NCBI RefSeq assembly: GCF_036365825.1
Contig: NZ_CP142675.1
Coordinates: forward strand, 186,001 to 250,000
Source of the DNA: Qipengyuania sp. HL-TH1
GTDB taxonomy: Bacteria > Pseudomonadota > Alphaproteobacteria > Sphingomonadales > Sphingomonadaceae
Length of the DNA stretch: 64,000 nt
Direction of reading: 5' to 3'
A model generated the notes under the pieces. That model worked only from the letters and a program-made list of their open reading frames with translations, searched no databases and was not told the origin of the DNA. Within the stretch, counting starts at the first letter, position 1. The number at the start of each line of letters is the position of its first letter. This document shows, in pieces, positions 1 through 64,000 of the stretch. The translations under genes and the position numbers were made by a program.

Positions 1-115
1 TACGCGAAGTGCACTTGCCTGCTTCGCGGGGTTTGTCTCAAACAGTTTTCAACCCTTGCTGCGCGGCGGCAGGCCCTTGCTCAAATCGCCTCGCCACCAA
101 CTCGGGCCTATTTTT

Positions 116-129
116 TGTCAACGTTGACA
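116..129. promoter_or_regulatory. LacI-type operator upstream of sugar permease
   Basis: A perfect 14-bp palindrome, TGTCAACGTTGACA, lies about 80 bp upstream of the first permease. Near-identical sites occur at 5430-5443 and 5492-5505 between the glucosidase and receptor genes. A palindrome with a central CG is the expected operator form for LacI-family proteins, and a LacI-family gene ends the locus at 10314-11336. The sites are seen directly; assigning them to that regulator is inference. Bases 1-115 show no gene. Confidence 0.65.
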
Positions 130-211
130 GGAATGCGCTGCGCTCCTAATTTCTGCCCGCGCTAGCCTGCACCTTATAGTGGAAGCGGGCGGCGAATTGG
201 GAGAACGATAC

Positions 212-1528
212 GTGGTGACGGCAACGGGGGCCGCGGCGGAAGCCGCGAAGCATTATTCTTCAAGCGATCCCGTGGGTGACGAGGCAGAGGGCCATGTGCA
301 TGCGCCAAGCCTGCCGCCCTTCGTCTTCGCGCTGTTCTTCATCTTCGGCGGGATCACCAGCCTCAATGATGTGCTGATCCCCAAGCTGAAAGAGCTGTTC
401 ACGCTCAATTACACGCAGGCGATGCTGGTCCAGTTCTGCTTTTTCGCCGCCTATCTGGTGATCGGCATTCCAGGCGCGAAGCTGGTCAAGCGGATCGGCT
501 ATATGCGCGGCGCGGTGGCGGGCCTGCTGACGATGACACTGGGCTGCCTGCTGTTCATCCCCGCCAGCACCACTGCGACCTATCCATTGTTCCTGCTGGC
601 GCTGTTCATTCTCGCCAGCGGGGTGGTGATCGTGCAGGTGGTGGCCAATCCACTGATCAGCCTGCTCGGCCCGCAGAAGACCGCGCACAGCCGCCTCACT
701 TTCGCGCAGGCATTCAATTCCTTCGGCACCTTCCTCTTTCCGCTGGTCGGTGCGGGACTGATCCTCGGCACACTGGCCGATGTTTCCGCTGAAGATTTCG
801 AGGGCGCCGCGCTGGCGGCCTATCGCACAGCGGAATCGGCGATGATCGTGAAAACCTATCTCGGCATCGCGATCGCGATCACCGTGGTGGCGGGCGCAGT
901 GTGGCTGTTCCGCAACCGGCTGGAGGGCGAAAAGCACGAACCCTCGAGCGGGCTCGCGGGCTTCGACCTGCTCAAGCGGCCGCGGTTCGGCTTTGGCGCG
1001 CTGTCGATCTTCCTCTATGTCGGCGCCGAAGTGGCGATCGGCTCGATCGTCATCAATTACCTGATACTCGACGACGTGCTCGGCCAACCCGAAAACATCG
1101 TCGGCTGGATGGTCAGCCTGTACTGGGGCGGCGCGATGGTCGGGCGCTTCATCGGCTCCGCGCTGCTGCGCATGGTGAGCCCGGGCCTGATCCTGACCGC
1201 GGTGGCGATCGGCGCAATCACGCTGATCGCGATCTCGACCAACAGCAGCGGCACGCTGGCCGCCTACAGCCTGCTGGCGATCGGGTTGATGAATTCGATC
1301 ATGTTCCCGACCATCTTCTCGCTCGCCTGCGAGCGGTTGGGCAGCCGCGCGGCTGACGGGTCGGGGATCATCAATGTGGCGATCTTCGGCGGCGCGGTGG
1401 TCCCGCTGGCCACGGGCGCGCTCGCCGACCTGACGGGCAGCCTTGCGCTGTCGCTGGTACTGCCCGCATCCTGCTATGCGGTGATCGCGGTGTTCGGCTT
1501 CTACGCACGGCGGCCCGCGACCGCTTAA
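212..1528 (+). CDS. FucP-like MFS sugar permease
   Basis: This is an inner-membrane major facilitator, probably proton-coupled, that imports the sugar released by the neighbouring glucosidase. The N-terminal half carries the FucP/GlcP pattern: a GGITSLNDVLIP stretch in helix 1, a polar NYTQAMLVQF segment before helix 2, and VVANPLISLLG in helix 5 followed by RLTFAQAFNSFGT. About twelve hydrophobic segments are visible. An open frame reaches GTG 179, but GTG 212 has a GGGAG ribosome site about 8 bases upstream and is preferred, giving 438 residues. The family is clear; the sugar (glucose, cellobiose or similar) is inferred from the neighbouring GH3 enzyme and receptor. Confidence 0.85.
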   Translation: MVTATGAAAEAAKHYSSSDPVGDEAEGHVHAPSLPPFVFALFFIFGGITSLNDVLIPKLKELFTLNYTQAMLVQFCFFAAYLVIGIPGAKLVKRIGYMRGAVAGLLTMTLGCLLFIPASTTATYPLFLLALFILASGVVIVQVVANPLISLLGPQKTAHSRLTFAQAFNSFGTFLFPLVGAGLILGTLADVSAEDFEGAALAAYRTAESAMIVKTYLGIAIAITVVAGAVWLFRNRLEGEKHEPSSGLAGFDLLKRPRFGFGALSIFLYVGAEVAIGSIVINYLILDDVLGQPENIVGWMVSLYWGGAMVGRFIGSALLRMVSPGLILTAVAIGAITLIAISTNSSGTLAAYSLLAIGLMNSIMFPTIFSLACERLGSRAADGSGIINVAIFGGAVVPLATGALADLTGSLALSLVLPASCYAVIAVFGFYARRPATA

Positions 1529-1585
1529 TTCGCGCAACGCCGGGCGCATTGCCTTCCGCCGGTGCGGGAGGCAGGTTGCCGCGAG

Positions 1586-2785
1586 ATGGAGCGGCCCTTG
1601 CCAAGGATACGGACCAATCCCCTGCTGACTGCGGTCGCACTGGCGCATGCCGGCGGCGTAGTGGCCTATATGCCGCTGGTGACGCTGCTGCTTCCGCTCC
1701 AGGTCGAGGCGCTGGGCAAATCGGCGAAGATCGACCTGCTCACCGCTGCGGTACTGATCGGCGGCGTCGCTGCGAGCGTGGCCAATATCCTCTTCGGCTG
1801 GCTGAGCGATCGATCGGTCGAGGCGGGCGGCGGGCGGCGGCGGTGGGTCGTGATCGGCCTGTGCGCGCTGGCGCTTTCCTATCCGGCGCTGGCGCTGGCG
1901 CTAACACCGGCGCAATTGCTGATCGCCGTGGCGTTGGCACAGGCGGCAATCAATGCCGTGCTCGCCCCGCTGTTCGCGATCATCGCGGAGGAAGTTCCGA
2001 GCAGCCAGAAGGGCTTGGCGGGCGGGCTACTCTCGCTCGGCAATCCGGTCGCGGCGACCTTCGCGGTCATGCTGCTGGCGGTGGCGGGACTGTCCGATAT
2101 GGCTCGGTTCGCGCTGGTTCCGGTGGCTGCGGTGGGGCTGCTGCTCCCGCTGCTGGCGCTGCGCACGCGCCGCTTCGACCCTATGCCGGAACCGGTGCAA
2201 AGCTGGGACCGGCGCGATCTCTTTATCGCCTCGGGCTCGCGCCTGCTGGTCCAGCTGGCCTGCGCCACGCTGGGACTATATCTGCTCTATTACTTCCAGA
2301 CGCTCGTGACGGACGATCTCGATGTCGCCGCGGGGGTGGGGACGCTGCTGATGGTCTCCTACATCATCCCCCTGCCGGTAGCAGTGATCGCCGGGCGGTG
2401 GTCCGACCGTTCGGGTGTGCGCCGCCCGTTCCTGTTTGTCTCGGCAGCGGTCGGGGCGATGGGCCTGCTCGGGATGGCCGCGGCGGCAGATGCCTGGCAG
2501 GGAGCGATCGCCTTCTGCGTCTTCGCTGCGGGGACGGCAGTCTTCCTGAGCCTGCATGCGACCTTCGCGATGCAATTGCTGCCCAAACCCGATCGCCGGG
2601 GCCGCGATCTGGGGCTGGTCAATCTGGCCAACACGCTGCCCTCGATGATCGGAACGCTGATCGTGTGGCAGCTGGCCACTCCCGAGGACTTCACGCTTGT
2701 CATGCTCGCCTTTGCCGTGCTGACGTTTGCCGGGGCAGTGATGATCCTGGCGGTGCGTGAGCGCCCCGCAAGCCCGGCCGACTAG
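1586..2785 (+). CDS. MFS transporter, second permease of the locus
   Basis: A 399-residue major facilitator with about twelve hydrophobic segments. It has an MFS motif A-like WLSDRSVEAGGGRRR loop after helix 2 and a similar GRWSDRSGVRR loop in the second half, the usual two-fold pattern. It resembles the sugar permeases found beside TonB-dependent receptors, but is not FucP-like. It lies 57 bp after the first permease on the same strand, so cotranscription is likely. The ATG at 1586 is chosen; the only good ribosome site (GGGAGG, 1566-1571) is 14 bases away, and GTG 1562 is the alternative. Substrate is unknown. Confidence 0.8.
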   Translation: MERPLPRIRTNPLLTAVALAHAGGVVAYMPLVTLLLPLQVEALGKSAKIDLLTAAVLIGGVAASVANILFGWLSDRSVEAGGGRRRWVVIGLCALALSYPALALALTPAQLLIAVALAQAAINAVLAPLFAIIAEEVPSSQKGLAGGLLSLGNPVAATFAVMLLAVAGLSDMARFALVPVAAVGLLLPLLALRTRRFDPMPEPVQSWDRRDLFIASGSRLLVQLACATLGLYLLYYFQTLVTDDLDVAAGVGTLLMVSYIIPLPVAVIAGRWSDRSGVRRPFLFVSAAVGAMGLLGMAAAADAWQGAIAFCVFAAGTAVFLSLHATFAMQLLPKPDRRGRDLGLVNLANTLPSMIGTLIVWQLATPEDFTLVMLAFAVLTFAGAVMILAVRERPASPAD

Positions 2786-2831
2786 TCGCGTCGGTGCCCC
2801 GCGCAGCAAGGCGCGCACCTTGCCGCCGTCC

Positions 2832-5375
2832 TTACTCAGTCGGGCATTGTGCGATCACATCGGCTTCGGACAGGCTGCCGAGCGCGATCCGCGCGAGGCT
2901 GAACTGCGCCGCGTCGCTGGTCGTCAGACGGAACGGCGCGGTGATCCGCGTCATGTCCGCGCCCGCCGCCCGGAAGCATTTGAGCAGCACGCCTACCGTC
3001 TGCCACTGACCCACGGGCAGCGCACCGAATTCGGCAATCGGGACATCCGCCCCGCACGATGCTCCTTCGCAGAGGACCGACATGCGCAGCGGCGCGGCAA
3101 GCGGTGCGTCGAGCCGGACCGTCGTCAGCAGCAGCACATCGCCATTGGTCTCGCGCGACAGGTCGACCGCGTCATGCGTCCCGAGTTCGACCGCGGCTCC
3201 TGCCGGATGCGCATCGATGGCGAAGCTGCGCGCGCCTTCCTGCACGTCGTGGTCGGTGGCCGATATGCGCGCACGCCCCGACAGCGCGGTCGCGGGGACG
3301 GTCGTCACGCGAAGCGAATCGCTGCCATCGGCGCGCGCGACGGTGAGCGACCACGACGAAGCCGGTACGCCCTTGTCGAAGAAGACCCCGCCGCCGCTGC
3401 CATCGTCATCGACGCCATTGTCTTCCGCCAGCGTCGTCCATGCCCGCGCGCCTTCGGCATAGCGGAGGCCGTAGCCGAAGGGGAACAGCGTGGGCCCGCC
3501 GTGCTGCGCGGTCGCGGGCCAGGCGGTCGGCAGCCGTCCCTGGAATTCGAAAGCGGGTTCGCCGTCCACCCCGGCGAGCAGCATATCGGCAACCCCGGCG
3601 CCCTCCGAACCCGGAAGCCAGGCAACCACGAAGGCGTCGGCACTGTTCAGTGCTTCGTTCACATAGAGCGGGCGACCGGTGATCATCACCGCCACGGTTG
3701 GAATTCCTTCCGCCTTCAGCCTGCGCATGGTCTCGATCGGACGGCGCAGCTCGGGGCGCAGCTGGAGCGAGGCGATGTCGCCCTGGAATTCGGCATAGGG
3801 CGTTTCACCGAACACGACGATCGCGACATCGGGTCGCTGCTCGTACTCGCCATTGGGCGCCAGTTCGGCGCTGCCGCCGCTGGCCTCCACCGCCTGTTCG
3901 ATCCCGCGCCACAGCGAAGTCGCGCCGGGGAACTGGCTGTTGTCCATGCCGGTTCCCTGCCAGCTCAGCGTCCAGCCGCCCGATTGGCGCGCGATATCGT
4001 CGGCCCCATCACCTGCAACAAGGATGTGCCCGTCCGGCTTGGCCGGCAGCACGCCGTTGTTCTTGAGCATCACCAATGATTTGCGCACCGCCTCGCGGGC
4101 CACCGCGCGGTGTTCGTCGGCACCGAGCAGCTCGTACTTTCCCGACAGCGCACGCGCGGAAGGCTTGCCCGCCTCGAACAGTCCGAGGCGCTGTTTGAGG
4201 CGGAGAACGCGGGCAACCGCGTCGTCGAGCCGCGCCATCGAGATCGTCCCGTCGCGCGCCTCGGCCAGCGTACTGTTGTAGAGGCTGCGCCAGCTGTCGG
4301 GCGCCATGAACATGTCGATTCCGGCATCGACTGCCTTGGGGCAACTGGCGTTGCTGCAGCCTGCCACCTGACCATGCGCATTCCAGTCGGTGACCACCAG
4401 GCCGCCGAAATTCATGCGCTCCTTGAGAACGTCGGTCACCAACCCGCGGTGCCCCGAAAGCTTGACGCCGTTCCAGCTCGAGAAGCTGGTCATCACGGTG
4501 GCAACCCCGTTTTCCATCGCCGGCAGATAGGGCGCGCCATGGATCAGCCGCAGCTCGATTTCGGAAATGGCGGCATCGCCCTGGTCCTTGCCGTCGGTGG
4601 TGGCGCCATCGGCAAGGAAGTGCTTGGTGCTGGCCGCGACGTGCGGGCCCGAAAGGATCGGCTTGGTCGATGGCGGTCCCTGCAGGCCGCGGATCATGCT
4701 GCCGACATAGGAGGCAACCAGCGCGGGGTCCGAGGAATAGCCTTCATAGGCGCGGCCCCAGCGGTAATCCTGCGGCACCGCGACGGTCGGGGCAAAGGTC
4801 CATTCCTGCCCGGTGACGCGGATCTCGACCGCAGTAACCTGCCCGATCCGCTCGATCAGATCGGGATCGCGCGCCGCGCCGAGCCCGACATTGTGCGGGA
4901 AGATCGTCGCGCCGACGATATTGCTATGGCCGTGCACTGCATCGGTGCCCCAGACGATCGGGATCGCGGGTTCGCCCGGTGCGGTATCCATCGAAGCGGC
5001 GTAGAAGGCGTCCGCCAACGCCAGCCATTCTTCCGCCGGGGCAAGGTCATCGCCTCCGGGCCCCGAATTGCCGCCGTTGAGCACCGATCCGAGCCGGTAT
5101 TCGCGAACCTCTTCAGGAGTCACGCTGGCGATATCGGCCTGAATGATCTGACCGACCTTCTGCTCCAGCGTCATCTGCGCGAGCAGCGCCTGAACATGCG
5201 CTTCGCCTTCTTCGGTCAGCACCGTGGGAAAGGCGACTTCGGGCCATTGCTCCGGGTGGACGATGGCTTCCGATGCAGGAGCCGTTATCGATTCGTCGAT
5301 CGCCGCTTGGGCCGACAGTGCCGACACTGCGAACGCCGCCGTGGCGGCGCCAGAAAAGATTGTTTTCGAAAGCAT
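2832..5375 (-). CDS. Secreted GH3 beta-glucosidase / exo-glucan glucohydrolase
   Basis: An 847-residue family 3 glycoside hydrolase that removes glucose from the non-reducing end of beta-glucans or cello-oligosaccharides, probably in the periplasm. A signal peptide ends near AQA at residues 21-24. The TIM barrel carries the YRWGR and STKHF substrate-binding motifs and the nucleophile in VVTDW (Asp330). The C-terminal alpha/beta sandwich follows, then a roughly 200-residue galactose-binding-like tail as in ExoP-type glucohydrolases. The open frame extends 105 codons upstream of ATG 5375, but the signal peptide and a G-rich ribosome site fix the start. It is transcribed divergently from the receptor with shared operators. 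Exact linkage specificity cannot be read from sequence. Confidence 0.9.
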   Translation of the reverse strand: MLSKTIFSGAATAAFAVSALSAQAAIDESITAPASEAIVHPEQWPEVAFPTVLTEEGEAHVQALLAQMTLEQKVGQIIQADIASVTPEEVREYRLGSVLNGGNSGPGGDDLAPAEEWLALADAFYAASMDTAPGEPAIPIVWGTDAVHGHSNIVGATIFPHNVGLGAARDPDLIERIGQVTAVEIRVTGQEWTFAPTVAVPQDYRWGRAYEGYSSDPALVASYVGSMIRGLQGPPSTKPILSGPHVAASTKHFLADGATTDGKDQGDAAISEIELRLIHGAPYLPAMENGVATVMTSFSSWNGVKLSGHRGLVTDVLKERMNFGGLVVTDWNAHGQVAGCSNASCPKAVDAGIDMFMAPDSWRSLYNSTLAEARDGTISMARLDDAVARVLRLKQRLGLFEAGKPSARALSGKYELLGADEHRAVAREAVRKSLVMLKNNGVLPAKPDGHILVAGDGADDIARQSGGWTLSWQGTGMDNSQFPGATSLWRGIEQAVEASGGSAELAPNGEYEQRPDVAIVVFGETPYAEFQGDIASLQLRPELRRPIETMRRLKAEGIPTVAVMITGRPLYVNEALNSADAFVVAWLPGSEGAGVADMLLAGVDGEPAFEFQGRLPTAWPATAQHGGPTLFPFGYGLRYAEGARAWTTLAEDNGVDDDGSGGGVFFDKGVPASSWSLTVARADGSDSLRVTTVPATALSGRARISATDHDVQEGARSFAIDAHPAGAAVELGTHDAVDLSRETNGDVLLLTTVRLDAPLAAPLRMSVLCEGASCGADVPIAEFGALPVGQWQTVGVLLKCFRAAGADMTRITAPFRLTTSDAAQFSLARIALGSLSEADVIAQCPTE

Positions 5376-5429
5376 AAACCCCGTCCCATCATCCGGCTCT
5401 GGCCGGTACACTCGAGGCCGGGTCGCCTC

Positions 5430-5443
5430 TGACAACCTTGACA
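5430..5443. promoter_or_regulatory. LacI-type operator, glucosidase side
   Basis: TGACAACCTTGACA differs at two positions from the perfect palindrome at 116-129. It is about 55 bp upstream of the glucosidase start codon on the minus strand, where it could block that promoter. Confidence 0.5.
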
Positions 5444-5491
5444 GAAAAGTCACACAAACGCCCGGCTTCAGTCCAAATGTGAGGCGATGTT

Positions 5492-5505
5492 TGACAACGT
5501 TGACA
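5492..5505. promoter_or_regulatory. LacI-type operator, receptor side
   Basis: TGACAACGTTGACA has one mismatch to the perfect palindrome at 116-129. It lies about 115 bp upstream of the TonB-dependent receptor start and 62 bp from the site at 5430, close to six helical turns, which would also suit looping. The rest of the 245-bp divergent gap shows no gene. Confidence 0.6.
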
Positions 5506-5620
5506 GAAATATGCAACCAGTAAGTCGCGAACGGAAAGCTGCCCCGCGAGTCGTGGGTCAAGCTGCCGATACGTACGAAAGTCCGCACGCAAAGATGCGG
5601 CTTGGGAGGGATAGAGAGAG

Positions 5621-8617
5621 ATGAACAGCGGGATTTTGCGCAACCGTGCGGCCTTGATGGCTGCCGCGTCGATATTTGCAATGGGAGCAACCGCAGCGCC
5701 AGCCTTGGCGCAGGATGTGACCGACACCGGGCCCGAGGCCGCCGACGAGACGGACAACGTCATCATCGTCACCGGCTTTCGCGCATCGCTCGAAAACGCG
5801 CTGAATGCCAAGCGCGATTCGAACCTCATCATCGAATCGGTCACTGCGGAAGACATCGGCAAATTCCCCGACCAGAATGTCGCGGAATCGCTCCAGCGCC
5901 TGCCGGGTATCCAGATCGACCGTGAAAACGGGCAGGGTTCGAAAGTCCGCATCCGCGGCCTCGACCAGAACGTCACGCTGCTGAACGGCGAGCTCTTCGT
6001 CAGCGGCCTCGAGGTCTACAAGGTCGGCGAAGGCAATTATAACCGCAATGACAGTCTCGAAGGCGTGCCTTCGGAGCTGATCGGCGGGATCGAGGTCTTC
6101 AAGTCGCCCAATGCATCGCTGCTCGAAGGCGGGCTTGGCGGGATCGTCAACCTCAAGACGCGCAATCCGCTCGACCTCAAGCAAGGCTTCACGCTGGCGG
6201 GCAACGTCAAGGGCAGCAAGGGCAGCGAGATTTCGGGTTGGGAGCCGGCGGGCGCTGCAGTCCTCGGTTACAATTTCAACGATCGCCTCGGGGTCATTGC
6301 CACCTTCAGCTACGAAAAGACGAACAATCACGTCAACGTTCTGGGCGGCGACAATCGCGGCAACTGGGCCTTCGACGAAGGACGCCGCGACACCGCGACC
6401 GTGCCGACCAATTATTATGCGCCCGAATATCGCTACGTCACCGACCGCGACCAGTATCGCCGCCGGTGGGGTGCCTCGATCGGCATCAATTACCGCGCGA
6501 CCGACGAGCTCGAGGTCAGCGCGCAATATTTCCACTCGGACCTGAAGATCGACACGCGCGAGGCCTCGGTCAAATTCCCCTTCGGACAGGGCGAATCGCA
6601 GGGTCTCGTCGGAGACTATTCGATCGATGGCAACGGCGTGCTGACCGAAGGTACGGTACGCGCGCAATCGGCCGAGGCAATTTCCTTTGTCGATGTGTCG
6701 AACATCAAGTCGGACAATGTGCAATTCGGCCTCGACTGGGACAACGATACCAATTTCCGCGTCTCGATGATGGCGAATTACTCCTCGTCGAGCATGAAGC
6801 GTGAGGTCGCCAATAACGACGTGCGCTATACCGCCTATGGCGTGCGCGGGCCGGGCACTTCGGGACCGCAGCCTGGATTCACACCCAATTCGGCTGCGCC
6901 GCCGACTTTCGACTTCACCTATCGCAATGGCGAGTTTCCCAGTTTCGGCATCGCGCCGGGGAGCCCGCAGGATTTGTTCAACAATCCCGATTTCGGCTTC
7001 TTCAAGTCGCATTGGGCGTTTGGCGACCGCTCCGACATCGAAGGTCACTCGCTTCGCGCGGACTTCGCCTATGATGTCGACAACGACTATACCAATACCG
7101 TCACGATCAGCGCCGGGTTCCGCTATGGCCAGCGCACGGTGGACTTCGCATCGGGGCGCTATCTCGCCGATCTGAGCGGCAAGGGCGAACTCGACGCCAC
7201 CGCGATCCCCGAATCCGAACGGGTCGACGGCTTTTCCTACAACTGGACGCCCTATAGCTATTTCCAGGACGGGGCGATCGGCTTCAAGATCTGCGATCTG
7301 CCCGAGGTCAACAAGCCTGCGGCGTTTGCCGGATGCAGCCGCTTCGGGGATTCGCCCGCAGTGTTCAAGCCCTATGAAACCTTCCTGAGCAATCCCGAAC
7401 GCGTCGAGGCGATCACGAATTTCGCCGGTGGTGGCAGGATCGAAGGCGATACGGTGCTCGTCGCCGATCGGTCGCGGATGACCAATGCGCTCGAATGGAT
7501 CCAGGCGCTCTATCCCGACACGCCGTTCAGCTTCTTCGAAGACCCGCTGCAGACCTATCGGGTGAAGGAAGAAACCAAGTCGGGTTACATCATGGCCGAT
7601 CTGGGCGGGGTCGACGATCCGTACCACGTCAATGTGGGCCTGCGCATCGTCAACACCGACCTGACCATCGACCAGAATCAGCCGGCCAATGCCGATCCGA
7701 GCTATTGGGGCACCGATAGCTGGAACGGCGTGCTGCGCGATTTCACCACCAATACGGTGATGCGCAGCTACACCGACTTCCTGCCGAGCGCGAACGCGGT
7801 GTTCGACGTGAGCGAGAACAGCAAGGTTCGCTTCTCCGCAGCACGCGTGGTCGCCCGCCAACCGCTGGTTTCGCTGGGTCAGGGCTTCTCGACCGACTTT
7901 ACCCGCGATCCCGCCGACGATCTGTTCAAGTTCACCAATGGTGCGCGCGGCAATGCCGAACTCGATCCGTTCCGGGCGTATCAGTTCGACCTCGGCTTCG
8001 AGCACTATTTCGGTAGCCAGGGACTGCTCTCGGCTGGCCTGTTCTGGAAGGAGGTCGACAGCTTCATCGTCAACGAAACGGTTGCCGTTTTCGTCAACGA
8101 TCAGGCCGGCGGACGGCTCGGACCGGTGTCGCAGCCGGCCAATGGCTCGGGCGGCCGCGTGAAGGGTTTCGAACTGGCGGCGCAATATGCCTTCGACTTC
8201 GGCCTGGGCTTCACCGCAAACTACACCTTCTCGGACACCGAAACCGATTTCAGCACCGATTTCACCGACAACCTCCCGCTGCCGGGCGTGTCGAAGCATT
8301 CGGCGAACGGGCAGGTCTATTTCGAACGCTACGGGTTCGCCGCGCGCGCATCCTATAGCTGGCGTTCGAAGCAGTACCTGGGCAATTTCGGTTTCGCCGA
8401 CGGGTCGGTTACGCGGACGCTGGGGATCTACCAGAAATCCTTCGGCCAGCTCGATGGGCAGATCAGCTACCAGCTGACCGACAATTTCGAGGTCTTTGCC
8501 GAGGCGATCAATATCACCAAGGCGGATACCAGCGTGTACCTGCAATTTCCCGAATTGCCCTTCCGCTTCGAATCCGGTTCAAGGCGGATATATGGCGGGG
8601 TGAAATTCAACTTCTGA
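5621..8617 (+). CDS. TonB-dependent outer-membrane receptor
   Basis: A 998-residue receptor of the TIGR01782-like class common in Caulobacter and sphingomonads, probably importing an oligosaccharide across the outer membrane using TonB energy. A signal peptide ends at ALAQ (about residue 30). A TonB-box-like DNVIIVTGF is followed by the plug domain, with DIGKFPDQNVAESLQRLPGI and VRIRGL motifs, then a long beta-barrel ending in GGVKFNF with a terminal aromatic residue. A strong ribosome site (GGGAGGG) precedes the ATG. Divergent glucosidase, downstream halogenase-like gene and the operators argue for substrate-induced expression. The ligand is inferred to be a beta-glucoside or glucan. Confidence 0.92.
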   Translation: MNSGILRNRAALMAAASIFAMGATAAPALAQDVTDTGPEAADETDNVIIVTGFRASLENALNAKRDSNLIIESVTAEDIGKFPDQNVAESLQRLPGIQIDRENGQGSKVRIRGLDQNVTLLNGELFVSGLEVYKVGEGNYNRNDSLEGVPSELIGGIEVFKSPNASLLEGGLGGIVNLKTRNPLDLKQGFTLAGNVKGSKGSEISGWEPAGAAVLGYNFNDRLGVIATFSYEKTNNHVNVLGGDNRGNWAFDEGRRDTATVPTNYYAPEYRYVTDRDQYRRRWGASIGINYRATDELEVSAQYFHSDLKIDTREASVKFPFGQGESQGLVGDYSIDGNGVLTEGTVRAQSAEAISFVDVSNIKSDNVQFGLDWDNDTNFRVSMMANYSSSSMKREVANNDVRYTAYGVRGPGTSGPQPGFTPNSAAPPTFDFTYRNGEFPSFGIAPGSPQDLFNNPDFGFFKSHWAFGDRSDIEGHSLRADFAYDVDNDYTNTVTISAGFRYGQRTVDFASGRYLADLSGKGELDATAIPESERVDGFSYNWTPYSYFQDGAIGFKICDLPEVNKPAAFAGCSRFGDSPAVFKPYETFLSNPERVEAITNFAGGGRIEGDTVLVADRSRMTNALEWIQALYPDTPFSFFEDPLQTYRVKEETKSGYIMADLGGVDDPYHVNVGLRIVNTDLTIDQNQPANADPSYWGTDSWNGVLRDFTTNTVMRSYTDFLPSANAVFDVSENSKVRFSAARVVARQPLVSLGQGFSTDFTRDPADDLFKFTNGARGNAELDPFRAYQFDLGFEHYFGSQGLLSAGLFWKEVDSFIVNETVAVFVNDQAGGRLGPVSQPANGSGGRVKGFELAAQYAFDFGLGFTANYTFSDTETDFSTDFTDNLPLPGVSKHSANGQVYFERYGFAARASYSWRSKQYLGNFGFADGSVTRTLGIYQKSFGQLDGQISYQLTDNFEVFAEAINITKADTSVYLQFPELPFRFESGSRRIYGGVKFNF

Positions 8618-8637
8618 TTTCGGTCCCTCCCGGAACT

Positions 8638-8675
8638 GATGGCGGCCCCGATTGGTACGGGCCGCCATCGATTTT
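8638..8675 (+). terminator. Strong hairpin between receptor and halogenase genes
   Basis: Two perfect 11-base arms, GATGGCGGCCC (8638-8648) and GGGCCGCCATC (8659-8669), are separated by 10 bases and followed by GATTTT. This looks like an intrinsic, probably leaky, terminator that would lower expression of the halogenase-like gene relative to the receptor, or a stabilising 3' end for the receptor message. Confidence 0.6.
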
Positions 8676-8702
8676 CCGACGACGCATGTGGGAGACCGGG
8701 TG

Positions 8703-10277
8703 ATGAATCACACGCATACGGGCGAGGCCTCGCCGCAGGCCCTGCAATCGATCTGCATCGTCGGCGGCGGCACCGCGGGCTGGTCCGCCGCCGCGCTGCT
8801 ATCGCGTGTACTGCAGGGCAGCGGCTGCCGCATCACGCTGGTCGAATCGTCCGATATCCCGACCGTGGGGGTGGGCGAGGCGACGATCCCGCCGATCTTC
8901 GATTTCCTGCGCAATATCGGCGCCGACGAGGTTGCCTTCATCCGGCGCTGTCAGGCGACTTTCAAGCTGGGTATCCAGTTTCGCGACTGGCTGCACCGCG
9001 GGCACAGCTACTGGCATCCGTTTGGCAATCTGGGTGTCACCATCAACCAGCGGCCATTCCATCACTACTACTGGAAGAACCTCGCCGAGGGGCATGACGA
9101 GGGACTGGCCGATTTGTGTCCATCGGTCGCGCTGGCGGAAGACAACAAGTTCGCCTTCCCTTCGCCCGACGGCAACTGGCCGGGCGGTGCGGTGGCCTAT
9201 GCGCTGCATTTCGATGCCGGTCTGGTGGCCGCCTTCCTGCGCGAACATGCCGAGGCGGCGGGAGTCGAGCGGCTCGACCGCCGCATCCTGCGCGCCGAAC
9301 GCGGCGAGGGCGAGCACATTGCCGCGGTCCATTTCGACAATGGGGAATCGCTCTCGGCCGATTTCTACATCGATTGTTCGGGCTTTCGCGGGCTGCTGAT
9401 CGAAGAGGCGCTGGAGGCGGGCTTCGATGACTGGCGCCGCTGGCTACCCTGCGACCGCGCGGTCGCAGCACCGACCGCTGCGCAATCGGTTCGCGCGCCC
9501 TATACGGTGGCCACCGCGCGATCGGCGGGGTGGCAATGGCGTATTCCGCTCCATCACCGGACGGGCAACGGCCTCGTCTATTGCAGCGACTTCATCAGGG
9601 ATGACGACGCGGCCGAAGAACTGCGCGAGGGTCTGGGCGGTCCGCCGATTGCCAATCCGCGCGTGCTGCGTTTTACCCCGGGGCTGCGCAAACGCGTGTG
9701 GATCGGCAATTGCCTCGCGCTCGGCCTGTCGGCGGGGTTTCTCGAACCGCTCGAATCGACCAGCATCCATCTCATCCACACCGGGCTCAATCGCCTGCTC
9801 GACCTGTTTCCCGACCGCAGCTTCGACCCGGTGCTGATCGACAGCTACAATCGCGACGTCGAACGCGAATATGCGCATATTCGCGATTTCCTGCTGCTGC
9901 ATTATTGTCCCAACCAGCGCGAGGGCGAGCCCTTCTGGGACCATGTCCGCAATATCGAACTGCCCGATACGCTGGTAGAGAAGATGGCGCTGTTCGAGCG
10001 CACCGGGCGGATCATGTCGAAGCACCGCGAACTCTTCTCCGATATCAGCTGGTTCTATGTCGCCGCCGGTATGGGCTTGCGCCCGGCGGCGATCGACCCG
10101 CTAGTCGATGTCGCGCCGTTCGAGGAGGTGCGAAAGGTGATCGTGCAATTGCGCGACGCGATGGGCGCCTTTCGCGCAGCGGCGCCGACGCATGATGCGA
10201 TCCTCGACCGACTGCTCGATCCGAAGGAGACGCGGCGCCCCAATTTCGGTGCCGGAGCAGGCTGGGCCAACCGTTAG
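8703..10277 (+). CDS. Flavin-dependent tryptophan-halogenase-family protein
   Basis: A 524-residue member of the PrnA/tryptophan 7-halogenase family. The N-terminal GGGTAGW binds FAD, a Lys follows the GVGEATIP segment (in ATFKLGI), which matches the catalytic lysine region, and the family WxWxIP motif is present as GWQWRIP. FLEPLESTSIHLI matches the conserved Glu region. Such genes are regular partners of TonB-dependent receptors in sphingomonads and Caulobacter, where no halogenated product is known, so the physiological reaction is uncertain. The start is ATG 8703, with a GGGAG ribosome site; it follows the receptor after a hairpin. There are no biosynthetic genes nearby, so a natural-product role is unlikely. 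Confidence 0.85.
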   Translation: MNHTHTGEASPQALQSICIVGGGTAGWSAAALLSRVLQGSGCRITLVESSDIPTVGVGEATIPPIFDFLRNIGADEVAFIRRCQATFKLGIQFRDWLHRGHSYWHPFGNLGVTINQRPFHHYYWKNLAEGHDEGLADLCPSVALAEDNKFAFPSPDGNWPGGAVAYALHFDAGLVAAFLREHAEAAGVERLDRRILRAERGEGEHIAAVHFDNGESLSADFYIDCSGFRGLLIEEALEAGFDDWRRWLPCDRAVAAPTAAQSVRAPYTVATARSAGWQWRIPLHHRTGNGLVYCSDFIRDDDAAEELREGLGGPPIANPRVLRFTPGLRKRVWIGNCLALGLSAGFLEPLESTSIHLIHTGLNRLLDLFPDRSFDPVLIDSYNRDVEREYAHIRDFLLLHYCPNQREGEPFWDHVRNIELPDTLVEKMALFERTGRIMSKHRELFSDISWFYVAAGMGLRPAAIDPLVDVAPFEEVRKVIVQLRDAMGAFRAAAPTHDAILDRLLDPKETRRPNFGAGAGWANR

Positions 10278-10313
10278 AGGCTGACGGGCCTACAACGGGC
10301 ACTGTGATCGCGT

Positions 10314-11336
10314 CTAAGCCGGCGGAGGACCGACGGTCAGCCGTTCGATCAGCCGGTGGGTATGGATGACGGTGGGCCCCGGGTCCTCGCCCGCCAGTTG
10401 GCGCAGCAGCATGTCCGCAGCGGTATGCGCCATTTCGACGACCGGCTGCCGCACTGTCGTTAGCCGCGGCCAGACGACGCGGGCAATCTCGGAATCATCG
10501 AAGCCAACCACGCTGAGATCGGCGGGGACATCGAACCCCAGCTCGCGCGCGGCCGACATCGCGCCGACCGCCATGTCGTCATTCTCGGCGAGAATGGCGG
10601 TCGGGCGCAGCTTGCGCGAGAGGATCCGCTTGGTCGCTTCATAACCCGACTCAAAACTCCAATCGCCCGTTTCGATGAGCTCGGGCAGGTAGTCCACGCC
10701 CGCTGCATCGAAGGCCGCACGATAGGCGATCAGCCGCTGCGCGCTTACCGGGTGGTCGGGATCGCCCTTGATGATCGCGATCCGGCGATGGCCGTAGCCA
10801 AGCACATGATCCGCAATCTCGCGGGCCGCGGCGATATCGTTCATCGTCGTCGCGAGCCCCACGCCTTCGTGCGACTGCGGGGTGATCCGGGCGAACGGAA
10901 TGCGCGCCTGCGTGAGCCCGTCGAGAACCTCGGCGTGGTCGGACGCGGGCGGCGCGAGGATGACGCCGTCCAGCGCGGCGGAGCGGATGGTGCGGACAAC
11001 GTCCTGCGGATGGTCGGCGACGGATTCGACCGGCAGCACGATCAGCCGATACCGCTCCCCATGCAACCGCTCGAGCGCGCCGCGCTGCAATTCGACGACA
11101 TAGCTGGGGCTCGGCTTTTCATAGACGAGTCCAATGAGATAGGATTGCTGGCGCACCAGGCCCTGCGCCATCACATTGGGGTGGTAGTTGAGTTCCTTGG
11201 CCGCGCGCAGCACCTTCTTGCGCAGCGCGGGCGTGATATGCGGTTCGTCGTTGAAAACGCGCGACACGCTTTTCGGCGACACTTCCGCCAATTTGGCGAC
11301 ATCGACGATCGTCGATCGCTTTGCTCCGCGGGCCAT
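10314..11336 (-). CDS. LacI-family transcriptional repressor of the sugar locus
   Basis: A 340-residue LacI/GalR regulator. Residues 8-55 form the helix-turn-helix (TIVDVAKLAEVSPKSVSRV) plus hinge helix, and the remainder is the periplasmic-binding-protein-like effector domain with a VVGFDDSEIARVVWPRLTTV segment typical of the family. The open frame extends 63 codons upstream, but ATG 11336 starts the canonical N-terminus. It probably binds the TGTCAACGTTGACA sites and releases DNA when sugar binds. A half-site, TGTCAACG, occurs at 11367-11374, 31 bp upstream of its start, possibly for weak self-control. It is convergent with the halogenase-like gene. The 200-bp gap to the next gene holds nothing else recognised. 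Confidence 0.88.
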   Translation of the reverse strand: MARGAKRSTIVDVAKLAEVSPKSVSRVFNDEPHITPALRKKVLRAAKELNYHPNVMAQGLVRQQSYLIGLVYEKPSPSYVVELQRGALERLHGERYRLIVLPVESVADHPQDVVRTIRSAALDGVILAPPASDHAEVLDGLTQARIPFARITPQSHEGVGLATTMNDIAAAREIADHVLGYGHRRIAIIKGDPDHPVSAQRLIAYRAAFDAAGVDYLPELIETGDWSFESGYEATKRILSRKLRPTAILAENDDMAVGAMSAARELGFDVPADLSVVGFDDSEIARVVWPRLTTVRQPVVEMAHTAADMLLRQLAGEDPGPTVIHTHRLIERLTVGPPPA

Positions 11337-11536
11337 CGGCAATTCCGTGGCCCGATTGTCTTGCGTTGTCAACGGCGGGCTCCGGCGGTGTCTTGTAGTC
11401 AAACCGCAGGAAACCACTTCTTCCGGTCGGTGACGCGCCTCCGCCGCGCACAGATCCCGATGGGCCGCCGGGAGTTTCGCTCGCCGGTTCCCAATCCGAT
11501 TGACTTCTATAGCCGTGAGCCACACCCACCGAGAGG

Positions 11537-12658
11537 ATGCGGACGGCCGGACCCAAACTCATGCTCATCGGTGGCGGGCATGCGCATCTCGGGGTGTTGG
11601 CCGATTGGGTGCGCCGCGGCGGTCCCGAGGCACGCACAACATTGATTTCGCCACATCGCTACACGCGGTATTCGGGTATGGTCCCGGGAACGGTTGCGGG
11701 CGAATATGATGATGAACATGGACGCATCGATCTCGTGGCGCTTACCAGGCGGGCGGGGGTCGAACTGATCCTCGACCGCTGCGCCGCGATCGATCCGGAG
11801 CAGCGGACGATCGCCACGGGCAATGGCCGATCGGTCGGTTTCGACATCTGTTCGATCGATGTCGGCGGCGTGGGGCGAGCCAAGACTGTTCTCGGCATGG
11901 ATCCACGGATCGTCGACGTCCGGCCGATCGGCAGCTTCCTTGCGCGGTTGACCGAGTGGCAGAGCATTACGCGCGATATACCCAGGCACATAGTGGTGGC
12001 TGGCGGCGGTGCGGGCGGGGTGGAACTGGCCTTCGCCCTGCGCCGGCGTTTCGCCGGTGGGAACGCGCGTATCACGCTGGTAGCCGGGCGGGCTGGCCTG
12101 CTTGATAATCTCGGACGCCGGACCACCGTGCTGGCGCGGCGTGAGCTGGCGCGACAGGATATCCTTTCGATCGAAGAGGATGCGCGGATCGAGGCCGGCG
12201 CGCTCACCGCCGGGGGGCGCAGCATTGAGCCGGTCGACCTCATCGTCGCCTCGCTGGGCGCGGCGGCCCCGCGATGGCCGAAAGAGAACGGGCTCGCAGT
12301 CGACAACGACGGATACATCGCGGTCGACCGCTACCAGCGCTCGCTGTCGCATCCGCATATCCTTGCGGCGGGCGATGTCGCGGCGAGACAGGACCGCCGG
12401 GTGCCGCGTTCGGGCGTCCATGCCGTCCATACGGGCCCGGTCCTCGCTGCCAATTTGCGCTGCCTCGTCGCCGGTAAGGGGGGACTGCGCAGCTACCGCC
12501 CCCGGCCCGCCAGCCTCTATCTTCTCTCGACCGGATCGGGAAAAGCGATCGCAAGCTATGGCCCGTTTGCTGTGCAGGGGCGCTGGGCAGCCGCGTTGAA
12601 GCGCTGGATCGACCGGCGCTGGGTGACATCTTTCGCCAAATCGACCGATCCGGTGTAA
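11537..12658 (+). CDS. FAD/NAD(P) oxidoreductase of the SelD-associated family
   Basis: A 373-residue pyridine nucleotide-disulfide-like oxidoreductase. The N-terminus LMLIGGGHAHLG and the YSGMVPG segment are hallmarks of the family often fused to or encoded beside selenophosphate synthetase (TIGR03169). A second nucleotide-binding motif, VVAGGGAGGVELA, lies near residue 155, and HILAAGDVAA closes the FAD site. No selD or selenium gene occurs in the window, so a selenium role is not supported. It resembles NDH-2-like dehydrogenases in fold, but the electron acceptor is unknown. ATG 11537 abuts a GAGAGG; ATG 11561 is an alternative. It begins a plus-strand run of closely spaced genes. Confidence 0.75.
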   Translation: MRTAGPKLMLIGGGHAHLGVLADWVRRGGPEARTTLISPHRYTRYSGMVPGTVAGEYDDEHGRIDLVALTRRAGVELILDRCAAIDPEQRTIATGNGRSVGFDICSIDVGGVGRAKTVLGMDPRIVDVRPIGSFLARLTEWQSITRDIPRHIVVAGGGAGGVELAFALRRRFAGGNARITLVAGRAGLLDNLGRRTTVLARRELARQDILSIEEDARIEAGALTAGGRSIEPVDLIVASLGAAAPRWPKENGLAVDNDGYIAVDRYQRSLSHPHILAAGDVAARQDRRVPRSGVHAVHTGPVLAANLRCLVAGKGGLRSYRPRPASLYLLSTGSGKAIASYGPFAVQGRWAAALKRWIDRRWVTSFAKSTDPV

Positions 12659-12703
12659 CCCGCTCGCCCACGGCGACGAACAGGCGAGCGACAGAAAGAA
12701 CTC

Positions 12704-14842
12704 ATGAAAAAGATTCTCATCATTCTGGCCCTTGCTGTGCTGGTCGCGGCCTACTTCTTCTTCGGGCTAGGCGACTATCTTACCGTCGACGGCATCAAGC
12801 AGGTCGCAGGCGAGGTCGGCGGCTATTACGAGCGCAATCCGCTACAGGTCATTGCGCTGTTCTTCCTGACCTATGTCGCAGTGACCGCGGCATCCTTGCC
12901 CGGTGCAGCGGTGATGACGCTGGCGGCAGGCGCGCTGTTCGGGGTCGTGGTCGGCACTATCGTGGTCTCCTTCGCCTCGACATTGGGCGCCGTGCTGGCC
13001 TTTCTCGCTTCGCGCTATGTGCTGCGCGATACGATCGAACAGCGTTTCGGCGCGCGGCTCAAGACGGTGAACCAGGGGCTCGAACGCGACGGCGCATTCT
13101 ATCTCTTCACCATCCGCATGATCCCGCTGTTTCCGTTCTTCGTCGTCAACCTGGTCATGGGGCTGACGCGGATCAGGGCTCGCACATACGCTTGGGTTAG
13201 CCAGGTAGGCATGCTGCTGGGCACGATCGTTTATGTGAATGCGGGCACGCAGCTGGCGCAAATCGACAGTCTGGCAGGCATCGCTTCGCCCGCCGTGCTG
13301 GCCTCCTTCGCCCTGCTCGGTATCGCCCCCTGGATTGCCAAGGCGATCATCGGCTGGATCAAGCGCCGCAAGGTCTATGCCGGCTTTGCCAGGCCGAAGA
13401 GCTTCGATCGCAATCTGGTGGTGATCGGCGCCGGGTCGGCCGGCCTTGTGTCCTCGTTGATCGCCGCGACGGTCAAGGCGAAGGTGACGCTGGTCGAAGC
13501 GAACAGGATGGGGGGCGACTGTCTCAACACCGGCTGCGTGCCTTCGAAAGCGCTGATCAAGAGTGCCAAGGTCGCCGAACAGATGCGCCATGCGGATCGG
13601 TACGGCCTCGAGCCATCCGAACCCGAGATTCCTTTCCGGCAAACCATCGCCAGGGTGATGGGGGCGATAAAGACCATCGAGCCGCATGACAGCGTCGAAC
13701 GCTATACCGGCCTCGGGGTCGATGTGGTCGAAGGCTACGCCAAGGTCGTGGATCCGTGGACGGTCGAGATTGCACGCAAGGACGGGACGACGCAGCGCCT
13801 GACCACGCGCGCCATCGTGATCGCCGCGGGCGCCGAACCCTTCGTCCCCCAGATCGCGGGGCTGGAGGGAAGCGGGTATCTGACCAGCGACACCATGTGG
13901 GATGCCTTCGCGCAGATGGACCGCGTGCCTGCCCGCATCGCAGTGCTGGGCGGTGGACCGATCGGCTGCGAGCTGTCGCAGGCACTGGCCCGGCTCGGCT
14001 CAAGCGTGACGCAGGTCGAAATGGCGGACCGGGTACTGGGCCGCGAAGATCCCGAGGTGTCTGCCACCGCGAAGATTTCGCTGGAGGCGTCGGGTGTGTC
14101 AGTGTTGACCGATCACCGTGCGATCAGGGTCGCGGACGGGACCCTTTTTGCCGATTGCCATGGCGCGCAAGTCGGTATCGATTTCGACTGCCTGATCGTT
14201 GCCGTCGGGCGCGCCGCCCGGCTTACCGGCTACGGTCTTGAAGACATTGGCATCGACACGGCCAAGACGGTGGTCACGGACGAATTCCTGGCAACCAAGT
14301 TTCCCAATATCTACGCCGCTGGCGATGTGGCGGGTCCGTTCCAGTTCACGCATACGGCCAGCCACCAGGCTTGGTTTGCCAGCGTCAACGCGCTGTTCGG
14401 TCAGTTCAAGCGGTTCAAGGCGGACTACCGCGTCATCCCCGCGGTCACCTTCCTCGATCCGGAGATCGCGCGGGTCGGCATCAACGAGGTCGAGGCGGAA
14501 GAGCAGGGCATCGCTTACGAAGTCACCCGCTACGATCTCGACGATCTCGACCGCGCCATTGCCGAAAGCGAGACGCGCGGTTTCGTCAAAGTGCTGACCC
14601 CGCCCGGCAAGGACACCATCCTCGGTGCGACTATCGTCGGCGCGCATGCGGGCGAATTGCTGGCCGAATATGTGCTCGCAATGAAGCACGGACTGGGGCT
14701 CAACAAGATCCTCGGCACGATCCATTCCTATCCGACCATGGCGGAGGCGAACAAATTCGCCGCGGGCGAATGGAAGAAGGCGCACAAGCCCGAGGCGCTG
14801 CTCGCGCTGGTCGAGAAATATCACAATTGGCGCCGCGGTTAA
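12704..14842 (+). CDS. TVP38/DedA membrane domain fused to FAD-dependent oxidoreductase
   Basis: A 712-residue two-part protein. Residues 1 to about 215 are a VTT/TVP38 (SNARE-associated, DedA-like) membrane domain with several helices and a FxxRMIPLFPFFVVNLVMG motif. From about 235 it is a class I pyridine nucleotide-disulfide oxidoreductase: GAGSAGL, a redox-active CLNTGC pair (Cys273/Cys278), NAD(P) motif GGGPIGCE, and a dimerisation domain. The C-terminal motif reads HSYPTMAE, with Tyr where lipoamide dehydrogenases have the catalytic His, as in SthA-like enzymes. It is probably a membrane-anchored NAD(P)H-dependent reductase; the substrate is unknown. It starts 45 bp after the preceding flavoprotein, likely in one operon. 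Confidence 0.85.
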   Translation: MKKILIILALAVLVAAYFFFGLGDYLTVDGIKQVAGEVGGYYERNPLQVIALFFLTYVAVTAASLPGAAVMTLAAGALFGVVVGTIVVSFASTLGAVLAFLASRYVLRDTIEQRFGARLKTVNQGLERDGAFYLFTIRMIPLFPFFVVNLVMGLTRIRARTYAWVSQVGMLLGTIVYVNAGTQLAQIDSLAGIASPAVLASFALLGIAPWIAKAIIGWIKRRKVYAGFARPKSFDRNLVVIGAGSAGLVSSLIAATVKAKVTLVEANRMGGDCLNTGCVPSKALIKSAKVAEQMRHADRYGLEPSEPEIPFRQTIARVMGAIKTIEPHDSVERYTGLGVDVVEGYAKVVDPWTVEIARKDGTTQRLTTRAIVIAAGAEPFVPQIAGLEGSGYLTSDTMWDAFAQMDRVPARIAVLGGGPIGCELSQALARLGSSVTQVEMADRVLGREDPEVSATAKISLEASGVSVLTDHRAIRVADGTLFADCHGAQVGIDFDCLIVAVGRAARLTGYGLEDIGIDTAKTVVTDEFLATKFPNIYAAGDVAGPFQFTHTASHQAWFASVNALFGQFKRFKADYRVIPAVTFLDPEIARVGINEVEAEEQGIAYEVTRYDLDDLDRAIAESETRGFVKVLTPPGKDTILGATIVGAHAGELLAEYVLAMKHGLGLNKILGTIHSYPTMAEANKFAAGEWKKAHKPEALLALVEKYHNWRRG

Positions 14843-14869
14843 GCGCGTCCAAGCGGACTGGAGAATACC

Positions 14870-15301
14870 ATGCTCGGCAAGATATCCCTGCTCATCATGC
14901 GTGTCGGAACCGGCATGCTGCTGGTCCTGTGGGGCAGCGTCAGGCTGTTTGATGACGGCATGGGCACCAAGCTTGCAGAGAAGTATTACGGCGGGGTCGG
15001 CGCGGCGAGCAATATCCAGCTCGCCTTCGCCAGCGCCGAGGTGGTGATCGGCGCACTGGTCGTCCTCGGCCTGTTCCGGCGCGTGTCGCTGGTCGGCGCT
15101 GCCATCATCCTCGTTGGCGGCGCCTTGCCGATCTGGCGCCACTTTCTCGATCCCTTCGGACGGTATTTGTTCGCCAGCCCCGAGGAAGCAAACCTGCTGT
15201 TCTTCCCGTCGATCACCGTGGCGGGCGCCGCGCTTGCGCTGATCGCGTTTCGCGAACATGACACGCTGGCGCTCGACAACCTGGTCAAGCGGAAGGGCTG
15301 A
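14870..15301 (+). CDS. DoxX-like small membrane protein
   Basis: A 143-residue protein with four predicted membrane helices and the R(V/L)GTGMLLVLWG opening and LFASPEEANLLFF segment typical of DoxX-like proteins. Members are often linked to redox or thiol stress systems, but no reaction can be assigned. A GGAG ribosome site precedes the ATG, and the gene sits 27 bp after the fused oxidoreductase and 20 bp before the nucleoside transporter, consistent with cotranscription. Confidence 0.6.
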   Translation: MLGKISLLIMRVGTGMLLVLWGSVRLFDDGMGTKLAEKYYGGVGAASNIQLAFASAEVVIGALVVLGLFRRVSLVGAAIILVGGALPIWRHFLDPFGRYLFASPEEANLLFFPSITVAGAALALIAFREHDTLALDNLVKRKG

Positions 15302-15321
15302 ACGGCCAGCGAGGGGCGGCA

Positions 15322-16605
15322 GTGGAGATTTTCGACCAGTTTCGCGGCCTGATCGGCATCGCCTTGCTGATCCTGCTTGCCTGGGGCCTGTCCGAAGACC
15401 GCAGGGGCCGCCCGTCATGGGGGTGGATCGCAGGCGCGGTTGCCTTGCAGGCGTTCCTCGCGCTGCTGATCGTGCGTGTGCCGATCGTCTGGGATGCGGT
15501 CACGCTCGCCAATGAGGTCGTGGCTGCGATCGAGCGCGCGACGCTCGACGGCTCGTCCTACATGTTCGGTTATCTCGGCGGTGCCCCGCTGCCTTTCGCG
15601 CTCAAGGAAGGCGTGGCCGCCCCGGTGGTGATCGCCTTCCAGATCCTGCCGCTGGTGATCGTCTTCTCCGCGCTTGCCGCCTTGCTGTGGCACTGGGGCG
15701 TATTGCGCTGGCTGGTGAATGGCCTGTCCTTCCTCCTGCGCCGAACGCTCCGGGTCAGCGGCGTCGTCGGTCTGTCGGGCGGTGCGAACATGTTTCTCGG
15801 CGTGGTCGAGAGCCCGCTGGTGGTGCGCGCCTATTTCGCCCGGATGAGCCGCGCGGACCTGTTCCAGGTAATGGTGCTTGCGATGGCGACGATCAGCGGG
15901 GCGATCCTGATCCTTTATGCCACCACGCTCTCGCGGACCGTGCCCGATGCGGTGGGGCATATGATCTCGGCCTCGCTCATCTCGCTTCCAGCAGCACTGC
16001 TGATCGCGAAGCTGATGGTGCCGGGTGAGGCTGCGGTCGACGGTGAGAACGAGGGGGAGGCCGCGCTCAAGGTGCCCGGGTTGCGCTACGAATCGAGCAT
16101 CGATGCGATCATCAAGGGGACGATGGACGGGATGCAGCTGTTCCTCGCGGTGATCGCAGTGATCATCGTGGTTTTTGCGCTGGTTTCACTGGCCGACCAA
16201 GTGCTCGCGCTCTTGCCGTTGGTCGACGGCGATCCGCTGACGCTCAAGCGCGGGTTCGGCTGGCTGTTCGCCCCGCTGATGTGGCTGATCGGTGTGCCGT
16301 GGGGCGAGGCACAGGCCGCAGGCAGCCTGATGGGCACCAAGGCGATCCTCAACGAATATGTCGCTTATCTCGAACTCGCCGCTTTGCCGGGCGGCACCTT
16401 CGCTCCGCGCAGCCTGCTCATCGTGACCTATGCGCTGTGCGGCGTCGCCAATCTCGCGAGCATCGGGTTGCTGGTTTCGACGATCGGCACGTTATGCCCC
16501 GAGCGGCGCGGTGAAGTGGCGGGACTGGGCGTCCGCAGCTGGATCGCGGGGAATATGGCGACGGCCATGACCGGTGCCTGGATCGGGCTGATCACCTGGG
16601 CATGA
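15322..16605 (+). CDS. NupC-family concentrative nucleoside transporter
   Basis: A 427-residue inner-membrane nucleoside symporter of the CNT family. Recognisable segments include the GYLGG...PF start of the transport core, GLSGGANMFLGVVESPLVVRAY (the conserved G-X-F-L-G-X-X-E substrate region) and VPWGEAQAAGSLMGTKAILNEYVAY near the C-terminus. These carry the sodium- and nucleoside-binding residues known in Vibrio CNT. Translation starts at GTG 15322 after a GAGGGG ribosome site. Nucleoside specificity cannot be predicted. Confidence 0.88.
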   Translation: MEIFDQFRGLIGIALLILLAWGLSEDRRGRPSWGWIAGAVALQAFLALLIVRVPIVWDAVTLANEVVAAIERATLDGSSYMFGYLGGAPLPFALKEGVAAPVVIAFQILPLVIVFSALAALLWHWGVLRWLVNGLSFLLRRTLRVSGVVGLSGGANMFLGVVESPLVVRAYFARMSRADLFQVMVLAMATISGAILILYATTLSRTVPDAVGHMISASLISLPAALLIAKLMVPGEAAVDGENEGEAALKVPGLRYESSIDAIIKGTMDGMQLFLAVIAVIIVVFALVSLADQVLALLPLVDGDPLTLKRGFGWLFAPLMWLIGVPWGEAQAAGSLMGTKAILNEYVAYLELAALPGGTFAPRSLLIVTYALCGVANLASIGLLVSTIGTLCPERRGEVAGLGVRSWIAGNMATAMTGAWIGLITWA

Positions 16606-16624
16606 GCTGGAAGGAGGCCGACCG

Positions 16625-17230
16625 ATGTTCGACGCGAGGCTGCGCCCGCTGATCGACCCGCCGCTGAATCGCATCGGACGTGCGCTGGCAGCGGGCGGCG
16701 TGACGGCAAACATGCTGACCTTCCTCGGTCTCGTGCTCGGGCTGGCGGGCGCTGGCGCGATTGCCCTTGGCCAGCTTGCAATCGGGCTGGCGTTGATCAT
16801 CGCCAACCGGCTGCTCGATGGGCTCGACGGCGCCGTCGCGCGCGCCAACGGTCCCACCGCGCTGGGCGGCTATTTCGATATCGTCGCGGATTTCGCCTTC
16901 TACGTGTCGATCCCGCTGGCCTTTGGGTTCCTCGATCCCGCCAACACGCAAGCAGCCTTGGTGCTGGTCGCTGCGTTCGTGCTGACCGGGGTCAGCTTCC
17001 TGGCCTTCGCGGTTGTCGCGGCTGAGCGCGGCGAAGAAACCCGCGCGCATGGCCGCAAGAGCTTCTTCTATTCCACCGGACTTGCCGAAGGCGCGGAAAC
17101 GATCGCGGTGTTCATCGCCTTTGCGCTGTTCCCGGCATGGTTCGTGCCGATTGCCTATGGCTATGCCGCACTATGCGTGCTGACCGTGTTCCAGCGTAGC
17201 GCGCTGGCAGTGACGCAATTCAGGGATTGA
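16625..17230 (+). CDS. CDP-alcohol phosphatidyltransferase family membrane enzyme
   Basis: A 201-residue integral membrane enzyme that joins a CDP-linked lipid or alcohol to an acceptor hydroxyl. The family catalytic signature is complete: LLDGLDGAVARAN followed by GGYFDIVADF, giving the D..DG..AR...G...D...D metal-binding arrangement. About six helices are visible. It is the last gene of the 11.5-17.2 kb run, and its 3' end overlaps the convergent DUF1499 gene by 11 bp. The acceptor (inositol phosphate, serine, glycerophosphate or other) is not apparent. Confidence 0.82.
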   Translation: MFDARLRPLIDPPLNRIGRALAAGGVTANMLTFLGLVLGLAGAGAIALGQLAIGLALIIANRLLDGLDGAVARANGPTALGGYFDIVADFAFYVSIPLAFGFLDPANTQAALVLVAAFVLTGVSFLAFAVVAAERGEETRAHGRKSFFYSTGLAEGAETIAVFIAFALFPAWFVPIAYGYAALCVLTVFQRSALAVTQFRD

Positions 17231-18017
17231 GGCGTGCGGCGACCGCGTCGCGCAATTTCGCGATCCGCGCCGCATTGGCACCCAGGTCGCTCATCCCGAC
17301 GCGCGAGACCGAACGGAAATCGATCTCGCCATCGGCAACGCGGGCCACCATGTCGTCCTTGAAGCCGAACCAGAAAGTCTCCGCGACGCCTTCGACGTGC
17401 CCGGCTGCAGCATCGGCCGTGACATCCACGAAGCCCAGTTCCTCCATTGCCTCCGCCACGGCCGCGACAGCTGCCGCGCGGTCGGCCGTGCCAATGGGGA
17501 GCGATACGAGATCGGGATAGGCTTGCGTGATGACCTGCGCATGCGACTGGTTCGCGAGCGGCGCTTCGGTTTGGGCCCACATATCCAGTTCGCCGAGCGG
17601 GGTGGTGTAGTCGTTGAGCGGATTGGCATCGCTCGCATTGCGGCGATCGACTGCCGCTTGCGAGAAGGTCGGAGGATTGGCGACATCGGTGGCGATGTCG
17701 TGGATCGGCGGAATATCCGCGGCCTGGCCGCGAACATAGCCCAGCGCAGCAAAAATCCCGAGCGGCACAAGCAGCGCGATCAACGCAAGCAGCCAGCCCC
17801 GGCGCGGTTTGCGCAGCAGCGTGGCGACTAGCGCCACCAACGCCACCAATGCGACGATGCCGAGCAGGATGGGCCCCGCCTTGATCGTCATCGTCAGCAG
17901 CCCCGTCTGCCAGCTCCACAGCCCGAACTTGGTGCCCAGCGCGGCGACCGCGAAATAGACCGGCAGCAGAAGCGCTAGGACAAGGGCGAGGCGGCTGTAC
18001 CAGGGCGATCGTGTCAT
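17220..18017 (-). CDS. DUF1499 membrane protein
   Basis: A 265-residue protein with three hydrophobic segments in the first ~95 residues, then a DUF1499 domain. The characteristic pattern is present: HDIATDVANPPTF at the domain start and FRSVSRVGMSDLGANAARI near the C-terminus. DUF1499 has no established reaction. The gene is convergent with the CDP-alcohol transferase, overlapping it by 11 bp, and lies 72 bp downstream of moaA in the same direction. Confidence 0.75.
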   Translation of the reverse strand: MTRSPWYSRLALVLALLLPVYFAVAALGTKFGLWSWQTGLLTMTIKAGPILLGIVALVALVALVATLLRKPRRGWLLALIALLVPLGIFAALGYVRGQAADIPPIHDIATDVANPPTFSQAAVDRRNASDANPLNDYTTPLGELDMWAQTEAPLANQSHAQVITQAYPDLVSLPIGTADRAAAVAAVAEAMEELGFVDVTADAAAGHVEGVAETFWFGFKDDMVARVADGEIDFRSVSRVGMSDLGANAARIAKLRDAVAARLNP

Positions 18018-18089
18018 TGCAGGGTTCCTAACGCGGCGAAGCGATTTTGCCTACGCGGGAATCGCGGGTGCCCGGACCGCGGGCCTCAC

Positions 18090-19067
18090 CTAGCCGCCGG
18101 TCACGCTCATATGGCGGGCGAGCGCGGGTTCGCGCTGGTCAACGTCGAAGGCATGGCGCAGCGGCTTGCCCGCGAGCAGCCGGTCGAGCGCCGCGTCGAG
18201 CGCCTCTTCGCCGCCGGCGCGGATGATATCGCGCAGTTCGACCTTCTGGTCGTGCCCGAGGCAGCCATAGACCGTCCCCGTCGCGCCGATCCTGATGCGA
18301 TTGCAGCCCGCGCAGAAATTGTCGCTCAGCGGCGTAATGAGGCCGAGCCGGGTGCCGGTATCCGCGACATCGAAATAGCGTGCCGGTCCGCCCGTGCGGT
18401 GGAGCGAGGGGACGAGCGTGAAACTGCGTTCGATCTTGGCGCGAACCTCGTCGAGCGGCAGATGCGTCGATTGTCGGTCGAGCGACACTTCGCCCAGCGG
18501 CATCGCCTCGATCAGGCCAAGGTCCAGCCCGCGCTCGCTGCACCAGCCGAGCAGCGCGGGCAGTTCGTCATCGTTGAGACCGCGCATCGCCACGGCATTG
18601 ATGCGGATCGCGAGGCCTGCCGCGCGGGCCGCCTCGATCCCGCTGATAACCCGGTCGAACTCGTCGCGCCGCGTCAGCTGGGCGAAGCGTTCACGGTCGA
18701 GCGTGTCCAAGCTGACATTGATCCGCCGCACGCCCGCATCATACAAATCCTGCGCCATGTCGGGCAGGCGGGTGCCATTGGTGGTGAGAGTGAGTTCCTC
18801 GAGGCCTTCACTACGCAGCCGCGCCAGCCTGCCGACCAGATCCATAATGCCCTTGCGCACCAGGGGTTCGCCGCCGGTCAGCCTGATGCGGCGGACGCCG
18901 CGCGCGACCAGATGCCGCGCCAGCGCCTCGATTTCCTCGAATGTCAGCAGGTCCCGGCGGGGGAGGAACTGCATGTCTTCCGCCATGCAATAGGTGCAGC
19001 GCAGATTGCAGCGGTCGGTCACCGACAGGCGAATATAGTCGATCTGGCGGCCGAAAGCGTCGCGCAT
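18090..19067 (-). CDS. moaA: GTP 3',8-cyclase MoaA
   Basis: A 325-residue radical SAM enzyme that, with MoaC, converts GTP to cyclic pyranopterin phosphate in molybdenum cofactor synthesis. The N-terminal CNLRCTYC holds the SAM [4Fe-4S] cluster; the C-terminal CAGCNRIRIGATGTVYGC supplies the three cysteines of the second cluster. LTGGEPLVRKG matches the SAM-binding region, and the protein ends in the conserved Gly-Gly. Length is normal for MoaA. No other cofactor genes adjoin it. Confidence 0.96.
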   Translation of the reverse strand: MRDAFGRQIDYIRLSVTDRCNLRCTYCMAEDMQFLPRRDLLTFEEIEALARHLVARGVRRIRLTGGEPLVRKGIMDLVGRLARLRSEGLEELTLTTNGTRLPDMAQDLYDAGVRRINVSLDTLDRERFAQLTRRDEFDRVISGIEAARAAGLAIRINAVAMRGLNDDELPALLGWCSERGLDLGLIEAMPLGEVSLDRQSTHLPLDEVRAKIERSFTLVPSLHRTGGPARYFDVADTGTRLGLITPLSDNFCAGCNRIRIGATGTVYGCLGHDQKVELRDIIRAGGEEALDAALDRLLAGKPLRHAFDVDQREPALARHMSVTGG

Positions 19068-19130
19068 GGCGGTGCCCTACACGCTGGCGGGCGAAGCCGA
19101 AACGGATTTTTGGCGCCTTGGGGAAGGCGG

Positions 19131-21158
19131 CTAACCGACGCTGCGCAGTTTGCCGAACAGGGCCGGCAGCGGTTCGGAGGCGCGCGCCTTGCCCATCGCG
19201 TCGGCGACCGCTTGCGGAACTGCGATCTCGATCGCGTGGGCGCGGTCCTCGCTCAGCCCGACCGAGACTTCATAGGTGCCCGGATCGATCACGAAGCGTC
19301 CGTCGCGTTCGAACCGGCCAAGCTGGTTGCCGCCGACTTCGAACAGTATCTGGCGGGTTTCCCCGCCGCCGAGCAAGACCCGCTGGAAATCGGCCAGTTC
19401 GGTCCGCTCCTGCCCGCGTCCGCCGGGGCGGCGCAGGTAAAGCTGGACGGTTTCGGTGCCCTCATGGCCCCCGACATTGTGCAGAACGGTACTCACAACG
19501 AGCCGGTCGTGCCCCAGTTCGGTCGTGGTCTGGCCGAGCCCGAATTCGGAATAATTGAGCCCGTGCCCGAAGGTCAGGCCCACCCGGCCGCGGTCGACCA
19601 GCGGTATCGGCAGGCGGCCGCAGGGCGCGAATTCGCCAGTCAGGACATCGGTGATGGCATGGCCCGACATACTGCCCAGCTGACCCGCGTGGATAATGCA
19701 GGGCAGTTTCGCGCCGCTGATGTCGGGATCGAGCGGACGCGCTCCGAGCGTGATCAGCACGATGCTCCGGTTGACCGCATAGAGCGCCTCGAGCAGCGTC
19801 TGCTGCGCTGCGGTCAGCGTGCTGGTTTCGCCGAGCGTGACAATGACCGTTCCCGCGCGGCGGGCGGCTTCGCTGGCCATGCCGATCGCCATATGGTCCG
19901 CATCGATCAGATCACCCGACGACGATCCTGCCTGATCCCGGCGCAAGGCCAGCCCGGGTACGAAATTGTGCGCCAGTTCACGGGTGTCGAACCCGTCGAT
20001 CAGGCTGGCCCCTTCCTGCGGCAATCCGCCGGTGGGCAGCGACCGGTCACCGGCAGCTTGGCCGACGACGAGGATTTCGCCCGAATCGATGCTCAGCGGA
20101 AGCAGCGCAGGGTCGTTGCGGAGCAGGATGATCGCGTGGCGTGCGGCATCGAGCGCAACGGTTCGCGCTCCCGCCGCCGACCGCTTCGGCGTTTCGGTTT
20201 CTTCCGGTCCCGCGCTGCGAAACAGGCCAAGGTCGTATTTCGCGCCCAGCACCTTGCGCACGGCATCGTCGAGCTGCAGCGGCGTCACGCGCCCGTCTGC
20301 AACCGCTGCCACCACTGCGGCGACAGAGATGTCGGCATAGGGTGCGCCGGTCAGATCCTGTCCTGCCGCCTTGGCGATTTCCGTCCATTCGGCGAGGTCG
20401 ATCCCTTCGAAACCGCCAGGCCCGCCAATGGCAAAGGTCGCACTGGTCGACTGGTCGCCGTTGTCGAGCGAAGAGGCAATCCGGCCAAGCGCGATACTGG
20501 CCGGGGGCGATTCGCGCAGCACACCTGCGACCAGGCGCAGCTGGTCCGCGGGCAAGTGCGCGCCGCGGCGACCCGTCCACGAGGGGTTATCCACGCGCAG
20601 GCACGCGAGCATGCTGCCGCCTTCCTGATCCTCGAACTGCAGCCCGCGCACGGTGGCCGATGCCAGGCACCGGGCCAGCAGCCCTGATGCGCCCCAGCTC
20701 GCGGAAAGATCCTTGTCGGTATGCGATGTGCTCAGCGCGACGGAGGGCCCGAGCAGCCAGTTCTTGCCTCTATCCCGCGCCTCGGCGGCAACGATGCGCG
20801 CGGCGCGCTCGACCACCTCGGGCGCCCAGCTTGCGGCCAGCGCGAAGGGGCTCGGCATGATGACCGCTTCGCCGCGACCGGGAGTGGCGGCATAGAGCAG
20901 GGGAATGCCCAAGCGGGTTTCTTCGATGGCCATACTCTGGAGAGTGGCAAACTCGGCGGGCGAGCCGGGACCCACGAGACCGCTCAACTGGCCCCGGCGG
21001 AGCTGGTCGCGCACGCGATCGATTGCATCGGTATCGGCTGGATCGGGCGCGCGTTCGAGCGCCAATTGCCCGACCTTCTCCTCCACCGACATGATGGCGA
21101 GCAGGTCTTCAACGAAACGCTCGCGTTCGGCGGCGTAATCGGTGGGGCGGCGTGCCAT
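19131..21158 (-). CDS. Degenerate GH3-like protein, probable pseudoenzyme
   Basis: A 675-residue protein with the full BglX-like layout: N-terminal barrel (to ~290), GH3 C-terminal sandwich, and a fibronectin-III-like end. No signal peptide is visible, so it appears cytoplasmic. Key GH3 signatures are missing. The nucleophile motif (normally SDW) reads AEW with Glu257; the KHF and RDPRWGR substrate motifs cannot be found, and the GE...MSGEA segment of the C-terminal domain is altered. The reading frame is intact with normal codon use, so this is a maintained protein rather than a broken gene. It may bind a ligand or act as a regulator; weak or altered hydrolysis cannot be excluded. It is divergent from the sahR-like gene. 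Confidence 0.75.
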   Translation of the reverse strand: MARRPTDYAAERERFVEDLLAIMSVEEKVGQLALERAPDPADTDAIDRVRDQLRRGQLSGLVGPGSPAEFATLQSMAIEETRLGIPLLYAATPGRGEAVIMPSPFALAASWAPEVVERAARIVAAEARDRGKNWLLGPSVALSTSHTDKDLSASWGASGLLARCLASATVRGLQFEDQEGGSMLACLRVDNPSWTGRRGAHLPADQLRLVAGVLRESPPASIALGRIASSLDNGDQSTSATFAIGGPGGFEGIDLAEWTEIAKAAGQDLTGAPYADISVAAVVAAVADGRVTPLQLDDAVRKVLGAKYDLGLFRSAGPEETETPKRSAAGARTVALDAARHAIILLRNDPALLPLSIDSGEILVVGQAAGDRSLPTGGLPQEGASLIDGFDTRELAHNFVPGLALRRDQAGSSSGDLIDADHMAIGMASEAARRAGTVIVTLGETSTLTAAQQTLLEALYAVNRSIVLITLGARPLDPDISGAKLPCIIHAGQLGSMSGHAITDVLTGEFAPCGRLPIPLVDRGRVGLTFGHGLNYSEFGLGQTTTELGHDRLVVSTVLHNVGGHEGTETVQLYLRRPGGRGQERTELADFQRVLLGGGETRQILFEVGGNQLGRFERDGRFVIDPGTYEVSVGLSEDRAHAIEIAVPQAVADAMGKARASEPLPALFGKLRSVG

Positions 21159-21252
21159 GGCAGGCCCGTGTCCCACAAATAGGTAAACATCTTGTTTTGG
21201 TAGGTTCTTCGCTTTGTGGGTCGCGCCGCAAGCCGCTTGTGAAGGGAGGTGA

Positions 21253-21280
21253 TTTACAGATATAAAAATATCTTTATATC
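21253..21280 (+). promoter_or_regulatory. Promoter with embedded SahR-like operator
   Basis: A -35-like TTTACA (21253-21258) and -10-like TATATC (21275-21280) are 16 bases apart. A palindrome with perfect arms GATATAAA (21259-21266) and TTTATATC (21273-21280) around AATATC fills the spacer and the -10. The start codon is at 21290, so transcription would begin within a few bases of ATG and the message would be leaderless. From memory, SahR sites in alphaproteobacteria resemble this AT-rich palindrome; I cannot verify the consensus here. Confidence 0.55.
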
Positions 21281-21289
21281 CGTCCTGCA

Positions 21290-22261
21290 ATGCGCACCGA
21301 TACTCTCTTCCGGGCCTTGGCCGACCCTACCCGTCTCAGGATCATGCGCCTGCTGGGATCGATGGAACTGGCCGTGGGCGAAGTCGCGCAGGTGCTGGGG
21401 CAGAGCCAGCCCCGCGTATCGCGGCATATCGGCATCCTGTGCGATGCGGGTCTGGCCGAACGCCGCCGCGAAGGCAGCTGGGTCTTCCTGCGCGCTTGCG
21501 CGAATGCCAGCGAGGCGCCGCCGCTATGCGCGGCAGTTGCCGATCTGCTGGTCGAAGCCGAAGCGACCGACGCGCCATTTGCCGAGCAATGCGAGCAGGA
21601 CCGCCGCAAGCTTGCAGCGATCCGCCAGCATCGCGAGAGCGAAGCGCAAGTGTATTTCTCCGACCACGCGCATGATTGGGACGAACTGCGCCGCCTGCAT
21701 TCCTCTGACGAGGCGGTGGAGGCCGCGCTGGGCAAAGCCCTCGGCACCAGGTCGCTCGGACGCCTGCTCGATATCGGGACCGGCACGGGCCGCATGGCCG
21801 AACTTTTCGCCGAACGCGCCGAGCGGATCGTGGCGCTCGACAAGAGCCTCGCGATGCTGCGGGTGGCGCGCGCCAAACTGCAGCACCTGCCGACCGAACG
21901 GGTCGAACTGGTGCAGGGCGATTTCGCTTCGCTTTCGTTTGCCGCGGAAAGTTTCGACACGGTGCTGTTCCATCAGGTCCTGCATTTCGCGCAGAACCCG
22001 GGCGCGGCGCTGGCCGAGGCGGCGCGTGTGACGCGCCCCGAAGGACGGATCGCGATCGTCGATTTCGCCGCGCACCAGCGCGAGGAGTTGCGCGATCGCC
22101 ATGCGCATGCGCGGCTGGGCTTCGAAGATGGCCAGATGGCCAGCCTGCTCGACGAAGCAGGGTTCGAGCCAGCGGCCCCGATGGCGCTGGAGGATGGAGA
22201 ACTGGTGGTGAAGATCTGGATTGCGCAGCGGCGCGCCGCAAACAGGAAGGCCGCATCATGA
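21290..22261 (+). CDS. ArsR-type regulator fused to SAM-methyltransferase domain (SahR-like)
   Basis: A 323-residue protein. Residues 1-95 form an ArsR winged helix (ALADPTRLRIMRLL, then recognition region QSQPRVSRHIGIL); about 145-290 form a class I SAM-methyltransferase fold with motif I LLDIGTGTGRMAEL. This architecture beside metF and metH is that of SahR, which senses S-adenosylhomocysteine and represses methionine-cycle genes. It is first in an operon with metF (ATGA overlap, 22258-22261) and probably represses itself through the palindrome at 21259-21280. There is no ribosome site upstream of ATG 21290, and the frame is closed by a stop at 21263, which supports leaderless translation. 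Confidence 0.8.
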   Translation: MRTDTLFRALADPTRLRIMRLLGSMELAVGEVAQVLGQSQPRVSRHIGILCDAGLAERRREGSWVFLRACANASEAPPLCAAVADLLVEAEATDAPFAEQCEQDRRKLAAIRQHRESEAQVYFSDHAHDWDELRRLHSSDEAVEAALGKALGTRSLGRLLDIGTGTGRMAELFAERAERIVALDKSLAMLRVARAKLQHLPTERVELVQGDFASLSFAAESFDTVLFHQVLHFAQNPGAALAEAARVTRPEGRIAIVDFAAHQREELRDRHAHARLGFEDGQMASLLDEAGFEPAAPMALEDGELVVKIWIAQRRAANRKAAS

Positions 22262-23184
22262 GCCCGACGATGGACCAGATGCGCGAAGCCCAGCGCGCGC
22301 TCGACGCCCCGCTGTTCTCCGGCCTGCCCGGCGACGTCGAGGTGAGCTTCGAATTCTTCCCGCCCAAGAATGACAAGATGAACGAAACGCTGTGGCACAG
22401 CGTCGAAACGCTCGCCCCGCTTGGACCGCGCTTCGCCAGCGTCACCTATGGAGCAGGCGGTTCGACGCGCGAACGCACGCATGAACAGGTCGTGCGCATC
22501 CAGAACGAAGCGCATATCCCCGCCGCTGCGCATCTGACCTGTGTCGATGCAACGCGCGAACAGGTCGATGCGGTCGCGCGGCACTATTGGGAGGAAGGCA
22601 TCCGCCACATCGTCGCGCTGCGCGGTGACGCGCCCGACGGCCATTCGCGCTACACGCCGCACCCGGGCGGCTATGCCAATGCGGTCGAGCTGATCGCCGG
22701 ACTGAAGCAGATCGCCGATTTCGAGATTTCGGTCGCCGCCTATCCCGAGGTTCACCCCGATTCCCCCGATGCGCAGGCCGACATCGCCAATCTCAAGGCC
22801 AAGTTCGATGCCGGCGCGACCCGCGCGATCACGCAGTTCTTTTTCGATCCGCAATGCTTCTTCGAGTTCCGCGACAAGGCCGCCGCCGCCGGGATCGAGG
22901 GCGAGATCGTGCCCGGGATCATGCCGGTGATGAGCTTCGCCGCGGTCCAGCGGATGTCCGGGCTTTGCGGCACCGCGATCCCGCACTGGATGGAAGGGCT
23001 GTTCGAAGGGCTCGACGACCAGCCCGCCGCGCGCCAGCTGGTCAGCGCGACCATCGCCGCCGAAATGTGCCGCCGCCTCTATGCGGGCGGGGTGCGCCAG
23101 TTCCATTTCTACACTCTCAACCGCGCCGAGCTCAGCTATGCGATCTGCCACATGCTCGGCCTGCGTCCGAAAGCGAAGCCATGA
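22258..23184 (+). CDS. metF: 5,10-Methylenetetrahydrofolate reductase
   Basis: A 308-residue FAD enzyme that reduces 5,10-methylenetetrahydrofolate to 5-methyltetrahydrofolate, the methyl donor for MetH. Typical motifs are SFEFFPPKND with the catalytic Glu near the N-terminus, SVTYGAGGS, HLTCVDATREQ, and LRGDAPDG. Length is normal. Start and stop overlap its neighbours by four bases each, indicating translational coupling in a sahR-like/metF/metH operon. Confidence 0.96.
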   Translation: MSPTMDQMREAQRALDAPLFSGLPGDVEVSFEFFPPKNDKMNETLWHSVETLAPLGPRFASVTYGAGGSTRERTHEQVVRIQNEAHIPAAAHLTCVDATREQVDAVARHYWEEGIRHIVALRGDAPDGHSRYTPHPGGYANAVELIAGLKQIADFEISVAAYPEVHPDSPDAQADIANLKAKFDAGATRAITQFFFDPQCFFEFRDKAAAAGIEGEIVPGIMPVMSFAAVQRMSGLCGTAIPHWMEGLFEGLDDQPAARQLVSATIAAEMCRRLYAGGVRQFHFYTLNRAELSYAICHMLGLRPKAKP

Positions 23185-24221
23185 CCAAGCGCGAGCAATT
23201 CGAGGCTGCCGCGGCGCAGCGGATCCTGATCAAGGACGGCCCATATGGCACCGCAATCCAGCAGGCCGGGCTGAAGCCTGAAGACTACGCTGCGGGCACC
23301 GCTCTGGAACAGGACCAGAAGGGCAATAACGACCTCGTCAACCTGACCCAGCCGCAGGTGATCCGGGCGATCTGCGACAGCTATATCGACGCGGGCGCGC
23401 ATATCCTCGCCACCAACACCTTCAACGCCAACCGGATCAGCCAGGCGGATTACGGGGCGGAGGACCTGGTCCACGAGATCAATGTCGCCGCAGCGCGCAT
23501 CATCCGCGAGGCGATCGACGCGCGCACCGATGGCGTACCGCGCTTTGTCGCGGGGGCGGTGGGGCCGACCAACAAGACGCTGTCGCTGTCGCCCGATGTC
23601 GAGGACCCGGGCTTTCGCGAGGTTACCTTCGACGAAATCGTCGCGGTCTATGTCGACCAGTGCCGCGCGCTGGTCGAGGGCGGGGCCGATTTCATTCTCA
23701 TCGAAACCGTGTTCGACACGCTCAATTGCAAGGCCGCGATCATGGCGGTGAGACAGCTCGAACGCGAGCTTGGCCGCGATCTCCCGTTGATGATCTCGCT
23801 GACGCTGACCGACCTGTCGGGGCGCAATCTGTCGGGCCATACGGTCGAGGCGTTCTGGTACACGGTGCGGCATGCCAAGCCGCTGACCATCGGACTCAAT
23901 TGCAGCTTCGGCGCCGAACAGCTGCGCCCGCATGTCCAGCTGCTGTCCGATATCGCCGATACCTATCTGATGGCTTATCCCAACGCCGGCCTGCCCAATG
24001 ATCTGGGCGAATATGACGAGCTGCCCGAAACCACCGCGGCGCTGACCCGGGTCTGGGCGGAGAACGGCCGCATCAATGCGCTGGGCGGCTGCTGCGGCTC
24101 GACCCCGGCGCATATCGCCGCGATGGCGGCAGCGGTCGAAGGGCTGGCGCCGCGTATCCCGCCGAGCACGAAGCCCGACATGCGCCTCGCGGGGCTCGAG
24201 CCGTTTACGGTTGCGGCATGA
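23181..24221 (+). CDS. Methionine synthase, separate homocysteine-binding subunit
   Basis: A 346-residue stand-alone equivalent of MetH module 1. It binds homocysteine through a zinc site; the three cysteine ligands are visible as NCSFG (one) and GGCCGSTP (two). The remaining MetH modules are encoded at 24749-27352, so the enzyme is split between two polypeptides with an acetyltransferase gene between them. Split MetH occurs in other alphaproteobacteria such as Caulobacter. The open frame extends 109 codons upstream, but ATG 23181 overlaps the metF stop (ATGA) and begins the conserved sequence. Confidence 0.92.
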
Positions 24222-24745
24222 GCGATTCGCTTGCGAACCGCGCGGTCATCCGCACCGCAGGCGTCGCTGACGCCGGGCGGCTGTCATTGATCGCCAACGC
24301 CTCCTTCCTCGAAACCTTCGCCGGAATGATCGCGGGCGATGCACTGGTCGCGCATTGCGAGACGCAGCATGCACCCGCCTATCTCGCCCGGCTTCTGGAC
24401 GCAGGCGCGCGGGCATGGCTGGCGGAAGTCGACGATGCCCCGGTCGGCTACGCCCTGCTCAACCGGCCCGAACTCGATGCCGCGCGCGATGGCGATATCG
24501 AGCTCAAGAAAATCTACCTGCTGTCGCGGTTCCACGGCAGCGGTATCGCGCGCGAGCTGTTCGACGCGGCCAAGGCCGGTGCGCGGGGGCATCAGCGTCT
24601 GCTGCTCGGCGTAAAGGACGACAACCGCCGCGCCATCGCCTTCTATACCAAGCAGGGGTTCAGGAAGATCGCGACGCGCCGCTTCGATGTCGGCGGCACA
24701 CTTTACGATGATGTCGTGCTCGCACGCGAACTCGACCGAGACTGA
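24218..24745 (+). CDS. GNAT-family N-acetyltransferase within the met operon
   Basis: A 175-residue acetyl-CoA-dependent transferase. [23 protein letters not shown] is the acetyl-CoA-binding R/Q-x-x-G-x-G/A region, and [13 protein letters not shown] is the usual C-terminal motif. It is inserted between the two halves of methionine synthase, overlapping the first by ATGA and ending 3 bp before the second, so it is made from the same message. The substrate is unknown; a polyamine, amino acid or protein are all possible. Confidence 0.85.
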
Positions 24746-24748
24746 GCA

Positions 24749-27352
<2,604 letters not shown>

Positions 27353-27414
27353 CCGCGCTGCGGTAATATCGCAGTGCAGCACAGGTCGGCTGCAGGAGCG
27401 ATTCTGCGGCAGGC

Positions 27415-27599
27415 GCGCACGGGAGAGCCCGGATGGCGACGTCCATCCGGCGCCGAAGGAGCAACCGCCCCGGAAACTCTCAGGCTAAACGGACCGTGCG
27501 CTCCATCGGCACTCTGGAAAGCGCCGCGCGCCTGCGCGCGGCCACCGAAGGGGTAAGCGCACCCATCCGTGCGCCAGTCTCTCAGGTTTCCCGACAGAG
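27415..27599 (+). ncRNA. Tandem glycine riboswitch
   Basis: Two consecutive glycine aptamers lie upstream of the glycine-cleavage genes. Aptamer I has a perfect 8-bp P1 (GCGCACGG 27415-27422 with CCGTGCGC 27494-27501) and the signatures GGGAGAG, GCCGAAGGAGCAA and AACTCTCAGG. Aptamer II is closed by CTCTG (27512-27516) and CAGAG (27595-27599) and carries CTGGAAAGCG, ACCGAAGGGGTAAGC and TCTCTCAGGTTTCC. Double aptamers binding glycine and activating gcv expression are well established. This accounts for most of the 305-bp gap between metH and gcvT. Confidence 0.95.
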
Positions 27600-27637
27600 G
27601 GGGCATGGTTTTCGGCGCACCGCGAGGGCGCGCCCCC
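27599..27637 (+). promoter_or_regulatory. Expression-platform hairpin of the glycine riboswitch
   Basis: GGGGGC (27599-27604) can pair with GCCCCC (27632-27637) just after aptamer II, sharing one base with its closing stem; GCATGG/CCATGC is an alternative pairing. There is no U-run, so control of translation or Rho access is more likely than intrinsic termination. Confidence 0.45.
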
Positions 27638-27657
27638 ATGCTTGTGAGGGACGGGAC

Positions 27658-28833
27658 TTGAGCGACGACACCGAAGATACGATTGCCGAAACCGAAACGC
27701 TGCCGCTCGATGCGTGGCATCGCCGCAAGGGCGCGCGGATGGTACCCTTTGCGGGGTACCACATGCCGATCCAGTACGAAGGCATCGTTATCGAACATGG
27801 CTGGACCCGCACCCAGGCAGGCCTGTTCGATGTCAGCCATATGGGCCAGCTGATGGTCACCGGCGACAAGGCCGCTGCGGAACTCGAAAAGCTGCTACCC
27901 GGGGCGATCGCATCGCTCAAGCCGGGCAAGGTGCGCTATTCGCTGCTGATCGGCGAGGATGGCGGCATCCTCGACGATCTCATGGTCACCAATGCGACGC
28001 CGTGGATCGAAGGCGACGAAGAAGCGGGCACCGAGGGACACTGGGGCGAACCGGCCTATTACCTCGTGGTCAATGGCGCGATGAAATGGGACGACATCGC
28101 CCATCTGCGCGAACATCTCGATGACGATGTCACGCTCACCCACATGGACGAACACGCGCTGATCGCGCTGCAGGGCCCCAATGCGGCGACCGCGCTCAAC
28201 CGCGTGATGCGCAATGTCATCGACGACATGGTCTTCATGGAAAGCGTGGTCCACGACTTCGGCGAATGGCCTCTGCGGATCACGCGTTCGGGCTATACCG
28301 GCGAGGACGGGTTCGAAATCTCGGTCCCGGCCGAATTCGCCGAAAGCCTCGCCGATCGCCTGTGCGCCGAAATCGAAGTGCGCCCGATCGGTCTGGGCGC
28401 GCGCGACAGCCTGCGGCTCGAAGCGGGCCTGCCGCTCTATGGCCACGACATCACCCCCGAAACCGATCCCGTCTCCGCCGATCTCGGCTTTGCGCTGACC
28501 AAGCGCCGCCGCGAGGAAGGCGGCTGGATGGGTCACGAACCCGTGATGAAGGCGTTTACCGAGGGACCCGCCCAGAAGCGCGTCGGCCTCGCCATCGACG
28601 GCCGGATGCCCGCCCGCGAAGGCGCGCTGGTCTATTCGGGCGATACGCAGGTCGGCCGCATCACCAGCGGCGGCTTCTCCCCCACGCTCGAACGGCCCAT
28701 CGCCATGGGCTATGTCAACACCGCGCTTGCCGCCGAAGGCACCGAACTCGAAGTCGAGGTGCGGAAGAAGAGGCTCCCCGCCACGGTCGCCTCGCTCCCC
28801 TTCGTCCCCCATCGCTACCACAGAGGGAAATGA
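27658..28833 (+). CDS. gcvT: Aminomethyltransferase, glycine cleavage T protein
   Basis: A 391-residue T protein that takes the aminomethyl group from lipoylated H protein, forming methylene-tetrahydrofolate and ammonia. [29 protein letters not shown] and [11 protein letters not shown] are family motifs. An upstream open frame covers the riboswitch, but TTG 27658 with GAGGG seven bases upstream gives the proper N-terminus; rare TTG use fits tight control. The stop overlaps an ATG just before gcvH (ATGA, 28830-28833). Expression should rise with glycine through the riboswitch. Confidence 0.93.
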
Positions 28834-28838
28834 TCGAA

Positions 28839-29210
28839 ATGGCCCGCTATTTTACCGATGAACATGAATGGATCGACGTCGAGGGCGACACCGCCACCGT
28901 CGGGATCACCGATTACGCACAAGGCCAGCTGGGCGACATCGTCTTCGTCGAACTGCCCGATGTCGGCAGCGTGATCGAGAAGGGCAAGGATGCCGCCGTG
29001 GTCGAAAGCGTCAAGGCGGCGAGCGATGTCTACGCGCCGATCAGCGGCGAGATCATGGAAACCAACGACGCGCTCGAAGACGACCCCGCGCTGGTCAACA
29101 CCGCTCCCGAAGAGGACGGCTGGTTCTTCAAGATGACCATCGGCGACAAGTCGGAGTTCGACGGTCTGATGGACCTGGCCGCCTACAAGAGCTTCTGCGA
29201 CGGGCTTTGA
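28839..29210 (+). CDS. gcvH: Glycine cleavage H protein
   Basis: A 123-residue lipoyl carrier that shuttles the aminomethyl group between P and T proteins. The lipoylated lysine is in [23 protein letters not shown] opens the domain, and [10 protein letters not shown] is the conserved C-terminal segment. Two ATGs are possible: 28830 overlaps the gcvT stop, but 28839 is better spaced from GAGGG and gives the standard [11 protein letters not shown] start. Confidence 0.95.
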
Positions 29211-29245
29211 TCCGCTGATGCCCTGTGGGGCGTGAAGGAACCACG

Positions 29246-30613
29246 ATGCGCTACCTACCCCTGACCGATACCGACCGTTCGGCCATGCTCGACACGATCG
29301 GCGCGCCCGATATCGATGCGCTGTTTGCCGATGTGCCCGAGGCGGCGCGGCTCTCCGGCCCGATCGAAGGCCTGCCGATGCACGCCAGCGAAATGGCGGT
29401 CGAGAAGCATATGCGGCGGCTGAGCAAGAAGAACCTCGCCGCAGCCGATGCGGCGTTCTTCCTCGGGGCAGGGGCGTACAAGCACCATATCCCGGCCAGC
29501 GTCGACCACATCATCCAGCGCGGCGAGTTCCTGACCGCCTACACGCCCTACCAGCCCGAAATCGCGCAGGGCACGCTGCAGATGCTGTTCGAATTCCAGA
29601 CGCAGGTCGCGCGGCTCTATGGCTGCGCGGTCGCCAATGCCTCGATGTACGACGGCTCGACCGCATGCTGGGAAGCGGTGGCGATGGCGGGCCGTGTGGC
29701 GCGCGGCAAGAAGCGCAAGGTCGTGCTCTCGGGCGCGCTTCACCCGCATTATGCCGAAGTGGTGCGGACGATGGCCAAGTTCACCGACGACGAGATCGCC
29801 GGTGCGCCGCCCAGCCTGACCGCCAGGCCCGACGATGACGGGCTGATCGCGCGGATCGACGGGGACACCAGCTGCGTCGTGGTGCAATATCCCGATATCC
29901 TCGGCCGCCTGCCCGACCTCGCGAAAATCGCCGAGGCCGCGCATGACAAGGGCGCGCTGCTGATCGCGGTCAACACCGAACCCGTGGCGCTCGGCGCGAT
30001 TGCATCGCCGGGTGAGCTGGGCGCGGATATCGTAGTTGGCGAAGGCCAGTCGATCGGCGTCGGCCTGCAATTCGGCGGCCCCTATCTCGGCCTGTTCGCC
30101 GTGCGCGATGAAAAGCATGTCCGGCAGATGCCGGGGCGCCTGTGCGGCGAGACTGCCGATGCGGAGGGCAAGCGCGGCTTCGTGCTAACGCTGTCGACGC
30201 GCGAACAGCATATCCGCCGCGAGAAGGCGACTTCGAACATCTGCACCAATTCGGGGCTCTGCGCGCTGGCGTTCAATGTCCATATGACGCTGCTCGGCGA
30301 AAAGGGGCTGCGCCGGCTGGCGATGGAGAACCACCGGCTCGCCTGCTTTGCCGCCGACCGGCTGGCCAAGGTGCCCGGCGTGAAGCTGCTCAACGACACC
30401 TTCTTTAACGAGTTCACGCTGCTGCTCGACGGCGATGCGCGCAGCATCGTGCGCAAGCTGACGCAGCAGGACATCCTCGCGGGCGTCTCGCTCGCACGGC
30501 TGTTCCCGGGCCATGATGCGCTGTCCAACGGGCTGCTCGTCGCGGTTACCGAAACAACGACCGAGGAGGATGTGGAAACGCTTGCCTCCGCACTCGAGGA
30601 GGTGCTGGCATGA
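29246..30613 (+). CDS. gcvPA: Glycine dehydrogenase (decarboxylating) subunit 1
   Basis: A 455-residue alpha chain of the two-subunit P protein, corresponding to the N-terminal half of single-chain Gcv[32 protein letters not shown] and [18 protein letters not shown] are typical. It pairs with GcvPB to form the PLP enzyme that decarboxylates glycine. An AAGGA ribosome site precedes ATG 29246. The stop overlaps the gcvPB start by four bases (30610-30613). Confidence 0.95.
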
Positions 30614-32181
30614 ACGCGCCCAACGCATCGGGCTGGAAGCCCGGCACCCCCGTCGAAGGACACAATGCGATGAGCGGTCCCGATACCGCCACCGGCAACC
30701 GCGCGCTGATGCTCGAGGAACCGCTACTGTTCGAGATCGGCCATGTCGAAACCACCGGGGTGGACCTGCCCGAACCGCAGGCGGGAGCCAATCGCCTCGG
30801 CGGGTTCGACCGCAAGGATCCGATCGGCCTGCCGGGCCTGTCCGAACCCGAAACCGTGCGCCACTACACGCGCCTGAGCCGGCAGAACTACGCGATCGAC
30901 CTCGGTCTGTTCCCGCTCGGCTCGTGCACCATGAAGCATAATCCGCGGCTCAACGAGAAGATCGCGCGCATGCCTGGCTTTGCCGACGTCCATCCGCTGC
31001 AGCCGGTCGATACGGTGCGAGGCGCGCTCGAAGTGATCAACGAACTGGCATTCTGGCTGATCGATCTGACCGGAATGCAGGGCGTCGCGATGAGCCCCAA
31101 GGCCGGGGCGCATGGCGAATTATGCGGCATCTTGTGCATCCGTGCCGCGCTCGAAGCCCGCGGCGATGCGCGCGAGGTCATCCTCGTCCCCGAAAGCGCG
31201 CATGGCACCAACCCCGCCACCGCGGCTTTCGCCGGCTACCGTGTCGAGGATATTCCGGCCAATTCCGACGGAAGGGTCGATCTAGAAGCGCTGAAGGCGC
31301 GCCTTGGCCCCGATGTTGCGGGGGTGATGATCACCAATCCCAACACCTGCGGCCTGTTCGAACGCGACATGAAGGCGATTTCGGATGCGGTCCACGAGGC
31401 CGGCGGCTTCGTCTATTGCGACGGCGCGAACTTCAATGCCGTCGTCGGCAAGGTGCGCCCCGGCGACCTCGGCGTCGATGCGATGCACATCAACCTGCAC
31501 AAGACCTTCTCCACCCCGCATGGCGGCGGCGGCCCGGGTTCGGGCCCGGTCGTGCTATCCGAAGCGCTCTGCCCCTATGGCCCGCTGCCGTTCACCGCGC
31601 GGACCAAGGATGGCGTGGTCCGCCTGGTCGAGGAAGAGAACGCTGCCGAATTCGACCACACCAAGGCCTTCGGCCGGATGACCGCTTTCCACGGTCAGAT
31701 GGGCATGTTCACCCGCGCGCTGGCCTATATCCTCAGCCACGGTGCCGATGGCCTCAAGCAGGTGTCCGAAGACGCCGTGCTCAATGCCAATTACATCCTG
31801 CGCAGCCTCGAAGACGTGCTCGATGCACCCTTCGGCCACAGCGGGCCGTGCATGCATGAAGCGCTGTTCAGCGACAAAGGCTTCGCCGACGATGTCTCGA
31901 CGCTCGATCTGGCCAAGGCGCTGATCGACGAGGGCTATCACCCGATGACGATGTATTTCCCGCTGGTGGTGCATGGCGCGATGCTGGTCGAACCGACCGA
32001 GACCGAGAGCAAGGCGGCGCTCGACCAGTTCATCATGGCGCTGCGCAGCGTAGCCGGGCGCGCCAAGGCGGGTGACGAAACGCTCAAGACCGCGCCGCAC
32101 TACGCGCCGCGGCGCCGGCTCGACGAAACGCAGGCCGCGCGCAAGCCGGTGCTGGCGTGGAACGATCCCGATATGGCATGA
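30610..32181 (+). CDS. gcvPB: Glycine dehydrogenase (decarboxylating) subunit 2
   Basis: A 523-residue beta chain of glycine decarboxylase carrying the pyridoxal phosphate lysine in [18 protein letters not shown], with the glycine-rich loop that follows. [14 protein letters not shown] and [13 protein letters not shown] are further P-protein signatures. Together gcvT, gcvH, gcvPA and gcvPB supply three glycine-specific proteins; the shared L protein (dihydrolipoyl dehydrogenase) is not in the window. Confidence 0.95.
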
Positions 32182-32275
32182 CGCTAACGGGGGTTGCGGC
32201 ATTGCGTTACTGCTCTACAACCGCCGGATAACACAATAAAAATGGGTCGTTCGATGGACCGCGGGGAGGCGGGGG

Positions 32276-34372
32276 TTGAGCGAGGACAGGGACGACAATC
32301 TGCTGATCCGCGGCTGGCGCAATGTGCGCGAGGCCGGCCCGCGTCGTCTGGTGTTGACCGCGGTGCTGGTGCTCATGGCGCTGCTGATCGCGCGCTACAG
32401 CTGGAACATCCCGCACGAGGTGGTCCCCGACGAATGGCGTATCGAAGGCGCCGAGAATGTCGACATCACCACGCCGGGTACGGGCGACGCCGAACGCGCG
32501 CTGTATGACTGGCGCAGCTCGATCTTGGCGGACAAGATCGAACAGGACGATCGCATCACGATGGTGGTCTATGACGACCAGACGCTGATCGCCGCGCGCA
32601 AACGCTCGCCGCTCGATCGCGGGATGCTGTCGCGCGCGCTGCAGATCATCGACGGGATGGAGCCCAAGGCGATCGGGCTCGATATTCTGTTCGACCAGCC
32701 GCAGGACGAGGATGCCGAGCTGCTCGCCACCTTGCGCGGCATGCAGACCCCGACGCTCGTCGGCTACGCCAATTTCGCGACCAATGAAGCCGATATCGTC
32801 TACGACCAGCAGGTCTATCTCGAGGAGTTCCTCGCCCAGCTCGAAGGGTCGAATGCGACCCCCGCCAGCATCCGGCTCGACAACACCAATGGCGTGACGC
32901 GCAAATGGCCGAGCATCGAACCCGACCTGCCGCCGGTGCTGGGCCGCGCCATGCTCCGCGCCGCGGGCGAGGGCGAGCTGGCACTGCCGGGCTACGAAGG
33001 GGCGTTGCGCTATCGCCATCCCGCGTTCGAGAACGAGCCGATGTACGGACGTCTCCAGATCGACAATTTCCTCGATCCGGTGCTGATGGAAATTCCCGAG
33101 GTGCGCGCCATGCTGCGCGAACAGATCGAAGGCCGCTATATCCTCGTCGGCGGCGACATCATCGATTACGACCGCGTCCAGACCACCCTCTCCAGCGTCA
33201 TCGGCGAAAATCCCGCCGGGCTGCGCGTCCATGCGGATATGATCGCGCAAATGCTCGACGGCGATCGGCGCGGGCAGGTGGGGGGCCTCACCCTGTGGAT
33301 GATGGCGATACTGGTGGTCGCCACTGCCGTGCTCACCGGTCTGCTCGAATGGGGTAGCTGGCGCATCTACCTGCTGCTCGCGGCGCAGTTCGGCACCTTT
33401 ATCGGCGTGCCTTTCGTGATGGAATGGCAGGGGGTCGATACGCTCGGCGTGCCCGCTGCCGGCTGGCTGCTTGGCTGGATCATCGCCTTTACCGCAGTGG
33501 TGTCCGCCGCGCGCGCGAGCGGCGCGGTGCAGCGGAATTTCGCGCAAGGCGCGCTGGGCAAATACCTCCCGCGCGAAATGGCGCAGGAAATCCTCGAAAA
33601 CCCGCAGTTGCTCTCGCTTCATGGCGAGAAGAAGGAACTCTTCGTACTGTTCTCGGACCTCGAAGGCTTCACCAAGATGAGCCATGCGATCGAGCCGGAA
33701 ATGGTCGCCAAGCTGCTCAACCGCTATCTCGACATGCTGTCGGACGTGGTGCTCGATCATGGCGGCGTGATCGACAAATTCGTCGGCGATGCGGTGGTCG
33801 CCTTCTGGGGCGCACCGATCGCGCGGCCCGACGATGGCGAGCGCGCCGCCCGCGCCGGTTACGCCCTGTGGCAGGCGGGCGAGGCGTTTCGCGAAGAAGT
33901 CGCGGCGATGGACGCCGGGCTGCCCAAGATCGGCAAAACCCGCGTGGGGCTGCATTTCGGCGAGGCGGTGGTCGGCAATTTCGGCGGCGAGAACCGCATC
34001 CAGTATACCGCGCTGGGGGACAGCATGAACACTGCCGCACGGCTCGAGGCGGCCAACAAGGCGCTGGCATCCAGCGTCATGGCCAGCCGCGAATTCTCCG
34101 ACCGGGCGGGGCTCGACTGGTGGCGTCCGATGGGCCGCGTGGTCCTGCGCGGACGCGCGCGCGCCGTCGAGCTGATGGAGCCGGTACCCGATTTCCCCGC
34201 TGCCGATCGGGCATTGCTGGCGGATGCATACAAGCTGGTCGGGACGGACGATGCTAGGGCAGCGGAGATCATCGCCGATGTCGTCAGCCGTCATCCGGCT
34301 GACACGGCGCTGGAAAACCTGTTATATCGAATTCAGAACCTGGATGATGGAGGGGCTTATGTCCTCGGTTAA
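32276..34372 (+). CDS. CHASE2-domain class III adenylyl cyclase
   Basis: A 698-residue membrane cyclase. One helix near residues 24-40 is followed by an extracytoplasmic CHASE2 domain (about 75-340), three helices (about 340-415) and a class III catalytic domain (about 450-620). Metal ligands are Asp461 (FSDLEGFT) and Asp505 (FVGDAVVAF); Asn585 and Arg589 (NTAARLE) are the transition-state pair. Lys501 and Thr578 occupy the purine-specifying positions, the class IIIb pattern, which indicates ATP as substrate and possibly bicarbonate response. TTG 32276 follows GGAGG by seven bases. The FecR-like gene overlaps its 3' end. It is the likely cAMP source for the cyclic-nucleotide domains at 48180-50630. 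Confidence 0.88.
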   Translation: MSEDRDDNLLIRGWRNVREAGPRRLVLTAVLVLMALLIARYSWNIPHEVVPDEWRIEGAENVDITTPGTGDAERALYDWRSSILADKIEQDDRITMVVYDDQTLIAARKRSPLDRGMLSRALQIIDGMEPKAIGLDILFDQPQDEDAELLATLRGMQTPTLVGYANFATNEADIVYDQQVYLEEFLAQLEGSNATPASIRLDNTNGVTRKWPSIEPDLPPVLGRAMLRAAGEGELALPGYEGALRYRHPAFENEPMYGRLQIDNFLDPVLMEIPEVRAMLREQIEGRYILVGGDIIDYDRVQTTLSSVIGENPAGLRVHADMIAQMLDGDRRGQVGGLTLWMMAILVVATAVLTGLLEWGSWRIYLLLAAQFGTFIGVPFVMEWQGVDTLGVPAAGWLLGWIIAFTAVVSAARASGAVQRNFAQGALGKYLPREMAQEILENPQLLSLHGEKKELFVLFSDLEGFTKMSHAIEPEMVAKLLNRYLDMLSDVVLDHGGVIDKFVGDAVVAFWGAPIARPDDGERAARAGYALWQAGEAFREEVAAMDAGLPKIGKTRVGLHFGEAVVGNFGGENRIQYTALGDSMNTAARLEAANKALASSVMASREFSDRAGLDWWRPMGRVVLRGRARAVELMEPVPDFPAADRALLADAYKLVGTDDARAAEIIADVVSRHPADTALENLLYRIQNLDDGGAYVLG

Positions 34373-35084
34373 GAACATACTCGCAGGGGCCGCGCTCTCG
34401 TTTGCAGCGCTCGGTTTTCTTGGATCGACACCCGCGCAGGCCGGGGTGGTGGTCAAGTCCAGCGGGCCGTCTGCCGAAACCTATCCGGTGGGCAAGAAGC
34501 TCGACGATGCGGCGAGCGTTACGCTCCGCACCGGCGACAGCATCACCGTGCTGACCGGCAGCGGGACACGCGTTATCTCGGGTCCGGGCACGCACCGGGT
34601 GGGGGCACGCGGCGCGAGCAAGCGGACCGCCTTTGCCATGCTCACCCGCCAGCAGTCGGGCGCCCGCGTCCGGACGGGGGCGGTGCGCGGCGGGGCTACC
34701 GGATCGTCCACCAATTCGAATCTGTGGAACATCGACATCAGCCGTCCGGGCAAGGTCTGCCTCCCGGCAGGCGATGCCATCACCTTCTGGCGTCCCTCGA
34801 TCGAAGGCGGGGAAACCTGGGTGCTGGGTTCGGCGATTTCGGATTTCCACCTCCATTTCACCTTCGAGGACGGCTCCGCCACCGCGTCGCTCAGCGCCGA
34901 CGAACTGCCGCTGGCGCAGAACCGGCTCTACGACCTGTCGGGTCCGGCGGGCGGGGCGAAGCAGCGCCTCGAATTCATCGCGCTGGACGAAACGCCGCAA
35001 GATCCCGAAGATCTAGCCGTTGCGCTGGCCAATCTGGGTTGCATGGGCCAGCTTGACCTCTTGAGCGAGAAACTGGCGAGCTAA
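34359..35084 (+). CDS. FecR-like exported protein
   Basis: A 241-residue protein with a clear signal peptide ending at AQA (about residue 29). The first half resembles a FecR domain: VGKKLDDAASVTLRTGDSITVLTGSGTRVISGPG. FecR-type proteins next to CHASE2 cyclases are common, and the two probably sense a periplasmic signal together. ATG 34359, after GGAGGGG, overlaps the cyclase by 14 bp; a longer open frame would remove the signal peptide from the N-terminus and is rejected. Function beyond this is unknown. Confidence 0.65.
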   Translation: MSSVKNILAGAALSFAALGFLGSTPAQAGVVVKSSGPSAETYPVGKKLDDAASVTLRTGDSITVLTGSGTRVISGPGTHRVGARGASKRTAFAMLTRQQSGARVRTGAVRGGATGSSTNSNLWNIDISRPGKVCLPAGDAITFWRPSIEGGETWVLGSAISDFHLHFTFEDGSATASLSADELPLAQNRLYDLSGPAGGAKQRLEFIALDETPQDPEDLAVALANLGCMGQLDLLSEKLAS

Positions 35085-35098
35085 GCAACTACCGGTGG

Positions 35099-35132
35099 CC
35101 CCGCGGCACGGGGCATGGCGGCTGCCGCGGGG
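35099..35132 (+). terminator. Ten-base-pair hairpin before the cytochrome operon
   Basis: CCCCGCGGCA (35099-35108) and TGCCGCGGGG (35123-35132) form a perfect 10-bp stem with a 14-base loop between the FecR-like gene and the first cytochrome gene. No U-run follows, so it may be an attenuator, RNA-processing site or Rho-dependent end rather than an intrinsic terminator. Confidence 0.4.
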
Positions 35133-35169
35133 GGCGGCAGCAGCAGATTAGGGCAATCGGGGAGGGCCG

Positions 35170-36573
35170 ATGAAACGCCGGGCAGCACGCTGGCAAGGGG
35201 GACGGGGCGGAGCCGTGCGGGCGTTTGCGCTCGCGCTGCTGCTTGCGCTGGCCGCTGTCGCGCCCGCGGGCCCCGATTCCTCCGCCGCCAACGCCCAGTC
35301 CTCGACTGCAAACTTCGAAGGCGTGGCAACCTGTGCCGGCTCGACCTGCCACGGCCGTTCGGAAGGCAATGGCGCGGTCGTCCGGCAGGACGAGATCGCG
35401 ACCTGGCAGGCCCCGTCTTCGGCCAGCGGGGCGCATAGCCGTGCCTATTCGGTGCTCGCCAGCCGCCGCGGCCGCCAGATCGCGCAGACCTTGGGGCTGG
35501 GGGCGGCGACCTCCGCGCCCGCCTGCCTCGGCTGCCATGCAACCTATGTCCCGCAATCGCGCCGCGGCGCGCGTTTCCACACCAGCGACGGGGTGGGCTG
35601 CGAGAGCTGCCATGGCGCGGCAGAAGGCTGGCTGCAGGTCCATTACGAGAAGGCCGCCAGCCATGCTTCCAATGTGCGCGCGGGGCTGGTGCCGCTCGAA
35701 GATCCGCAGGTGCGCGCGAAAATCTGTCTCGACTGCCATTACGGCAGCACCGATACGGGCCAGTTCGTCACCCATTCGATGATGGCTGCGGGCCACCCGC
35801 GGATTTCGTTCGAGCTCGACCTTTTCTCCTCGCTGCAGCAGCATCACACCGAAGATGCCGACTATGCCCGCCGCAAGGGGCGCAGCGACAGCGTGCGGTT
35901 GTGGGCGGTGGGCCAGGCGGAAGCGGTTGCGCGGGCGACCGATCTGTTCGCGCGGCCCGGCTTCGGCATGCGCGGCATGTTCCCCGAATTCTATTTCTAC
36001 GACTGCCACAGCTGCCACCGCGCGATCACCGACGGGCCCGCCCGGCGGCTGACTTTCGAGACCAATCCCGGCCGCCCGATCCCCTTCGGCAATGCGCCGT
36101 TCAACGATGAGAACATCATCATGCTGTCCGCGGTCGGCCGGGCGCTGGCCCCCGGCGCTGGCGAGGCTTTCGGTGACGCGAGCGTGGAATTCCACCGCGC
36201 GATGGGCCGCGACCGCGGCAGCGCGCAGCAAGCCGCGATTGCCTTGCGCGAGCGGGCGCAGGCGCTGTCCAATGCGCTGGCCGCGCGCTCGTTCGGCAGC
36301 AGTGATGCCTATCAGGTGATCGCGGCGATCGCCTCGCAGGCGACCGCGCCGCGCTTTACCGATTACACCGGGTCGGTCCAGGCGGTGATGGCGGTCGATA
36401 CGCTGCTCAATGCACTGGTCCGCGAAGGCCGCGTGACGGTCGGCGCGGCGGCTGCGATCCGCGCCAATATCAACCGTGCCTATGCCGCAGTGGCCGCGCC
36501 GGAGACCTATCGTCCCGCCGCATTCCGCAGCGCGCTGGCCAGCGCGACATCCGCGATCGGGAGCCTGCGATAA
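35170..36573 (+). CDS. Pentaheme c-type cytochrome (cytochrome c554-like)
   Basis: A 467-residue exported protein with an N-terminal signal segment (about residues 16-42). Five haem-binding motifs are seen: CAGSTCH at Cys55, which has four rather than two residues between cysteines, then CLGCH (119), CESCH (144), CLDCH (186) and CHSCH (279). The spacing and the GVGCESCHGAAEGW context resemble cytochrome c554-type multihaem proteins. Several lone His residues could be distal ligands. It is probably a periplasmic electron carrier. Its stop overlaps the next ATG by one base, starting a translationally coupled series of four genes (35170-44556). Confidence 0.85.
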   Translation: MKRRAARWQGGRGGAVRAFALALLLALAAVAPAGPDSSAANAQSSTANFEGVATCAGSTCHGRSEGNGAVVRQDEIATWQAPSSASGAHSRAYSVLASRRGRQIAQTLGLGAATSAPACLGCHATYVPQSRRGARFHTSDGVGCESCHGAAEGWLQVHYEKAASHASNVRAGLVPLEDPQVRAKICLDCHYGSTDTGQFVTHSMMAAGHPRISFELDLFSSLQQHHTEDADYARRKGRSDSVRLWAVGQAEAVARATDLFARPGFGMRGMFPEFYFYDCHSCHRAITDGPARRLTFETNPGRPIPFGNAPFNDENIIMLSAVGRALAPGAGEAFGDASVEFHRAMGRDRGSAQQAAIALRERAQALSNALAARSFGSSDAYQVIAAIASQATAPRFTDYTGSVQAVMAVDTLLNALVREGRVTVGAAAAIRANINRAYAAVAAPETYRPAAFRSALASATSAIGSLR

Positions 36574-38552
36574 TGCGCCGGCGCGCGCTTGGCTGCCTGA
36601 CGGGGGCCCTCGCTCTGGTCCTGGCATCCTGCGGCGGTGATGGCGGAACGACGGGCGGCGGCGGAGGCGGCACGGCGTCTCCGACACCCAGCCCAACGCC
36701 GACCACCGGGGGGCGGCTGTTCACCGATCCGGCGCAGCGCGCGCTGTCGGTCGGAGATGTCCAGCAGATCATCGCGCAAGCCGTGGGCGAGGCACAGGCG
36801 CGCGGCCTCCCCGCCACCGTCGCGGTGGTCGACCGGGTGGGGAATGTCCTCGGCGTTTTCGCCATGACCGGCACGCCCGGCAACACCCGCATCAGCCGGC
36901 GCACGATTGCCGGGCGCGCCGTGCCGGGTGACGAGGTCGGGCTGCAGGGCGTCCAGGTGCCCACCGCCGCCGCCGCCATCGCCAAGGCGATCACCGGTGC
37001 CTATCTCTCGAGCGGAGGCAATGCCTTTTCGACCCGCACGGCCAGCCAGATCGTGCAGGAGCATTTCCCGCCCGCCGCCTCGACCGTGGGGCTTGAAAGC
37101 GGGCCGCTGTTCGGCGTGCAGTTCAGCCAGCTGCCCTGTTCGGACCTGTCCACGCGGATGAGCGACGGGATGATCGGCCCGCAGCGCTCGCCGCTGGGGC
37201 TGGCCGCAGATCCGGGCGGTTTCCCGCTTTACAAGTACGGCGTTGTGGTCGGCGGCATCGGCGTTGCCGGCGACGGCGATTACGGCTTCGATCCCGATAC
37301 GATCGACGTGGACCGCGCCGCCGAGGAATTCGCCGCGGTTGCAGGGACACAGGGGTTCACCCCGCCGCGTGCGATCGAGGCGGACCGCATCCCGGTCGAC
37401 GGCACCAGCCTGCGCTATAGCGATATCGCGGCCAGCGACCTGGGCCCGCTGCAGCGCAGTTTCGGCGCGGTTAACGGCCCTTCGGGCACGCTTGTGCCGG
37501 TGTTCGGCTATAATGACGGCACGATCCGCGCGGGGACCGCCTATGGCACCAACGCCTCGGGCATCCGCCGCAGCACCGCGAGCGAGTTTGCCAATCGCGA
37601 TGCCTATGTGCTGGTCGACGCGGCCGGGACACCGCGCTTCCCGATCCGCGCGGGGACCGACGCCGCAAGCATTGCCGATCCGCTGAGCGCTGCCGAAGTC
37701 CGCGCGGCGATGGAGGAGGCATTTACCGTCCTCAGCCGCGCGCGCGCGCAGATCCGCCGCCCGCTCGACAGCCGGATGCAGGCGACGATCAGCGTGGTCG
37801 ATACGCATGGCGCGGTGCTCGGGATCGTGCGTTCGCCCGACGGGCCGATCTTCGGCACCGATGTATCGCTGCAGAAGGCGCGCACTGCGGCCTTCTTCTC
37901 CAACCGCGTTGCAGCGGCGCAATTGCAGGCTGCCGGACCCGCAGTGGCGGACTATGTCCAGCGGGTGCGCAGCTTCCTCGGCGATGCCAACGCGCTGACC
38001 GGGACCTTCGCCTTTGCCGATCGGTCGGGCGGCAATCTGTCGCGGCCCTATTTCCCCGATGGCGAGGTGGGCGATGTGGCCGGCCCGCTCTCGGTCGAAC
38101 GGCCGGGCCAGTTCAGCCCGTTCATGACCGGGCTGCAGACCGAGCTGATCGTCCCCAATCTCGTCCAGCATCTCGGCTTCGTGATTTCGGGCGGGGCCAG
38201 TCCCGATACGCCGCGCACCTGCACACAAGTGCCCGATGCGCCGGGCGGCGGGAAGCGGCTGGCGAATGGCATCCAGATCTTCCCCGGTTCGGTACCGATC
38301 TATCGTGGGGACCAGCTCGTCGGCGGCATCGGGGTATCGGGTGACGGGATCGACCAGGACGACATGGTCAGCTTCCTTGGCCTGCATAATGGCGGGCAGC
38401 GCACGGGCGGTATCGGCAATGCACGCTTCGAGATCCGCGCCGACCGGATCGTGGTCAATGTCAACGGTAGCAACGTGCGGCTGCGCTACGTCAATTGCCC
38501 CTTCGCGCCGTTTCTCGACGATCCCCGCCAGAATGTCTGCGAGGGGCTGTGA
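36573..38552 (+). CDS. Lipoprotein with two HbpS/GlcG-like domains
   Basis: A 659-residue protein with lipobox LASC (Cys20) and a Gly/Pro/Thr linker to about residue 47. Two HbpS/GlcG-like units follow: LSVGDVQQIIAQAVGEAQARGLPATVAVVDRVGNVLG and, near residue 370, LSAAEVRAAMEEAF...ATISVVDTHGAVLG. Each ends with the family motif (GGIGVAGDG and GGIGVSGDGIDQDD). HbpS binds haem in Streptomyces, so haem or cofactor binding near the membrane is plausible but unproven; catalysis by GlcG relatives is not established. Start and stop overlap both neighbours, so it is a built-in part of the cytochrome operon. Confidence 0.75.
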   Translation: MRRRALGCLTGALALVLASCGGDGGTTGGGGGGTASPTPSPTPTTGGRLFTDPAQRALSVGDVQQIIAQAVGEAQARGLPATVAVVDRVGNVLGVFAMTGTPGNTRISRRTIAGRAVPGDEVGLQGVQVPTAAAAIAKAITGAYLSSGGNAFSTRTASQIVQEHFPPAASTVGLESGPLFGVQFSQLPCSDLSTRMSDGMIGPQRSPLGLAADPGGFPLYKYGVVVGGIGVAGDGDYGFDPDTIDVDRAAEEFAAVAGTQGFTPPRAIEADRIPVDGTSLRYSDIAASDLGPLQRSFGAVNGPSGTLVPVFGYNDGTIRAGTAYGTNASGIRRSTASEFANRDAYVLVDAAGTPRFPIRAGTDAASIADPLSAAEVRAAMEEAFTVLSRARAQIRRPLDSRMQATISVVDTHGAVLGIVRSPDGPIFGTDVSLQKARTAAFFSNRVAAAQLQAAGPAVADYVQRVRSFLGDANALTGTFAFADRSGGNLSRPYFPDGEVGDVAGPLSVERPGQFSPFMTGLQTELIVPNLVQHLGFVISGGASPDTPRTCTQVPDAPGGGKRLANGIQIFPGSVPIYRGDQLVGGIGVSGDGIDQDDMVSFLGLHNGGQRTGGIGNARFEIRADRIVVNVNGSNVRLRYVNCPFAPFLDDPRQNVCEGL

Positions 38553-40402
38553 TGGCGGCGGCCGCGCTTACCCCGCTGGCTTTGCTGCTCGCTGCCCAGG
38601 CGGAACTGCCGCCTGAGCCCGCGTCTGCGGAAGCGCCGCCGGTGGTCAATCCCGAACCGGGCGAACCCGCCGCGGTCGACCCGGCGATCATCGATGGCCG
38701 CCGCCGTCCCGATTATACCGAGCCGCTGCCCGATGCGGTGTCTCAGACCAATGAGGGCGCGGTGCGCGCGCCGCCGCCCGAGGCGTTCCCGGTCGACCAG
38801 GTCCCGATCCCCGACCGCTGGCGGCTGGTCGAAAGTCTCGGCCTCGTGACCGAACGCTGGTGGGACCCCTATAACCAGAACACCTACAAGGGCGACCGGC
38901 CGATCAATCCGGACAAGGTGCCGTGGCTGCCGATCACCGGCGACGACTGGTTCTTCATCGTCAATGCGATAAGCGACACGGTGTTCGAACCGCGCACCTT
39001 CCCCATTCCGGTGGGTGTGCAGACGACCGAGCGGCCCGACAGCATCGACGTTTTCGGCAAGGACACCAGCTATGTCCTGTCGCAGAGCTTCATCGTCGGC
39101 GCCGCGCTGCTCAAGGGCAGCACCGCCTACAAGCCGCCCGATGTCGAATACCGCGTCACGCTGGCGGCCAATCTCAATTATGTCGATGTGCCCGAGCGGC
39201 GCGTGCTGTTCGTCGAACCGAGCAAGCCCTCGCATCGTTTCGACCACTTCGTCGGCGTGCAGGAAGCCTTCTTCGACTATCACTTCCGCAATGTCTCTGA
39301 CCGGTATGATTTCGATAGCGTGCGGATCGGCATCCAGCCCTTCCAGGCTGACTTCCGCGGCTTCCTGTTCAACGACAACCAGCTTGGCGTGCGGTTTTTT
39401 GGAACGCGCGACAACAACCGCTTCCAGTACAATTTCGGCGGTTTCTGGCGGCTCGAGAAAGACACCAATAGCGGGCTCAACGCGGTGCTGCAGACGCCGC
39501 GCGATGATTATGTGTTCTACGTCAACGCCTACCGGCAGGATTTCCTGATCCCCGCGCTGACAAGCCAGCTGACCTTCGTGTGGAATGCCAATCGCGAAGC
39601 CCAAGACGTCCAGATCGACGACAATGGCTTCCCGGTGCGCCCCGCCTTGCTGGGGTCGCTGCGCGGGCGCGATTACGATGTCTTCTACGTCGGCTACAAT
39701 GCCGACGGCCGGATCGGACGGATCAATCTGACGGGCAGCGCCTATTATGCCTTCGGCGAGGACCGCAATTCCTTCTTCACCGACCGGCCCGCCGATATCA
39801 GCGCCTATTTCGCCGCGCTGGAGGCGAGCTATGACCGCGACTGGATCCGTTTCCGCCTGTCCGCCGCCTATGGCAGCGGCGACGGCGATCCCTATGACGA
39901 TGTCGAGACCGGCTATGACGCGATCTTCGAAAATCCCGTCTTTGCCGGAGCCGATACGTCCTACTGGATCCGCCAGACGATCCCCTTTGCCGGCGGCGGC
40001 CGCGCGATCAGCGTCAACGGGCGCAATGGCATCCTCAATTCGCTGCGCAGTTCGAAAGAGCAGGGGCAGTCGAATTTCAACAATCCCGGGCTGATGCTGC
40101 TGGGCGCCGGCGCCGATTTCGATATCACGCCCGAGTTCCGCCTCTCCGCCAATGCCAACCATTTGTGGTTCGAGAACACGGCGACGCTGCAGGCGCTGCG
40201 CAACGAAGGCTCGATCCCCAAGGCGATCGGCTGGGACCTGTCCGCCGCAGCGATCTGGCGGCCCAAGGCGACGCAGAACATCGTTTTCCGCCTGTCCGCG
40301 GCGACGCTCATTTCCGGTGACGGTTTCGACGATCTGTTCACCTCGCTTGGCAATCCGCGCGCCTATTATTCGGTGCTCGCAAACGCGGTGCTGACCTACT
40401 GA
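38552..40402 (+). CDS. Probable outer-membrane beta-barrel of the cytochrome operon
   Basis: A 616-residue protein with a short hydrophobic leader, a Pro/Glu-rich segment to about residue 45, then alternating polar/aromatic strands typical of an outer-membrane barrel, ending VLANAVLTY with a C-terminal aromatic. I recognise no named family. Wedged between multihaem cytochrome genes with TGATG overlaps on both sides, it could act as the porin of a porin-cytochrome complex, as MtrB or PioB do, but no homology to them is claimed. ATG 38552 has GAGGGG five bases upstream; TTG 38495 would add an Arg-rich n-region and a more classical signal peptide. Confidence 0.65.
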   Translation: MAAAALTPLALLLAAQAELPPEPASAEAPPVVNPEPGEPAAVDPAIIDGRRRPDYTEPLPDAVSQTNEGAVRAPPPEAFPVDQVPIPDRWRLVESLGLVTERWWDPYNQNTYKGDRPINPDKVPWLPITGDDWFFIVNAISDTVFEPRTFPIPVGVQTTERPDSIDVFGKDTSYVLSQSFIVGAALLKGSTAYKPPDVEYRVTLAANLNYVDVPERRVLFVEPSKPSHRFDHFVGVQEAFFDYHFRNVSDRYDFDSVRIGIQPFQADFRGFLFNDNQLGVRFFGTRDNNRFQYNFGGFWRLEKDTNSGLNAVLQTPRDDYVFYVNAYRQDFLIPALTSQLTFVWNANREAQDVQIDDNGFPVRPALLGSLRGRDYDVFYVGYNADGRIGRINLTGSAYYAFGEDRNSFFTDRPADISAYFAALEASYDRDWIRFRLSAAYGSGDGDPYDDVETGYDAIFENPVFAGADTSYWIRQTIPFAGGGRAISVNGRNGILNSLRSSKEQGQSNFNNPGLMLLGAGADFDITPEFRLSANANHLWFENTATLQALRNEGSIPKAIGWDLSAAAIWRPKATQNIVFRLSAATLISGDGFDDLFTSLGNPRAYYSVLANAVLTY

Positions 40403-43400
40403 TGCGCAGTCTTTCCCGCCTCCTGCTGGCCATCGCGGTCATGCTTCTCGCCGGGGCCGTGGGCCTGCGCGCGGCGGAGAAGGAAAACCCGGTCAAACGC
40501 GACTACAGCCTCGTCACCGCCGCGCCTGCGCCGCGGGTCCAGACCGAGGCGCAGATGGCGGCGAAATCGGCGGGCTGCGTTTCCTGCCATGTCCGCACCG
40601 ACCAATCGACGATGCACGAAACGCCCGCAGTGCGGCTGGGCTGCATCGATTGTCATGGCGGCAATGCCGAGGTCTTCGGCGACAGCGAGCTGGCGCATGA
40701 CGATCCCGCCTATACCGCCGCGCGCGATGCGGCGCATGTGCTGCCCAAATATCCCGAAAGCTGGCACTGGCCCTCGTCCGCCAATCCCAAGCGCAGCTAT
40801 GGCCTGCTCAATAAGGAAGACCCGGTCTTCGTCCGCTTCGTCAACCCGAGCGATTATCGCGTGGTGCGCGAAGCCTGCGGCGCCTGCCATATCGAGACGA
40901 TCGAGGCTTCCGAACGCTCGATCATGGCGACCGGCGCGATGCTGTGGGGCGGTGCGTCCTACAACAACGGCATCCTGCCCTTCAAACGCTACATTCTCGG
41001 CGAGGCTTACACGCGCGAGGGCGAACCCGCGAAGATCGAAAGCCCCGGCGCGCCGGTAGCCAGTGTGACCGACAACCAGGAGGCGCGCGGTGCGCTGGCG
41101 GCGCTCTATCCGCTGCCGACCTGGCATGTGATCCCGCCGAGCGACGTGTTCCGCGTGTTCGAACGCGGCGGGCGCAATGTCGCCAGCCAGTTTCCCGAGG
41201 TCGGCATTCCCAATCCCACCGGGCTGATCCAGCGGCTGGAGGAACCGGGGCGGCCCGATCTCAAGCAGTCCAACCGCGGTGCGGGCACGGGCCTGCGCGT
41301 GGCGATTCCCGTGCTCAACATCCACAAGACGCGCCTCAACGATCCCTTCATGTGGTTTATGGGGACCAACGACCAGCCGGGCGATTATCGCCATTCGGGC
41401 TGCGCGAGCTGCCACGTGGTCTATGCCAACGACCGCGAGCCGCGCCATTCGCTGACCTATGCGCAATATGGCCGCGACGGGCAGAGCGCGACTGTCGATC
41501 CGACCATCTCCGGGCTCTATGAAGGCGCGCGCGGGGATGCGCATGGTGGGGGCCACGGCGCAGGCGACGACGCGGGCCATGGTGCGGTCAAGCAGCCGGG
41601 GGATGACGATCATGCGGTGGATCGGCCCGGCGATGGCCCGGACAAGGAACGCGGCCATCCGATCCGGCATATCTTCACCCGGTCGATCCCGACCGCGCAA
41701 TGCATGAATTGCCACATGCACCAGCCGAACATCTTCCTGAATTCCTACCTCGGTTACACGATGTGGGACTACGAGAGCGATGCGCCGCATATGTGGCCCA
41801 AGGAGCAGAAATACCCCACCGCCGAAGAAGTGCACGCGGTGCTCGATCGCAACCCCGAAGCCGCCGCACCCAAGGGCAAGTGGGCCGATCTCGACTTCCT
41901 GCGCAATGTCTACGACCTCAATCCCGAGCTCAAGGACACCCAGTTCGCCGATTATCACGGGCACGGGTGGAATTTCCGCGCGATCCTGAAACGCGACCGC
42001 GAGGGAAATCTGCTCGACAAGGACGACAATATCGTCCCGCCCGACGATCCGGAAAAATGGCGGCGCGAAGGCGAGGGCAAGTTCGTCGAACCCGGCACCA
42101 ATCCGGGCAAGACCGTCCACATGATGGACATCCATGCCGAAAAGGGCCTGCAATGCGCCGATTGCCATTTCGCGCAGGACAGCCACGGCAACGGGCTGAT
42201 CTATGCCGAGGTCGCCAATGCGGTGGAGATCGGCTGCAAGGATTGCCACGGCACAGCAGATGCCTATCCCACGTTGCTCACCAGCGGCCCCGCTGCGCCG
42301 CCCAAGGGCAACGATCTCTCGCTGCTGCGCAATCCGGATGGCAAGCGGCGGTTCGAATGGACCTATGGCGACGATGGCCGGCGGGTGCTCGTCCAGCGTT
42401 CGATCGTCGATCCCGCGCTTGAATGGAAAGTCAGCCTCGTGCGCGACAGCGTCGACCCGGTCTCGCATGACTTCAATGCCAAGGCCGCGCGCGCTAAGCT
42501 GATGAGCAAGCAAGGCGCGGAAACCGGATTGTTCGAATTCGGCACCGGCATCGCGCCCGAAGACCGCGCGCATGGCACCGAGGAAATGGCCTGTTTCACC
42601 TGCCATTTGTCATGGACCACCAGCTGCGGCGGGTGCCACCTCCCGATCGAGGCTAACTGGAAAACCAAGTCGCACCATTACGGGACCGAGGAAACGCGCA
42701 ATTTCGCGACCTACAATCCGCAGGTCGCGCGCGACCAGATGTTCCAGCTCGGCCGTCACCAGACCACCAAGGGCAACCAGGTCGCGCCGATCCGTTCTAC
42801 CAGCGCGCTGGTGCTGTCCTCGACCAATATCAACCGCGAGCGGATCTATGTGCAGCAGCCCCCGGTCGCGGCCTCGGGCTATTCGAGCCAGGCCTTCGCG
42901 CCGCATTTCCCGCATACGGTGCGGCTGACCGAGACCAAGACCTGCACCGACTGCCATCTGTCGGCGGCGGACGATAACAATGCGATCATGAGCCAGCTGC
43001 TGCTGCTCGGCACCAATTTCGTCAATTTCGTCGGACTCAACGCCTGGGTCGGGCTCGATACCGGCTTCGAGGCGGTGCGCGTAACCGAATGGGACGAACC
43101 GCAGACCGTGCTGGGCAGTTATTTGCACAAATACGCCTATCCCGATTACTGGCGCATGCATGTCGAGGACAATGATCGCGAATTGAAGGACTGGATCCGC
43201 GGCCAGACCTTCGATGGCGATGCCAGCGGCGAAACCAAGCCCTTCGAGCAATTCGCCAATGTCCACGAAGGCACGCGCGATGGCGTCGGCTGTCTGCAAC
43301 TGCGCGGCGAATATATGTTCGTCGCCGAAGGGAAGGGCGGCTTCCGCGTCTACGATGTCGCCTCGATCGCCAATAAGGGCGTCTCCGAACGCATCCTCAC

Positions 43401-44556
43401 CGCGCCGTTCAGCGCGATGGGGCACGACACGCATGTGAAGACGAAGAATGCCACCTGCATGGCGCTGGCGACCACCCAGCCGGTCCGGCCCGACCGCAAC
43501 CGGGCAATGGCCGCTACCCCCGTCAACGATGCCGCGGGCAATCCGGTGCTCAATGCCGACGGTACGCCGATGACGCTGCTGCAGGTCAATGAAGAACAGC
43601 CGATGAAGCCGATCTACGACTACGCCGTGGTCACCGACGCGGTCGAAGGGCTGGTGCTGGTCGATATCGTGACGATGGCCGATGGCGAATTTCGCAACAA
43701 CCAGCTCGACCGCACGCGGTTTGCCGATGGCAGCACGGCGTGGAACCCCGATGGTGTGCTCGCGGGTGCGCGGCATGTGACGCTCGCCGGCGACATCGCT
43801 TTCATCACCGCCGACGCCGGGCTGGTGGTGGTCGACCTGGCAACCCCGGCAAACCCGCAGCTGATGGCCGTGCGCGCGCTTACCGATGCCCGCGCCTCCA
43901 CCATCCAGTTCCGCTATCTCTGGGTGACCGATGCCGAGGGGGTGAAGCTGTTCGACGTCACCGACATGCGCAATCCGGTCGCCATGCCGCAGGCGAGCGT
44001 GCCGCTGGCCGATGCGCAGCGGGTCTATGTCGCGCGTACCTATGCCTATGTCGCGGCCAAGCAGGACGGGTTGGTGATCCTCGATGTGACGCGACCGCTA
44101 TCGCCCCGCATCTATCAGAAGGTCACGCTGGGCGGGACGCTCAACGATGCCGAGGATGTCATCGTCGGTTCGACCAATGCCACGCTGTTCGCCTATGTCG
44201 CCGACGGGCGCAACGGGTTGAAGGTGCTGCAATTGACGACGCCCGACAGCCAGCCGAATTTCTATGGCTTCAGCCCCGCGCCCAAGCCCGAACTGATCGC
44301 CTGGGCGCGGACCAAGGGGGCCGCGCGCGCGCTCAGCAAGGGGATCGACCGCGACCGCGGGGTCGATGAAACCGGCGGTCAGATGGCGGTCTTCGGGCGG
44401 CTCGGATCGCGCCCGTTCAACCGCGAGGAGATGGAAAAGCTGTTCCTCACCCGCGCCGGCGTACCGTGGAAGGTTTCGGACGAGCCCGATATGGGCGCAT
44501 GGGTCGGCGGGCGCGGACCGTGGCTGGACCCGGACCGGGCGGCGCTGGGCGACTGA
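40402..44556 (+). CDS. Decaheme c-type cytochrome with LVIVD-like propeller
   Basis: A 1384-residue exported protein with a signal peptide ending near residue 24. Ten CxxCH motifs are found at Cys 59, 81, 159, 334, 434, 585, 612, 731, 742 and 848. A His/Gly/Asp-rich insert lies at about residues 375-410 and may bind metal. Beyond residue 950 there are repeats of the form LVLVDI, LVVVDL, VKLFDV, LVILDV and LKVLQL, matching LVIVD-type beta-propeller repeats of surface proteins. The ten haems and propeller suggest a large terminal reductase or oxidase at or outside the outer membrane. It is the last gene of the coupled operon. Confidence 0.85.
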   Translation: MRSLSRLLLAIAVMLLAGAVGLRAAEKENPVKRDYSLVTAAPAPRVQTEAQMAAKSAGCVSCHVRTDQSTMHETPAVRLGCIDCHGGNAEVFGDSELAHDDPAYTAARDAAHVLPKYPESWHWPSSANPKRSYGLLNKEDPVFVRFVNPSDYRVVREACGACHIETIEASERSIMATGAMLWGGASYNNGILPFKRYILGEAYTREGEPAKIESPGAPVASVTDNQEARGALAALYPLPTWHVIPPSDVFRVFERGGRNVASQFPEVGIPNPTGLIQRLEEPGRPDLKQSNRGAGTGLRVAIPVLNIHKTRLNDPFMWFMGTNDQPGDYRHSGCASCHVVYANDREPRHSLTYAQYGRDGQSATVDPTISGLYEGARGDAHGGGHGAGDDAGHGAVKQPGDDDHAVDRPGDGPDKERGHPIRHIFTRSIPTAQCMNCHMHQPNIFLNSYLGYTMWDYESDAPHMWPKEQKYPTAEEVHAVLDRNPEAAAPKGKWADLDFLRNVYDLNPELKDTQFADYHGHGWNFRAILKRDREGNLLDKDDNIVPPDDPEKWRREGEGKFVEPGTNPGKTVHMMDIHAEKGLQCADCHFAQDSHGNGLIYAEVANAVEIGCKDCHGTADAYPTLLTSGPAAPPKGNDLSLLRNPDGKRRFEWTYGDDGRRVLVQRSIVDPALEWKVSLVRDSVDPVSHDFNAKAARAKLMSKQGAETGLFEFGTGIAPEDRAHGTEEMACFTCHLSWTTSCGGCHLPIEANWKTKSHHYGTEETRNFATYNPQVARDQMFQLGRHQTTKGNQVAPIRSTSALVLSSTNINRERIYVQQPPVAASGYSSQAFAPHFPHTVRLTETKTCTDCHLSAADDNNAIMSQLLLLGTNFVNFVGLNAWVGLDTGFEAVRVTEWDEPQTVLGSYLHKYAYPDYWRMHVEDNDRELKDWIRGQTFDGDASGETKPFEQFANVHEGTRDGVGCLQLRGEYMFVAEGKGGFRVYDVASIANKGVSERILTAPFSAMGHDTHVKTKNATCMALATTQPVRPDRNRAMAATPVNDAAGNPVLNADGTPMTLLQVNEEQPMKPIYDYAVVTDAVEGLVLVDIVTMADGEFRNNQLDRTRFADGSTAWNPDGVLAGARHVTLAGDIAFITADAGLVVVDLATPANPQLMAVRALTDARASTIQFRYLWVTDAEGVKLFDVTDMRNPVAMPQASVPLADAQRVYVARTYAYVAAKQDGLVILDVTRPLSPRIYQKVTLGGTLNDAEDVIVGSTNATLFAYVADGRNGLKVLQLTTPDSQPNFYGFSPAPKPELIAWARTKGAARALSKGIDRDRGVDETGGQMAVFGRLGSRPFNREEMEKLFLTRAGVPWKVSDEPDMGAWVGGRGPWLDPDRAALGD

Positions 44557-44626
44557 GCGCCCCGGAGTATTTCCCGGATCAGGAAGTCACATCGCTGGGC
44601 GCCGCCCCATCAGGGGCTGGGCAGGA

Positions 44627-45478
44627 CTACCGGCGCTCGGCCTTCATTTCGCGCACCATGGGTTTGAGATGCTCGCCATAATGCGCAAGCACTTCCCATT
44701 CACCGCAGCTTTCGTAATGCGTCACCAGGTCCGTGCCGTCCCAGTAATGCAATGCGTAGCTGGCCGGCTCGGTGGTGATCAGCGCGCGATTGTCCGCTGC
44801 ATGCTCGTCGATCGGGCGCAGGTCGAGCGCCACCAGCGGCGCGACCGAAGGCGTGATGCCGAGCGGGATGCCCCTGAACCGCGCTGCGACGCGGCGATGC
44901 AGATGCCCGCAATGAATTGCCTGGATCGTATCCTGGTGCCCGTCCACGGCGGCGGCGAAGTTGGCAATCCACGGCTCGTCCGGCGCAGGGTCCATCCAGT
45001 CGATCCCGGCGACGATCGGCGGGTGGTGCATGAAGATGACGCAGGGCTTGCCGTCGCCGCTCGCCAGCGCCGCGCGTAGCCAGTCGCGCCGTTTTTCGCA
45101 GAAGGCGCCGCCATGACGGCCCGGCTCGAACGTATCGAGGCAGATGATCCGCAACCCGTCCTGCTCGACCACATACTGCAGGAACTCGCCTTCGCAGGGC
45201 GTGTCGGGAAATGCGCGGAGCAGTTCTTCGCGGTCGTCGTGATTGCCGACCAGCGGGAGCATGGGGCAGGGAATATCGGCCAGCACCGCGGCGATCTTGG
45301 AAAAGCTGTCACGGTCGCCATGGTCGGTGAGATCGCCCGACAGCACGAGGAAATCGAGCGTGTGCGGGGTCTTTGCCAACCGTTCGAGCACCGCGCCGAA
45401 GCGGATGCGGTTGAGTTCTTCCGGACGCGCGTCCGGATCGAAACCGATATGGACATCGGTCATCTGAGCGATCAGCAA
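44627..45478 (-). CDS. CpdA-like metallophosphoesterase
   Basis: A 283-residue calcineurin-like phosphoesterase. The five metal-binding blocks are intact: TDVHIG, SGDLTDHG, LVGNHDD, MHHPPI and CGHLHR. This arrangement and length fit class III 3',5'-cyclic-AMP phosphodiesterases such as CpdA, so cAMP hydrolysis is the leading hypothesis; other phosphoesters remain possible. TTG 45478 with GGGGAGAG six bases upstream is chosen; ATG 45460, inside the first motif, would delete conserved residues. It is 31 bp downstream of the FHA-cytochrome gene on the same strand and convergent with the decaheme gene, so it likely shares the minus-strand operon. Confidence 0.78.
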   Translation of the reverse strand: MLIAQMTDVHIGFDPDARPEELNRIRFGAVLERLAKTPHTLDFLVLSGDLTDHGDRDSFSKIAAVLADIPCPMLPLVGNHDDREELLRAFPDTPCEGEFLQYVVEQDGLRIICLDTFEPGRHGGAFCEKRRDWLRAALASGDGKPCVIFMHHPPIVAGIDWMDPAPDEPWIANFAAAVDGHQDTIQAIHCGHLHRRVAARFRGIPLGITPSVAPLVALDLRPIDEHAADNRALITTEPASYALHYWDGTDLVTHYESCGEWEVLAHYGEHLKPMVREMKAERR

Positions 45479-45509
45479 AGCGTCTCTCCCCCTGATGCCA
45501 CGCCGACCC

Positions 45510-47273
45510 TCATTCGCTGCCCTCGCGCTGCCGCGACAGGCGGGCCACCCGATCGGGCACCGGGCTTTGCGGGCCGTCCTCGCGGCGCTGGAAGGTCGGC
45601 GGGTGATAGCTGTGGCACATGGCGCAGGTCGACGGGACATCCGCCGCAACTGCGTCGGCGCCCTGGTGGCATTCGCGGCAGCTGGTCAGCGTCGGCAGGA
45701 GCAGGTCGGTGGCGCTGGCGGAGGTGTCGGCGGCGTGGCAGCTGCTGCATTCCTCCTGCTCATGCGCCTTGTGATCGAACCGGCCATTGAGGAAATAGTG
45801 GCTGCTCTGGAACACCGGCACGACGCTTGGCTGCCCGTCAACCGTGGTGGGGATGTGGCATTCGCCGCAGACGCCATCCTCGGACAGCGCCCGTGCGACA
45901 CCGAGATAGTTGCGCGCAGGTGCGCCGAAATCCTGGAAATAGCGGCCGCCGCGCTTGAATTCGCCCGGGCGCCTCAGCCCGCTGGTGATCGGTTCGCGCG
46001 GGGCGCGGTCCATCGCGATCAGGTCGGCGCGCATCTGCGCGACATCGCCATGGCGCAGGGACCGGAAGGTCGTGCCGACCTTGTCGTAGACGAGGCTGTG
46101 GCAGCTCTCGCAATCGCTTTCCATTTCCACCGGCAGGAAGCCGATGCGGTCGGCGGTCGGACGGTGGCAATCGGCACAGACCAGCGCTTCGCCATAATCG
46201 GGCAGCGTCCCCGCCATCCGCGCGACGCCATTGGTCTCCGAGAGATGCATGTCATGCGGGAAGCGCAGCCCGCTGTTTTCGCGCGCCTTGCCGTCGAGCG
46301 TTACGCGCGCGGTGCGATCGCTGCCTGCCTCGGTGAACACCAGCGCCTGCAGTTCGGGGTGGTCGGTGCCAAAATCATGCGCATTGCCGAGCGCGGTATC
46401 GCCCAGCCGCGTGTCCATCGCCTCGTGGCAGCTCGAGCAGAATTGCTGCGCGGCAGGCTCCATCCGCCCGGCGCCTTCATGCTCGGTATGGCAAGTGGTG
46501 CAGGCTTCGGGGCCTTCCTTGCCGAAGACCCCGGCGACGTCCCACAGCAGCGCTTCGCCCGTACCCATCGGCCCGCGTGAGGCGGCGAGCCGGTCCATCT
46601 CGGCGTGGTCGCCGATATTCTCGTGGCACGACAGGCAGGTCTCGTCGCGGACCGAGACGAAGGGCTCGACGTGGCAGGCCTCGCAATTGTTCTCGAGCGA
46701 ATGGTGCGCGAGGCTCAGCTTGCCGGTGCTCCAGCTGTCATCCCATGCCACCTGGTCCACGCCATGCGCACCGGGCTGCTTGTCCGCGCGTGCGAGATTG
46801 GTCCAGATCGGCACGGCGAGGAAGGCGATGAGGATCACCAGCACGCCGATCCACGCGGCCGCGCGCTTGCTCGGCATGACGCTGGCGAGATCGAAGCCGC
46901 GCACCGCATCGCGATTGCCGAATTCGCGCTCTTCCTGCGTCACCGTGACCAGCGTGCGCCCGTCCGCCTCCAGCCCGAAGGTCAGCGTATAGAGGCCGAG
47001 CGTCAGCGCACCGCCCGCCGCCGGGTCGATGCTGACCGATTTGCGCTTGTGCCCGTCGAAAGTGAAATCGCGGCTGCCCGCGGCCTCGATCGCCAAATGG
47101 CCGCGGTCGGTGCGGGTGACCGAGACATGGTGCTGCTCGACCGCAAGGTCGGCCACCACCACATCGTTGGTCGTCGCGCGGCCGATTGCCAGCCTGTCGC
47201 CTTCGACAACGCGGTCGCGCACGATTTCACGCCCGGTGGCGGTGAGGTCGATGGTGCGGATGAGGAATGTCAT
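45510..47273 (-). CDS. FHA domain, membrane helix and decaheme cytochrome fusion
   Basis: A 587-residue protein of unusual build. Residues 1-110 form an FHA domain: IGRATTNDVVVADLAVEQHHVSV keeps the Gly-Arg and His landmarks, though the usual Ser-Arg before His reads Glu-Gln, so phosphothreonine binding is uncertain. A single helix at about 138-158 crosses the inner membrane. The rest should be periplasmic, with ten CxxCH motifs at Cys 197, 213, 258, 279, 366, 388, 469, 509, 532 and 550. It would link a cytoplasmic signalling domain directly to a haem wire. It follows the cytochrome b gene by 10 bp. Confidence 0.88.
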   Translation of the reverse strand: MTFLIRTIDLTATGREIVRDRVVEGDRLAIGRATTNDVVVADLAVEQHHVSVTRTDRGHLAIEAAGSRDFTFDGHKRKSVSIDPAAGGALTLGLYTLTFGLEADGRTLVTVTQEEREFGNRDAVRGFDLASVMPSKRAAAWIGVLVILIAFLAVPIWTNLARADKQPGAHGVDQVAWDDSWSTGKLSLAHHSLENNCEACHVEPFVSVRDETCLSCHENIGDHAEMDRLAASRGPMGTGEALLWDVAGVFGKEGPEACTTCHTEHEGAGRMEPAAQQFCSSCHEAMDTRLGDTALGNAHDFGTDHPELQALVFTEAGSDRTARVTLDGKARENSGLRFPHDMHLSETNGVARMAGTLPDYGEALVCADCHRPTADRIGFLPVEMESDCESCHSLVYDKVGTTFRSLRHGDVAQMRADLIAMDRAPREPITSGLRRPGEFKRGGRYFQDFGAPARNYLGVARALSEDGVCGECHIPTTVDGQPSVVPVFQSSHYFLNGRFDHKAHEQEECSSCHAADTSASATDLLLPTLTSCRECHQGADAVAADVPSTCAMCHSYHPPTFQRREDGPQSPVPDRVARLSRQREGSE

Positions 47274-47283
47274 GATCCGCGCC

Positions 47284-48180
47284 TCACCAATAATAGAACA
47301 CGCTGACGACATGCGCCGTCAGTGCCGCGAGCAGCGCGATGGTCAGCGGCACATGCACATAGAGCCAGATCTGGAGCAGCGCCTTGGTCTGCATCTGGCG
47401 GCGGATCTGGTCGATCTGTGCGGCGCGCTTGCCGAGCAGCGAGCGGACCTTCTGCTGCGCGAGGTCATGCGTGTCGTCGTCATAGGCACGCCCGGTCGAG
47501 ATATGCTGCAGCGCCGCGCGTGTCGCATCGCGGCGGCTGGATCCGCGGAACCGCGCGGCGATCCCGGAAGAGAAGACATCCTGTTCGAGTGCGGCGATCA
47601 CCCGGTCGGCATCGTCGCGCGACAGCGGCTGCGCGGCGGCCTCGAGCTGCTTGTCGATCGCCGCGAGGCTTTCGATCATCTGTTCGCGCGTCATCTCGCG
47701 GCGGTTTTCGGACAGGGCCTGCGGCAGCGAGGCATAGACCGCGATGCCATAGGCGCCCGAGATGATCACCAGCATCATCAGGACCCAGGCCAGCGTATGG
47801 ACGTTCCAGCCGAGCTGGAAGCCGGTGTGCAGCGTGCCGATGATCACCAGCGACAGGCCGAGATAGACATGCGCGCTGGTCCACGCCTTGAGGCTCCAGC
47901 TGCCCGGCGTCGGGCGGCGCTTGCGAATGCCCAGCCATGCCAGCCAGACGATCAGCCCCGCGCCTACCGTGCCCAGCGTATAACCGTACCAGCTCCCGCC
48001 ATTGTGCCGCGGATCGACGTCGATCAGCACATAGGTGAGCACCACGAAGAGCCCGAGGAAGGCTGCCACCCGGGCCCAGTAATAGGCGCGGTGGGCGAGG
48101 AAGCTTTCGTGATTGGCCGAGCGGCGCTGCTCGATCTCGGCATAGCCCGTGGCATCGTCGCTGGAGGAGACGGTTGCCAT
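47284..48180 (-). CDS. Probable diheme cytochrome b membrane subunit
   Basis: A 298-residue membrane protein with about five helices. Two helices each carry His residues 14 apart (His104/His118 and His276/His290), and His128 lies in the next helix, a spacing suited to two stacked b-type haems as in quinol-linked cytochrome b subunits. A cytoplasmic, charged, helical stretch of about 110 residues (155-265) separates helices four and five. The start overlaps the stop of the upstream flavo-iron-sulfur gene (TGATG). It probably passes electrons between that protein or quinol and the periplasmic decaheme protein. No named family is certain. Confidence 0.7.
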   Translation of the reverse strand: MATVSSSDDATGYAEIEQRRSANHESFLAHRAYYWARVAAFLGLFVVLTYVLIDVDPRHNGGSWYGYTLGTVGAGLIVWLAWLGIRKRRPTPGSWSLKAWTSAHVYLGLSLVIIGTLHTGFQLGWNVHTLAWVLMMLVIISGAYGIAVYASLPQALSENRREMTREQMIESLAAIDKQLEAAAQPLSRDDADRVIAALEQDVFSSGIAARFRGSSRRDATRAALQHISTGRAYDDDTHDLAQQKVRSLLGKRAAQIDQIRRQMQTKALLQIWLYVHVPLTIALLAALTAHVVSVFYYW

Positions 48181-50630
48181 CAGTCGGCCCCTTCTTCGAG
48201 CCGTGCGACGGTGAGGAAGCGTTCGGGGCTCACGCGGATCGCCGCGCCGGTCGGGCAGGCGCGCACGCAGGCGGGACCGCCCTCGATCCCGCTGCACATG
48301 TCGCATTTGATCGCCAGCTTGGCGGTCTCGCCCACTTCGGCGGCCTTGCGCGTGCGCCATGCGTAGCTGGCTTCGCCGGGGCCGGGCCCCGCGCCGAACA
48401 GCAGCCAGCTGAGCAGGCCGGGCTTGGGCGGCGGCTTGGCATCCATCCGGATCACGCCATAGGGGCAGTTGCGCTGGCAATTGCCGCAGCCGATGCAGGT
48501 CTCGTCGATCACCACTTCGCCGTCGGGGCCGCGCTTGATCGCATTGGGCGGGCAGTCGGCCATGCAGTGCGGATGCTCGCAATGCCGGCACGAGGTCGGC
48601 ACGTGCAGATGCGCATAGGTCCGCCCCGCCTCGCGATCGAGCCGGCTGAGCCCGTCATGGCTGTCGGCGCAGGCCTTCTCGCAATTGTCGCAGCCGACGC
48701 ACAGCTTCTCGTCGATCAGCAGCACGTCGGTCGCTTCGCCAAGCCCGTTCTCGACGAGGAATTGCGCGGTCTGCGAATACATGTCGACCGCGCCGCCGAA
48801 GCTCGCCTTGCGGCTTTCCACGAAGTCGTTGATCTCGCGCCGCGCCGCCATGTCCTTGAGCGCGCGGGTGCGGATATCGGGCTTGGCGTCGAGCAATGCG
48901 TTGAACATCTCGCCCGGGAAGCGGATCACCTCGCTCTTGATTGCCGCGCGGACGCTGGCGGAGCGTTTCGACCCGTCGATCACTGCCATTTCGCCGAAAT
49001 AGGAGCCGGCAGGAAGGTAGGAGAGGAACACCGGCTTGCCGCCGAGGTCCTTCTCCACCACCATCGATCCGACGCGGACGATATAAATGTCCTTGTCGTC
49101 GGCGCCTTCTTCCACCACCACTTCGCCCGCGGGGACCGAGACCACTTCGGCGGCCTCGACCAGCTCGGCGATGTCGGCCGGGGTCAGGCCAGCACCGAAG
49201 ATCTGCAGCACCTGCCGCTCGATCGAGATGCGATTGACCGCGCGGTTGGCCGAGGGCGCGGTAGCCAGCAGCTTGAGCGCGGCAAGGCGCGAGAATTCGA
49301 CCACCACCGTGGGTTCGGGAGCGCGGATGGTGGACCCGCGCTTGCGGCCCGAAATCAGCCCGACCTCGCCAAAGATCGAGCCGGTTTCGATCGGCACGGT
49401 AATCGAACTGTCTTCGGGATCGACCTCGACCAGCACCGATCCCTCGGCAATCGCGAACATCGACGAACCCGGCTCGTTGCGGGTGAAAATCACTTCGCCG
49501 CGGTCATAGGCATGGACCCGGCTGTCGAGCATCAGCTCGCGCATCTGTAGCGGGCTCAGCTCCTGCAGGATGACGACCTGCGACCGGAACGCCTCGAGCC
49601 AGTCGCCGACCGAACGGTCCCCCGGCAGCGCAGCGAACTTCTCCGCCAGGATCGGTTCGTCGGCCGGTTTGAGATCGGTGTTGCCATCGAGGAATTCAAT
49701 GACGTCATAGCCCTGGTTCATGCAGTGCTTGATCAGCGGATAGCCCGCTAGCGCGCCGATCACATGGATACCCGGCTGCGTGGTCTCGAAGCTGGGGGTC
49801 AGCTTGGGAAAGGCAGTGCGGTCCTCGCTCGCAAACTCGACGCCGCATGCTTCGACAAAGGCGCGCGGCGGCTGCGAGCCGGTACGCGCGATGATCCGGT
49901 CGCAGCGTATGGTTTCCTCTCCGTCGCGCGTTTCGAGGACGAGTTCGCCCGCGCGGACCTCGAGCGGACTGGTTTCGCGGCGCACCGAGATGCGTCCGTC
50001 GGCCTCGCCTTCTTCGAGCAGCTTGACGTTGGCGCCCTTGGCGCGCGCGAAATCGGCGCGGCGGTTGAGGATCGTAACGACATTGCCCTGCGCCTCGTCG
50101 GCGGCGAGGCCGAGCGCGTTCTCGATCCCCGCATCGCCCGAACCGATCACGGTGATGTGCTCGTCGACATATTCGGTGGGATCGTCGAGCTGATACTGGA
50201 CGTGCGGCAGGTCGCCGCCCGGCAGCCGGAGCAAGTTGGGATTGCCCTGCGTCCCGATCGCCAGCACCACCGCTTCGGCCTCGACCGTCGATCCGTCCTG
50301 CAGCGTCAGCGTGAATGCGCCCGCCTGTCCCGCAATGCCGGTGACATCGGCATTGGTGCGCACCGCGACCTTGCCGTCCGCGACCTGCCGGTCCCAGGTG
50401 TCGAGGATCACCTCGCGCTTGCCGGCATCGAAATCCAGATCGCTGCGCAGTACCAGATTGCTGGGCGTCGCCATGACGTGCTTGCCCTTCTGGTATTTGT
50501 AGATGGTATCGGAAAGATGGTCGGTCTTTTCGAGCAGCACATGGCTCATGCCGCGATCTGCCGCATGCGCAGCCGCGCTCAGCCCGGCGGGGCCGGAGCC
50601 TACAATCGCTACACGAACTCTATCGCCCAA
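48180..50630 (-). CDS. FAD oxidoreductase with two cNMP domains and four [4Fe-4S] sites
   Basis: An 816-residue protein without signal peptide. Residues 1 to about 320 are a thioredoxin-reductase-like FAD/NAD(P) unit (GSGPAG 11-16; GSGDAG 163-168) lacking a CxxC redox pair. Two cyclic-nucleotide domains follow (about 345-470 and 475-600); both phosphate cassettes keep FGE and the ligand Arg (FGE 420-422/Arg431; FGE 545-547/Arg556). A DmsB-like ferredoxin region has four cysteine quartets: 644/647/650/654, 681/684/689/693, 712/715/718/722 and 776/779/788/792. It should move electrons between NAD(P)H and the cytochrome b under cAMP or cGMP control. It starts at TTG 50630 after a G-rich ribosome site. 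Confidence 0.85.
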   Translation of the reverse strand: MGDRVRVAIVGSGPAGLSAAAHAADRGMSHVLLEKTDHLSDTIYKYQKGKHVMATPSNLVLRSDLDFDAGKREVILDTWDRQVADGKVAVRTNADVTGIAGQAGAFTLTLQDGSTVEAEAVVLAIGTQGNPNLLRLPGGDLPHVQYQLDDPTEYVDEHITVIGSGDAGIENALGLAADEAQGNVVTILNRRADFARAKGANVKLLEEGEADGRISVRRETSPLEVRAGELVLETRDGEETIRCDRIIARTGSQPPRAFVEACGVEFASEDRTAFPKLTPSFETTQPGIHVIGALAGYPLIKHCMNQGYDVIEFLDGNTDLKPADEPILAEKFAALPGDRSVGDWLEAFRSQVVILQELSPLQMRELMLDSRVHAYDRGEVIFTRNEPGSSMFAIAEGSVLVEVDPEDSSITVPIETGSIFGEVGLISGRKRGSTIRAPEPTVVVEFSRLAALKLLATAPSANRAVNRISIERQVLQIFGAGLTPADIAELVEAAEVVSVPAGEVVVEEGADDKDIYIVRVGSMVVEKDLGGKPVFLSYLPAGSYFGEMAVIDGSKRSASVRAAIKSEVIRFPGEMFNALLDAKPDIRTRALKDMAARREINDFVESRKASFGGAVDMYSQTAQFLVENGLGEATDVLLIDEKLCVGCDNCEKACADSHDGLSRLDREAGRTYAHLHVPTSCRHCEHPHCMADCPPNAIKRGPDGEVVIDETCIGCGNCQRNCPYGVIRMDAKPPPKPGLLSWLLFGAGPGPGEASYAWRTRKAAEVGETAKLAIKCDMCSGIEGGPACVRACPTGAAIRVSPERFLTVARLEEGAD

Positions 50631-50663
50631 ACCGCAATCCCCCCCGGAGGCTTGCGAACCCGT

Positions 50664-50692
50664 ATTTTGTTATGAGGCGGCATCATAGGCAA
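50664..50692 (-). promoter_or_regulatory. Candidate promoter of the minus-strand redox operon
   Basis: Reading the minus strand, TTGCCT (50692-50687) and CAAAAT (50669-50664) are 17 bases apart and match four of six bases each of the sigma-70 hexamers. Transcription would begin about 25 bases before TTG 50630. Confidence 0.3.
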
Positions 50693-50756
50693 AACTCAAG
50701 CGGTGGCAATTGCTTGTCGGGCCCAGCCGCGATAGCCAGCGGGCAAGGGGGACGTG

Positions 50757-51673
50757 ATGGGCGAGAAAAAGACCGGCAACCGCGTGACAGGGGGGTACTG
50801 CTGTTCGGCCTGGCGCTCGCAGCCATCCTTGCCGCAGTTGGCTACCGCGCGCTCGACGGGGTTGATGCCGATACGGACGAATCGCCCGCGGCCACACCGC
50901 TCGAAGCGCTCGAGGCGCGTGTCGTCGAAGAACCCGGCGATGCCGCGGCATGGCAGGAGCTGGGCTTCACCCGCTACGGACGCGGTGAATTCGGCGCGGC
51001 GGCCACGGCCTATCGCGAAGCCACCGCGCTCGAACCGGACACTGCAGTACTGTGGTCGGCATACGGTGAAGCGCTGGTGATGGACAGCCAGCGCGATCCG
51101 CTGCCGTCCGAAGCGCTGGCCGCTTTCCGCCGCGCAATCGCGCTCGATCCGGCAGACCCACGGGCGCGCTATTTCCTTGCCGTGAAGCGCGATCTCGATG
51201 GCGACCACGAAGGCGCGATTTCCGCGTGGCTGGAACTGCTCGAAGACACGCCGCCGGGCGCGCCGTGGGAAGCCGATCTCGCGCGGACGATCGAGCAGGT
51301 GGCGACGATCAACAAGCTCGAGGTCGCTCCGCGGCTCGAACGCGCGCAGGCTGCGCGGTCAGTCCCCGCAGCGACGGGCGCGGGGCTGACCGCGACCGGC
51401 GCGATACCCGGGCCGAACGCCGCCCAGCTTGCCGCCGCTTCGCAAATGCCCCCGGGCGAGCAGCGCCAGATGGCCGAGGGCATGGTCGCCAGCCTCGAAC
51501 AGAAGCTGGTCGCCGATCCGTCGAACCTCGACGGGTGGGTGATGCTGATGCGGTCGCGCACCACGCTGGGTCAGCCCGATCGCGCGCGCAAGGCGCTGAG
51601 CGATGCGGTCGCGGCCAATCCCTCCGCCGCCACACGGCTGCGCGCCGAAGCGGAAGCGCTCGGAATTCGCTAA
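50757..51673 (+). CDS. TPR protein, CcmI/NrfG-like, with apparent frameshift
   Basis: A membrane-anchored tetratricopeptide protein of the type that helps c-type cytochrome assembly (CcmI/NrfG). One hydrophobic helix is followed by TPR-like repeats (about 52-150) and a C-terminal GWVMLMRSRTTLG repeat as in CcmI. ATG 50757 has AAGGGGGA four bases upstream, but its frame ends soon; the helix and repeats are one frame away. Adding one G to the G6 run at 50790-50795 joins them into about 305 residues. An uninterrupted frame from ATG 50672 exists, but lacks a ribosome site and adds an atypical N-terminus. This may be a sequencing error or slippage site. Confidence 0.65.
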
Positions 51674-52938
51674 CCCTTGGGCGGCAGCTCGGGCGCGGGC
51701 TTCACGGTGATCGTGATCTGCGCCAGCGAGATGATCGCAACCCAGAAACCGAGCACCGACAGCGCGGACGCGCCCATCACTGTGAAGGCGGCGCCCTTCA
51801 GCCCGTTCCAGCCCATCGCCACTTCGAGCAGCGCCAGGCCGATGATCGTGGGGATCGCGCGGATCAGGAAGGCGGTGCCTGCCCGGCCGGCGCTGACCAG
51901 CAGCGATTCGAGACTGGCCCCGACCAGTTCGATCGCGCCCGCGATGGCAAGAATCACCATGGTCCAGAACACGCGGAATTCGGGTCCCGCGATCAGGACC
52001 AGCGCGGTGCGGCCGAAGAACAGCGTTACCAGCACCGCCAGCACCCCGGCGATCAGCGCGATATTGGCCATCCGCCGGGCCATGTCATGCGCCGTTTCCC
52101 GGGCATGGACCAGTTCGGGATAGATCGCCTTGGAGACTGTCTGCGCCAGGCTGACGAGCGCCTGTCCCAGCTGGCTGGCGACGCGGTACCCGCCCGCCGC
52201 GGTTTCGCCGCCGATCGCGCCGACCAGCAGGATCAGCACCTGCTTGGCGCCGACATTGAGGCTGCCCGACATATTGGTCGACCAGACGAAGCGCCAGGCA
52301 CCCGGATGCGCGCGCGGAATATGGCGCAGGCTGATGCGCGAGAGGTTGATCCGCTCGAGCCGGCCGGCCGCGATCCACAAGGATACGGCCACCGCGATTT
52401 CTGCGGCGGCCCAGGCGAGGATAAAGCCGGTCACGGTCGGCATGGCGATTGCGGCAATTGCCGCGCCCGCCGCGCGCACCACTGGTTGCACCGCTTCGGC
52501 CGCGGTGGTGCGCGCATAGGCGAAGCGCAGCCGCAGCAGGCCGGTGGGGGTGGTGCGGATCGCCAGCAGCGAGATCACGCAATAGCCGAAGGCCACCGGT
52601 AATAGCTCGTCGGGCAGCGGCAGCCAGAGCGGTGCGCTCCCCACCAGCGCGGCTGCCAGCACGAGGCCCAGCGCGACCGACAGCAGGTCGAGCGCAATCG
52701 CGAAGCCGGTCGCATCGGCGGGCCCGTCCTCGTCCGCACCCCAGCGCACGACGAATTGCCAGGTCTGGAAATTGGCCAGCCCGGTGACCGTCTGCCCCAG
52801 CGCTAGGATGATCGCGAAATAGCCGAAATGGTCGAGCCCCAGCGTCCGCGTGGCGAGCGCCAGGTAGATGATGCTCAAAACGGCGTTGAGGCCGCGCCCG
52901 GTCAGCAACCAACCGATATTGCGGAGCAGGCGATGCAT
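51670..52938 (-). CDS. Polysaccharide flippase-like membrane protein (MOP superfamily)
   Basis: A 422-residue protein with about twelve hydrophobic helices and the opening LLRNIGWLLTGRGLNAVLSIIYLALATRTLG typical of Wzx-like flippases and related lipid-linked oligosaccharide exporters. The gene lies 16 bp downstream of a nucleotidyltransferase, so the pair may act in a surface polysaccharide or glycolipid pathway. Its end overlaps the convergent TPR gene by four bases. The substrate is unknown. Confidence 0.75.
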   Translation of the reverse strand: MHRLLRNIGWLLTGRGLNAVLSIIYLALATRTLGLDHFGYFAIILALGQTVTGLANFQTWQFVVRWGADEDGPADATGFAIALDLLSVALGLVLAAALVGSAPLWLPLPDELLPVAFGYCVISLLAIRTTPTGLLRLRFAYARTTAAEAVQPVVRAAGAAIAAIAMPTVTGFILAWAAAEIAVAVSLWIAAGRLERINLSRISLRHIPRAHPGAWRFVWSTNMSGSLNVGAKQVLILLVGAIGGETAAGGYRVASQLGQALVSLAQTVSKAIYPELVHARETAHDMARRMANIALIAGVLAVLVTLFFGRTALVLIAGPEFRVFWTMVILAIAGAIELVGASLESLLVSAGRAGTAFLIRAIPTIIGLALLEVAMGWNGLKGAAFTVMGASALSVLGFWVAIISLAQITITVKPAPELPPKG

Positions 52939-52954
52939 CGTCCGGCCGGCGGCG

Positions 52955-53764
52955 TCAGATGGTGGCGAGCCGCTTGGTCAGCAGCTTTTCGGTGACCTGG
53001 AACGTCCGCTCGTTGTCGACATCGATGGCGCAGTGCCCGTGGCTCATTTCGATCGGCACCATGGCGAAGCCGAACCGGCGCGAAACCTGCGCGAAGAGCT
53101 TTTCCTTGGTGCCCCAGCCGAGGAAGAAGCGGATCAGATTGATCACGCCGAAAGCCTTGGCGATGCGCTTCGGGAATTTCACGAACTGCCCGCCGCCGCG
53201 CATGATCTCGGCCGCCGCAAGTGCCTGCGGACTGCCGATCCAATAGGCATTGCAGTTCGAATAGCCGCCATCGGAAAATTCGTAGAACTTCTTCTGCCCT
53301 TCGGGGTCCGCGGCCTGAACGTCTTCCTTGTGCGCCAGGGCAGCTGCAGCGCCCGCACCACTGGCAATCGCCTTGTCGGCGAATTCGGTAAAGTCCTCGG
53401 GCAGCCATAGGCAATTGTCGGCAGTAGTGATGAGGATCGGATAGTCCGCACCCTCGGCCCCGGCAAAGACGCTGTCGACGAGATTGAACGCGCCGGGCTT
53501 GAACACCAGCCGGCCCTCGGCCTGGAGCTTGGCAATCGAGGGAATGGCGGCGATCTCGTCCGCCTCATGCGCCACGACGCGGATTTCGCCGATGCGCGGG
53601 CTGGCGGCGACATTCATCACAACGCGCTCGATCATCGGCATGCCGCCGACGGGAACAACGCATTTCTGGGCCACATTGGCGCGCTCGGCGAGTGGATCGA
53701 GCACGCCCGACCGCTTGCCCGCCATGATCAGCGCGGTGACCTTGCCATTGTTGTCTTGTGTCAT
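52955..53764 (-). CDS. MobA-like nucleotidyltransferase
   Basis: A 269-residue NTP-transferase fold protein. The N-terminal ALIMAGKRSG...QKCVVPVGGMPMIERV matches the nucleotide-binding loop and the Lys-Pro region of sugar- or alcohol-phosphate nucleotidyltransferases, and ITTADN is the metal-binding Asp site. It probably makes an NDP- or CDP-activated precursor used with the following flippase-like protein. The open frame extends 61 codons upstream, but ATG 53764 begins the conserved domain. Divergent from the Nmad3-like gene with a 64-bp gap. Confidence 0.72.
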   Translation of the reverse strand: MTQDNNGKVTALIMAGKRSGVLDPLAERANVAQKCVVPVGGMPMIERVVMNVAASPRIGEIRVVAHEADEIAAIPSIAKLQAEGRLVFKPGAFNLVDSVFAGAEGADYPILITTADNCLWLPEDFTEFADKAIASGAGAAAALAHKEDVQAADPEGQKKFYEFSDGGYSNCNAYWIGSPQALAAAEIMRGGGQFVKFPKRIAKAFGVINLIRFFLGWGTKEKLFAQVSRRFGFAMVPIEMSHGHCAIDVDNERTFQVTEKLLTKRLATI

Positions 53765-53828
53765 GGGCGCGCAAATAGGGCCGAATGGCGCGGTTGTCAC
53801 TGTCGCGCGCTTAAGGCACGGGGAGGGC

Positions 53829-54551
53829 GTGCGAATTATCTTCTCCCGCAAAGGGTTCGACAGCGCCTCGGGCGGCGGCCCATCGCCGATCGTCGAGAGT
53901 CGGCCGGTCAGCCTGCCGATCCCCGCAGGCACCGCCTCACGCACCACTTATGGCGATCTCGGTCTGGGCGAACATGCCGCGCGCGCCAGCCGCGGGCGGG
54001 TCGATGCGGGGACGCTGTGTCACCACGACCCGATGTTCCTCGCCGATGGCACCTGCCTGTTCGGCCAATGCGGCGCGGCGCAGACCCATCTGGCGAACCG
54101 GGGCGTGGGGCCGGGGGATGTGTTCCTGTTCTTCGGGCTGTTCCGCGAGGAAGACGGCGATCTCCACCACCGCATCTTCGGCTATCTCGAAGTGGCCGAA
54201 ATCACCCATCTCGCGCAGGGTGCACCCGACTATCTGGTCGCGCGCGGCCATCCGCATGCGCTGGCGCTCCATGCGCGCAACGACGTGATCTATGCAGGCC
54301 CCGGCGTGGAAGCGCGGCAAGCGAGCGATGCGCTGCGCCTCACCGTGCCCGAGGGACCGCCCTCGCTATGGGGGCGCCCCGCTTGGCTCAAACACGGCGG
54401 GCTGAGCTATCACGACCGCGCCGACCGCTGGCTGCGCGGTGGGCGGCTCAAGAGCGTGGCGCGTGGGCAGGAATTCGTTGCCGATATCGGCCGCCGCATG
54501 GCCCCGCGCGAATGGCTCGCGCGGATGCTTGAGGAGATCAGAGCGTCTTGA
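53829..54551 (+). CDS. Nucleotide modification associated domain 3 (Nmad3)-like protein
   Basis: A 240-residue protein opening RIIFSRKGFDSASGGGPSPI, with TYGDL, CLFGQCGAAQTHLANRGVGPGDVFLFFGLFR and GYLEVAEI segments. I recognise this pattern as Nmad3, a domain predicted by comparative genomics (Iyer, Aravind and colleagues) to take part in nucleic-acid base modification; no reaction is established. The conserved start fixes GTG 53829, even though GGAGGG is only one or two bases upstream. No DNA methylase, restriction or phage gene adjoins it. The 3' end overlaps the convergent mmsB by 14 bp. Confidence 0.6.
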   Translation: MRIIFSRKGFDSASGGGPSPIVESRPVSLPIPAGTASRTTYGDLGLGEHAARASRGRVDAGTLCHHDPMFLADGTCLFGQCGAAQTHLANRGVGPGDVFLFFGLFREEDGDLHHRIFGYLEVAEITHLAQGAPDYLVARGHPHALALHARNDVIYAGPGVEARQASDALRLTVPEGPPSLWGRPAWLKHGGLSYHDRADRWLRGGRLKSVARGQEFVADIGRRMAPREWLARMLEEIRAS

Positions 54552-55404
54552 TGATTGCGCTGAAATCGAGCCCCGCATTGTACTCGGCGAATTGCTCGTA
54601 AAGCTCCTTGGCGTGGCGCCCGAGCGGGGTCGAGGCATCGGCGGTCTCGGCCGCCTCCATCGCCAGCTTGAGATCCTTGAGCATCAGTCCCGTGGCGAAA
54701 CCGCCCTGGTAATCCTTGTCCGCCGGGCTTTCGACGCCGACGCCGGGCAGGGGGGTGTAGGCATTGAGCGACCAGCAATAGCCCGAGGACTGGCTCGATA
54801 TCTCGTAAAACTTCTGCGGATCGAGGCCGAGCTTCTCGGCCATTTTCATCGCCTCGGCAGTGCCGATCATCGAGATGGCGAGCAGCATGTTGTTGCAGAT
54901 CTTGGCGGTCTGGCCCGCCCCAGCGTCGCCCGCGTGGATCACCGCCTTGCCCATCGCGTTGAGCACCTCTTCGGCGCGCTTGAACGCTTTCTCGGTGCCG
55001 CCGACCATGAAGGTCAGCGTGCCGCCATTCGCCGCCGCGATCCCGCCTGAGACCGGCGCATCGACCATGTCGTAACCGGCGGCCTCGGCCTCGGCGATAA
55101 CCTCCTTCGCGGTGGCAACGTCGATGGTCGAGCAATCGAGCAGCACCGCGCCTGCGGGCGCCTTGCCGATGACGCTGCCCTCGTAGACCGACTTCACGAT
55201 CCCGCCATTGGGCAGCATTGAAACCACCGCATCGACGCCTTGAACGGCCTCGGCGGCATCGGTGAAGGGCGTGCAGCCGTTGTCCTTAGCTGTCGCGAGC
55301 GCTCCTTCCGAAAGGTCGAAGGCATTCACGGCATGCCCGGCCTTCACGAGGTTGGCGGCCATCCCGCCGCCCATATTGCCGAGGCCGATAAAGGCGATTT
55401 TCAT
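54538..55404 (-). CDS. mmsB: 3-Hydroxyisobutyrate dehydrogenase
   Basis: A 288-residue NAD-dependent dehydrogenase of valine breakdown that oxidises 3-hydroxyisobutyrate to methylmalonate semialdehyde. FIGLGNMGGGMAANL is the dinucleotide motif, DAPVSGGIAAANGGTLTFMVGG the substrate-binding signature, and the catalytic Lys lies in GAGQTAKICNN. Length is standard. Its upstream region of 230 bp contains repeated GGCGACA motifs, suggesting separate control from the other valine genes. Confidence 0.92.
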   Translation of the reverse strand: MKIAFIGLGNMGGGMAANLVKAGHAVNAFDLSEGALATAKDNGCTPFTDAAEAVQGVDAVVSMLPNGGIVKSVYEGSVIGKAPAGAVLLDCSTIDVATAKEVIAEAEAAGYDMVDAPVSGGIAAANGGTLTFMVGGTEKAFKRAEEVLNAMGKAVIHAGDAGAGQTAKICNNMLLAISMIGTAEAMKMAEKLGLDPQKFYEISSQSSGYCWSLNAYTPLPGVGVESPADKDYQGGFATGLMLKDLKLAMEAAETADASTPLGRHAKELYEQFAEYNAGLDFSAIIKTL

Positions 55405-55434
55405 GATCTATCCTCTCGCAAATTGCCGTGCCCT

Positions 55435-55527
55435 GGCGACATTCGGGCGACAAGGGCGACAGTGTGTCGCCCCAATCCAACATCGCAAGGTGCTGAATTA
55501 TGATATATTTTTGGGGCGAAGGCGACA
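55435..55527. repeat. Cluster of GGCGACA motifs and an inverted repeat upstream of mmsB
   Basis: GGCGACA occurs at 55435-55441, 55446-55452, 55455-55461 and 55521-55527. The third copy pairs with its complement: GGGCGACA (55454-55461), three bases, TGTCGCCC (55465-55472). The cluster fills the mmsB upstream region on either side of an AT-rich stretch and may be a regulator-binding array. No gene is seen in the 230-bp gap. Confidence 0.45.
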
Positions 55528-55612
55528 GCTTTGCCAATATGACGCCCCCCCCGGCCCAGATGGCGGCCCCCAGCCGGAAACGGGCTTAACAGTTTCGCGG
55601 GGGCGTAGGAAA

Positions 55613-55632
55613 GCGGTGCTTTCGCACCACTG
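55613..55632 (-). terminator. GAAA-loop hairpin after enoyl-CoA hydratase
   Basis: On the minus strand GGTGC-GAAA-GCACC forms a short stem with a stable GNRA tetraloop immediately after the stop codon, followed by GCTTTCC. It is a plausible weak intrinsic terminator between the valine operon and mmsB. Confidence 0.4.
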
Positions 55633-55634
55633 GC

Positions 55635-56417
55635 TTACCGCCCCTTCCACTTGCCTTCGCGCTTCTCGACGAAGGCAGCCATGCCTTCGGCCTTGTCCTC
55701 GCTCGCGGCGAGGATCTGGAAAATACGGCGTTCGATGATCAAGCCCTGGTCGAGGCTGGTTTCGAAGGCCGCATTGACCATTTCCTTGTTTGCGATCGCG
55801 GCCATCGGCGGCATACTCGCGATCTGCGCGGCGGTTTTCAGCGCTTCGTCGAGCAGCGTGTCATGCGGGACCACGCGCGCGACGAGATTGCTGCGCTCGG
55901 CTTCCGCGGCATCCATCATCCGGCCGGTGAGGCACATCTCCATCGCCTTGGACTTGCCGACCGCCTTGGTCAGACGCTGCGATCCGCCCATGCCCGGCGC
56001 GACGCCCAGCTTGATCTCGGGCTGGCCGAACTTGGCGTTTTCGCTGGCGATGATGAAATCGGCCATCATGGCGAGCTCGCAGCCGCCGCCCAGCGCGAAG
56101 CCGTTGACCGCCGCGATCCACGGCTTGCGCGTTTTCTTGACGATCTCGCTCGTCCAGGGGCTGAAGAAATCCTCGAGGTAGAAATCGGCCGCGGCTTTCT
56201 CGCTCATTTCCTTGATGTCCGCGCCCGCGGCAAAGGCCTTGTCGCCCGATCCGGTCAGAACCGCGCAGAGCTGGCTTTTGTCCGCTTCATAGGCGGCGAA
56301 GGCCTCGGTCAGTTCCGCAAGGATCGTGCTGTTGAGCGCGTTGAGCGCCTTGGGACGGTTGAGCGTGATCAGCGTGACCGCGTCCCGCTGTTCGACGGTG
56401 ATGGTTTCGTAAGCCAA
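55635..56417 (-). CDS. Enoyl-CoA hydratase
   Basis: A 260-residue crotonase-fold hydratase that adds water to 2-enoyl-CoA; here it most likely converts methacrylyl-CoA to 3-hydroxyisobutyryl-Co[11 protein letters not shown] forms one side of the oxyanion hole, and the two catalytic glutamates lie in [10 protein letters not shown] and [17 protein letters not shown] 56417 with GGAGAG close upstream gives the usual MAYETI-like start; GTG 56429 is the alternative. It is the last gene of the minus-strand valine run. Confidence 0.88.
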
Positions 56418-56522
56418 TGTTCTCTCCACGTCTCTCCTGCGAGGGCAGGAGCCTAGATGACTTGTCGGCCGCGCGGAACCGCAACGGCGTATGGGCCCCT
56501 GCCTGCGCAGGGGCGACGGATA

Positions 56523-57581
56523 TCACCGTTCGAGCGGCGTCCATTCCTCGCCCTCGGGAAGCGGGGCGAAGATGCAGTCGATCAGTTCTTCGCTCACGTC
56601 CTCGGGCGCTGCGGGGTCCCATTGCGGGTCGTTCGTCTTGTCGACGATCACCGCGCGCACGCCCTCGGCGAAATCGGGCCGGGTCAGCACGCGGCTGGCG
56701 ATGCGATATTCCATGCGCATGTTGTCGGCGAAGCTGCCGAGTTGTTCGCTCTCGCTCAGCTGGCGCAGCGCGACCTTGCAGGTCTGCGGGCTCTTGCCGC
56801 GTAGCGTGGCGAGCTCCTTCGCCGCCCATTCGCTGTCGTCTGCCTCGAGGCTGGCGAGGATGTCCTCGTAGCGATCCGAGGCGAAGTGCTTCTTGATCAG
56901 CGCGGCATTCTCTTCCAGCCGCGCGGGCGGCGGGGTGGTGGAAAGTTCGGACAGGATTCCGCCGATCCGGTCGGGATGCTCGATAATCCGGGCCTTGGCT
57001 TCGGCGAGTTTCTCGGCCGGCAGGTAATGCGTGGCGATACCCGCCCAGACGCATTCCGCACCGTCGAGCCGCGCACCGGTCACCGCGAGGAACTGGCCGA
57101 GCCGCCCGCCCAGCCGCGACAGGTGCCAGCCACCGCCGACGTCGGGGAAGAGGCCGATGCCGCTTTCGGGCATGGCAAAGCGCGTGTTCTCGGTCGCGAC
57201 GCGATATTTGCACGGCAGTGCGATACCGACGCCGCCGCCCATGGTGATGCCGTCCATGAAGGCGACGATCGGCTTGCCGTATTCGAACATCTGGTGGTTG
57301 AGCCGGTATTCGTCGTGGAAGAACTCGCGCCCGCTTTTCCCGCCATCGTTGAGTGCGGAATGGCGCAGCAGATTGATGTCGCCCCCCGCGCAGAAGCCGC
57401 GCCCTTCGGCATGATCGAGGATGACGGCCTCGATGCCGTCGTCGCACGCCCAACCGGCGAGCGCCGCGCTCATCGCGTGGCACATGTCGAGCGTCAGCGC
57501 ATGCAGCGCCTTGGGGCGGTTGAGCGAGAGATGGCCGGTGCGGCCATGGGTGTGGGTGTGAAGGTCGACGGTTTCAGTCAT
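56523..57581 (-). CDS. 3-Hydroxyisobutyryl-CoA hydrolase
   Basis: A 352-residue crotonase-superfamily thioesterase that frees 3-hydroxyisobutyrate from CoA. It has the HIBCH-type features GFCAGGDINLL, MDGITMGGGVGIALPCKYRVATE and PESGIGLFPDVGG, and the longer C-terminal region that separates hydrolases from hydratases. Its start overlaps the acyl-CoA dehydrogenase stop (ATGA). The 105-bp gap to the hydratase gene shows nothing recognised. Confidence 0.9.
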   Translation of the reverse strand: MTETVDLHTHTHGRTGHLSLNRPKALHALTLDMCHAMSAALAGWACDDGIEAVILDHAEGRGFCAGGDINLLRHSALNDGGKSGREFFHDEYRLNHQMFEYGKPIVAFMDGITMGGGVGIALPCKYRVATENTRFAMPESGIGLFPDVGGGWHLSRLGGRLGQFLAVTGARLDGAECVWAGIATHYLPAEKLAEAKARIIEHPDRIGGILSELSTTPPPARLEENAALIKKHFASDRYEDILASLEADDSEWAAKELATLRGKSPQTCKVALRQLSESEQLGSFADNMRMEYRIASRVLTRPDFAEGVRAVIVDKTNDPQWDPAAPEDVSEELIDCIFAPLPEGEEWTPLER

Positions 57582-58723
57582 TGGCGGAGCATCTCCCGGC
57601 CCACGATCATGCGCATGACCTGATTGGTGCCTTCGAGGATCGAATGGACGCGCAAATCGCGCCAGAAGCGTTCGATGGGGTATTCTTTCAGATAGCCATA
57701 GCCGCCGAACAATTGCAGCGCATTGTTGACGACATTGCTGCCGCTATCGGTCGCCAGCCGCTTGGCCATGGCGGAGAACTTGCTCTTGTCGGGCGCATTG
57801 TCGGTGACCTTCGCGGCCGCGAGATAGAGCAGCGCGCGCGCCGCTTCCAATTCGGTCGCCATGTCGGCGAGCATGAACTGCGTGTTCTGGAAATCGGCGA
57901 TCGCCTGGCCGAACTGCTGGCGTTCCTTGGTGTACTTCACCGCCTCGTCGAGACAGCGCTGCGCCCCGCCGAGCGAGCAGGCGCCGATGTTCAGGCGGCC
58001 GCCGTCGAGCCCCATCATGGCATAGCGGAAGCCGTCGCCTTCGGGGCCGACGCGGTTGGCGACGGGCACCCGTGCATCCTCGAAGATCAGCTGCGCGGTC
58101 GGGCTGGCATTCCAGCCGAGCTTCTTCTCCGGCTTGCCGAAGGACACGCCGGGGGTGTCCTTGTCGATCACCAGGCAGGTGATGCCCTTGGTCTTGTGCT
58201 CGCCCGTGCGAACCATGGTGACATAGACGTCGTTGAAGCCCGCACCCGAGATGAACTGCTTGGTGCCGTTGAGCACGTAGTGATCGCCATCGAGCCTGGC
58301 GCCGGTCTTGAGCCCCGCCGCGTCGGATCCGCTGCCGGGTTCGGTCAGCGCATAGCTGGCGATCTTCTCCATGGTGACGAGCTCGGGCAGGTAGCGGCCC
58401 TTCAGTTCGTCGCCCCCGAACCGGTCGATCATCCAGGCGGCCATGTTGTGGATCGAGATGAACGAGCTGGTCGCAGGGCAGCCATAGGCCATGGCTTCCA
58501 TGATCAGCGCCGCTTCGAGCCGGCCCAGGCCGATACCGCCGGCTTCTTCGGATACGTAGATTGCGCCGAAGCCGAGCTCGGCGCTCTGCTTGATCACATC
58601 GACCGGGAAATGCGAGGTCTGGTCCCATTCGCCGGCATGCGGAGTGATGTTGTCGGCGGTAAAGCGCTGCGCCACTTCCTGGATCGCGAGCTGCTCTTCG
58701 GTAAGCTGGAATTGTCCTGTCAT
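57578..58723 (-). CDS. Isobutyryl-CoA-type acyl-CoA dehydrogenase
   Basis: A 381-residue FAD dehydrogenase introducing the alpha-beta double bond in short branched acyl-CoAs. Signature segments are YALTEPGSGSDAAGL and QLFGGYGYLKEYPIERFWRDLR, with the catalytic Glu in ILEGTNQ near the C-terminus. With the hydrolase and hydratase genes downstream, isobutyryl-CoA is the likely substrate. It is first in the tightly spaced three-gene valine run. Confidence 0.88.
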   Translation of the reverse strand: MTGQFQLTEEQLAIQEVAQRFTADNITPHAGEWDQTSHFPVDVIKQSAELGFGAIYVSEEAGGIGLGRLEAALIMEAMAYGCPATSSFISIHNMAAWMIDRFGGDELKGRYLPELVTMEKIASYALTEPGSGSDAAGLKTGARLDGDHYVLNGTKQFISGAGFNDVYVTMVRTGEHKTKGITCLVIDKDTPGVSFGKPEKKLGWNASPTAQLIFEDARVPVANRVGPEGDGFRYAMMGLDGGRLNIGACSLGGAQRCLDEAVKYTKERQQFGQAIADFQNTQFMLADMATELEAARALLYLAAAKVTDNAPDKSKFSAMAKRLATDSGSNVVNNALQLFGGYGYLKEYPIERFWRDLRVHSILEGTNQVMRMIVGREMLRQ

Positions 58724-58771
58724 GGCGGGTGACCTAGCGGTGGTGAGGGGGCGTGAAAAGGGCTGCTGCGG

Positions 58772-59158
58772 TCAGCCTTCGATGATTGCTTCGGCCTCGA
58801 TTTCGACTTTCCATTCCGGTCGGCAGAGCCAGGCCACACCTGCCATCGTTGCGGCGGGCGGGGCCTCGCCAAAGAAGCGGGCATGAACTTCGCCGACCGC
58901 TTCCTGATCTGCCGGATCGGTCAACAGCATCCGCGTGCGCACGACATCCTTCGCGCTGCCGCCCAGTTCCTCGATCGCGCGCAGGATGAGCACGAAACAG
59001 CGTTCGGCCTCGGCCGCGGCGCCGCCCGGGGTGGAACTGCCGTCATCTTCGATCGGTCCGGTCCCCGCAACGAGAATGCGATTGCCGTCACGCACCGCGC
59101 GGGCGAAGCCGAACTGCGCTTCGAACGGGGAGCCGGTGAAGGCGCGGCGGCGCGTCAT
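58772..59158 (-). CDS. RidA/YjgF-family protein
   Basis: A 128-residue RidA-like protein. DVVRTRMLLTD contains the conserved Arg that holds the substrate carboxylate in enamine/imine deaminases, and the C-terminal EIEAEAIIEG matches the family Glu end. It may clear reactive imines or act on a catabolic intermediate. Its start overlaps the stop of the upstream I78-type gene (ATGA, minus strand), implying cotranslation. Confidence 0.82.
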   Translation of the reverse strand: MTRRRAFTGSPFEAQFGFARAVRDGNRILVAGTGPIEDDGSSTPGGAAAEAERCFVLILRAIEELGGSAKDVVRTRMLLTDPADQEAVGEVHARFFGEAPPAATMAGVAWLCRPEWKVEIEAEAIIEG

Positions 59159-59463
59159 CCGCAGGTGATCTCGGTGATCAGCCGCGCTTCGTCATAGCGC
59201 ACGTTTACGCGATTGGTGCGGTAATCCATCGTCCATGCCGAATTGGGCGGCCCCCAGCGCAGCACTTCGGCGCCGCTTTCCGCGAGGATCGCGGCGCCTG
59301 CTTCCTCGGTCGCTTCACGGCCGACATGCGCCTGCGCCGGGGCTGCGTCGCAGGCCCCGAACATGGCGTCGCGAGGCGGGGCGGGCGGTGCAGGCGCGGG
59401 TTCGGAATAACCGGCGCAGGCGGCCAGGGGCAGGGCAAGTGCGGTGAAGATCAGGATACGCAT
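59155..59463 (-). CDS. I78-family protease-inhibitor-like lipoprotein
   Basis: A 102-residue exported protein with lipobox LAAC (Cys16) and a Pro-rich linker. The C-terminal half shows the inhibitor I78 pattern: HVGREATEEAGAAIL, LRWGPPNSAWTMDYRTNRVNVRYDE and a final Cys that could pair with the Cys in FGACDAAPAQ. Members inhibit serine proteases or are periplasmic proteins of unknown target. It is coupled to ridA by an ATGA overlap. Confidence 0.7.
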   Translation of the reverse strand: MRILIFTALALPLAACAGYSEPAPAPPAPPRDAMFGACDAAPAQAHVGREATEEAGAAILAESGAEVLRWGPPNSAWTMDYRTNRVNVRYDEARLITEITCG

Positions 59464-59473
59464 GGCAACACTC

Positions 59474-59944
59474 CTATTCGCATTTCTTGAGCGGCATCGG
59501 TTCGAATTGCTCTTCCCCGACAGGCGCGGACGTCAGCGTGCGTCCACCGTCCGTGAGCGTGAACTTGCGCGCCATGTCCCATGTTTCGCCTTCGCCTTCC
59601 ATCGCCAGCGAAACGACGATGTCCCGCGGGCTGCCGACTTCGACCCCGGTCACATCGCCATGCGATTCGTAGAATTGCATGGTCTTCGGGCCGATCTCGA
59701 CCCGCAGGTCGGAAGCCGGATCGCAGCTTCCCTCGACATAGTCCCACACGCCGCGGAAAGCGGCGGGGATGGTTTCTGCAACGACGGGTCCGGGAGGTCC
59801 GGCGCCGTCGCCGATCCCGCCATCGGGTTCGACCGGCATCATCGTTTCGGCAGGCTCGGGCTCACCCGCATCGTCGGACCCGCCCGAACAGGCGGCAAGC
59901 AAGAGGACCAGCGGCAGGGTGGCGGGGAACAGTGTGCGGTTCAT
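59474..59944 (-). CDS. Hypothetical lipoprotein
   Basis: A 156-residue protein with a signal peptide and lipobox LAAC (Cys19), an acidic/Pro-rich linker to about residue 55, and a small domain containing IPAAFRGVWDYVEGSCDPASDLRV. I do not recognise a function. Similar short lipoproteins with a FRGVWD-like start are common in sphingomonads. It lies 10 bp upstream of the I78-like gene and 32 bp after mmsA, all on the minus strand. Confidence 0.6.
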   Translation of the reverse strand: MNRTLFPATLPLVLLLAACSGGSDDAGEPEPAETMMPVEPDGGIGDGAGPPGPVVAETIPAAFRGVWDYVEGSCDPASDLRVEIGPKTMQFYESHGDVTGVEVGSPRDIVVSLAMEGEGETWDMARKFTLTDGGRTLTSAPVGEEQFEPMPLKKCE

Positions 59945-59976
59945 CGTTTCTCTCCCAAGTTCGCCTGGCGCGGCGC

Positions 59977-61473
59977 TTACCCCATCGTGGGGATGACGAA
60001 GGCGTTCGATCCGTCGCCGCCGCCATCGGGCCAGCGCTGGGTGACCTTCTTGGCCTTGGTCCAGAACTTCAGGCCTTCCTGGCCATACTGGTCGGTGTCG
60101 CCGAAGCCCGAACGTTTCCATCCGCCGAAGCTGTGATAGCTGACGGGGACGGGAATCGGAACGTTGATCCCGACCATGCCGACATTCACCCGGTGCGCGA
60201 ATTCGCGCGCCGCATGGCCGTTGCGCGTGAAGATGGCGACACCATTGCCATATTGGTGCTCGCTCGGCAGCCGCAGTGCATGCTCGAAATCGTCGGCGCG
60301 TACGATCTGCAGGACCGGTCCAAAGATTTCCTCGCGGTAGCTTTCCATGTCGGTGGTCACGCGGTCGAGCAGCGTCGGGCCGACGAAGAAGCCCTTCTCG
60401 TGGCCCTGCAGCGTGAAGCCGCGGCCGTCGATGACCACTTCGGCGCCTTCCTGCTCGGCAGTGTCGATCCACTGTTCGATCCGCGCCTTGTGCTCGGGCG
60501 TGACGACGGGGCCGTAATGCGCGTCGGGATCGGTCGAAACGCCGATGCGCAGCGCATTGATCGCGGGGATCAGCTTTTCGCGCAGCCTCTCGGCGGTGTC
60601 CTCGCCCACGGGCACGACCACCGGCAGCGCCATGCAGCGTTCGCCGGCAGAGCCGAAGGCGGCCCCGGCGAGATCGCCCACCACCTGGTCGAGATCGGCA
60701 TCGGGCATGACGATGCCGTGGTTCTTGGCGCCGCCCATCGCCTGGACGCGTTTGCCCGCAGCGACGCCGCGCTTGTAGACGTAATGCGCGATATCGCTCG
60801 ACCCGACGAAGCTGACCGCGGCGATATCCTCGTGGTCGAGGATCGCATCGACCATTTCCTTGTCGCCGTGGACCACTTGCAGCAGCCCCTCGGGCGCGCC
60901 GGCCTCGACGAACAGTTCGGCCAGCCGGATCGGCACGCTGGGATCGCGTTCGGACGGCTTGAGGATGAAGGCGTTGCCCACCGCGATCGCCATGCCGAAC
61001 ATCCACATCGGGATCATCGCGGGGAAGTTGAACGGGGTTATGCCCGCGCCGATGCCCAGCGGCTGGCGCATCGAATAGACATCGATGCCGGGGCCCGCGC
61101 CTTGCGAATATTCGCCCTTCAAGGCCTGCGGGATGCCGCAGGCATATTCGATGACCTCGAGCCCGCGCTGCACATCTCCATGCGCATCGTCCACGACCTT
61201 GCCGTGTTCGCTGGCGAGCAGTTCGGCCAGTTCCTGCTTGTTGGCTTCGACCAGCCGTTTGAATTCGAACATCACCCGCGCGCGGCGCTGCGGATTGGTG
61301 GCCGCCCATTCGGGCTGGACCTTCTTGGCGGCGGCGACCGCGCGGTCGAGCAAGGCGGCATCGCCCAACGGAACCTCGGCCTGGACTTCGCCCGTAGAGG
61401 GGTTCCAGATCTTGTGGGTGCGGGCCGCGGGAGCGCTCGCTCCGCCGACGATGAAATGGTCAAGCTGACGCAT
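59977..61473 (-). CDS. mmsA: CoA-acylating methylmalonate-semialdehyde dehydrogenase
   Basis: A 498-residue aldehyde dehydrogenase of the MmsA branch. It converts methylmalonate semialdehyde, NAD and CoA to propionyl-CoA, CO2 and NADH. The catalytic Cys lies in GSAGERCMALPV, and GITPFNFPAMIPMWMF and FGWKRSG-type segments (HSFGGWKRSGFGDTDQYG) are characteristic. ATG 61473 with GAGAGGAA upstream is the start. It completes the distal valine pathway encoded from 54538. Confidence 0.94.
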   Translation of the reverse strand: MRQLDHFIVGGASAPAARTHKIWNPSTGEVQAEVPLGDAALLDRAVAAAKKVQPEWAATNPQRRARVMFEFKRLVEANKQELAELLASEHGKVVDDAHGDVQRGLEVIEYACGIPQALKGEYSQGAGPGIDVYSMRQPLGIGAGITPFNFPAMIPMWMFGMAIAVGNAFILKPSERDPSVPIRLAELFVEAGAPEGLLQVVHGDKEMVDAILDHEDIAAVSFVGSSDIAHYVYKRGVAAGKRVQAMGGAKNHGIVMPDADLDQVVGDLAGAAFGSAGERCMALPVVVPVGEDTAERLREKLIPAINALRIGVSTDPDAHYGPVVTPEHKARIEQWIDTAEQEGAEVVIDGRGFTLQGHEKGFFVGPTLLDRVTTDMESYREEIFGPVLQIVRADDFEHALRLPSEHQYGNGVAIFTRNGHAAREFAHRVNVGMVGINVPIPVPVSYHSFGGWKRSGFGDTDQYGQEGLKFWTKAKKVTQRWPDGGGDGSNAFVIPTMG

Positions 61474-61561
61474 GAAAGTTCCTCTCTTTTCTTTGCAACG
61501 GCCCATACGCGCGCAAGGTCCGAAAGCAACCGGTATCGGGTGAAACCTTTGCCGCGCGCGG

Positions 61562-62776
61562 CTAGCCGACGCCGGCCATCATCTGCGCGCACAGGATCGC
61601 GCCATAGGTCCCCAGCGCATAGCCCAGCACGGCCAGCAGCACGCCGACCGGGGCCAGCGCGGGGTGGAACGCCGCCGCCACCACCGGCGCCGACGCCGCG
61701 CCGCCGATATTCGCCTTGCTGCCCACCGCGACGAAGAAGAACGGCGCCTTGATGATCTTCGCCACGCTCAGCAGCAGGATGACGTGGAACAGCATCCAGA
61801 TGAAGCCGATCGCCATGAAAGCGGGCGCATCGGTAATCTTGGTCACGTCCATCCGTGTGCCGATCACCGCCACGAGCAGGAAGATGAACAACACGCCAAA
61901 CTTGCTCGCGCCAATCCCTTCCAGCTCGCGGGCGCGGGTGAAGCTGGCGGCGAGCCCCGCGGTGGTGGCGATGACCACGACCCAGAAGAATTCGCTCGCC
62001 AGCGTGGCGTCCTCGCCCTGCATCGCGGCGAACCAGCCGCCCAGCCAGCCGCCGAGCAGATGCGCAAGCCCGACGATGGCGAAGGTCACGCCGAACAGCA
62101 GGACATAGTCATTGGCCTTGGCGACGCGTTCGATGCTGGCAGTGTAATCGGCCATCGTGTCGCGCAGCCGGGCAATCGACGAACTGTCCGCGCCCAGCCA
62201 CTTGTCGACGCGCTCATGCGCGCCCGCGCCATAGAGCAGGAACACCATCCAGATCTCGGCGACGATGATGTCCACCGCCAGCAGCGCGGCGAAGCCTTCG
62301 AGCGGGTAGCCATAGACCTCGAGCATCGCGGTCTGGTTGGCGCCGCCGCCGATCCAGCTTCCCGCCAGCGTCGCCAGCCCGCGCCATGCGGCGGTATCGC
62401 CCGAACCGATGATCGAAGGTTCGAACTGCGCCACGATCCACAGTGCCAACGGCCCGCCGAGGACGATGCCCACCGTGGCGGTCAGGAACATGACGATCGC
62501 CTTGCTGCCGAGACCGAGGATCCCCTTGATGTCGATCGACAGCGTCATCAGGAACAGCGCGGCAGGCAGGAAATAATCTTTCGCCACCGGCCACAGATTG
62601 CTCTCGGACACGTCGATCAGGCCGAAAGTCGTCATCAGGCTGGGGACGAGATAGCAGACCAGGATGATCGGGACGAAGATGTAGAAGCGCTGCCAGCCGG
62701 GTCGGTCGCGCGTGGCGAAAACGAAGCCGAGCACCAGGGCGAGCAGCCCGAGAATAATCCTGTCGTCGCTGATCAT
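61562..62776 (-). CDS. DUF819 (YjcL-like) membrane protein
   Basis: A 404-residue protein with about ten membrane helices, a GSWIGGGANQTAMLEVY motif and, near the C-terminus, KANIGGAASAPVVAAAFHPALAPVGVLLAVLGYALGTYGA, which matches DUF819. The duplicated small-residue motifs suggest a transporter of the keto-acid or sodium-symporter type, but no substrate is established. It is transcribed alone, 88 bp after mmsA on the same strand. Confidence 0.75.
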   Translation of the reverse strand: MISDDRIILGLLALVLGFVFATRDRPGWQRFYIFVPIILVCYLVPSLMTTFGLIDVSESNLWPVAKDYFLPAALFLMTLSIDIKGILGLGSKAIVMFLTATVGIVLGGPLALWIVAQFEPSIIGSGDTAAWRGLATLAGSWIGGGANQTAMLEVYGYPLEGFAALLAVDIIVAEIWMVFLLYGAGAHERVDKWLGADSSSIARLRDTMADYTASIERVAKANDYVLLFGVTFAIVGLAHLLGGWLGGWFAAMQGEDATLASEFFWVVVIATTAGLAASFTRARELEGIGASKFGVLFIFLLVAVIGTRMDVTKITDAPAFMAIGFIWMLFHVILLLSVAKIIKAPFFFVAVGSKANIGGAASAPVVAAAFHPALAPVGVLLAVLGYALGTYGAILCAQMMAGVG

Positions 62777-62858
62777 GGCGTGATGAAACCCGTCCTTCGA
62801 TATCGGTTTGCGCGCGGCCTAGCGCGGCGGACGGGGAAAGCCAAACGGCCTTCACCCT

Positions 62859-62903
62859 CGTTCCGGGTGGCCTCGCGGTACGGGTGCCTACCCGTTCCGG
62901 GTG
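62859..62903. repeat. Direct repeat in the 62.8-63.0 kb intergenic gap
   Basis: CGTTCCGGGTG occurs at 62859-62869 and 62893-62903, with a small CGGGT/ACCCG stem between. The surrounding 280-bp gap (62777-63056) must hold the divergent promoters of the DUF819 gene and the small plus-strand gene; no other feature is recognised. Confidence 0.3.
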
Positions 62904-63056
62904 CAAGCTAACGCATGTCAGTCTCGGATCAACGAGCGCGCAAATGCGTTGGGCCGGTAGTGATACGCGCGTCCGATCGGGCGCGTGTTGCATACGTGGG
63001 GCTGGCGCGGCGCGCGGGCCCTGCGGCCGTCTGATGGGCTTAACGCGAGGTTTCCG

Positions 63057-63296
63057 GTGTTCACGCAACTCAATCCACCGCTTCCGGTGCTGGTGACCGA
63101 CAAGGGTGCGGGGCTGGCCTTTGCCGTGATCGACTATGGGGTCGAACACAATCTGATCTGGGTCACCGCGCTCGACGGGTCGGGCGAGATCTGGTGCGCC
63201 CCCAATCCCAAGGTTCGCCTGCAAGCCAATTGGTCGATGGGCCGCACGAAGGACACCAGCCTCCAATTCGTGCCCGAAGGAGTGTCGTCGCAATGA
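63057..63296 (+). CDS. Small conserved-looking protein upstream of YqcI/YcgG gene
   Basis: A 79-residue soluble protein beginning FTQLNPPLPVLVTDKGAGLAFAVIDYG and containing WVTALDGSGEIWCAPNPKVR. GTG 63057 has GCGAGG six bases upstream; an ATG at 62985 is open but has no ribosome site. The stop overlaps the YqcI/YcgG start by four bases, so the two are coupled. The function is unknown; a phage or toxin origin is not evident. Confidence 0.6.
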   Translation: MFTQLNPPLPVLVTDKGAGLAFAVIDYGVEHNLIWVTALDGSGEIWCAPNPKVRLQANWSMGRTKDTSLQFVPEGVSSQ

Positions 63297-63994
63297 AACC
63301 CGGCGTTCTGGCGGTCGACGATAGCGTCGCCCGCGATATCGAAGCACAGTTCCGCGCGCATATCGCCGATACGGCGTTCCCCTGCGTCGGTGCAAAATCG
63401 GCCCAGGCGCGCGACCTGCTCGACGTGCTCGTCGCGCACGACATGCGCAGCGGCTGGGACGATCTGCGGATCCACGACCGGCTGATCGAATGGGCCGAGC
63501 GGTACCGCAACGATCCCGAGGGCCTGCGCAGCATGGCGGTGGTGTTCGAGCAACCTGGCTCGCTCGACGAGAGCGAATATGAAAGCCTGTTGTGGGAACG
63601 GCTCCAGTCCTTTGCCGAAAAGGACAAATGGCTCGGCCAGAGCTACGACCCCAGCGTCAGCCCCGATCCGACCGATCCGCATTTTTCGCTCAGCTTTGGC
63701 GGCGAAGCCTATTTCGTCGTCGGCCTGCACCCGCATGCCTCGCGCCCGGCGCGGCGCTTTGCCTATCCGACGATGGTCTTCAACCTGCACAACCAGTTCG
63801 AAGCGCTGCGCGAGGACGGGCGGTACGAGCGCATGCGCGAGGCGATCCTCGAGCGCGACCGCACTCTGGCAGGCGATATCAACCCGATGCTCGCCCGCCA
63901 CGGTGAGAGCAGCGAAGCGCGCCAATATAGCGGCCGGGCCGTCGATGACGACTGGACCTGCCCGTTCCGCGATCCCCGAATGGAGAAGCAATGA
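63293..63994 (+). CDS. YqcI/YcgG (GntA)-family haem-oxygenase-like protein
   Basis: A 233-residue protein of the YqcI/YcgG family. It shows FPCVGAKSA, GLHPHASRPARRF, MVFNLHNQFEALREDGRY, INPMLARHG and RQYSGRAVDDDWTCPF. A characterised relative, GntA of guanitoxin biosynthesis, is a haem-dependent hydroxylase acting on a guanidino amino acid; that reaction cannot be assumed here. ATG 63293 overlaps the small upstream gene, and its own stop overlaps the next ATG (63991-63994). Confidence 0.72.
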   Translation: MKPGVLAVDDSVARDIEAQFRAHIADTAFPCVGAKSAQARDLLDVLVAHDMRSGWDDLRIHDRLIEWAERYRNDPEGLRSMAVVFEQPGSLDESEYESLLWERLQSFAEKDKWLGQSYDPSVSPDPTDPHFSLSFGGEAYFVVGLHPHASRPARRFAYPTMVFNLHNQFEALREDGRYERMREAILERDRTLAGDINPMLARHGESSEARQYSGRAVDDDWTCPFRDPRMEKQ

Positions 63995-64000
63995 ACCGCA
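63991..64000 (+). CDS. Start of a further gene, cut by the window end
   Basis: ATG 63991 overlaps the preceding stop in the same ATGA arrangement used throughout this operon, and a GGAG lies seven bases upstream. Only three codons (Met-Asn-Arg) are visible, so nothing can be said about the product. Confidence 0.4.

Follow-up and report, generated by a model that had tools for sequence, protein, structure and literature searches.

We report a gene module whose gene order and haem counts are conserved, and whose genes co-occur, beyond chance over about 100 loci read (some of them possibly from the same organisms in two collections). It might encode an electron conduit across both membranes that is driven by NAD(P)H and gated by a cyclic nucleotide, a reading that we put forward tentatively and rate just short of an even chance. 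The module spans positions 32276..51673 of the window, i.e., the whole 64,000-nt stretch of DNA that was analysed, to which all coordinates in Table 1 refer. Every part listed in a preliminary description of this DNA was found at or close to where it had been placed.

In the proposed mechanism, NAD(P)H would reduce the FAD of FADcNMP, from which electrons would pass along the Fe-S chain to the two b haems of CYTB and on via FHADECA and PENTA to BARREL with the surface decaheme-LVIVD protein and the HbpS lipoprotein. This electron path, already drawn in the preliminary description, is topologically coherent. The tandem CNB would open or close the flavin to Fe-S step once a cyclic nucleotide is bound. 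The CHASE2 cyclase would turn periplasm sensing into messenger synthesis, and the adjoining phosphodiesterase would clear the messenger. Gating, direction, barrel and substrate of the conduit are what we infer; the flow is most likely outward, i.e., the system would act as a regulated surface reductase or as a valve that relieves an NAD(P)H surplus. That a PKA-like tandem switch between flavin and Fe-S relay gates NAD(P)H-driven electron export, with a periplasm-sensing cyclase encoded next to the outer module closing the loop, is a possibility to which we assign a somewhat less than even chance.

Table 1. Genes of the module with position in the window, strand and features.
Name	Position	Strand	Features
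CYC	32276..34372	+	CHASE2 (periplasmic sensor) and class III nucleotidyl cyclase domains, with four TM segments predicted
Exported protein, family unassigned, accompanies CYC	34347..35084	+	homologue adjoins cyclase in relatives
PENTA	35170..36573	+	exported pentaheme c-type cytochrome, cytochrome c554-like
HbpS	36573..38552	+	lipoprotein with HbpS-like (haem-binding/degrading) domains
BARREL	38552..40402	+	probable outer-membrane beta-barrel
DECALV	40402..44556	+	exported 1384-aa decaheme cytochrome; LVIVD repeats at C-terminus
PDE	44627..45571	-	metallophosphoesterase, cyclic-nucleotide phosphodiesterase group; start uncertain (ORF extends to 45649)
FHADECA	45510..47312	-	degenerate FHA domain, one TM segment, decaheme domain
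CYTB	47284..48180	-	membrane cytochrome b, two HX13H pairs
FADcNMP	48180..50630	-	FAD/NAD(P)H domain, tandem cyclic-nucleotide-binding (CNB) domains, four [4Fe-4S]-type Cys sets
CcmI/NrfG-type TPR protein	50672..51673	+	cytochrome c assembly; TPR_CcmH_CycH Pfam match

Conservation and spread of the module

Our family sample comprised 199 genomes, besides 26 class-level FADcNMP-positive genomes and 20 stretches from other alphaproteobacterial families. FADcNMP was found in 71/199 family genomes and DECALV in 72/199, namely in the same 71 and in G022, which is 67% complete and the only one among the genomes examined to carry DECALV without FADcNMP. The preliminary description had named scattering of the parts without linkage as its refutation. 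Yet DECALV is present in 71/71 FADcNMP-positive family genomes, even when both genes are far apart, i.e., >60 kb or on separate contigs in 32/71 (some contig splits being draft-assembly breaks). The outer module was intact at 9/9 loci examined where DECALV lies at least 40 kb from FADcNMP or on another contig. Both observations speak for parts of one system. FADcNMP, CYTB and FHADECA stand together in 20/20 family and 18/20 class stretches, and for 13 of the 20 stretches from other alphaproteobacterial families the input genes and HbpS-BARREL-DECALV form a single same-strand run. Gene divergence is correlated with r 0.79-0.95 for 15 gene pairs over 25 loci, values from which shared ancestry is not removed.

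DECALV gave no match in 6/26 class-level FADcNMP-positive genomes. Five of the respective stretches show no HbpS, BARREL or DECALV (one, L101, has FADcNMP alone), and in the sixth HbpS is present, running up to the contig end. Limiting the system to an aerobic alphaproteobacterium, as done before, proved too narrow: the input genes extend to Magnetococcales, where stretch L194 shows no outer module and a relative of FHADECA carries nine CXXCH instead of ten. The best 120 of 5279 FADcNMP homologues include named ones from Gallionella, Sideroxydans, Magnetococcales and Rhodocyclaceae; 80 named loci are from sphingomonads, which are mostly heterotrophs.

Redox proteins of the proposed path from flavin to cell surface

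The domains of FADcNMP were assigned by Pfam; FAD, both CNBs and all four Cys sets belong to one polypeptide, whose sequence has neither signal nor TM segment. Within the family/class alignment, the 16 Cys of the ferredoxin part are invariant (41/41 rows) and the GE...R cassette is kept in both CNBs (41/41 rows, and 15/15 rows of a set extending beyond the class). We take GE...R to be the phosphate-binding cassette of cAMP/cGMP-binding CNB proteins; both of the CNB domains described earlier for a flavo-Fe-S protein carry it. The CNB module lies between the flavin and the Fe-S domain. In profile searches, the tandem (~374-599) matches PKA regulatory subunits as one unit (6rsx, 3of1); the single CNBs match CRP too, with similar scores.

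CYTB carries at least two HX13H in 39/39 rows, with His 106, 120, 130, 278 and 292 invariant. Four TM segments exceed the prediction threshold and a fifth is seen by eye. FADcNMP and CYTB are joined on one chain in three proteins, a fusion seen in Magnetococcales; that is, an NAD(P)H/FAD protein is paired with a multi-TM two-HX13H protein, the architecture of the NADPH oxidase/ferric reductase (NOX/FRD) type. A by-eye positive-inside reading of the alignment suggests a cytosolic N-terminus and large loop, in agreement with the fusion. The earlier term diheme cytochrome b has its basis in the two HX13H pairs; no haem-b family scores above the Pfam cut-off for the window protein. Its Ferric_reduct (PF01794) score is 10.3 bits (cut-off 28), too low for membership; among 22 CYTB members, Ferric_reduct is weakly matched in 4 (E up to 1, best 0.029) and Ni_hydr_CYTB in 21 (E up to 1).

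FHADECA shows 10 CXXCH in 39/39 rows and a predicted TM segment at 151-169. Met14 is present in 36/39 rows, a conservation that suggests a start at 47273. Its FHA domain matches GarA (1e-7, profile search) and has a GR pair conserved in 39/39 rows; what we take to be the phosphothreonine-site residues of FHA domains are not retained in 13 rows sampled, so that ordinary pThr reading is unlikely. PENTA matches Pfam Cytochrome_C554 (8.5e-11), as well as the c554 structure 1bvb by profile (4e-6) and 6i5b by single sequence (8e-4). It keeps 4 CXXCH and one CX4CH in 24/24 rows, with which correction the pentaheme protein described before holds. For TIGR03508, i.e., the DmsE/MtrA-family periplasmic decaheme model, the best score was 17.8 bits on PENTA (cut-off 192), with neither FHADECA nor DECALV among the matches listed.

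Signal-like N-termini are found on the multihaem proteins of the module. HbpS matches Pfam HbpS-like in 3 stretches (2e-20), and a lipobox LASC can be read off its sequence. In the family and class stretches and at the unlinked loci, its gene is immediately upstream of BARREL wherever both are present, and BARREL has HbpS on one side and DECALV on the other. The BARREL ORF is listed from 38495, the ATG at 38552 being the likelier start. A hydrophobic, signal-like N-terminus, an aromatic last residue (Y/F, 26/26 rows) and a strand periodicity weakly above shuffles (p 0.04-0.11, three rows tested) make an outer-membrane beta-barrel probable. BARREL has no Pfam family, its profile retrieved no barrel from the PDB, and a search of its own genome for MtrB_PioB (PF11854) gave one weak match, located elsewhere. 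DECALV has 10 CXXCH in 27/27 rows and a C-terminal LVIVD match (Pfam, 2e-15); DECALV and HbpS are presumably located at the cell surface. DECALV also partly resembles ExtM (NF040943), but 71 bits against an NCBIfam cut-off of 800 led us to reject it as a family member.

Cyclase and phosphodiesterase

CYC matches Pfam CHASE2 (3e-22) and Guanylate_cyc (2e-12). Its catalytic domain scores 47.6 bits (Pfam cut-off 21.9), which confirms the class III part of the earlier label class IIIb adenylyl cyclase; the subclass IIIb itself is presumed from motifs. CYC homologues (E up to 1e-40) occur in 67/71 FADcNMP-positive versus 6/128 negative family genomes (Fisher tests that do not take shared ancestry into account) and lie at most 45 kb from DECALV in 50/67. 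Four positive family genomes have no homologue at 1e-40, and some class III cyclase exists in all 71. Outside the family, class III cyclases do not discriminate (27/27 positive and 14/16 negative genomes). The protein at 34347..35084 has no Pfam match and is presumably FecR-like; its homologue adjoins the cyclase in 12/12 genomes examined.

PDE matches Pfam Metallophos (1e-12), and what we assume to be metallophosphoesterase motifs are visible in its translation. Of the earlier designation CpdA-like phosphodiesterase, the metallophosphoesterase stands, but the score for the CpdA (3',5'-cAMP phosphodiesterase) equivalog is 70 bits (cut-off 225) and thus below the 131 bits for SpdA (2',3'-cyclic nucleotide; NCBIfam cut-off 400), both being under their cut-offs. 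The best solved match is Rv0805. From these scores, the substrate may be 2',3'-cNMP.

The PDE gene is found in 20/20 family stretches, while neither CYC nor PDE occurs in the 20 stretches (10-20 kb each) around class-level loci of other alphaproteobacterial families. That is, proximity of CYC and PDE is a family-level trait. Within this family, the conduit is linked with both a CHASE2 cyclase and a cyclic-nucleotide sensor, and cAMP may act at its input as described before. A homologue of the TPR protein (TPR_CcmH_CycH, 7.5e-18) is present in 17/20 family and 2/20 class stretches.

Beside these genes, the locus of 8/12 sphingomonad genomes examined includes those for a CHAT protein, a two-partner-secretion transporter and a large exoprotein, which may mean that electron export is coupled to surface contact. 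On pMSHV of Sphingobium herbicidovorans, a Crp/Fnr regulator adjoins the CHAT and cyclase genes.

Known systems and alternative readings

MtrCAB, PioAB and MtoAB likewise combine decaheme proteins, an outer-membrane barrel (probable in our module) and an inner-membrane electron source. In MtrCAB-type conduits this source is a quinol-oxidising CymA-type cytochrome, in contrast to the NAD(P)H-type flavo-Fe-S protein with CNBs and cytochrome b found here; moreover, BARREL is not MtrB_PioB and the surface candidate carries LVIVD repeats. We rejected an MtrAB/PioAB-family porin-cytochrome conduit, as neither its barrel nor a DmsE/MtrA decaheme was detected in the module. Geobacter ext clusters also have a porin gene next to multihaem genes, and DECALV shows partial similarity to ExtM, ExtN and ExtO, although far under the NCBIfam cut-offs; ExtM reportedly belongs to extHIJKLMNOPQS (PMC5877670) and is said to be named for a selenite/tellurite operon. 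The accessible text on these clusters gave no sign of an input module like the present one. FADcNMP shares two CNBs in tandem with the PKA regulatory subunit, but here they are embedded in a redox protein, with no kinase.

With NOX/FRD the module shares the order NAD(P)H - FAD - two HX13H pairs, the pairs of CYTB being on the third and fifth segments (by eye) as on TM3 and TM5 of FRD, going by the available part of PMC5566968. It differs in that four [4Fe-4S]-type Cys sets are interposed together with the tandem CNBs and that the next carrier is a decaheme protein. PCC3 of iron oxidisers, known from Alpha-, Beta- and Gammaproteobacteria, is similar in its inner-membrane two-HX13H protein, periplasmic and extracellular multihaem proteins and porin, but its porins have up to 42 transmembrane regions and its cytochromes 18-28 motifs, according to the accessible parts of PMC5566968 and PMC12016527. 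The words cyclic, 4Fe-4S and FHA are absent from the main text of the PCC3 paper (PMC5566968). We found no description of the present system in the open-licence literature searched.

That two independent clusters are neighbours here by accident is highly improbable and already disfavoured. The separations in 32/71 positives (draft breaks included) and the 6/26 class-level genomes with FADcNMP alone of the pair would fit it, but family co-occurrence persists despite separation, divergence is correlated (with the ancestry caveat above), other alphaproteobacterial families show a single run, and DECALV is never without FADcNMP bar the incomplete G022. The same conduit could also run inward: an extracellular donor, e.g., Fe(II) or Mn(II), would feed the outer module, and the flavin would reduce NAD(P)+, with part of the drive coming from the membrane potential. 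We consider this distinctly unlikely, since at neutral pH lifting an electron from Fe(II) or Mn(II) to NAD(P)+ costs more than a single membrane potential supplies and the 80 named loci belong to mostly heterotrophic sphingomonads. Inward flow is allowed by the FADcNMP homologues named in iron oxidisers (best 120 of 5279), and it is favoured by a 10-haem forkhead-associated protein that Table 1 of PMC10734462 gives for 27/87 Gallionellaceae iron oxidisers, without discussion in the part available. An Erythrobacter sp. Mn(II) oxidiser mentioned in the accessible part of PMC5566968 points the same way, but its system there is PCC3 with another porin type.

An extracellular reductase with a specific task (ferric/haem iron acquisition, oxyanion detoxification), with HbpS handling haem, is compatible with the outward conduit and differs in purpose from a respiratory conduit or redox valve. 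We judge it rather unlikely: the HbpS-like gene directly 5' of BARREL and the partial ExtM similarity argue for it, while the latter is weak against its cut-off (71 of 800 bits) and the module in the window showed no recognisable siderophore or metal-resistance gene. Finally, the CNBs might be structural or bind another ligand than a cyclic 3',5'-nucleotide, with the cyclase acting on transcription via a CRP protein. Consistent with this are the SpdA over CpdA score of PDE, the Crp/Fnr regulator on pMSHV and the class-level loci with neither cyclase nor PDE nearby. It nevertheless seems doubtful, given that both CNB motifs are invariant in all 41 and 15 rows and that the CNBs are part of the redox polypeptide itself.

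Known cell-surface conduits are mostly fed by the quinol pool and regulated at transcription. Here, the electron source looks to be NAD(P)H, and the redox enzyme itself contains a cyclic-nucleotide sensor. With 71/199 family genomes, the system is common among sphingomonads, which are aerobes and, to our knowledge, not usually counted as electroactive bacteria. Post-translational gating of electron flow by a second messenger thus becomes testable, and so does the purpose of such a wire in aerobes.

The locus and its linkage within the family

The locus lies between gcv glycine-cleavage genes (assigned by translation) and a polysaccharide gene, in a source genome of 3.3 Mb on two contigs with a computed completeness of 100%. 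Its FADcNMP, i.e., the FAD/tandem-CNB/[4Fe-4S]-type protein, has its closest named relatives in Qipengyuania. We call FADcNMP, the two-HX13H cytochrome b (CYTB) and the FHA plus decaheme protein (FHADECA) the trio or input genes, while the lipoprotein HbpS, the barrel protein (BARREL) and the decaheme-LVIVD protein (DECALV) form the outer module, joined in family loci by the pentaheme cytochrome (PENTA). PDE denotes the metallophosphoesterase.

Table: Genes of the locus, with further features of the window and of other stretches
Feature	Coordinates	Strand	Remark
CHASE2-class III cyclase, small exported protein (FecR-like), PENTA, HbpS, BARREL, DECALV		+	in that order, followed by the minus-strand genes
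FADcNMP, CYTB, FHADECA, PDE		-	in reading order
CcmI-type TPR gene			diverges from FADcNMP
Nmad3-domain protein	window 53484-54551		nucleotide-modification associated, 9e-71
TonB-dependent receptor and LacI-type regulator	window 5621-8617 and 10314-11525		probably an ordinary uptake locus
Crp/Fnr regulator, CHAT protein, CHASE2 cyclase, FecR-like, two-partner-secretion transporter, exoprotein	L206:31005-45950 (plasmid pMSHV)		directly upstream of PENTA
Second FADcNMP copy and adjoining ORF of ~1090 aa with class III cyclase domain	L193:1468-8961 (genome G484)		
Small ORFs without Pfam match	L086:12631-13074, L091:8076-8606 (class-level loci)		between FHADECA and HbpS

Among 199 Sphingomonadaceae genomes, FADcNMP is present in 71 and DECALV in 72, i.e., in the identical 71 and in G022, which is 67% complete. 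G078, which belongs to the same genus as the window and is complete on a single contig, lacks both. The two genes are at most 20 kb apart in 35 of the 71 genomes and at most 60 kb in 39, while 12 genomes have them on one contig at a greater distance and 20 have them on separate contigs, some of these contig splits being draft breaks. That is, both occur in the same 71 genomes despite the distance, which rules out within the family that the parts are scattered without linkage, a finding that would have spoken against the preliminary description of a candidate cAMP-controlled transmembrane electron conduit.

All 20 family stretches read hold FADcNMP, CYTB, FHADECA and PDE together; the TPR gene is found in 17/20, DECALV in 12/20 and PENTA, HbpS and BARREL in 11/20, where one stretch (L026) ends at a contig end. 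The PENTA-HbpS-BARREL-DECALV block is kept at 9/9 loci with DECALV at least about 40 kb from FADcNMP or on another contig. Among named genomes, the scan covered the best 80 of at least 573 FADcNMP relatives, and 65 of these have 9.9 kb or more of sequence on the downstream side of FADcNMP. Within these 65 we find CYTB (65), FHADECA (65), PDE (63), DECALV (49), BARREL (46) and HbpS (28), the counts of the last genes (e.g., HbpS) being limited by the 10-kb flank.

FADcNMP was also found on twelve Sphingobium plasmid records, and the one record read, conjugative plasmid pMSHV of Sphingobium herbicidovorans MH, holds the whole gene set. Pairwise divergences are correlated (r 0.79 to 0.95 for 25 loci holding six genes), with shared ancestry still included in these values. 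One stop each lies within the DECALV matches of nine genomes (G002, G067, G174, G154, G081, G090, G012, G030, G139); these may reflect sequencing error, decay, or a match that extends beyond the gene.

Association of the cyclase

A first 20-kb survey showed the cyclase in 6/20 loci, one of them weak. On the level of family genomes, a class III cyclase is present in 71/71 FADcNMP-positive versus 18/128 negative genomes, and homologues of the CHASE2 cyclase (E up to 1e-40) in 67/71 versus 6/128. Of the 67 positives, 50 have these homologues no more than 45 kb from DECALV, 5 have them farther away on the same contig, and 12 have them on another contig. Both their frequency and their proximity to DECALV rule out that the cyclase is a mere local neighbour. 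Among the 32 genomes with separated gene groups, 19 have the cyclase no more than 45 kb from DECALV and 1 has it that close to FADcNMP. Outside the family, the presence of a class III cyclase does not discriminate (27/27 FADcNMP positives versus 14/16 negatives).

We also considered 12 genomes, picked because 11-38 kb separate their cyclase from DECALV. The cyclase has the FecR-like gene next to it in 12/12, and a CHAT protein is encoded upstream in 8/12. A two-partner-secretion transporter and a homologue of the pMSHV exoprotein (2092 aa, no Pfam domain) are found between cyclase and PENTA in 8/12, with a ninth genome showing only a 60-bit transporter match. The window itself holds none of the CHAT, transporter and exoprotein genes.

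Distribution beyond the family

FADcNMP is present in 26/289 genomes sampled across Alphaproteobacteria, 23 of them outside the family, and all 20/289 genomes with DECALV (17 outside the family) are among these 26. The remaining 6/26 show no DECALV match, which counts against a unit. From the 23 genomes, 20 stretches from 13 other families were read: the trio is found in 18/20, continues into HbpS, BARREL and DECALV on a single strand in 13/20, and has PENTA nearby in 12/20, while PDE and cyclase were seen in 0/20. Four stretches (L098, L099, L100, L102) hold the trio and PENTA with the outer module absent, L101 holds FADcNMP alone, and in L097, from a genome without DECALV match, HbpS reaches the contig end. 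No counterpart of the small ORFs of L086 and L091 was noticed in the window.

Phylum-wide, 9/299 Pseudomonadota genomes encode FADcNMP, four of them outside the class. In one (G618), CYTB, FHADECA, HbpS and BARREL follow FADcNMP until the contig ends. The trio is also present in G484 and G509, with no outer module in view. G509, whose protein is named Magnetococcales, encodes FADcNMP and CYTB as a single polypeptide; a fusion of this kind was seen three times, twice under the name Magnetococcales. The best 120 of 5279 homologues of this protein include the names Gallionella, Sideroxydans and Rhodocyclaceae. The second FADcNMP copy of G484 has no adjacent CYTB or FHADECA.

Protein features and a putative electron conduit

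The FAD/NAD(P)H fold of FADcNMP is nearest to YpdA. In 41/41 aligned rows, GE and R are invariant in both CNBs, as are 16 cysteines, and both CNBs together align as one stretch with PKA regulatory subunits. Thioredoxin-reductase-like disulfide chemistry is ruled out because no cysteine ahead of the Fe-S domain is invariant in the 41 rows (best C243, 37/41). The protein also contains N189-R190...F194...K198, which we take to resemble an NADPH-binding motif.

CYTB shows four hydrophobic segments above threshold and a fifth, read by eye, at ~104-122. At least two HX13H pairs are present in 39/39 rows and, judged visually, fall in segments three and five; PMC5566968 describes the same arrangement for ferric reductase/NOX-type proteins. 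FHADECA combines an FHA fold, one TM and ten CXXCH in 39/39 rows, and a relative in stretch L194, outside this set, has nine. The N-termini of PENTA and DECALV are signal-like, and the haem count of each is constant across the aligned rows. BARREL is a probable outer-membrane beta-barrel with weak strand periodicity; an MtrB-type identity was rejected. PDB profile searches with BARREL, CYTB and DECALV gave nothing informative.

Within open-licence PMC full text, we found no description of the system and no paper combining 'cyclic nucleotide-binding domain' with 'multiheme cytochrome'. The nearest trace there is a line in Table 1 of PMC10734462, where cluster 403, a 'Forkhead-associated protein' with ten haem motifs from 27/87 iron-oxidising Gallionellaceae, is listed under 'Other'; forkhead is named once in its main text. 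Name and haem count suggest that it is FHADECA. PCC3 (PMC5566968, PMC12016527) and the Ext systems (PMC5877670) share the general plan with the conduit, whereas its own proteins do not appear in the sections consulted.

Judged from sequence, it is established in outline that an NAD(P)H/flavin/Fe-S protein, its cofactors being predicted, is physically linked with a membrane protein that bears two HX13H pairs, and that exported multihaem proteins are encoded alongside it. We infer the order of electron transfer along the conduit; flow would be outward, with BARREL as the putative outer-membrane passage and DECALV as a likely surface partner, and cyclic nucleotide may gate the conduit. That the gene set is a transmembrane electron-transfer system is very probable. 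Its conjunction with outward flow and CNB control, judgements that are not independent, falls slightly short of probable, a value we lowered because some genomes with the input genes show no outer module. Taken singly, flow in sphingomonads is rather likely outward, and we lean, a little less firmly, towards its control by CNB occupancy.
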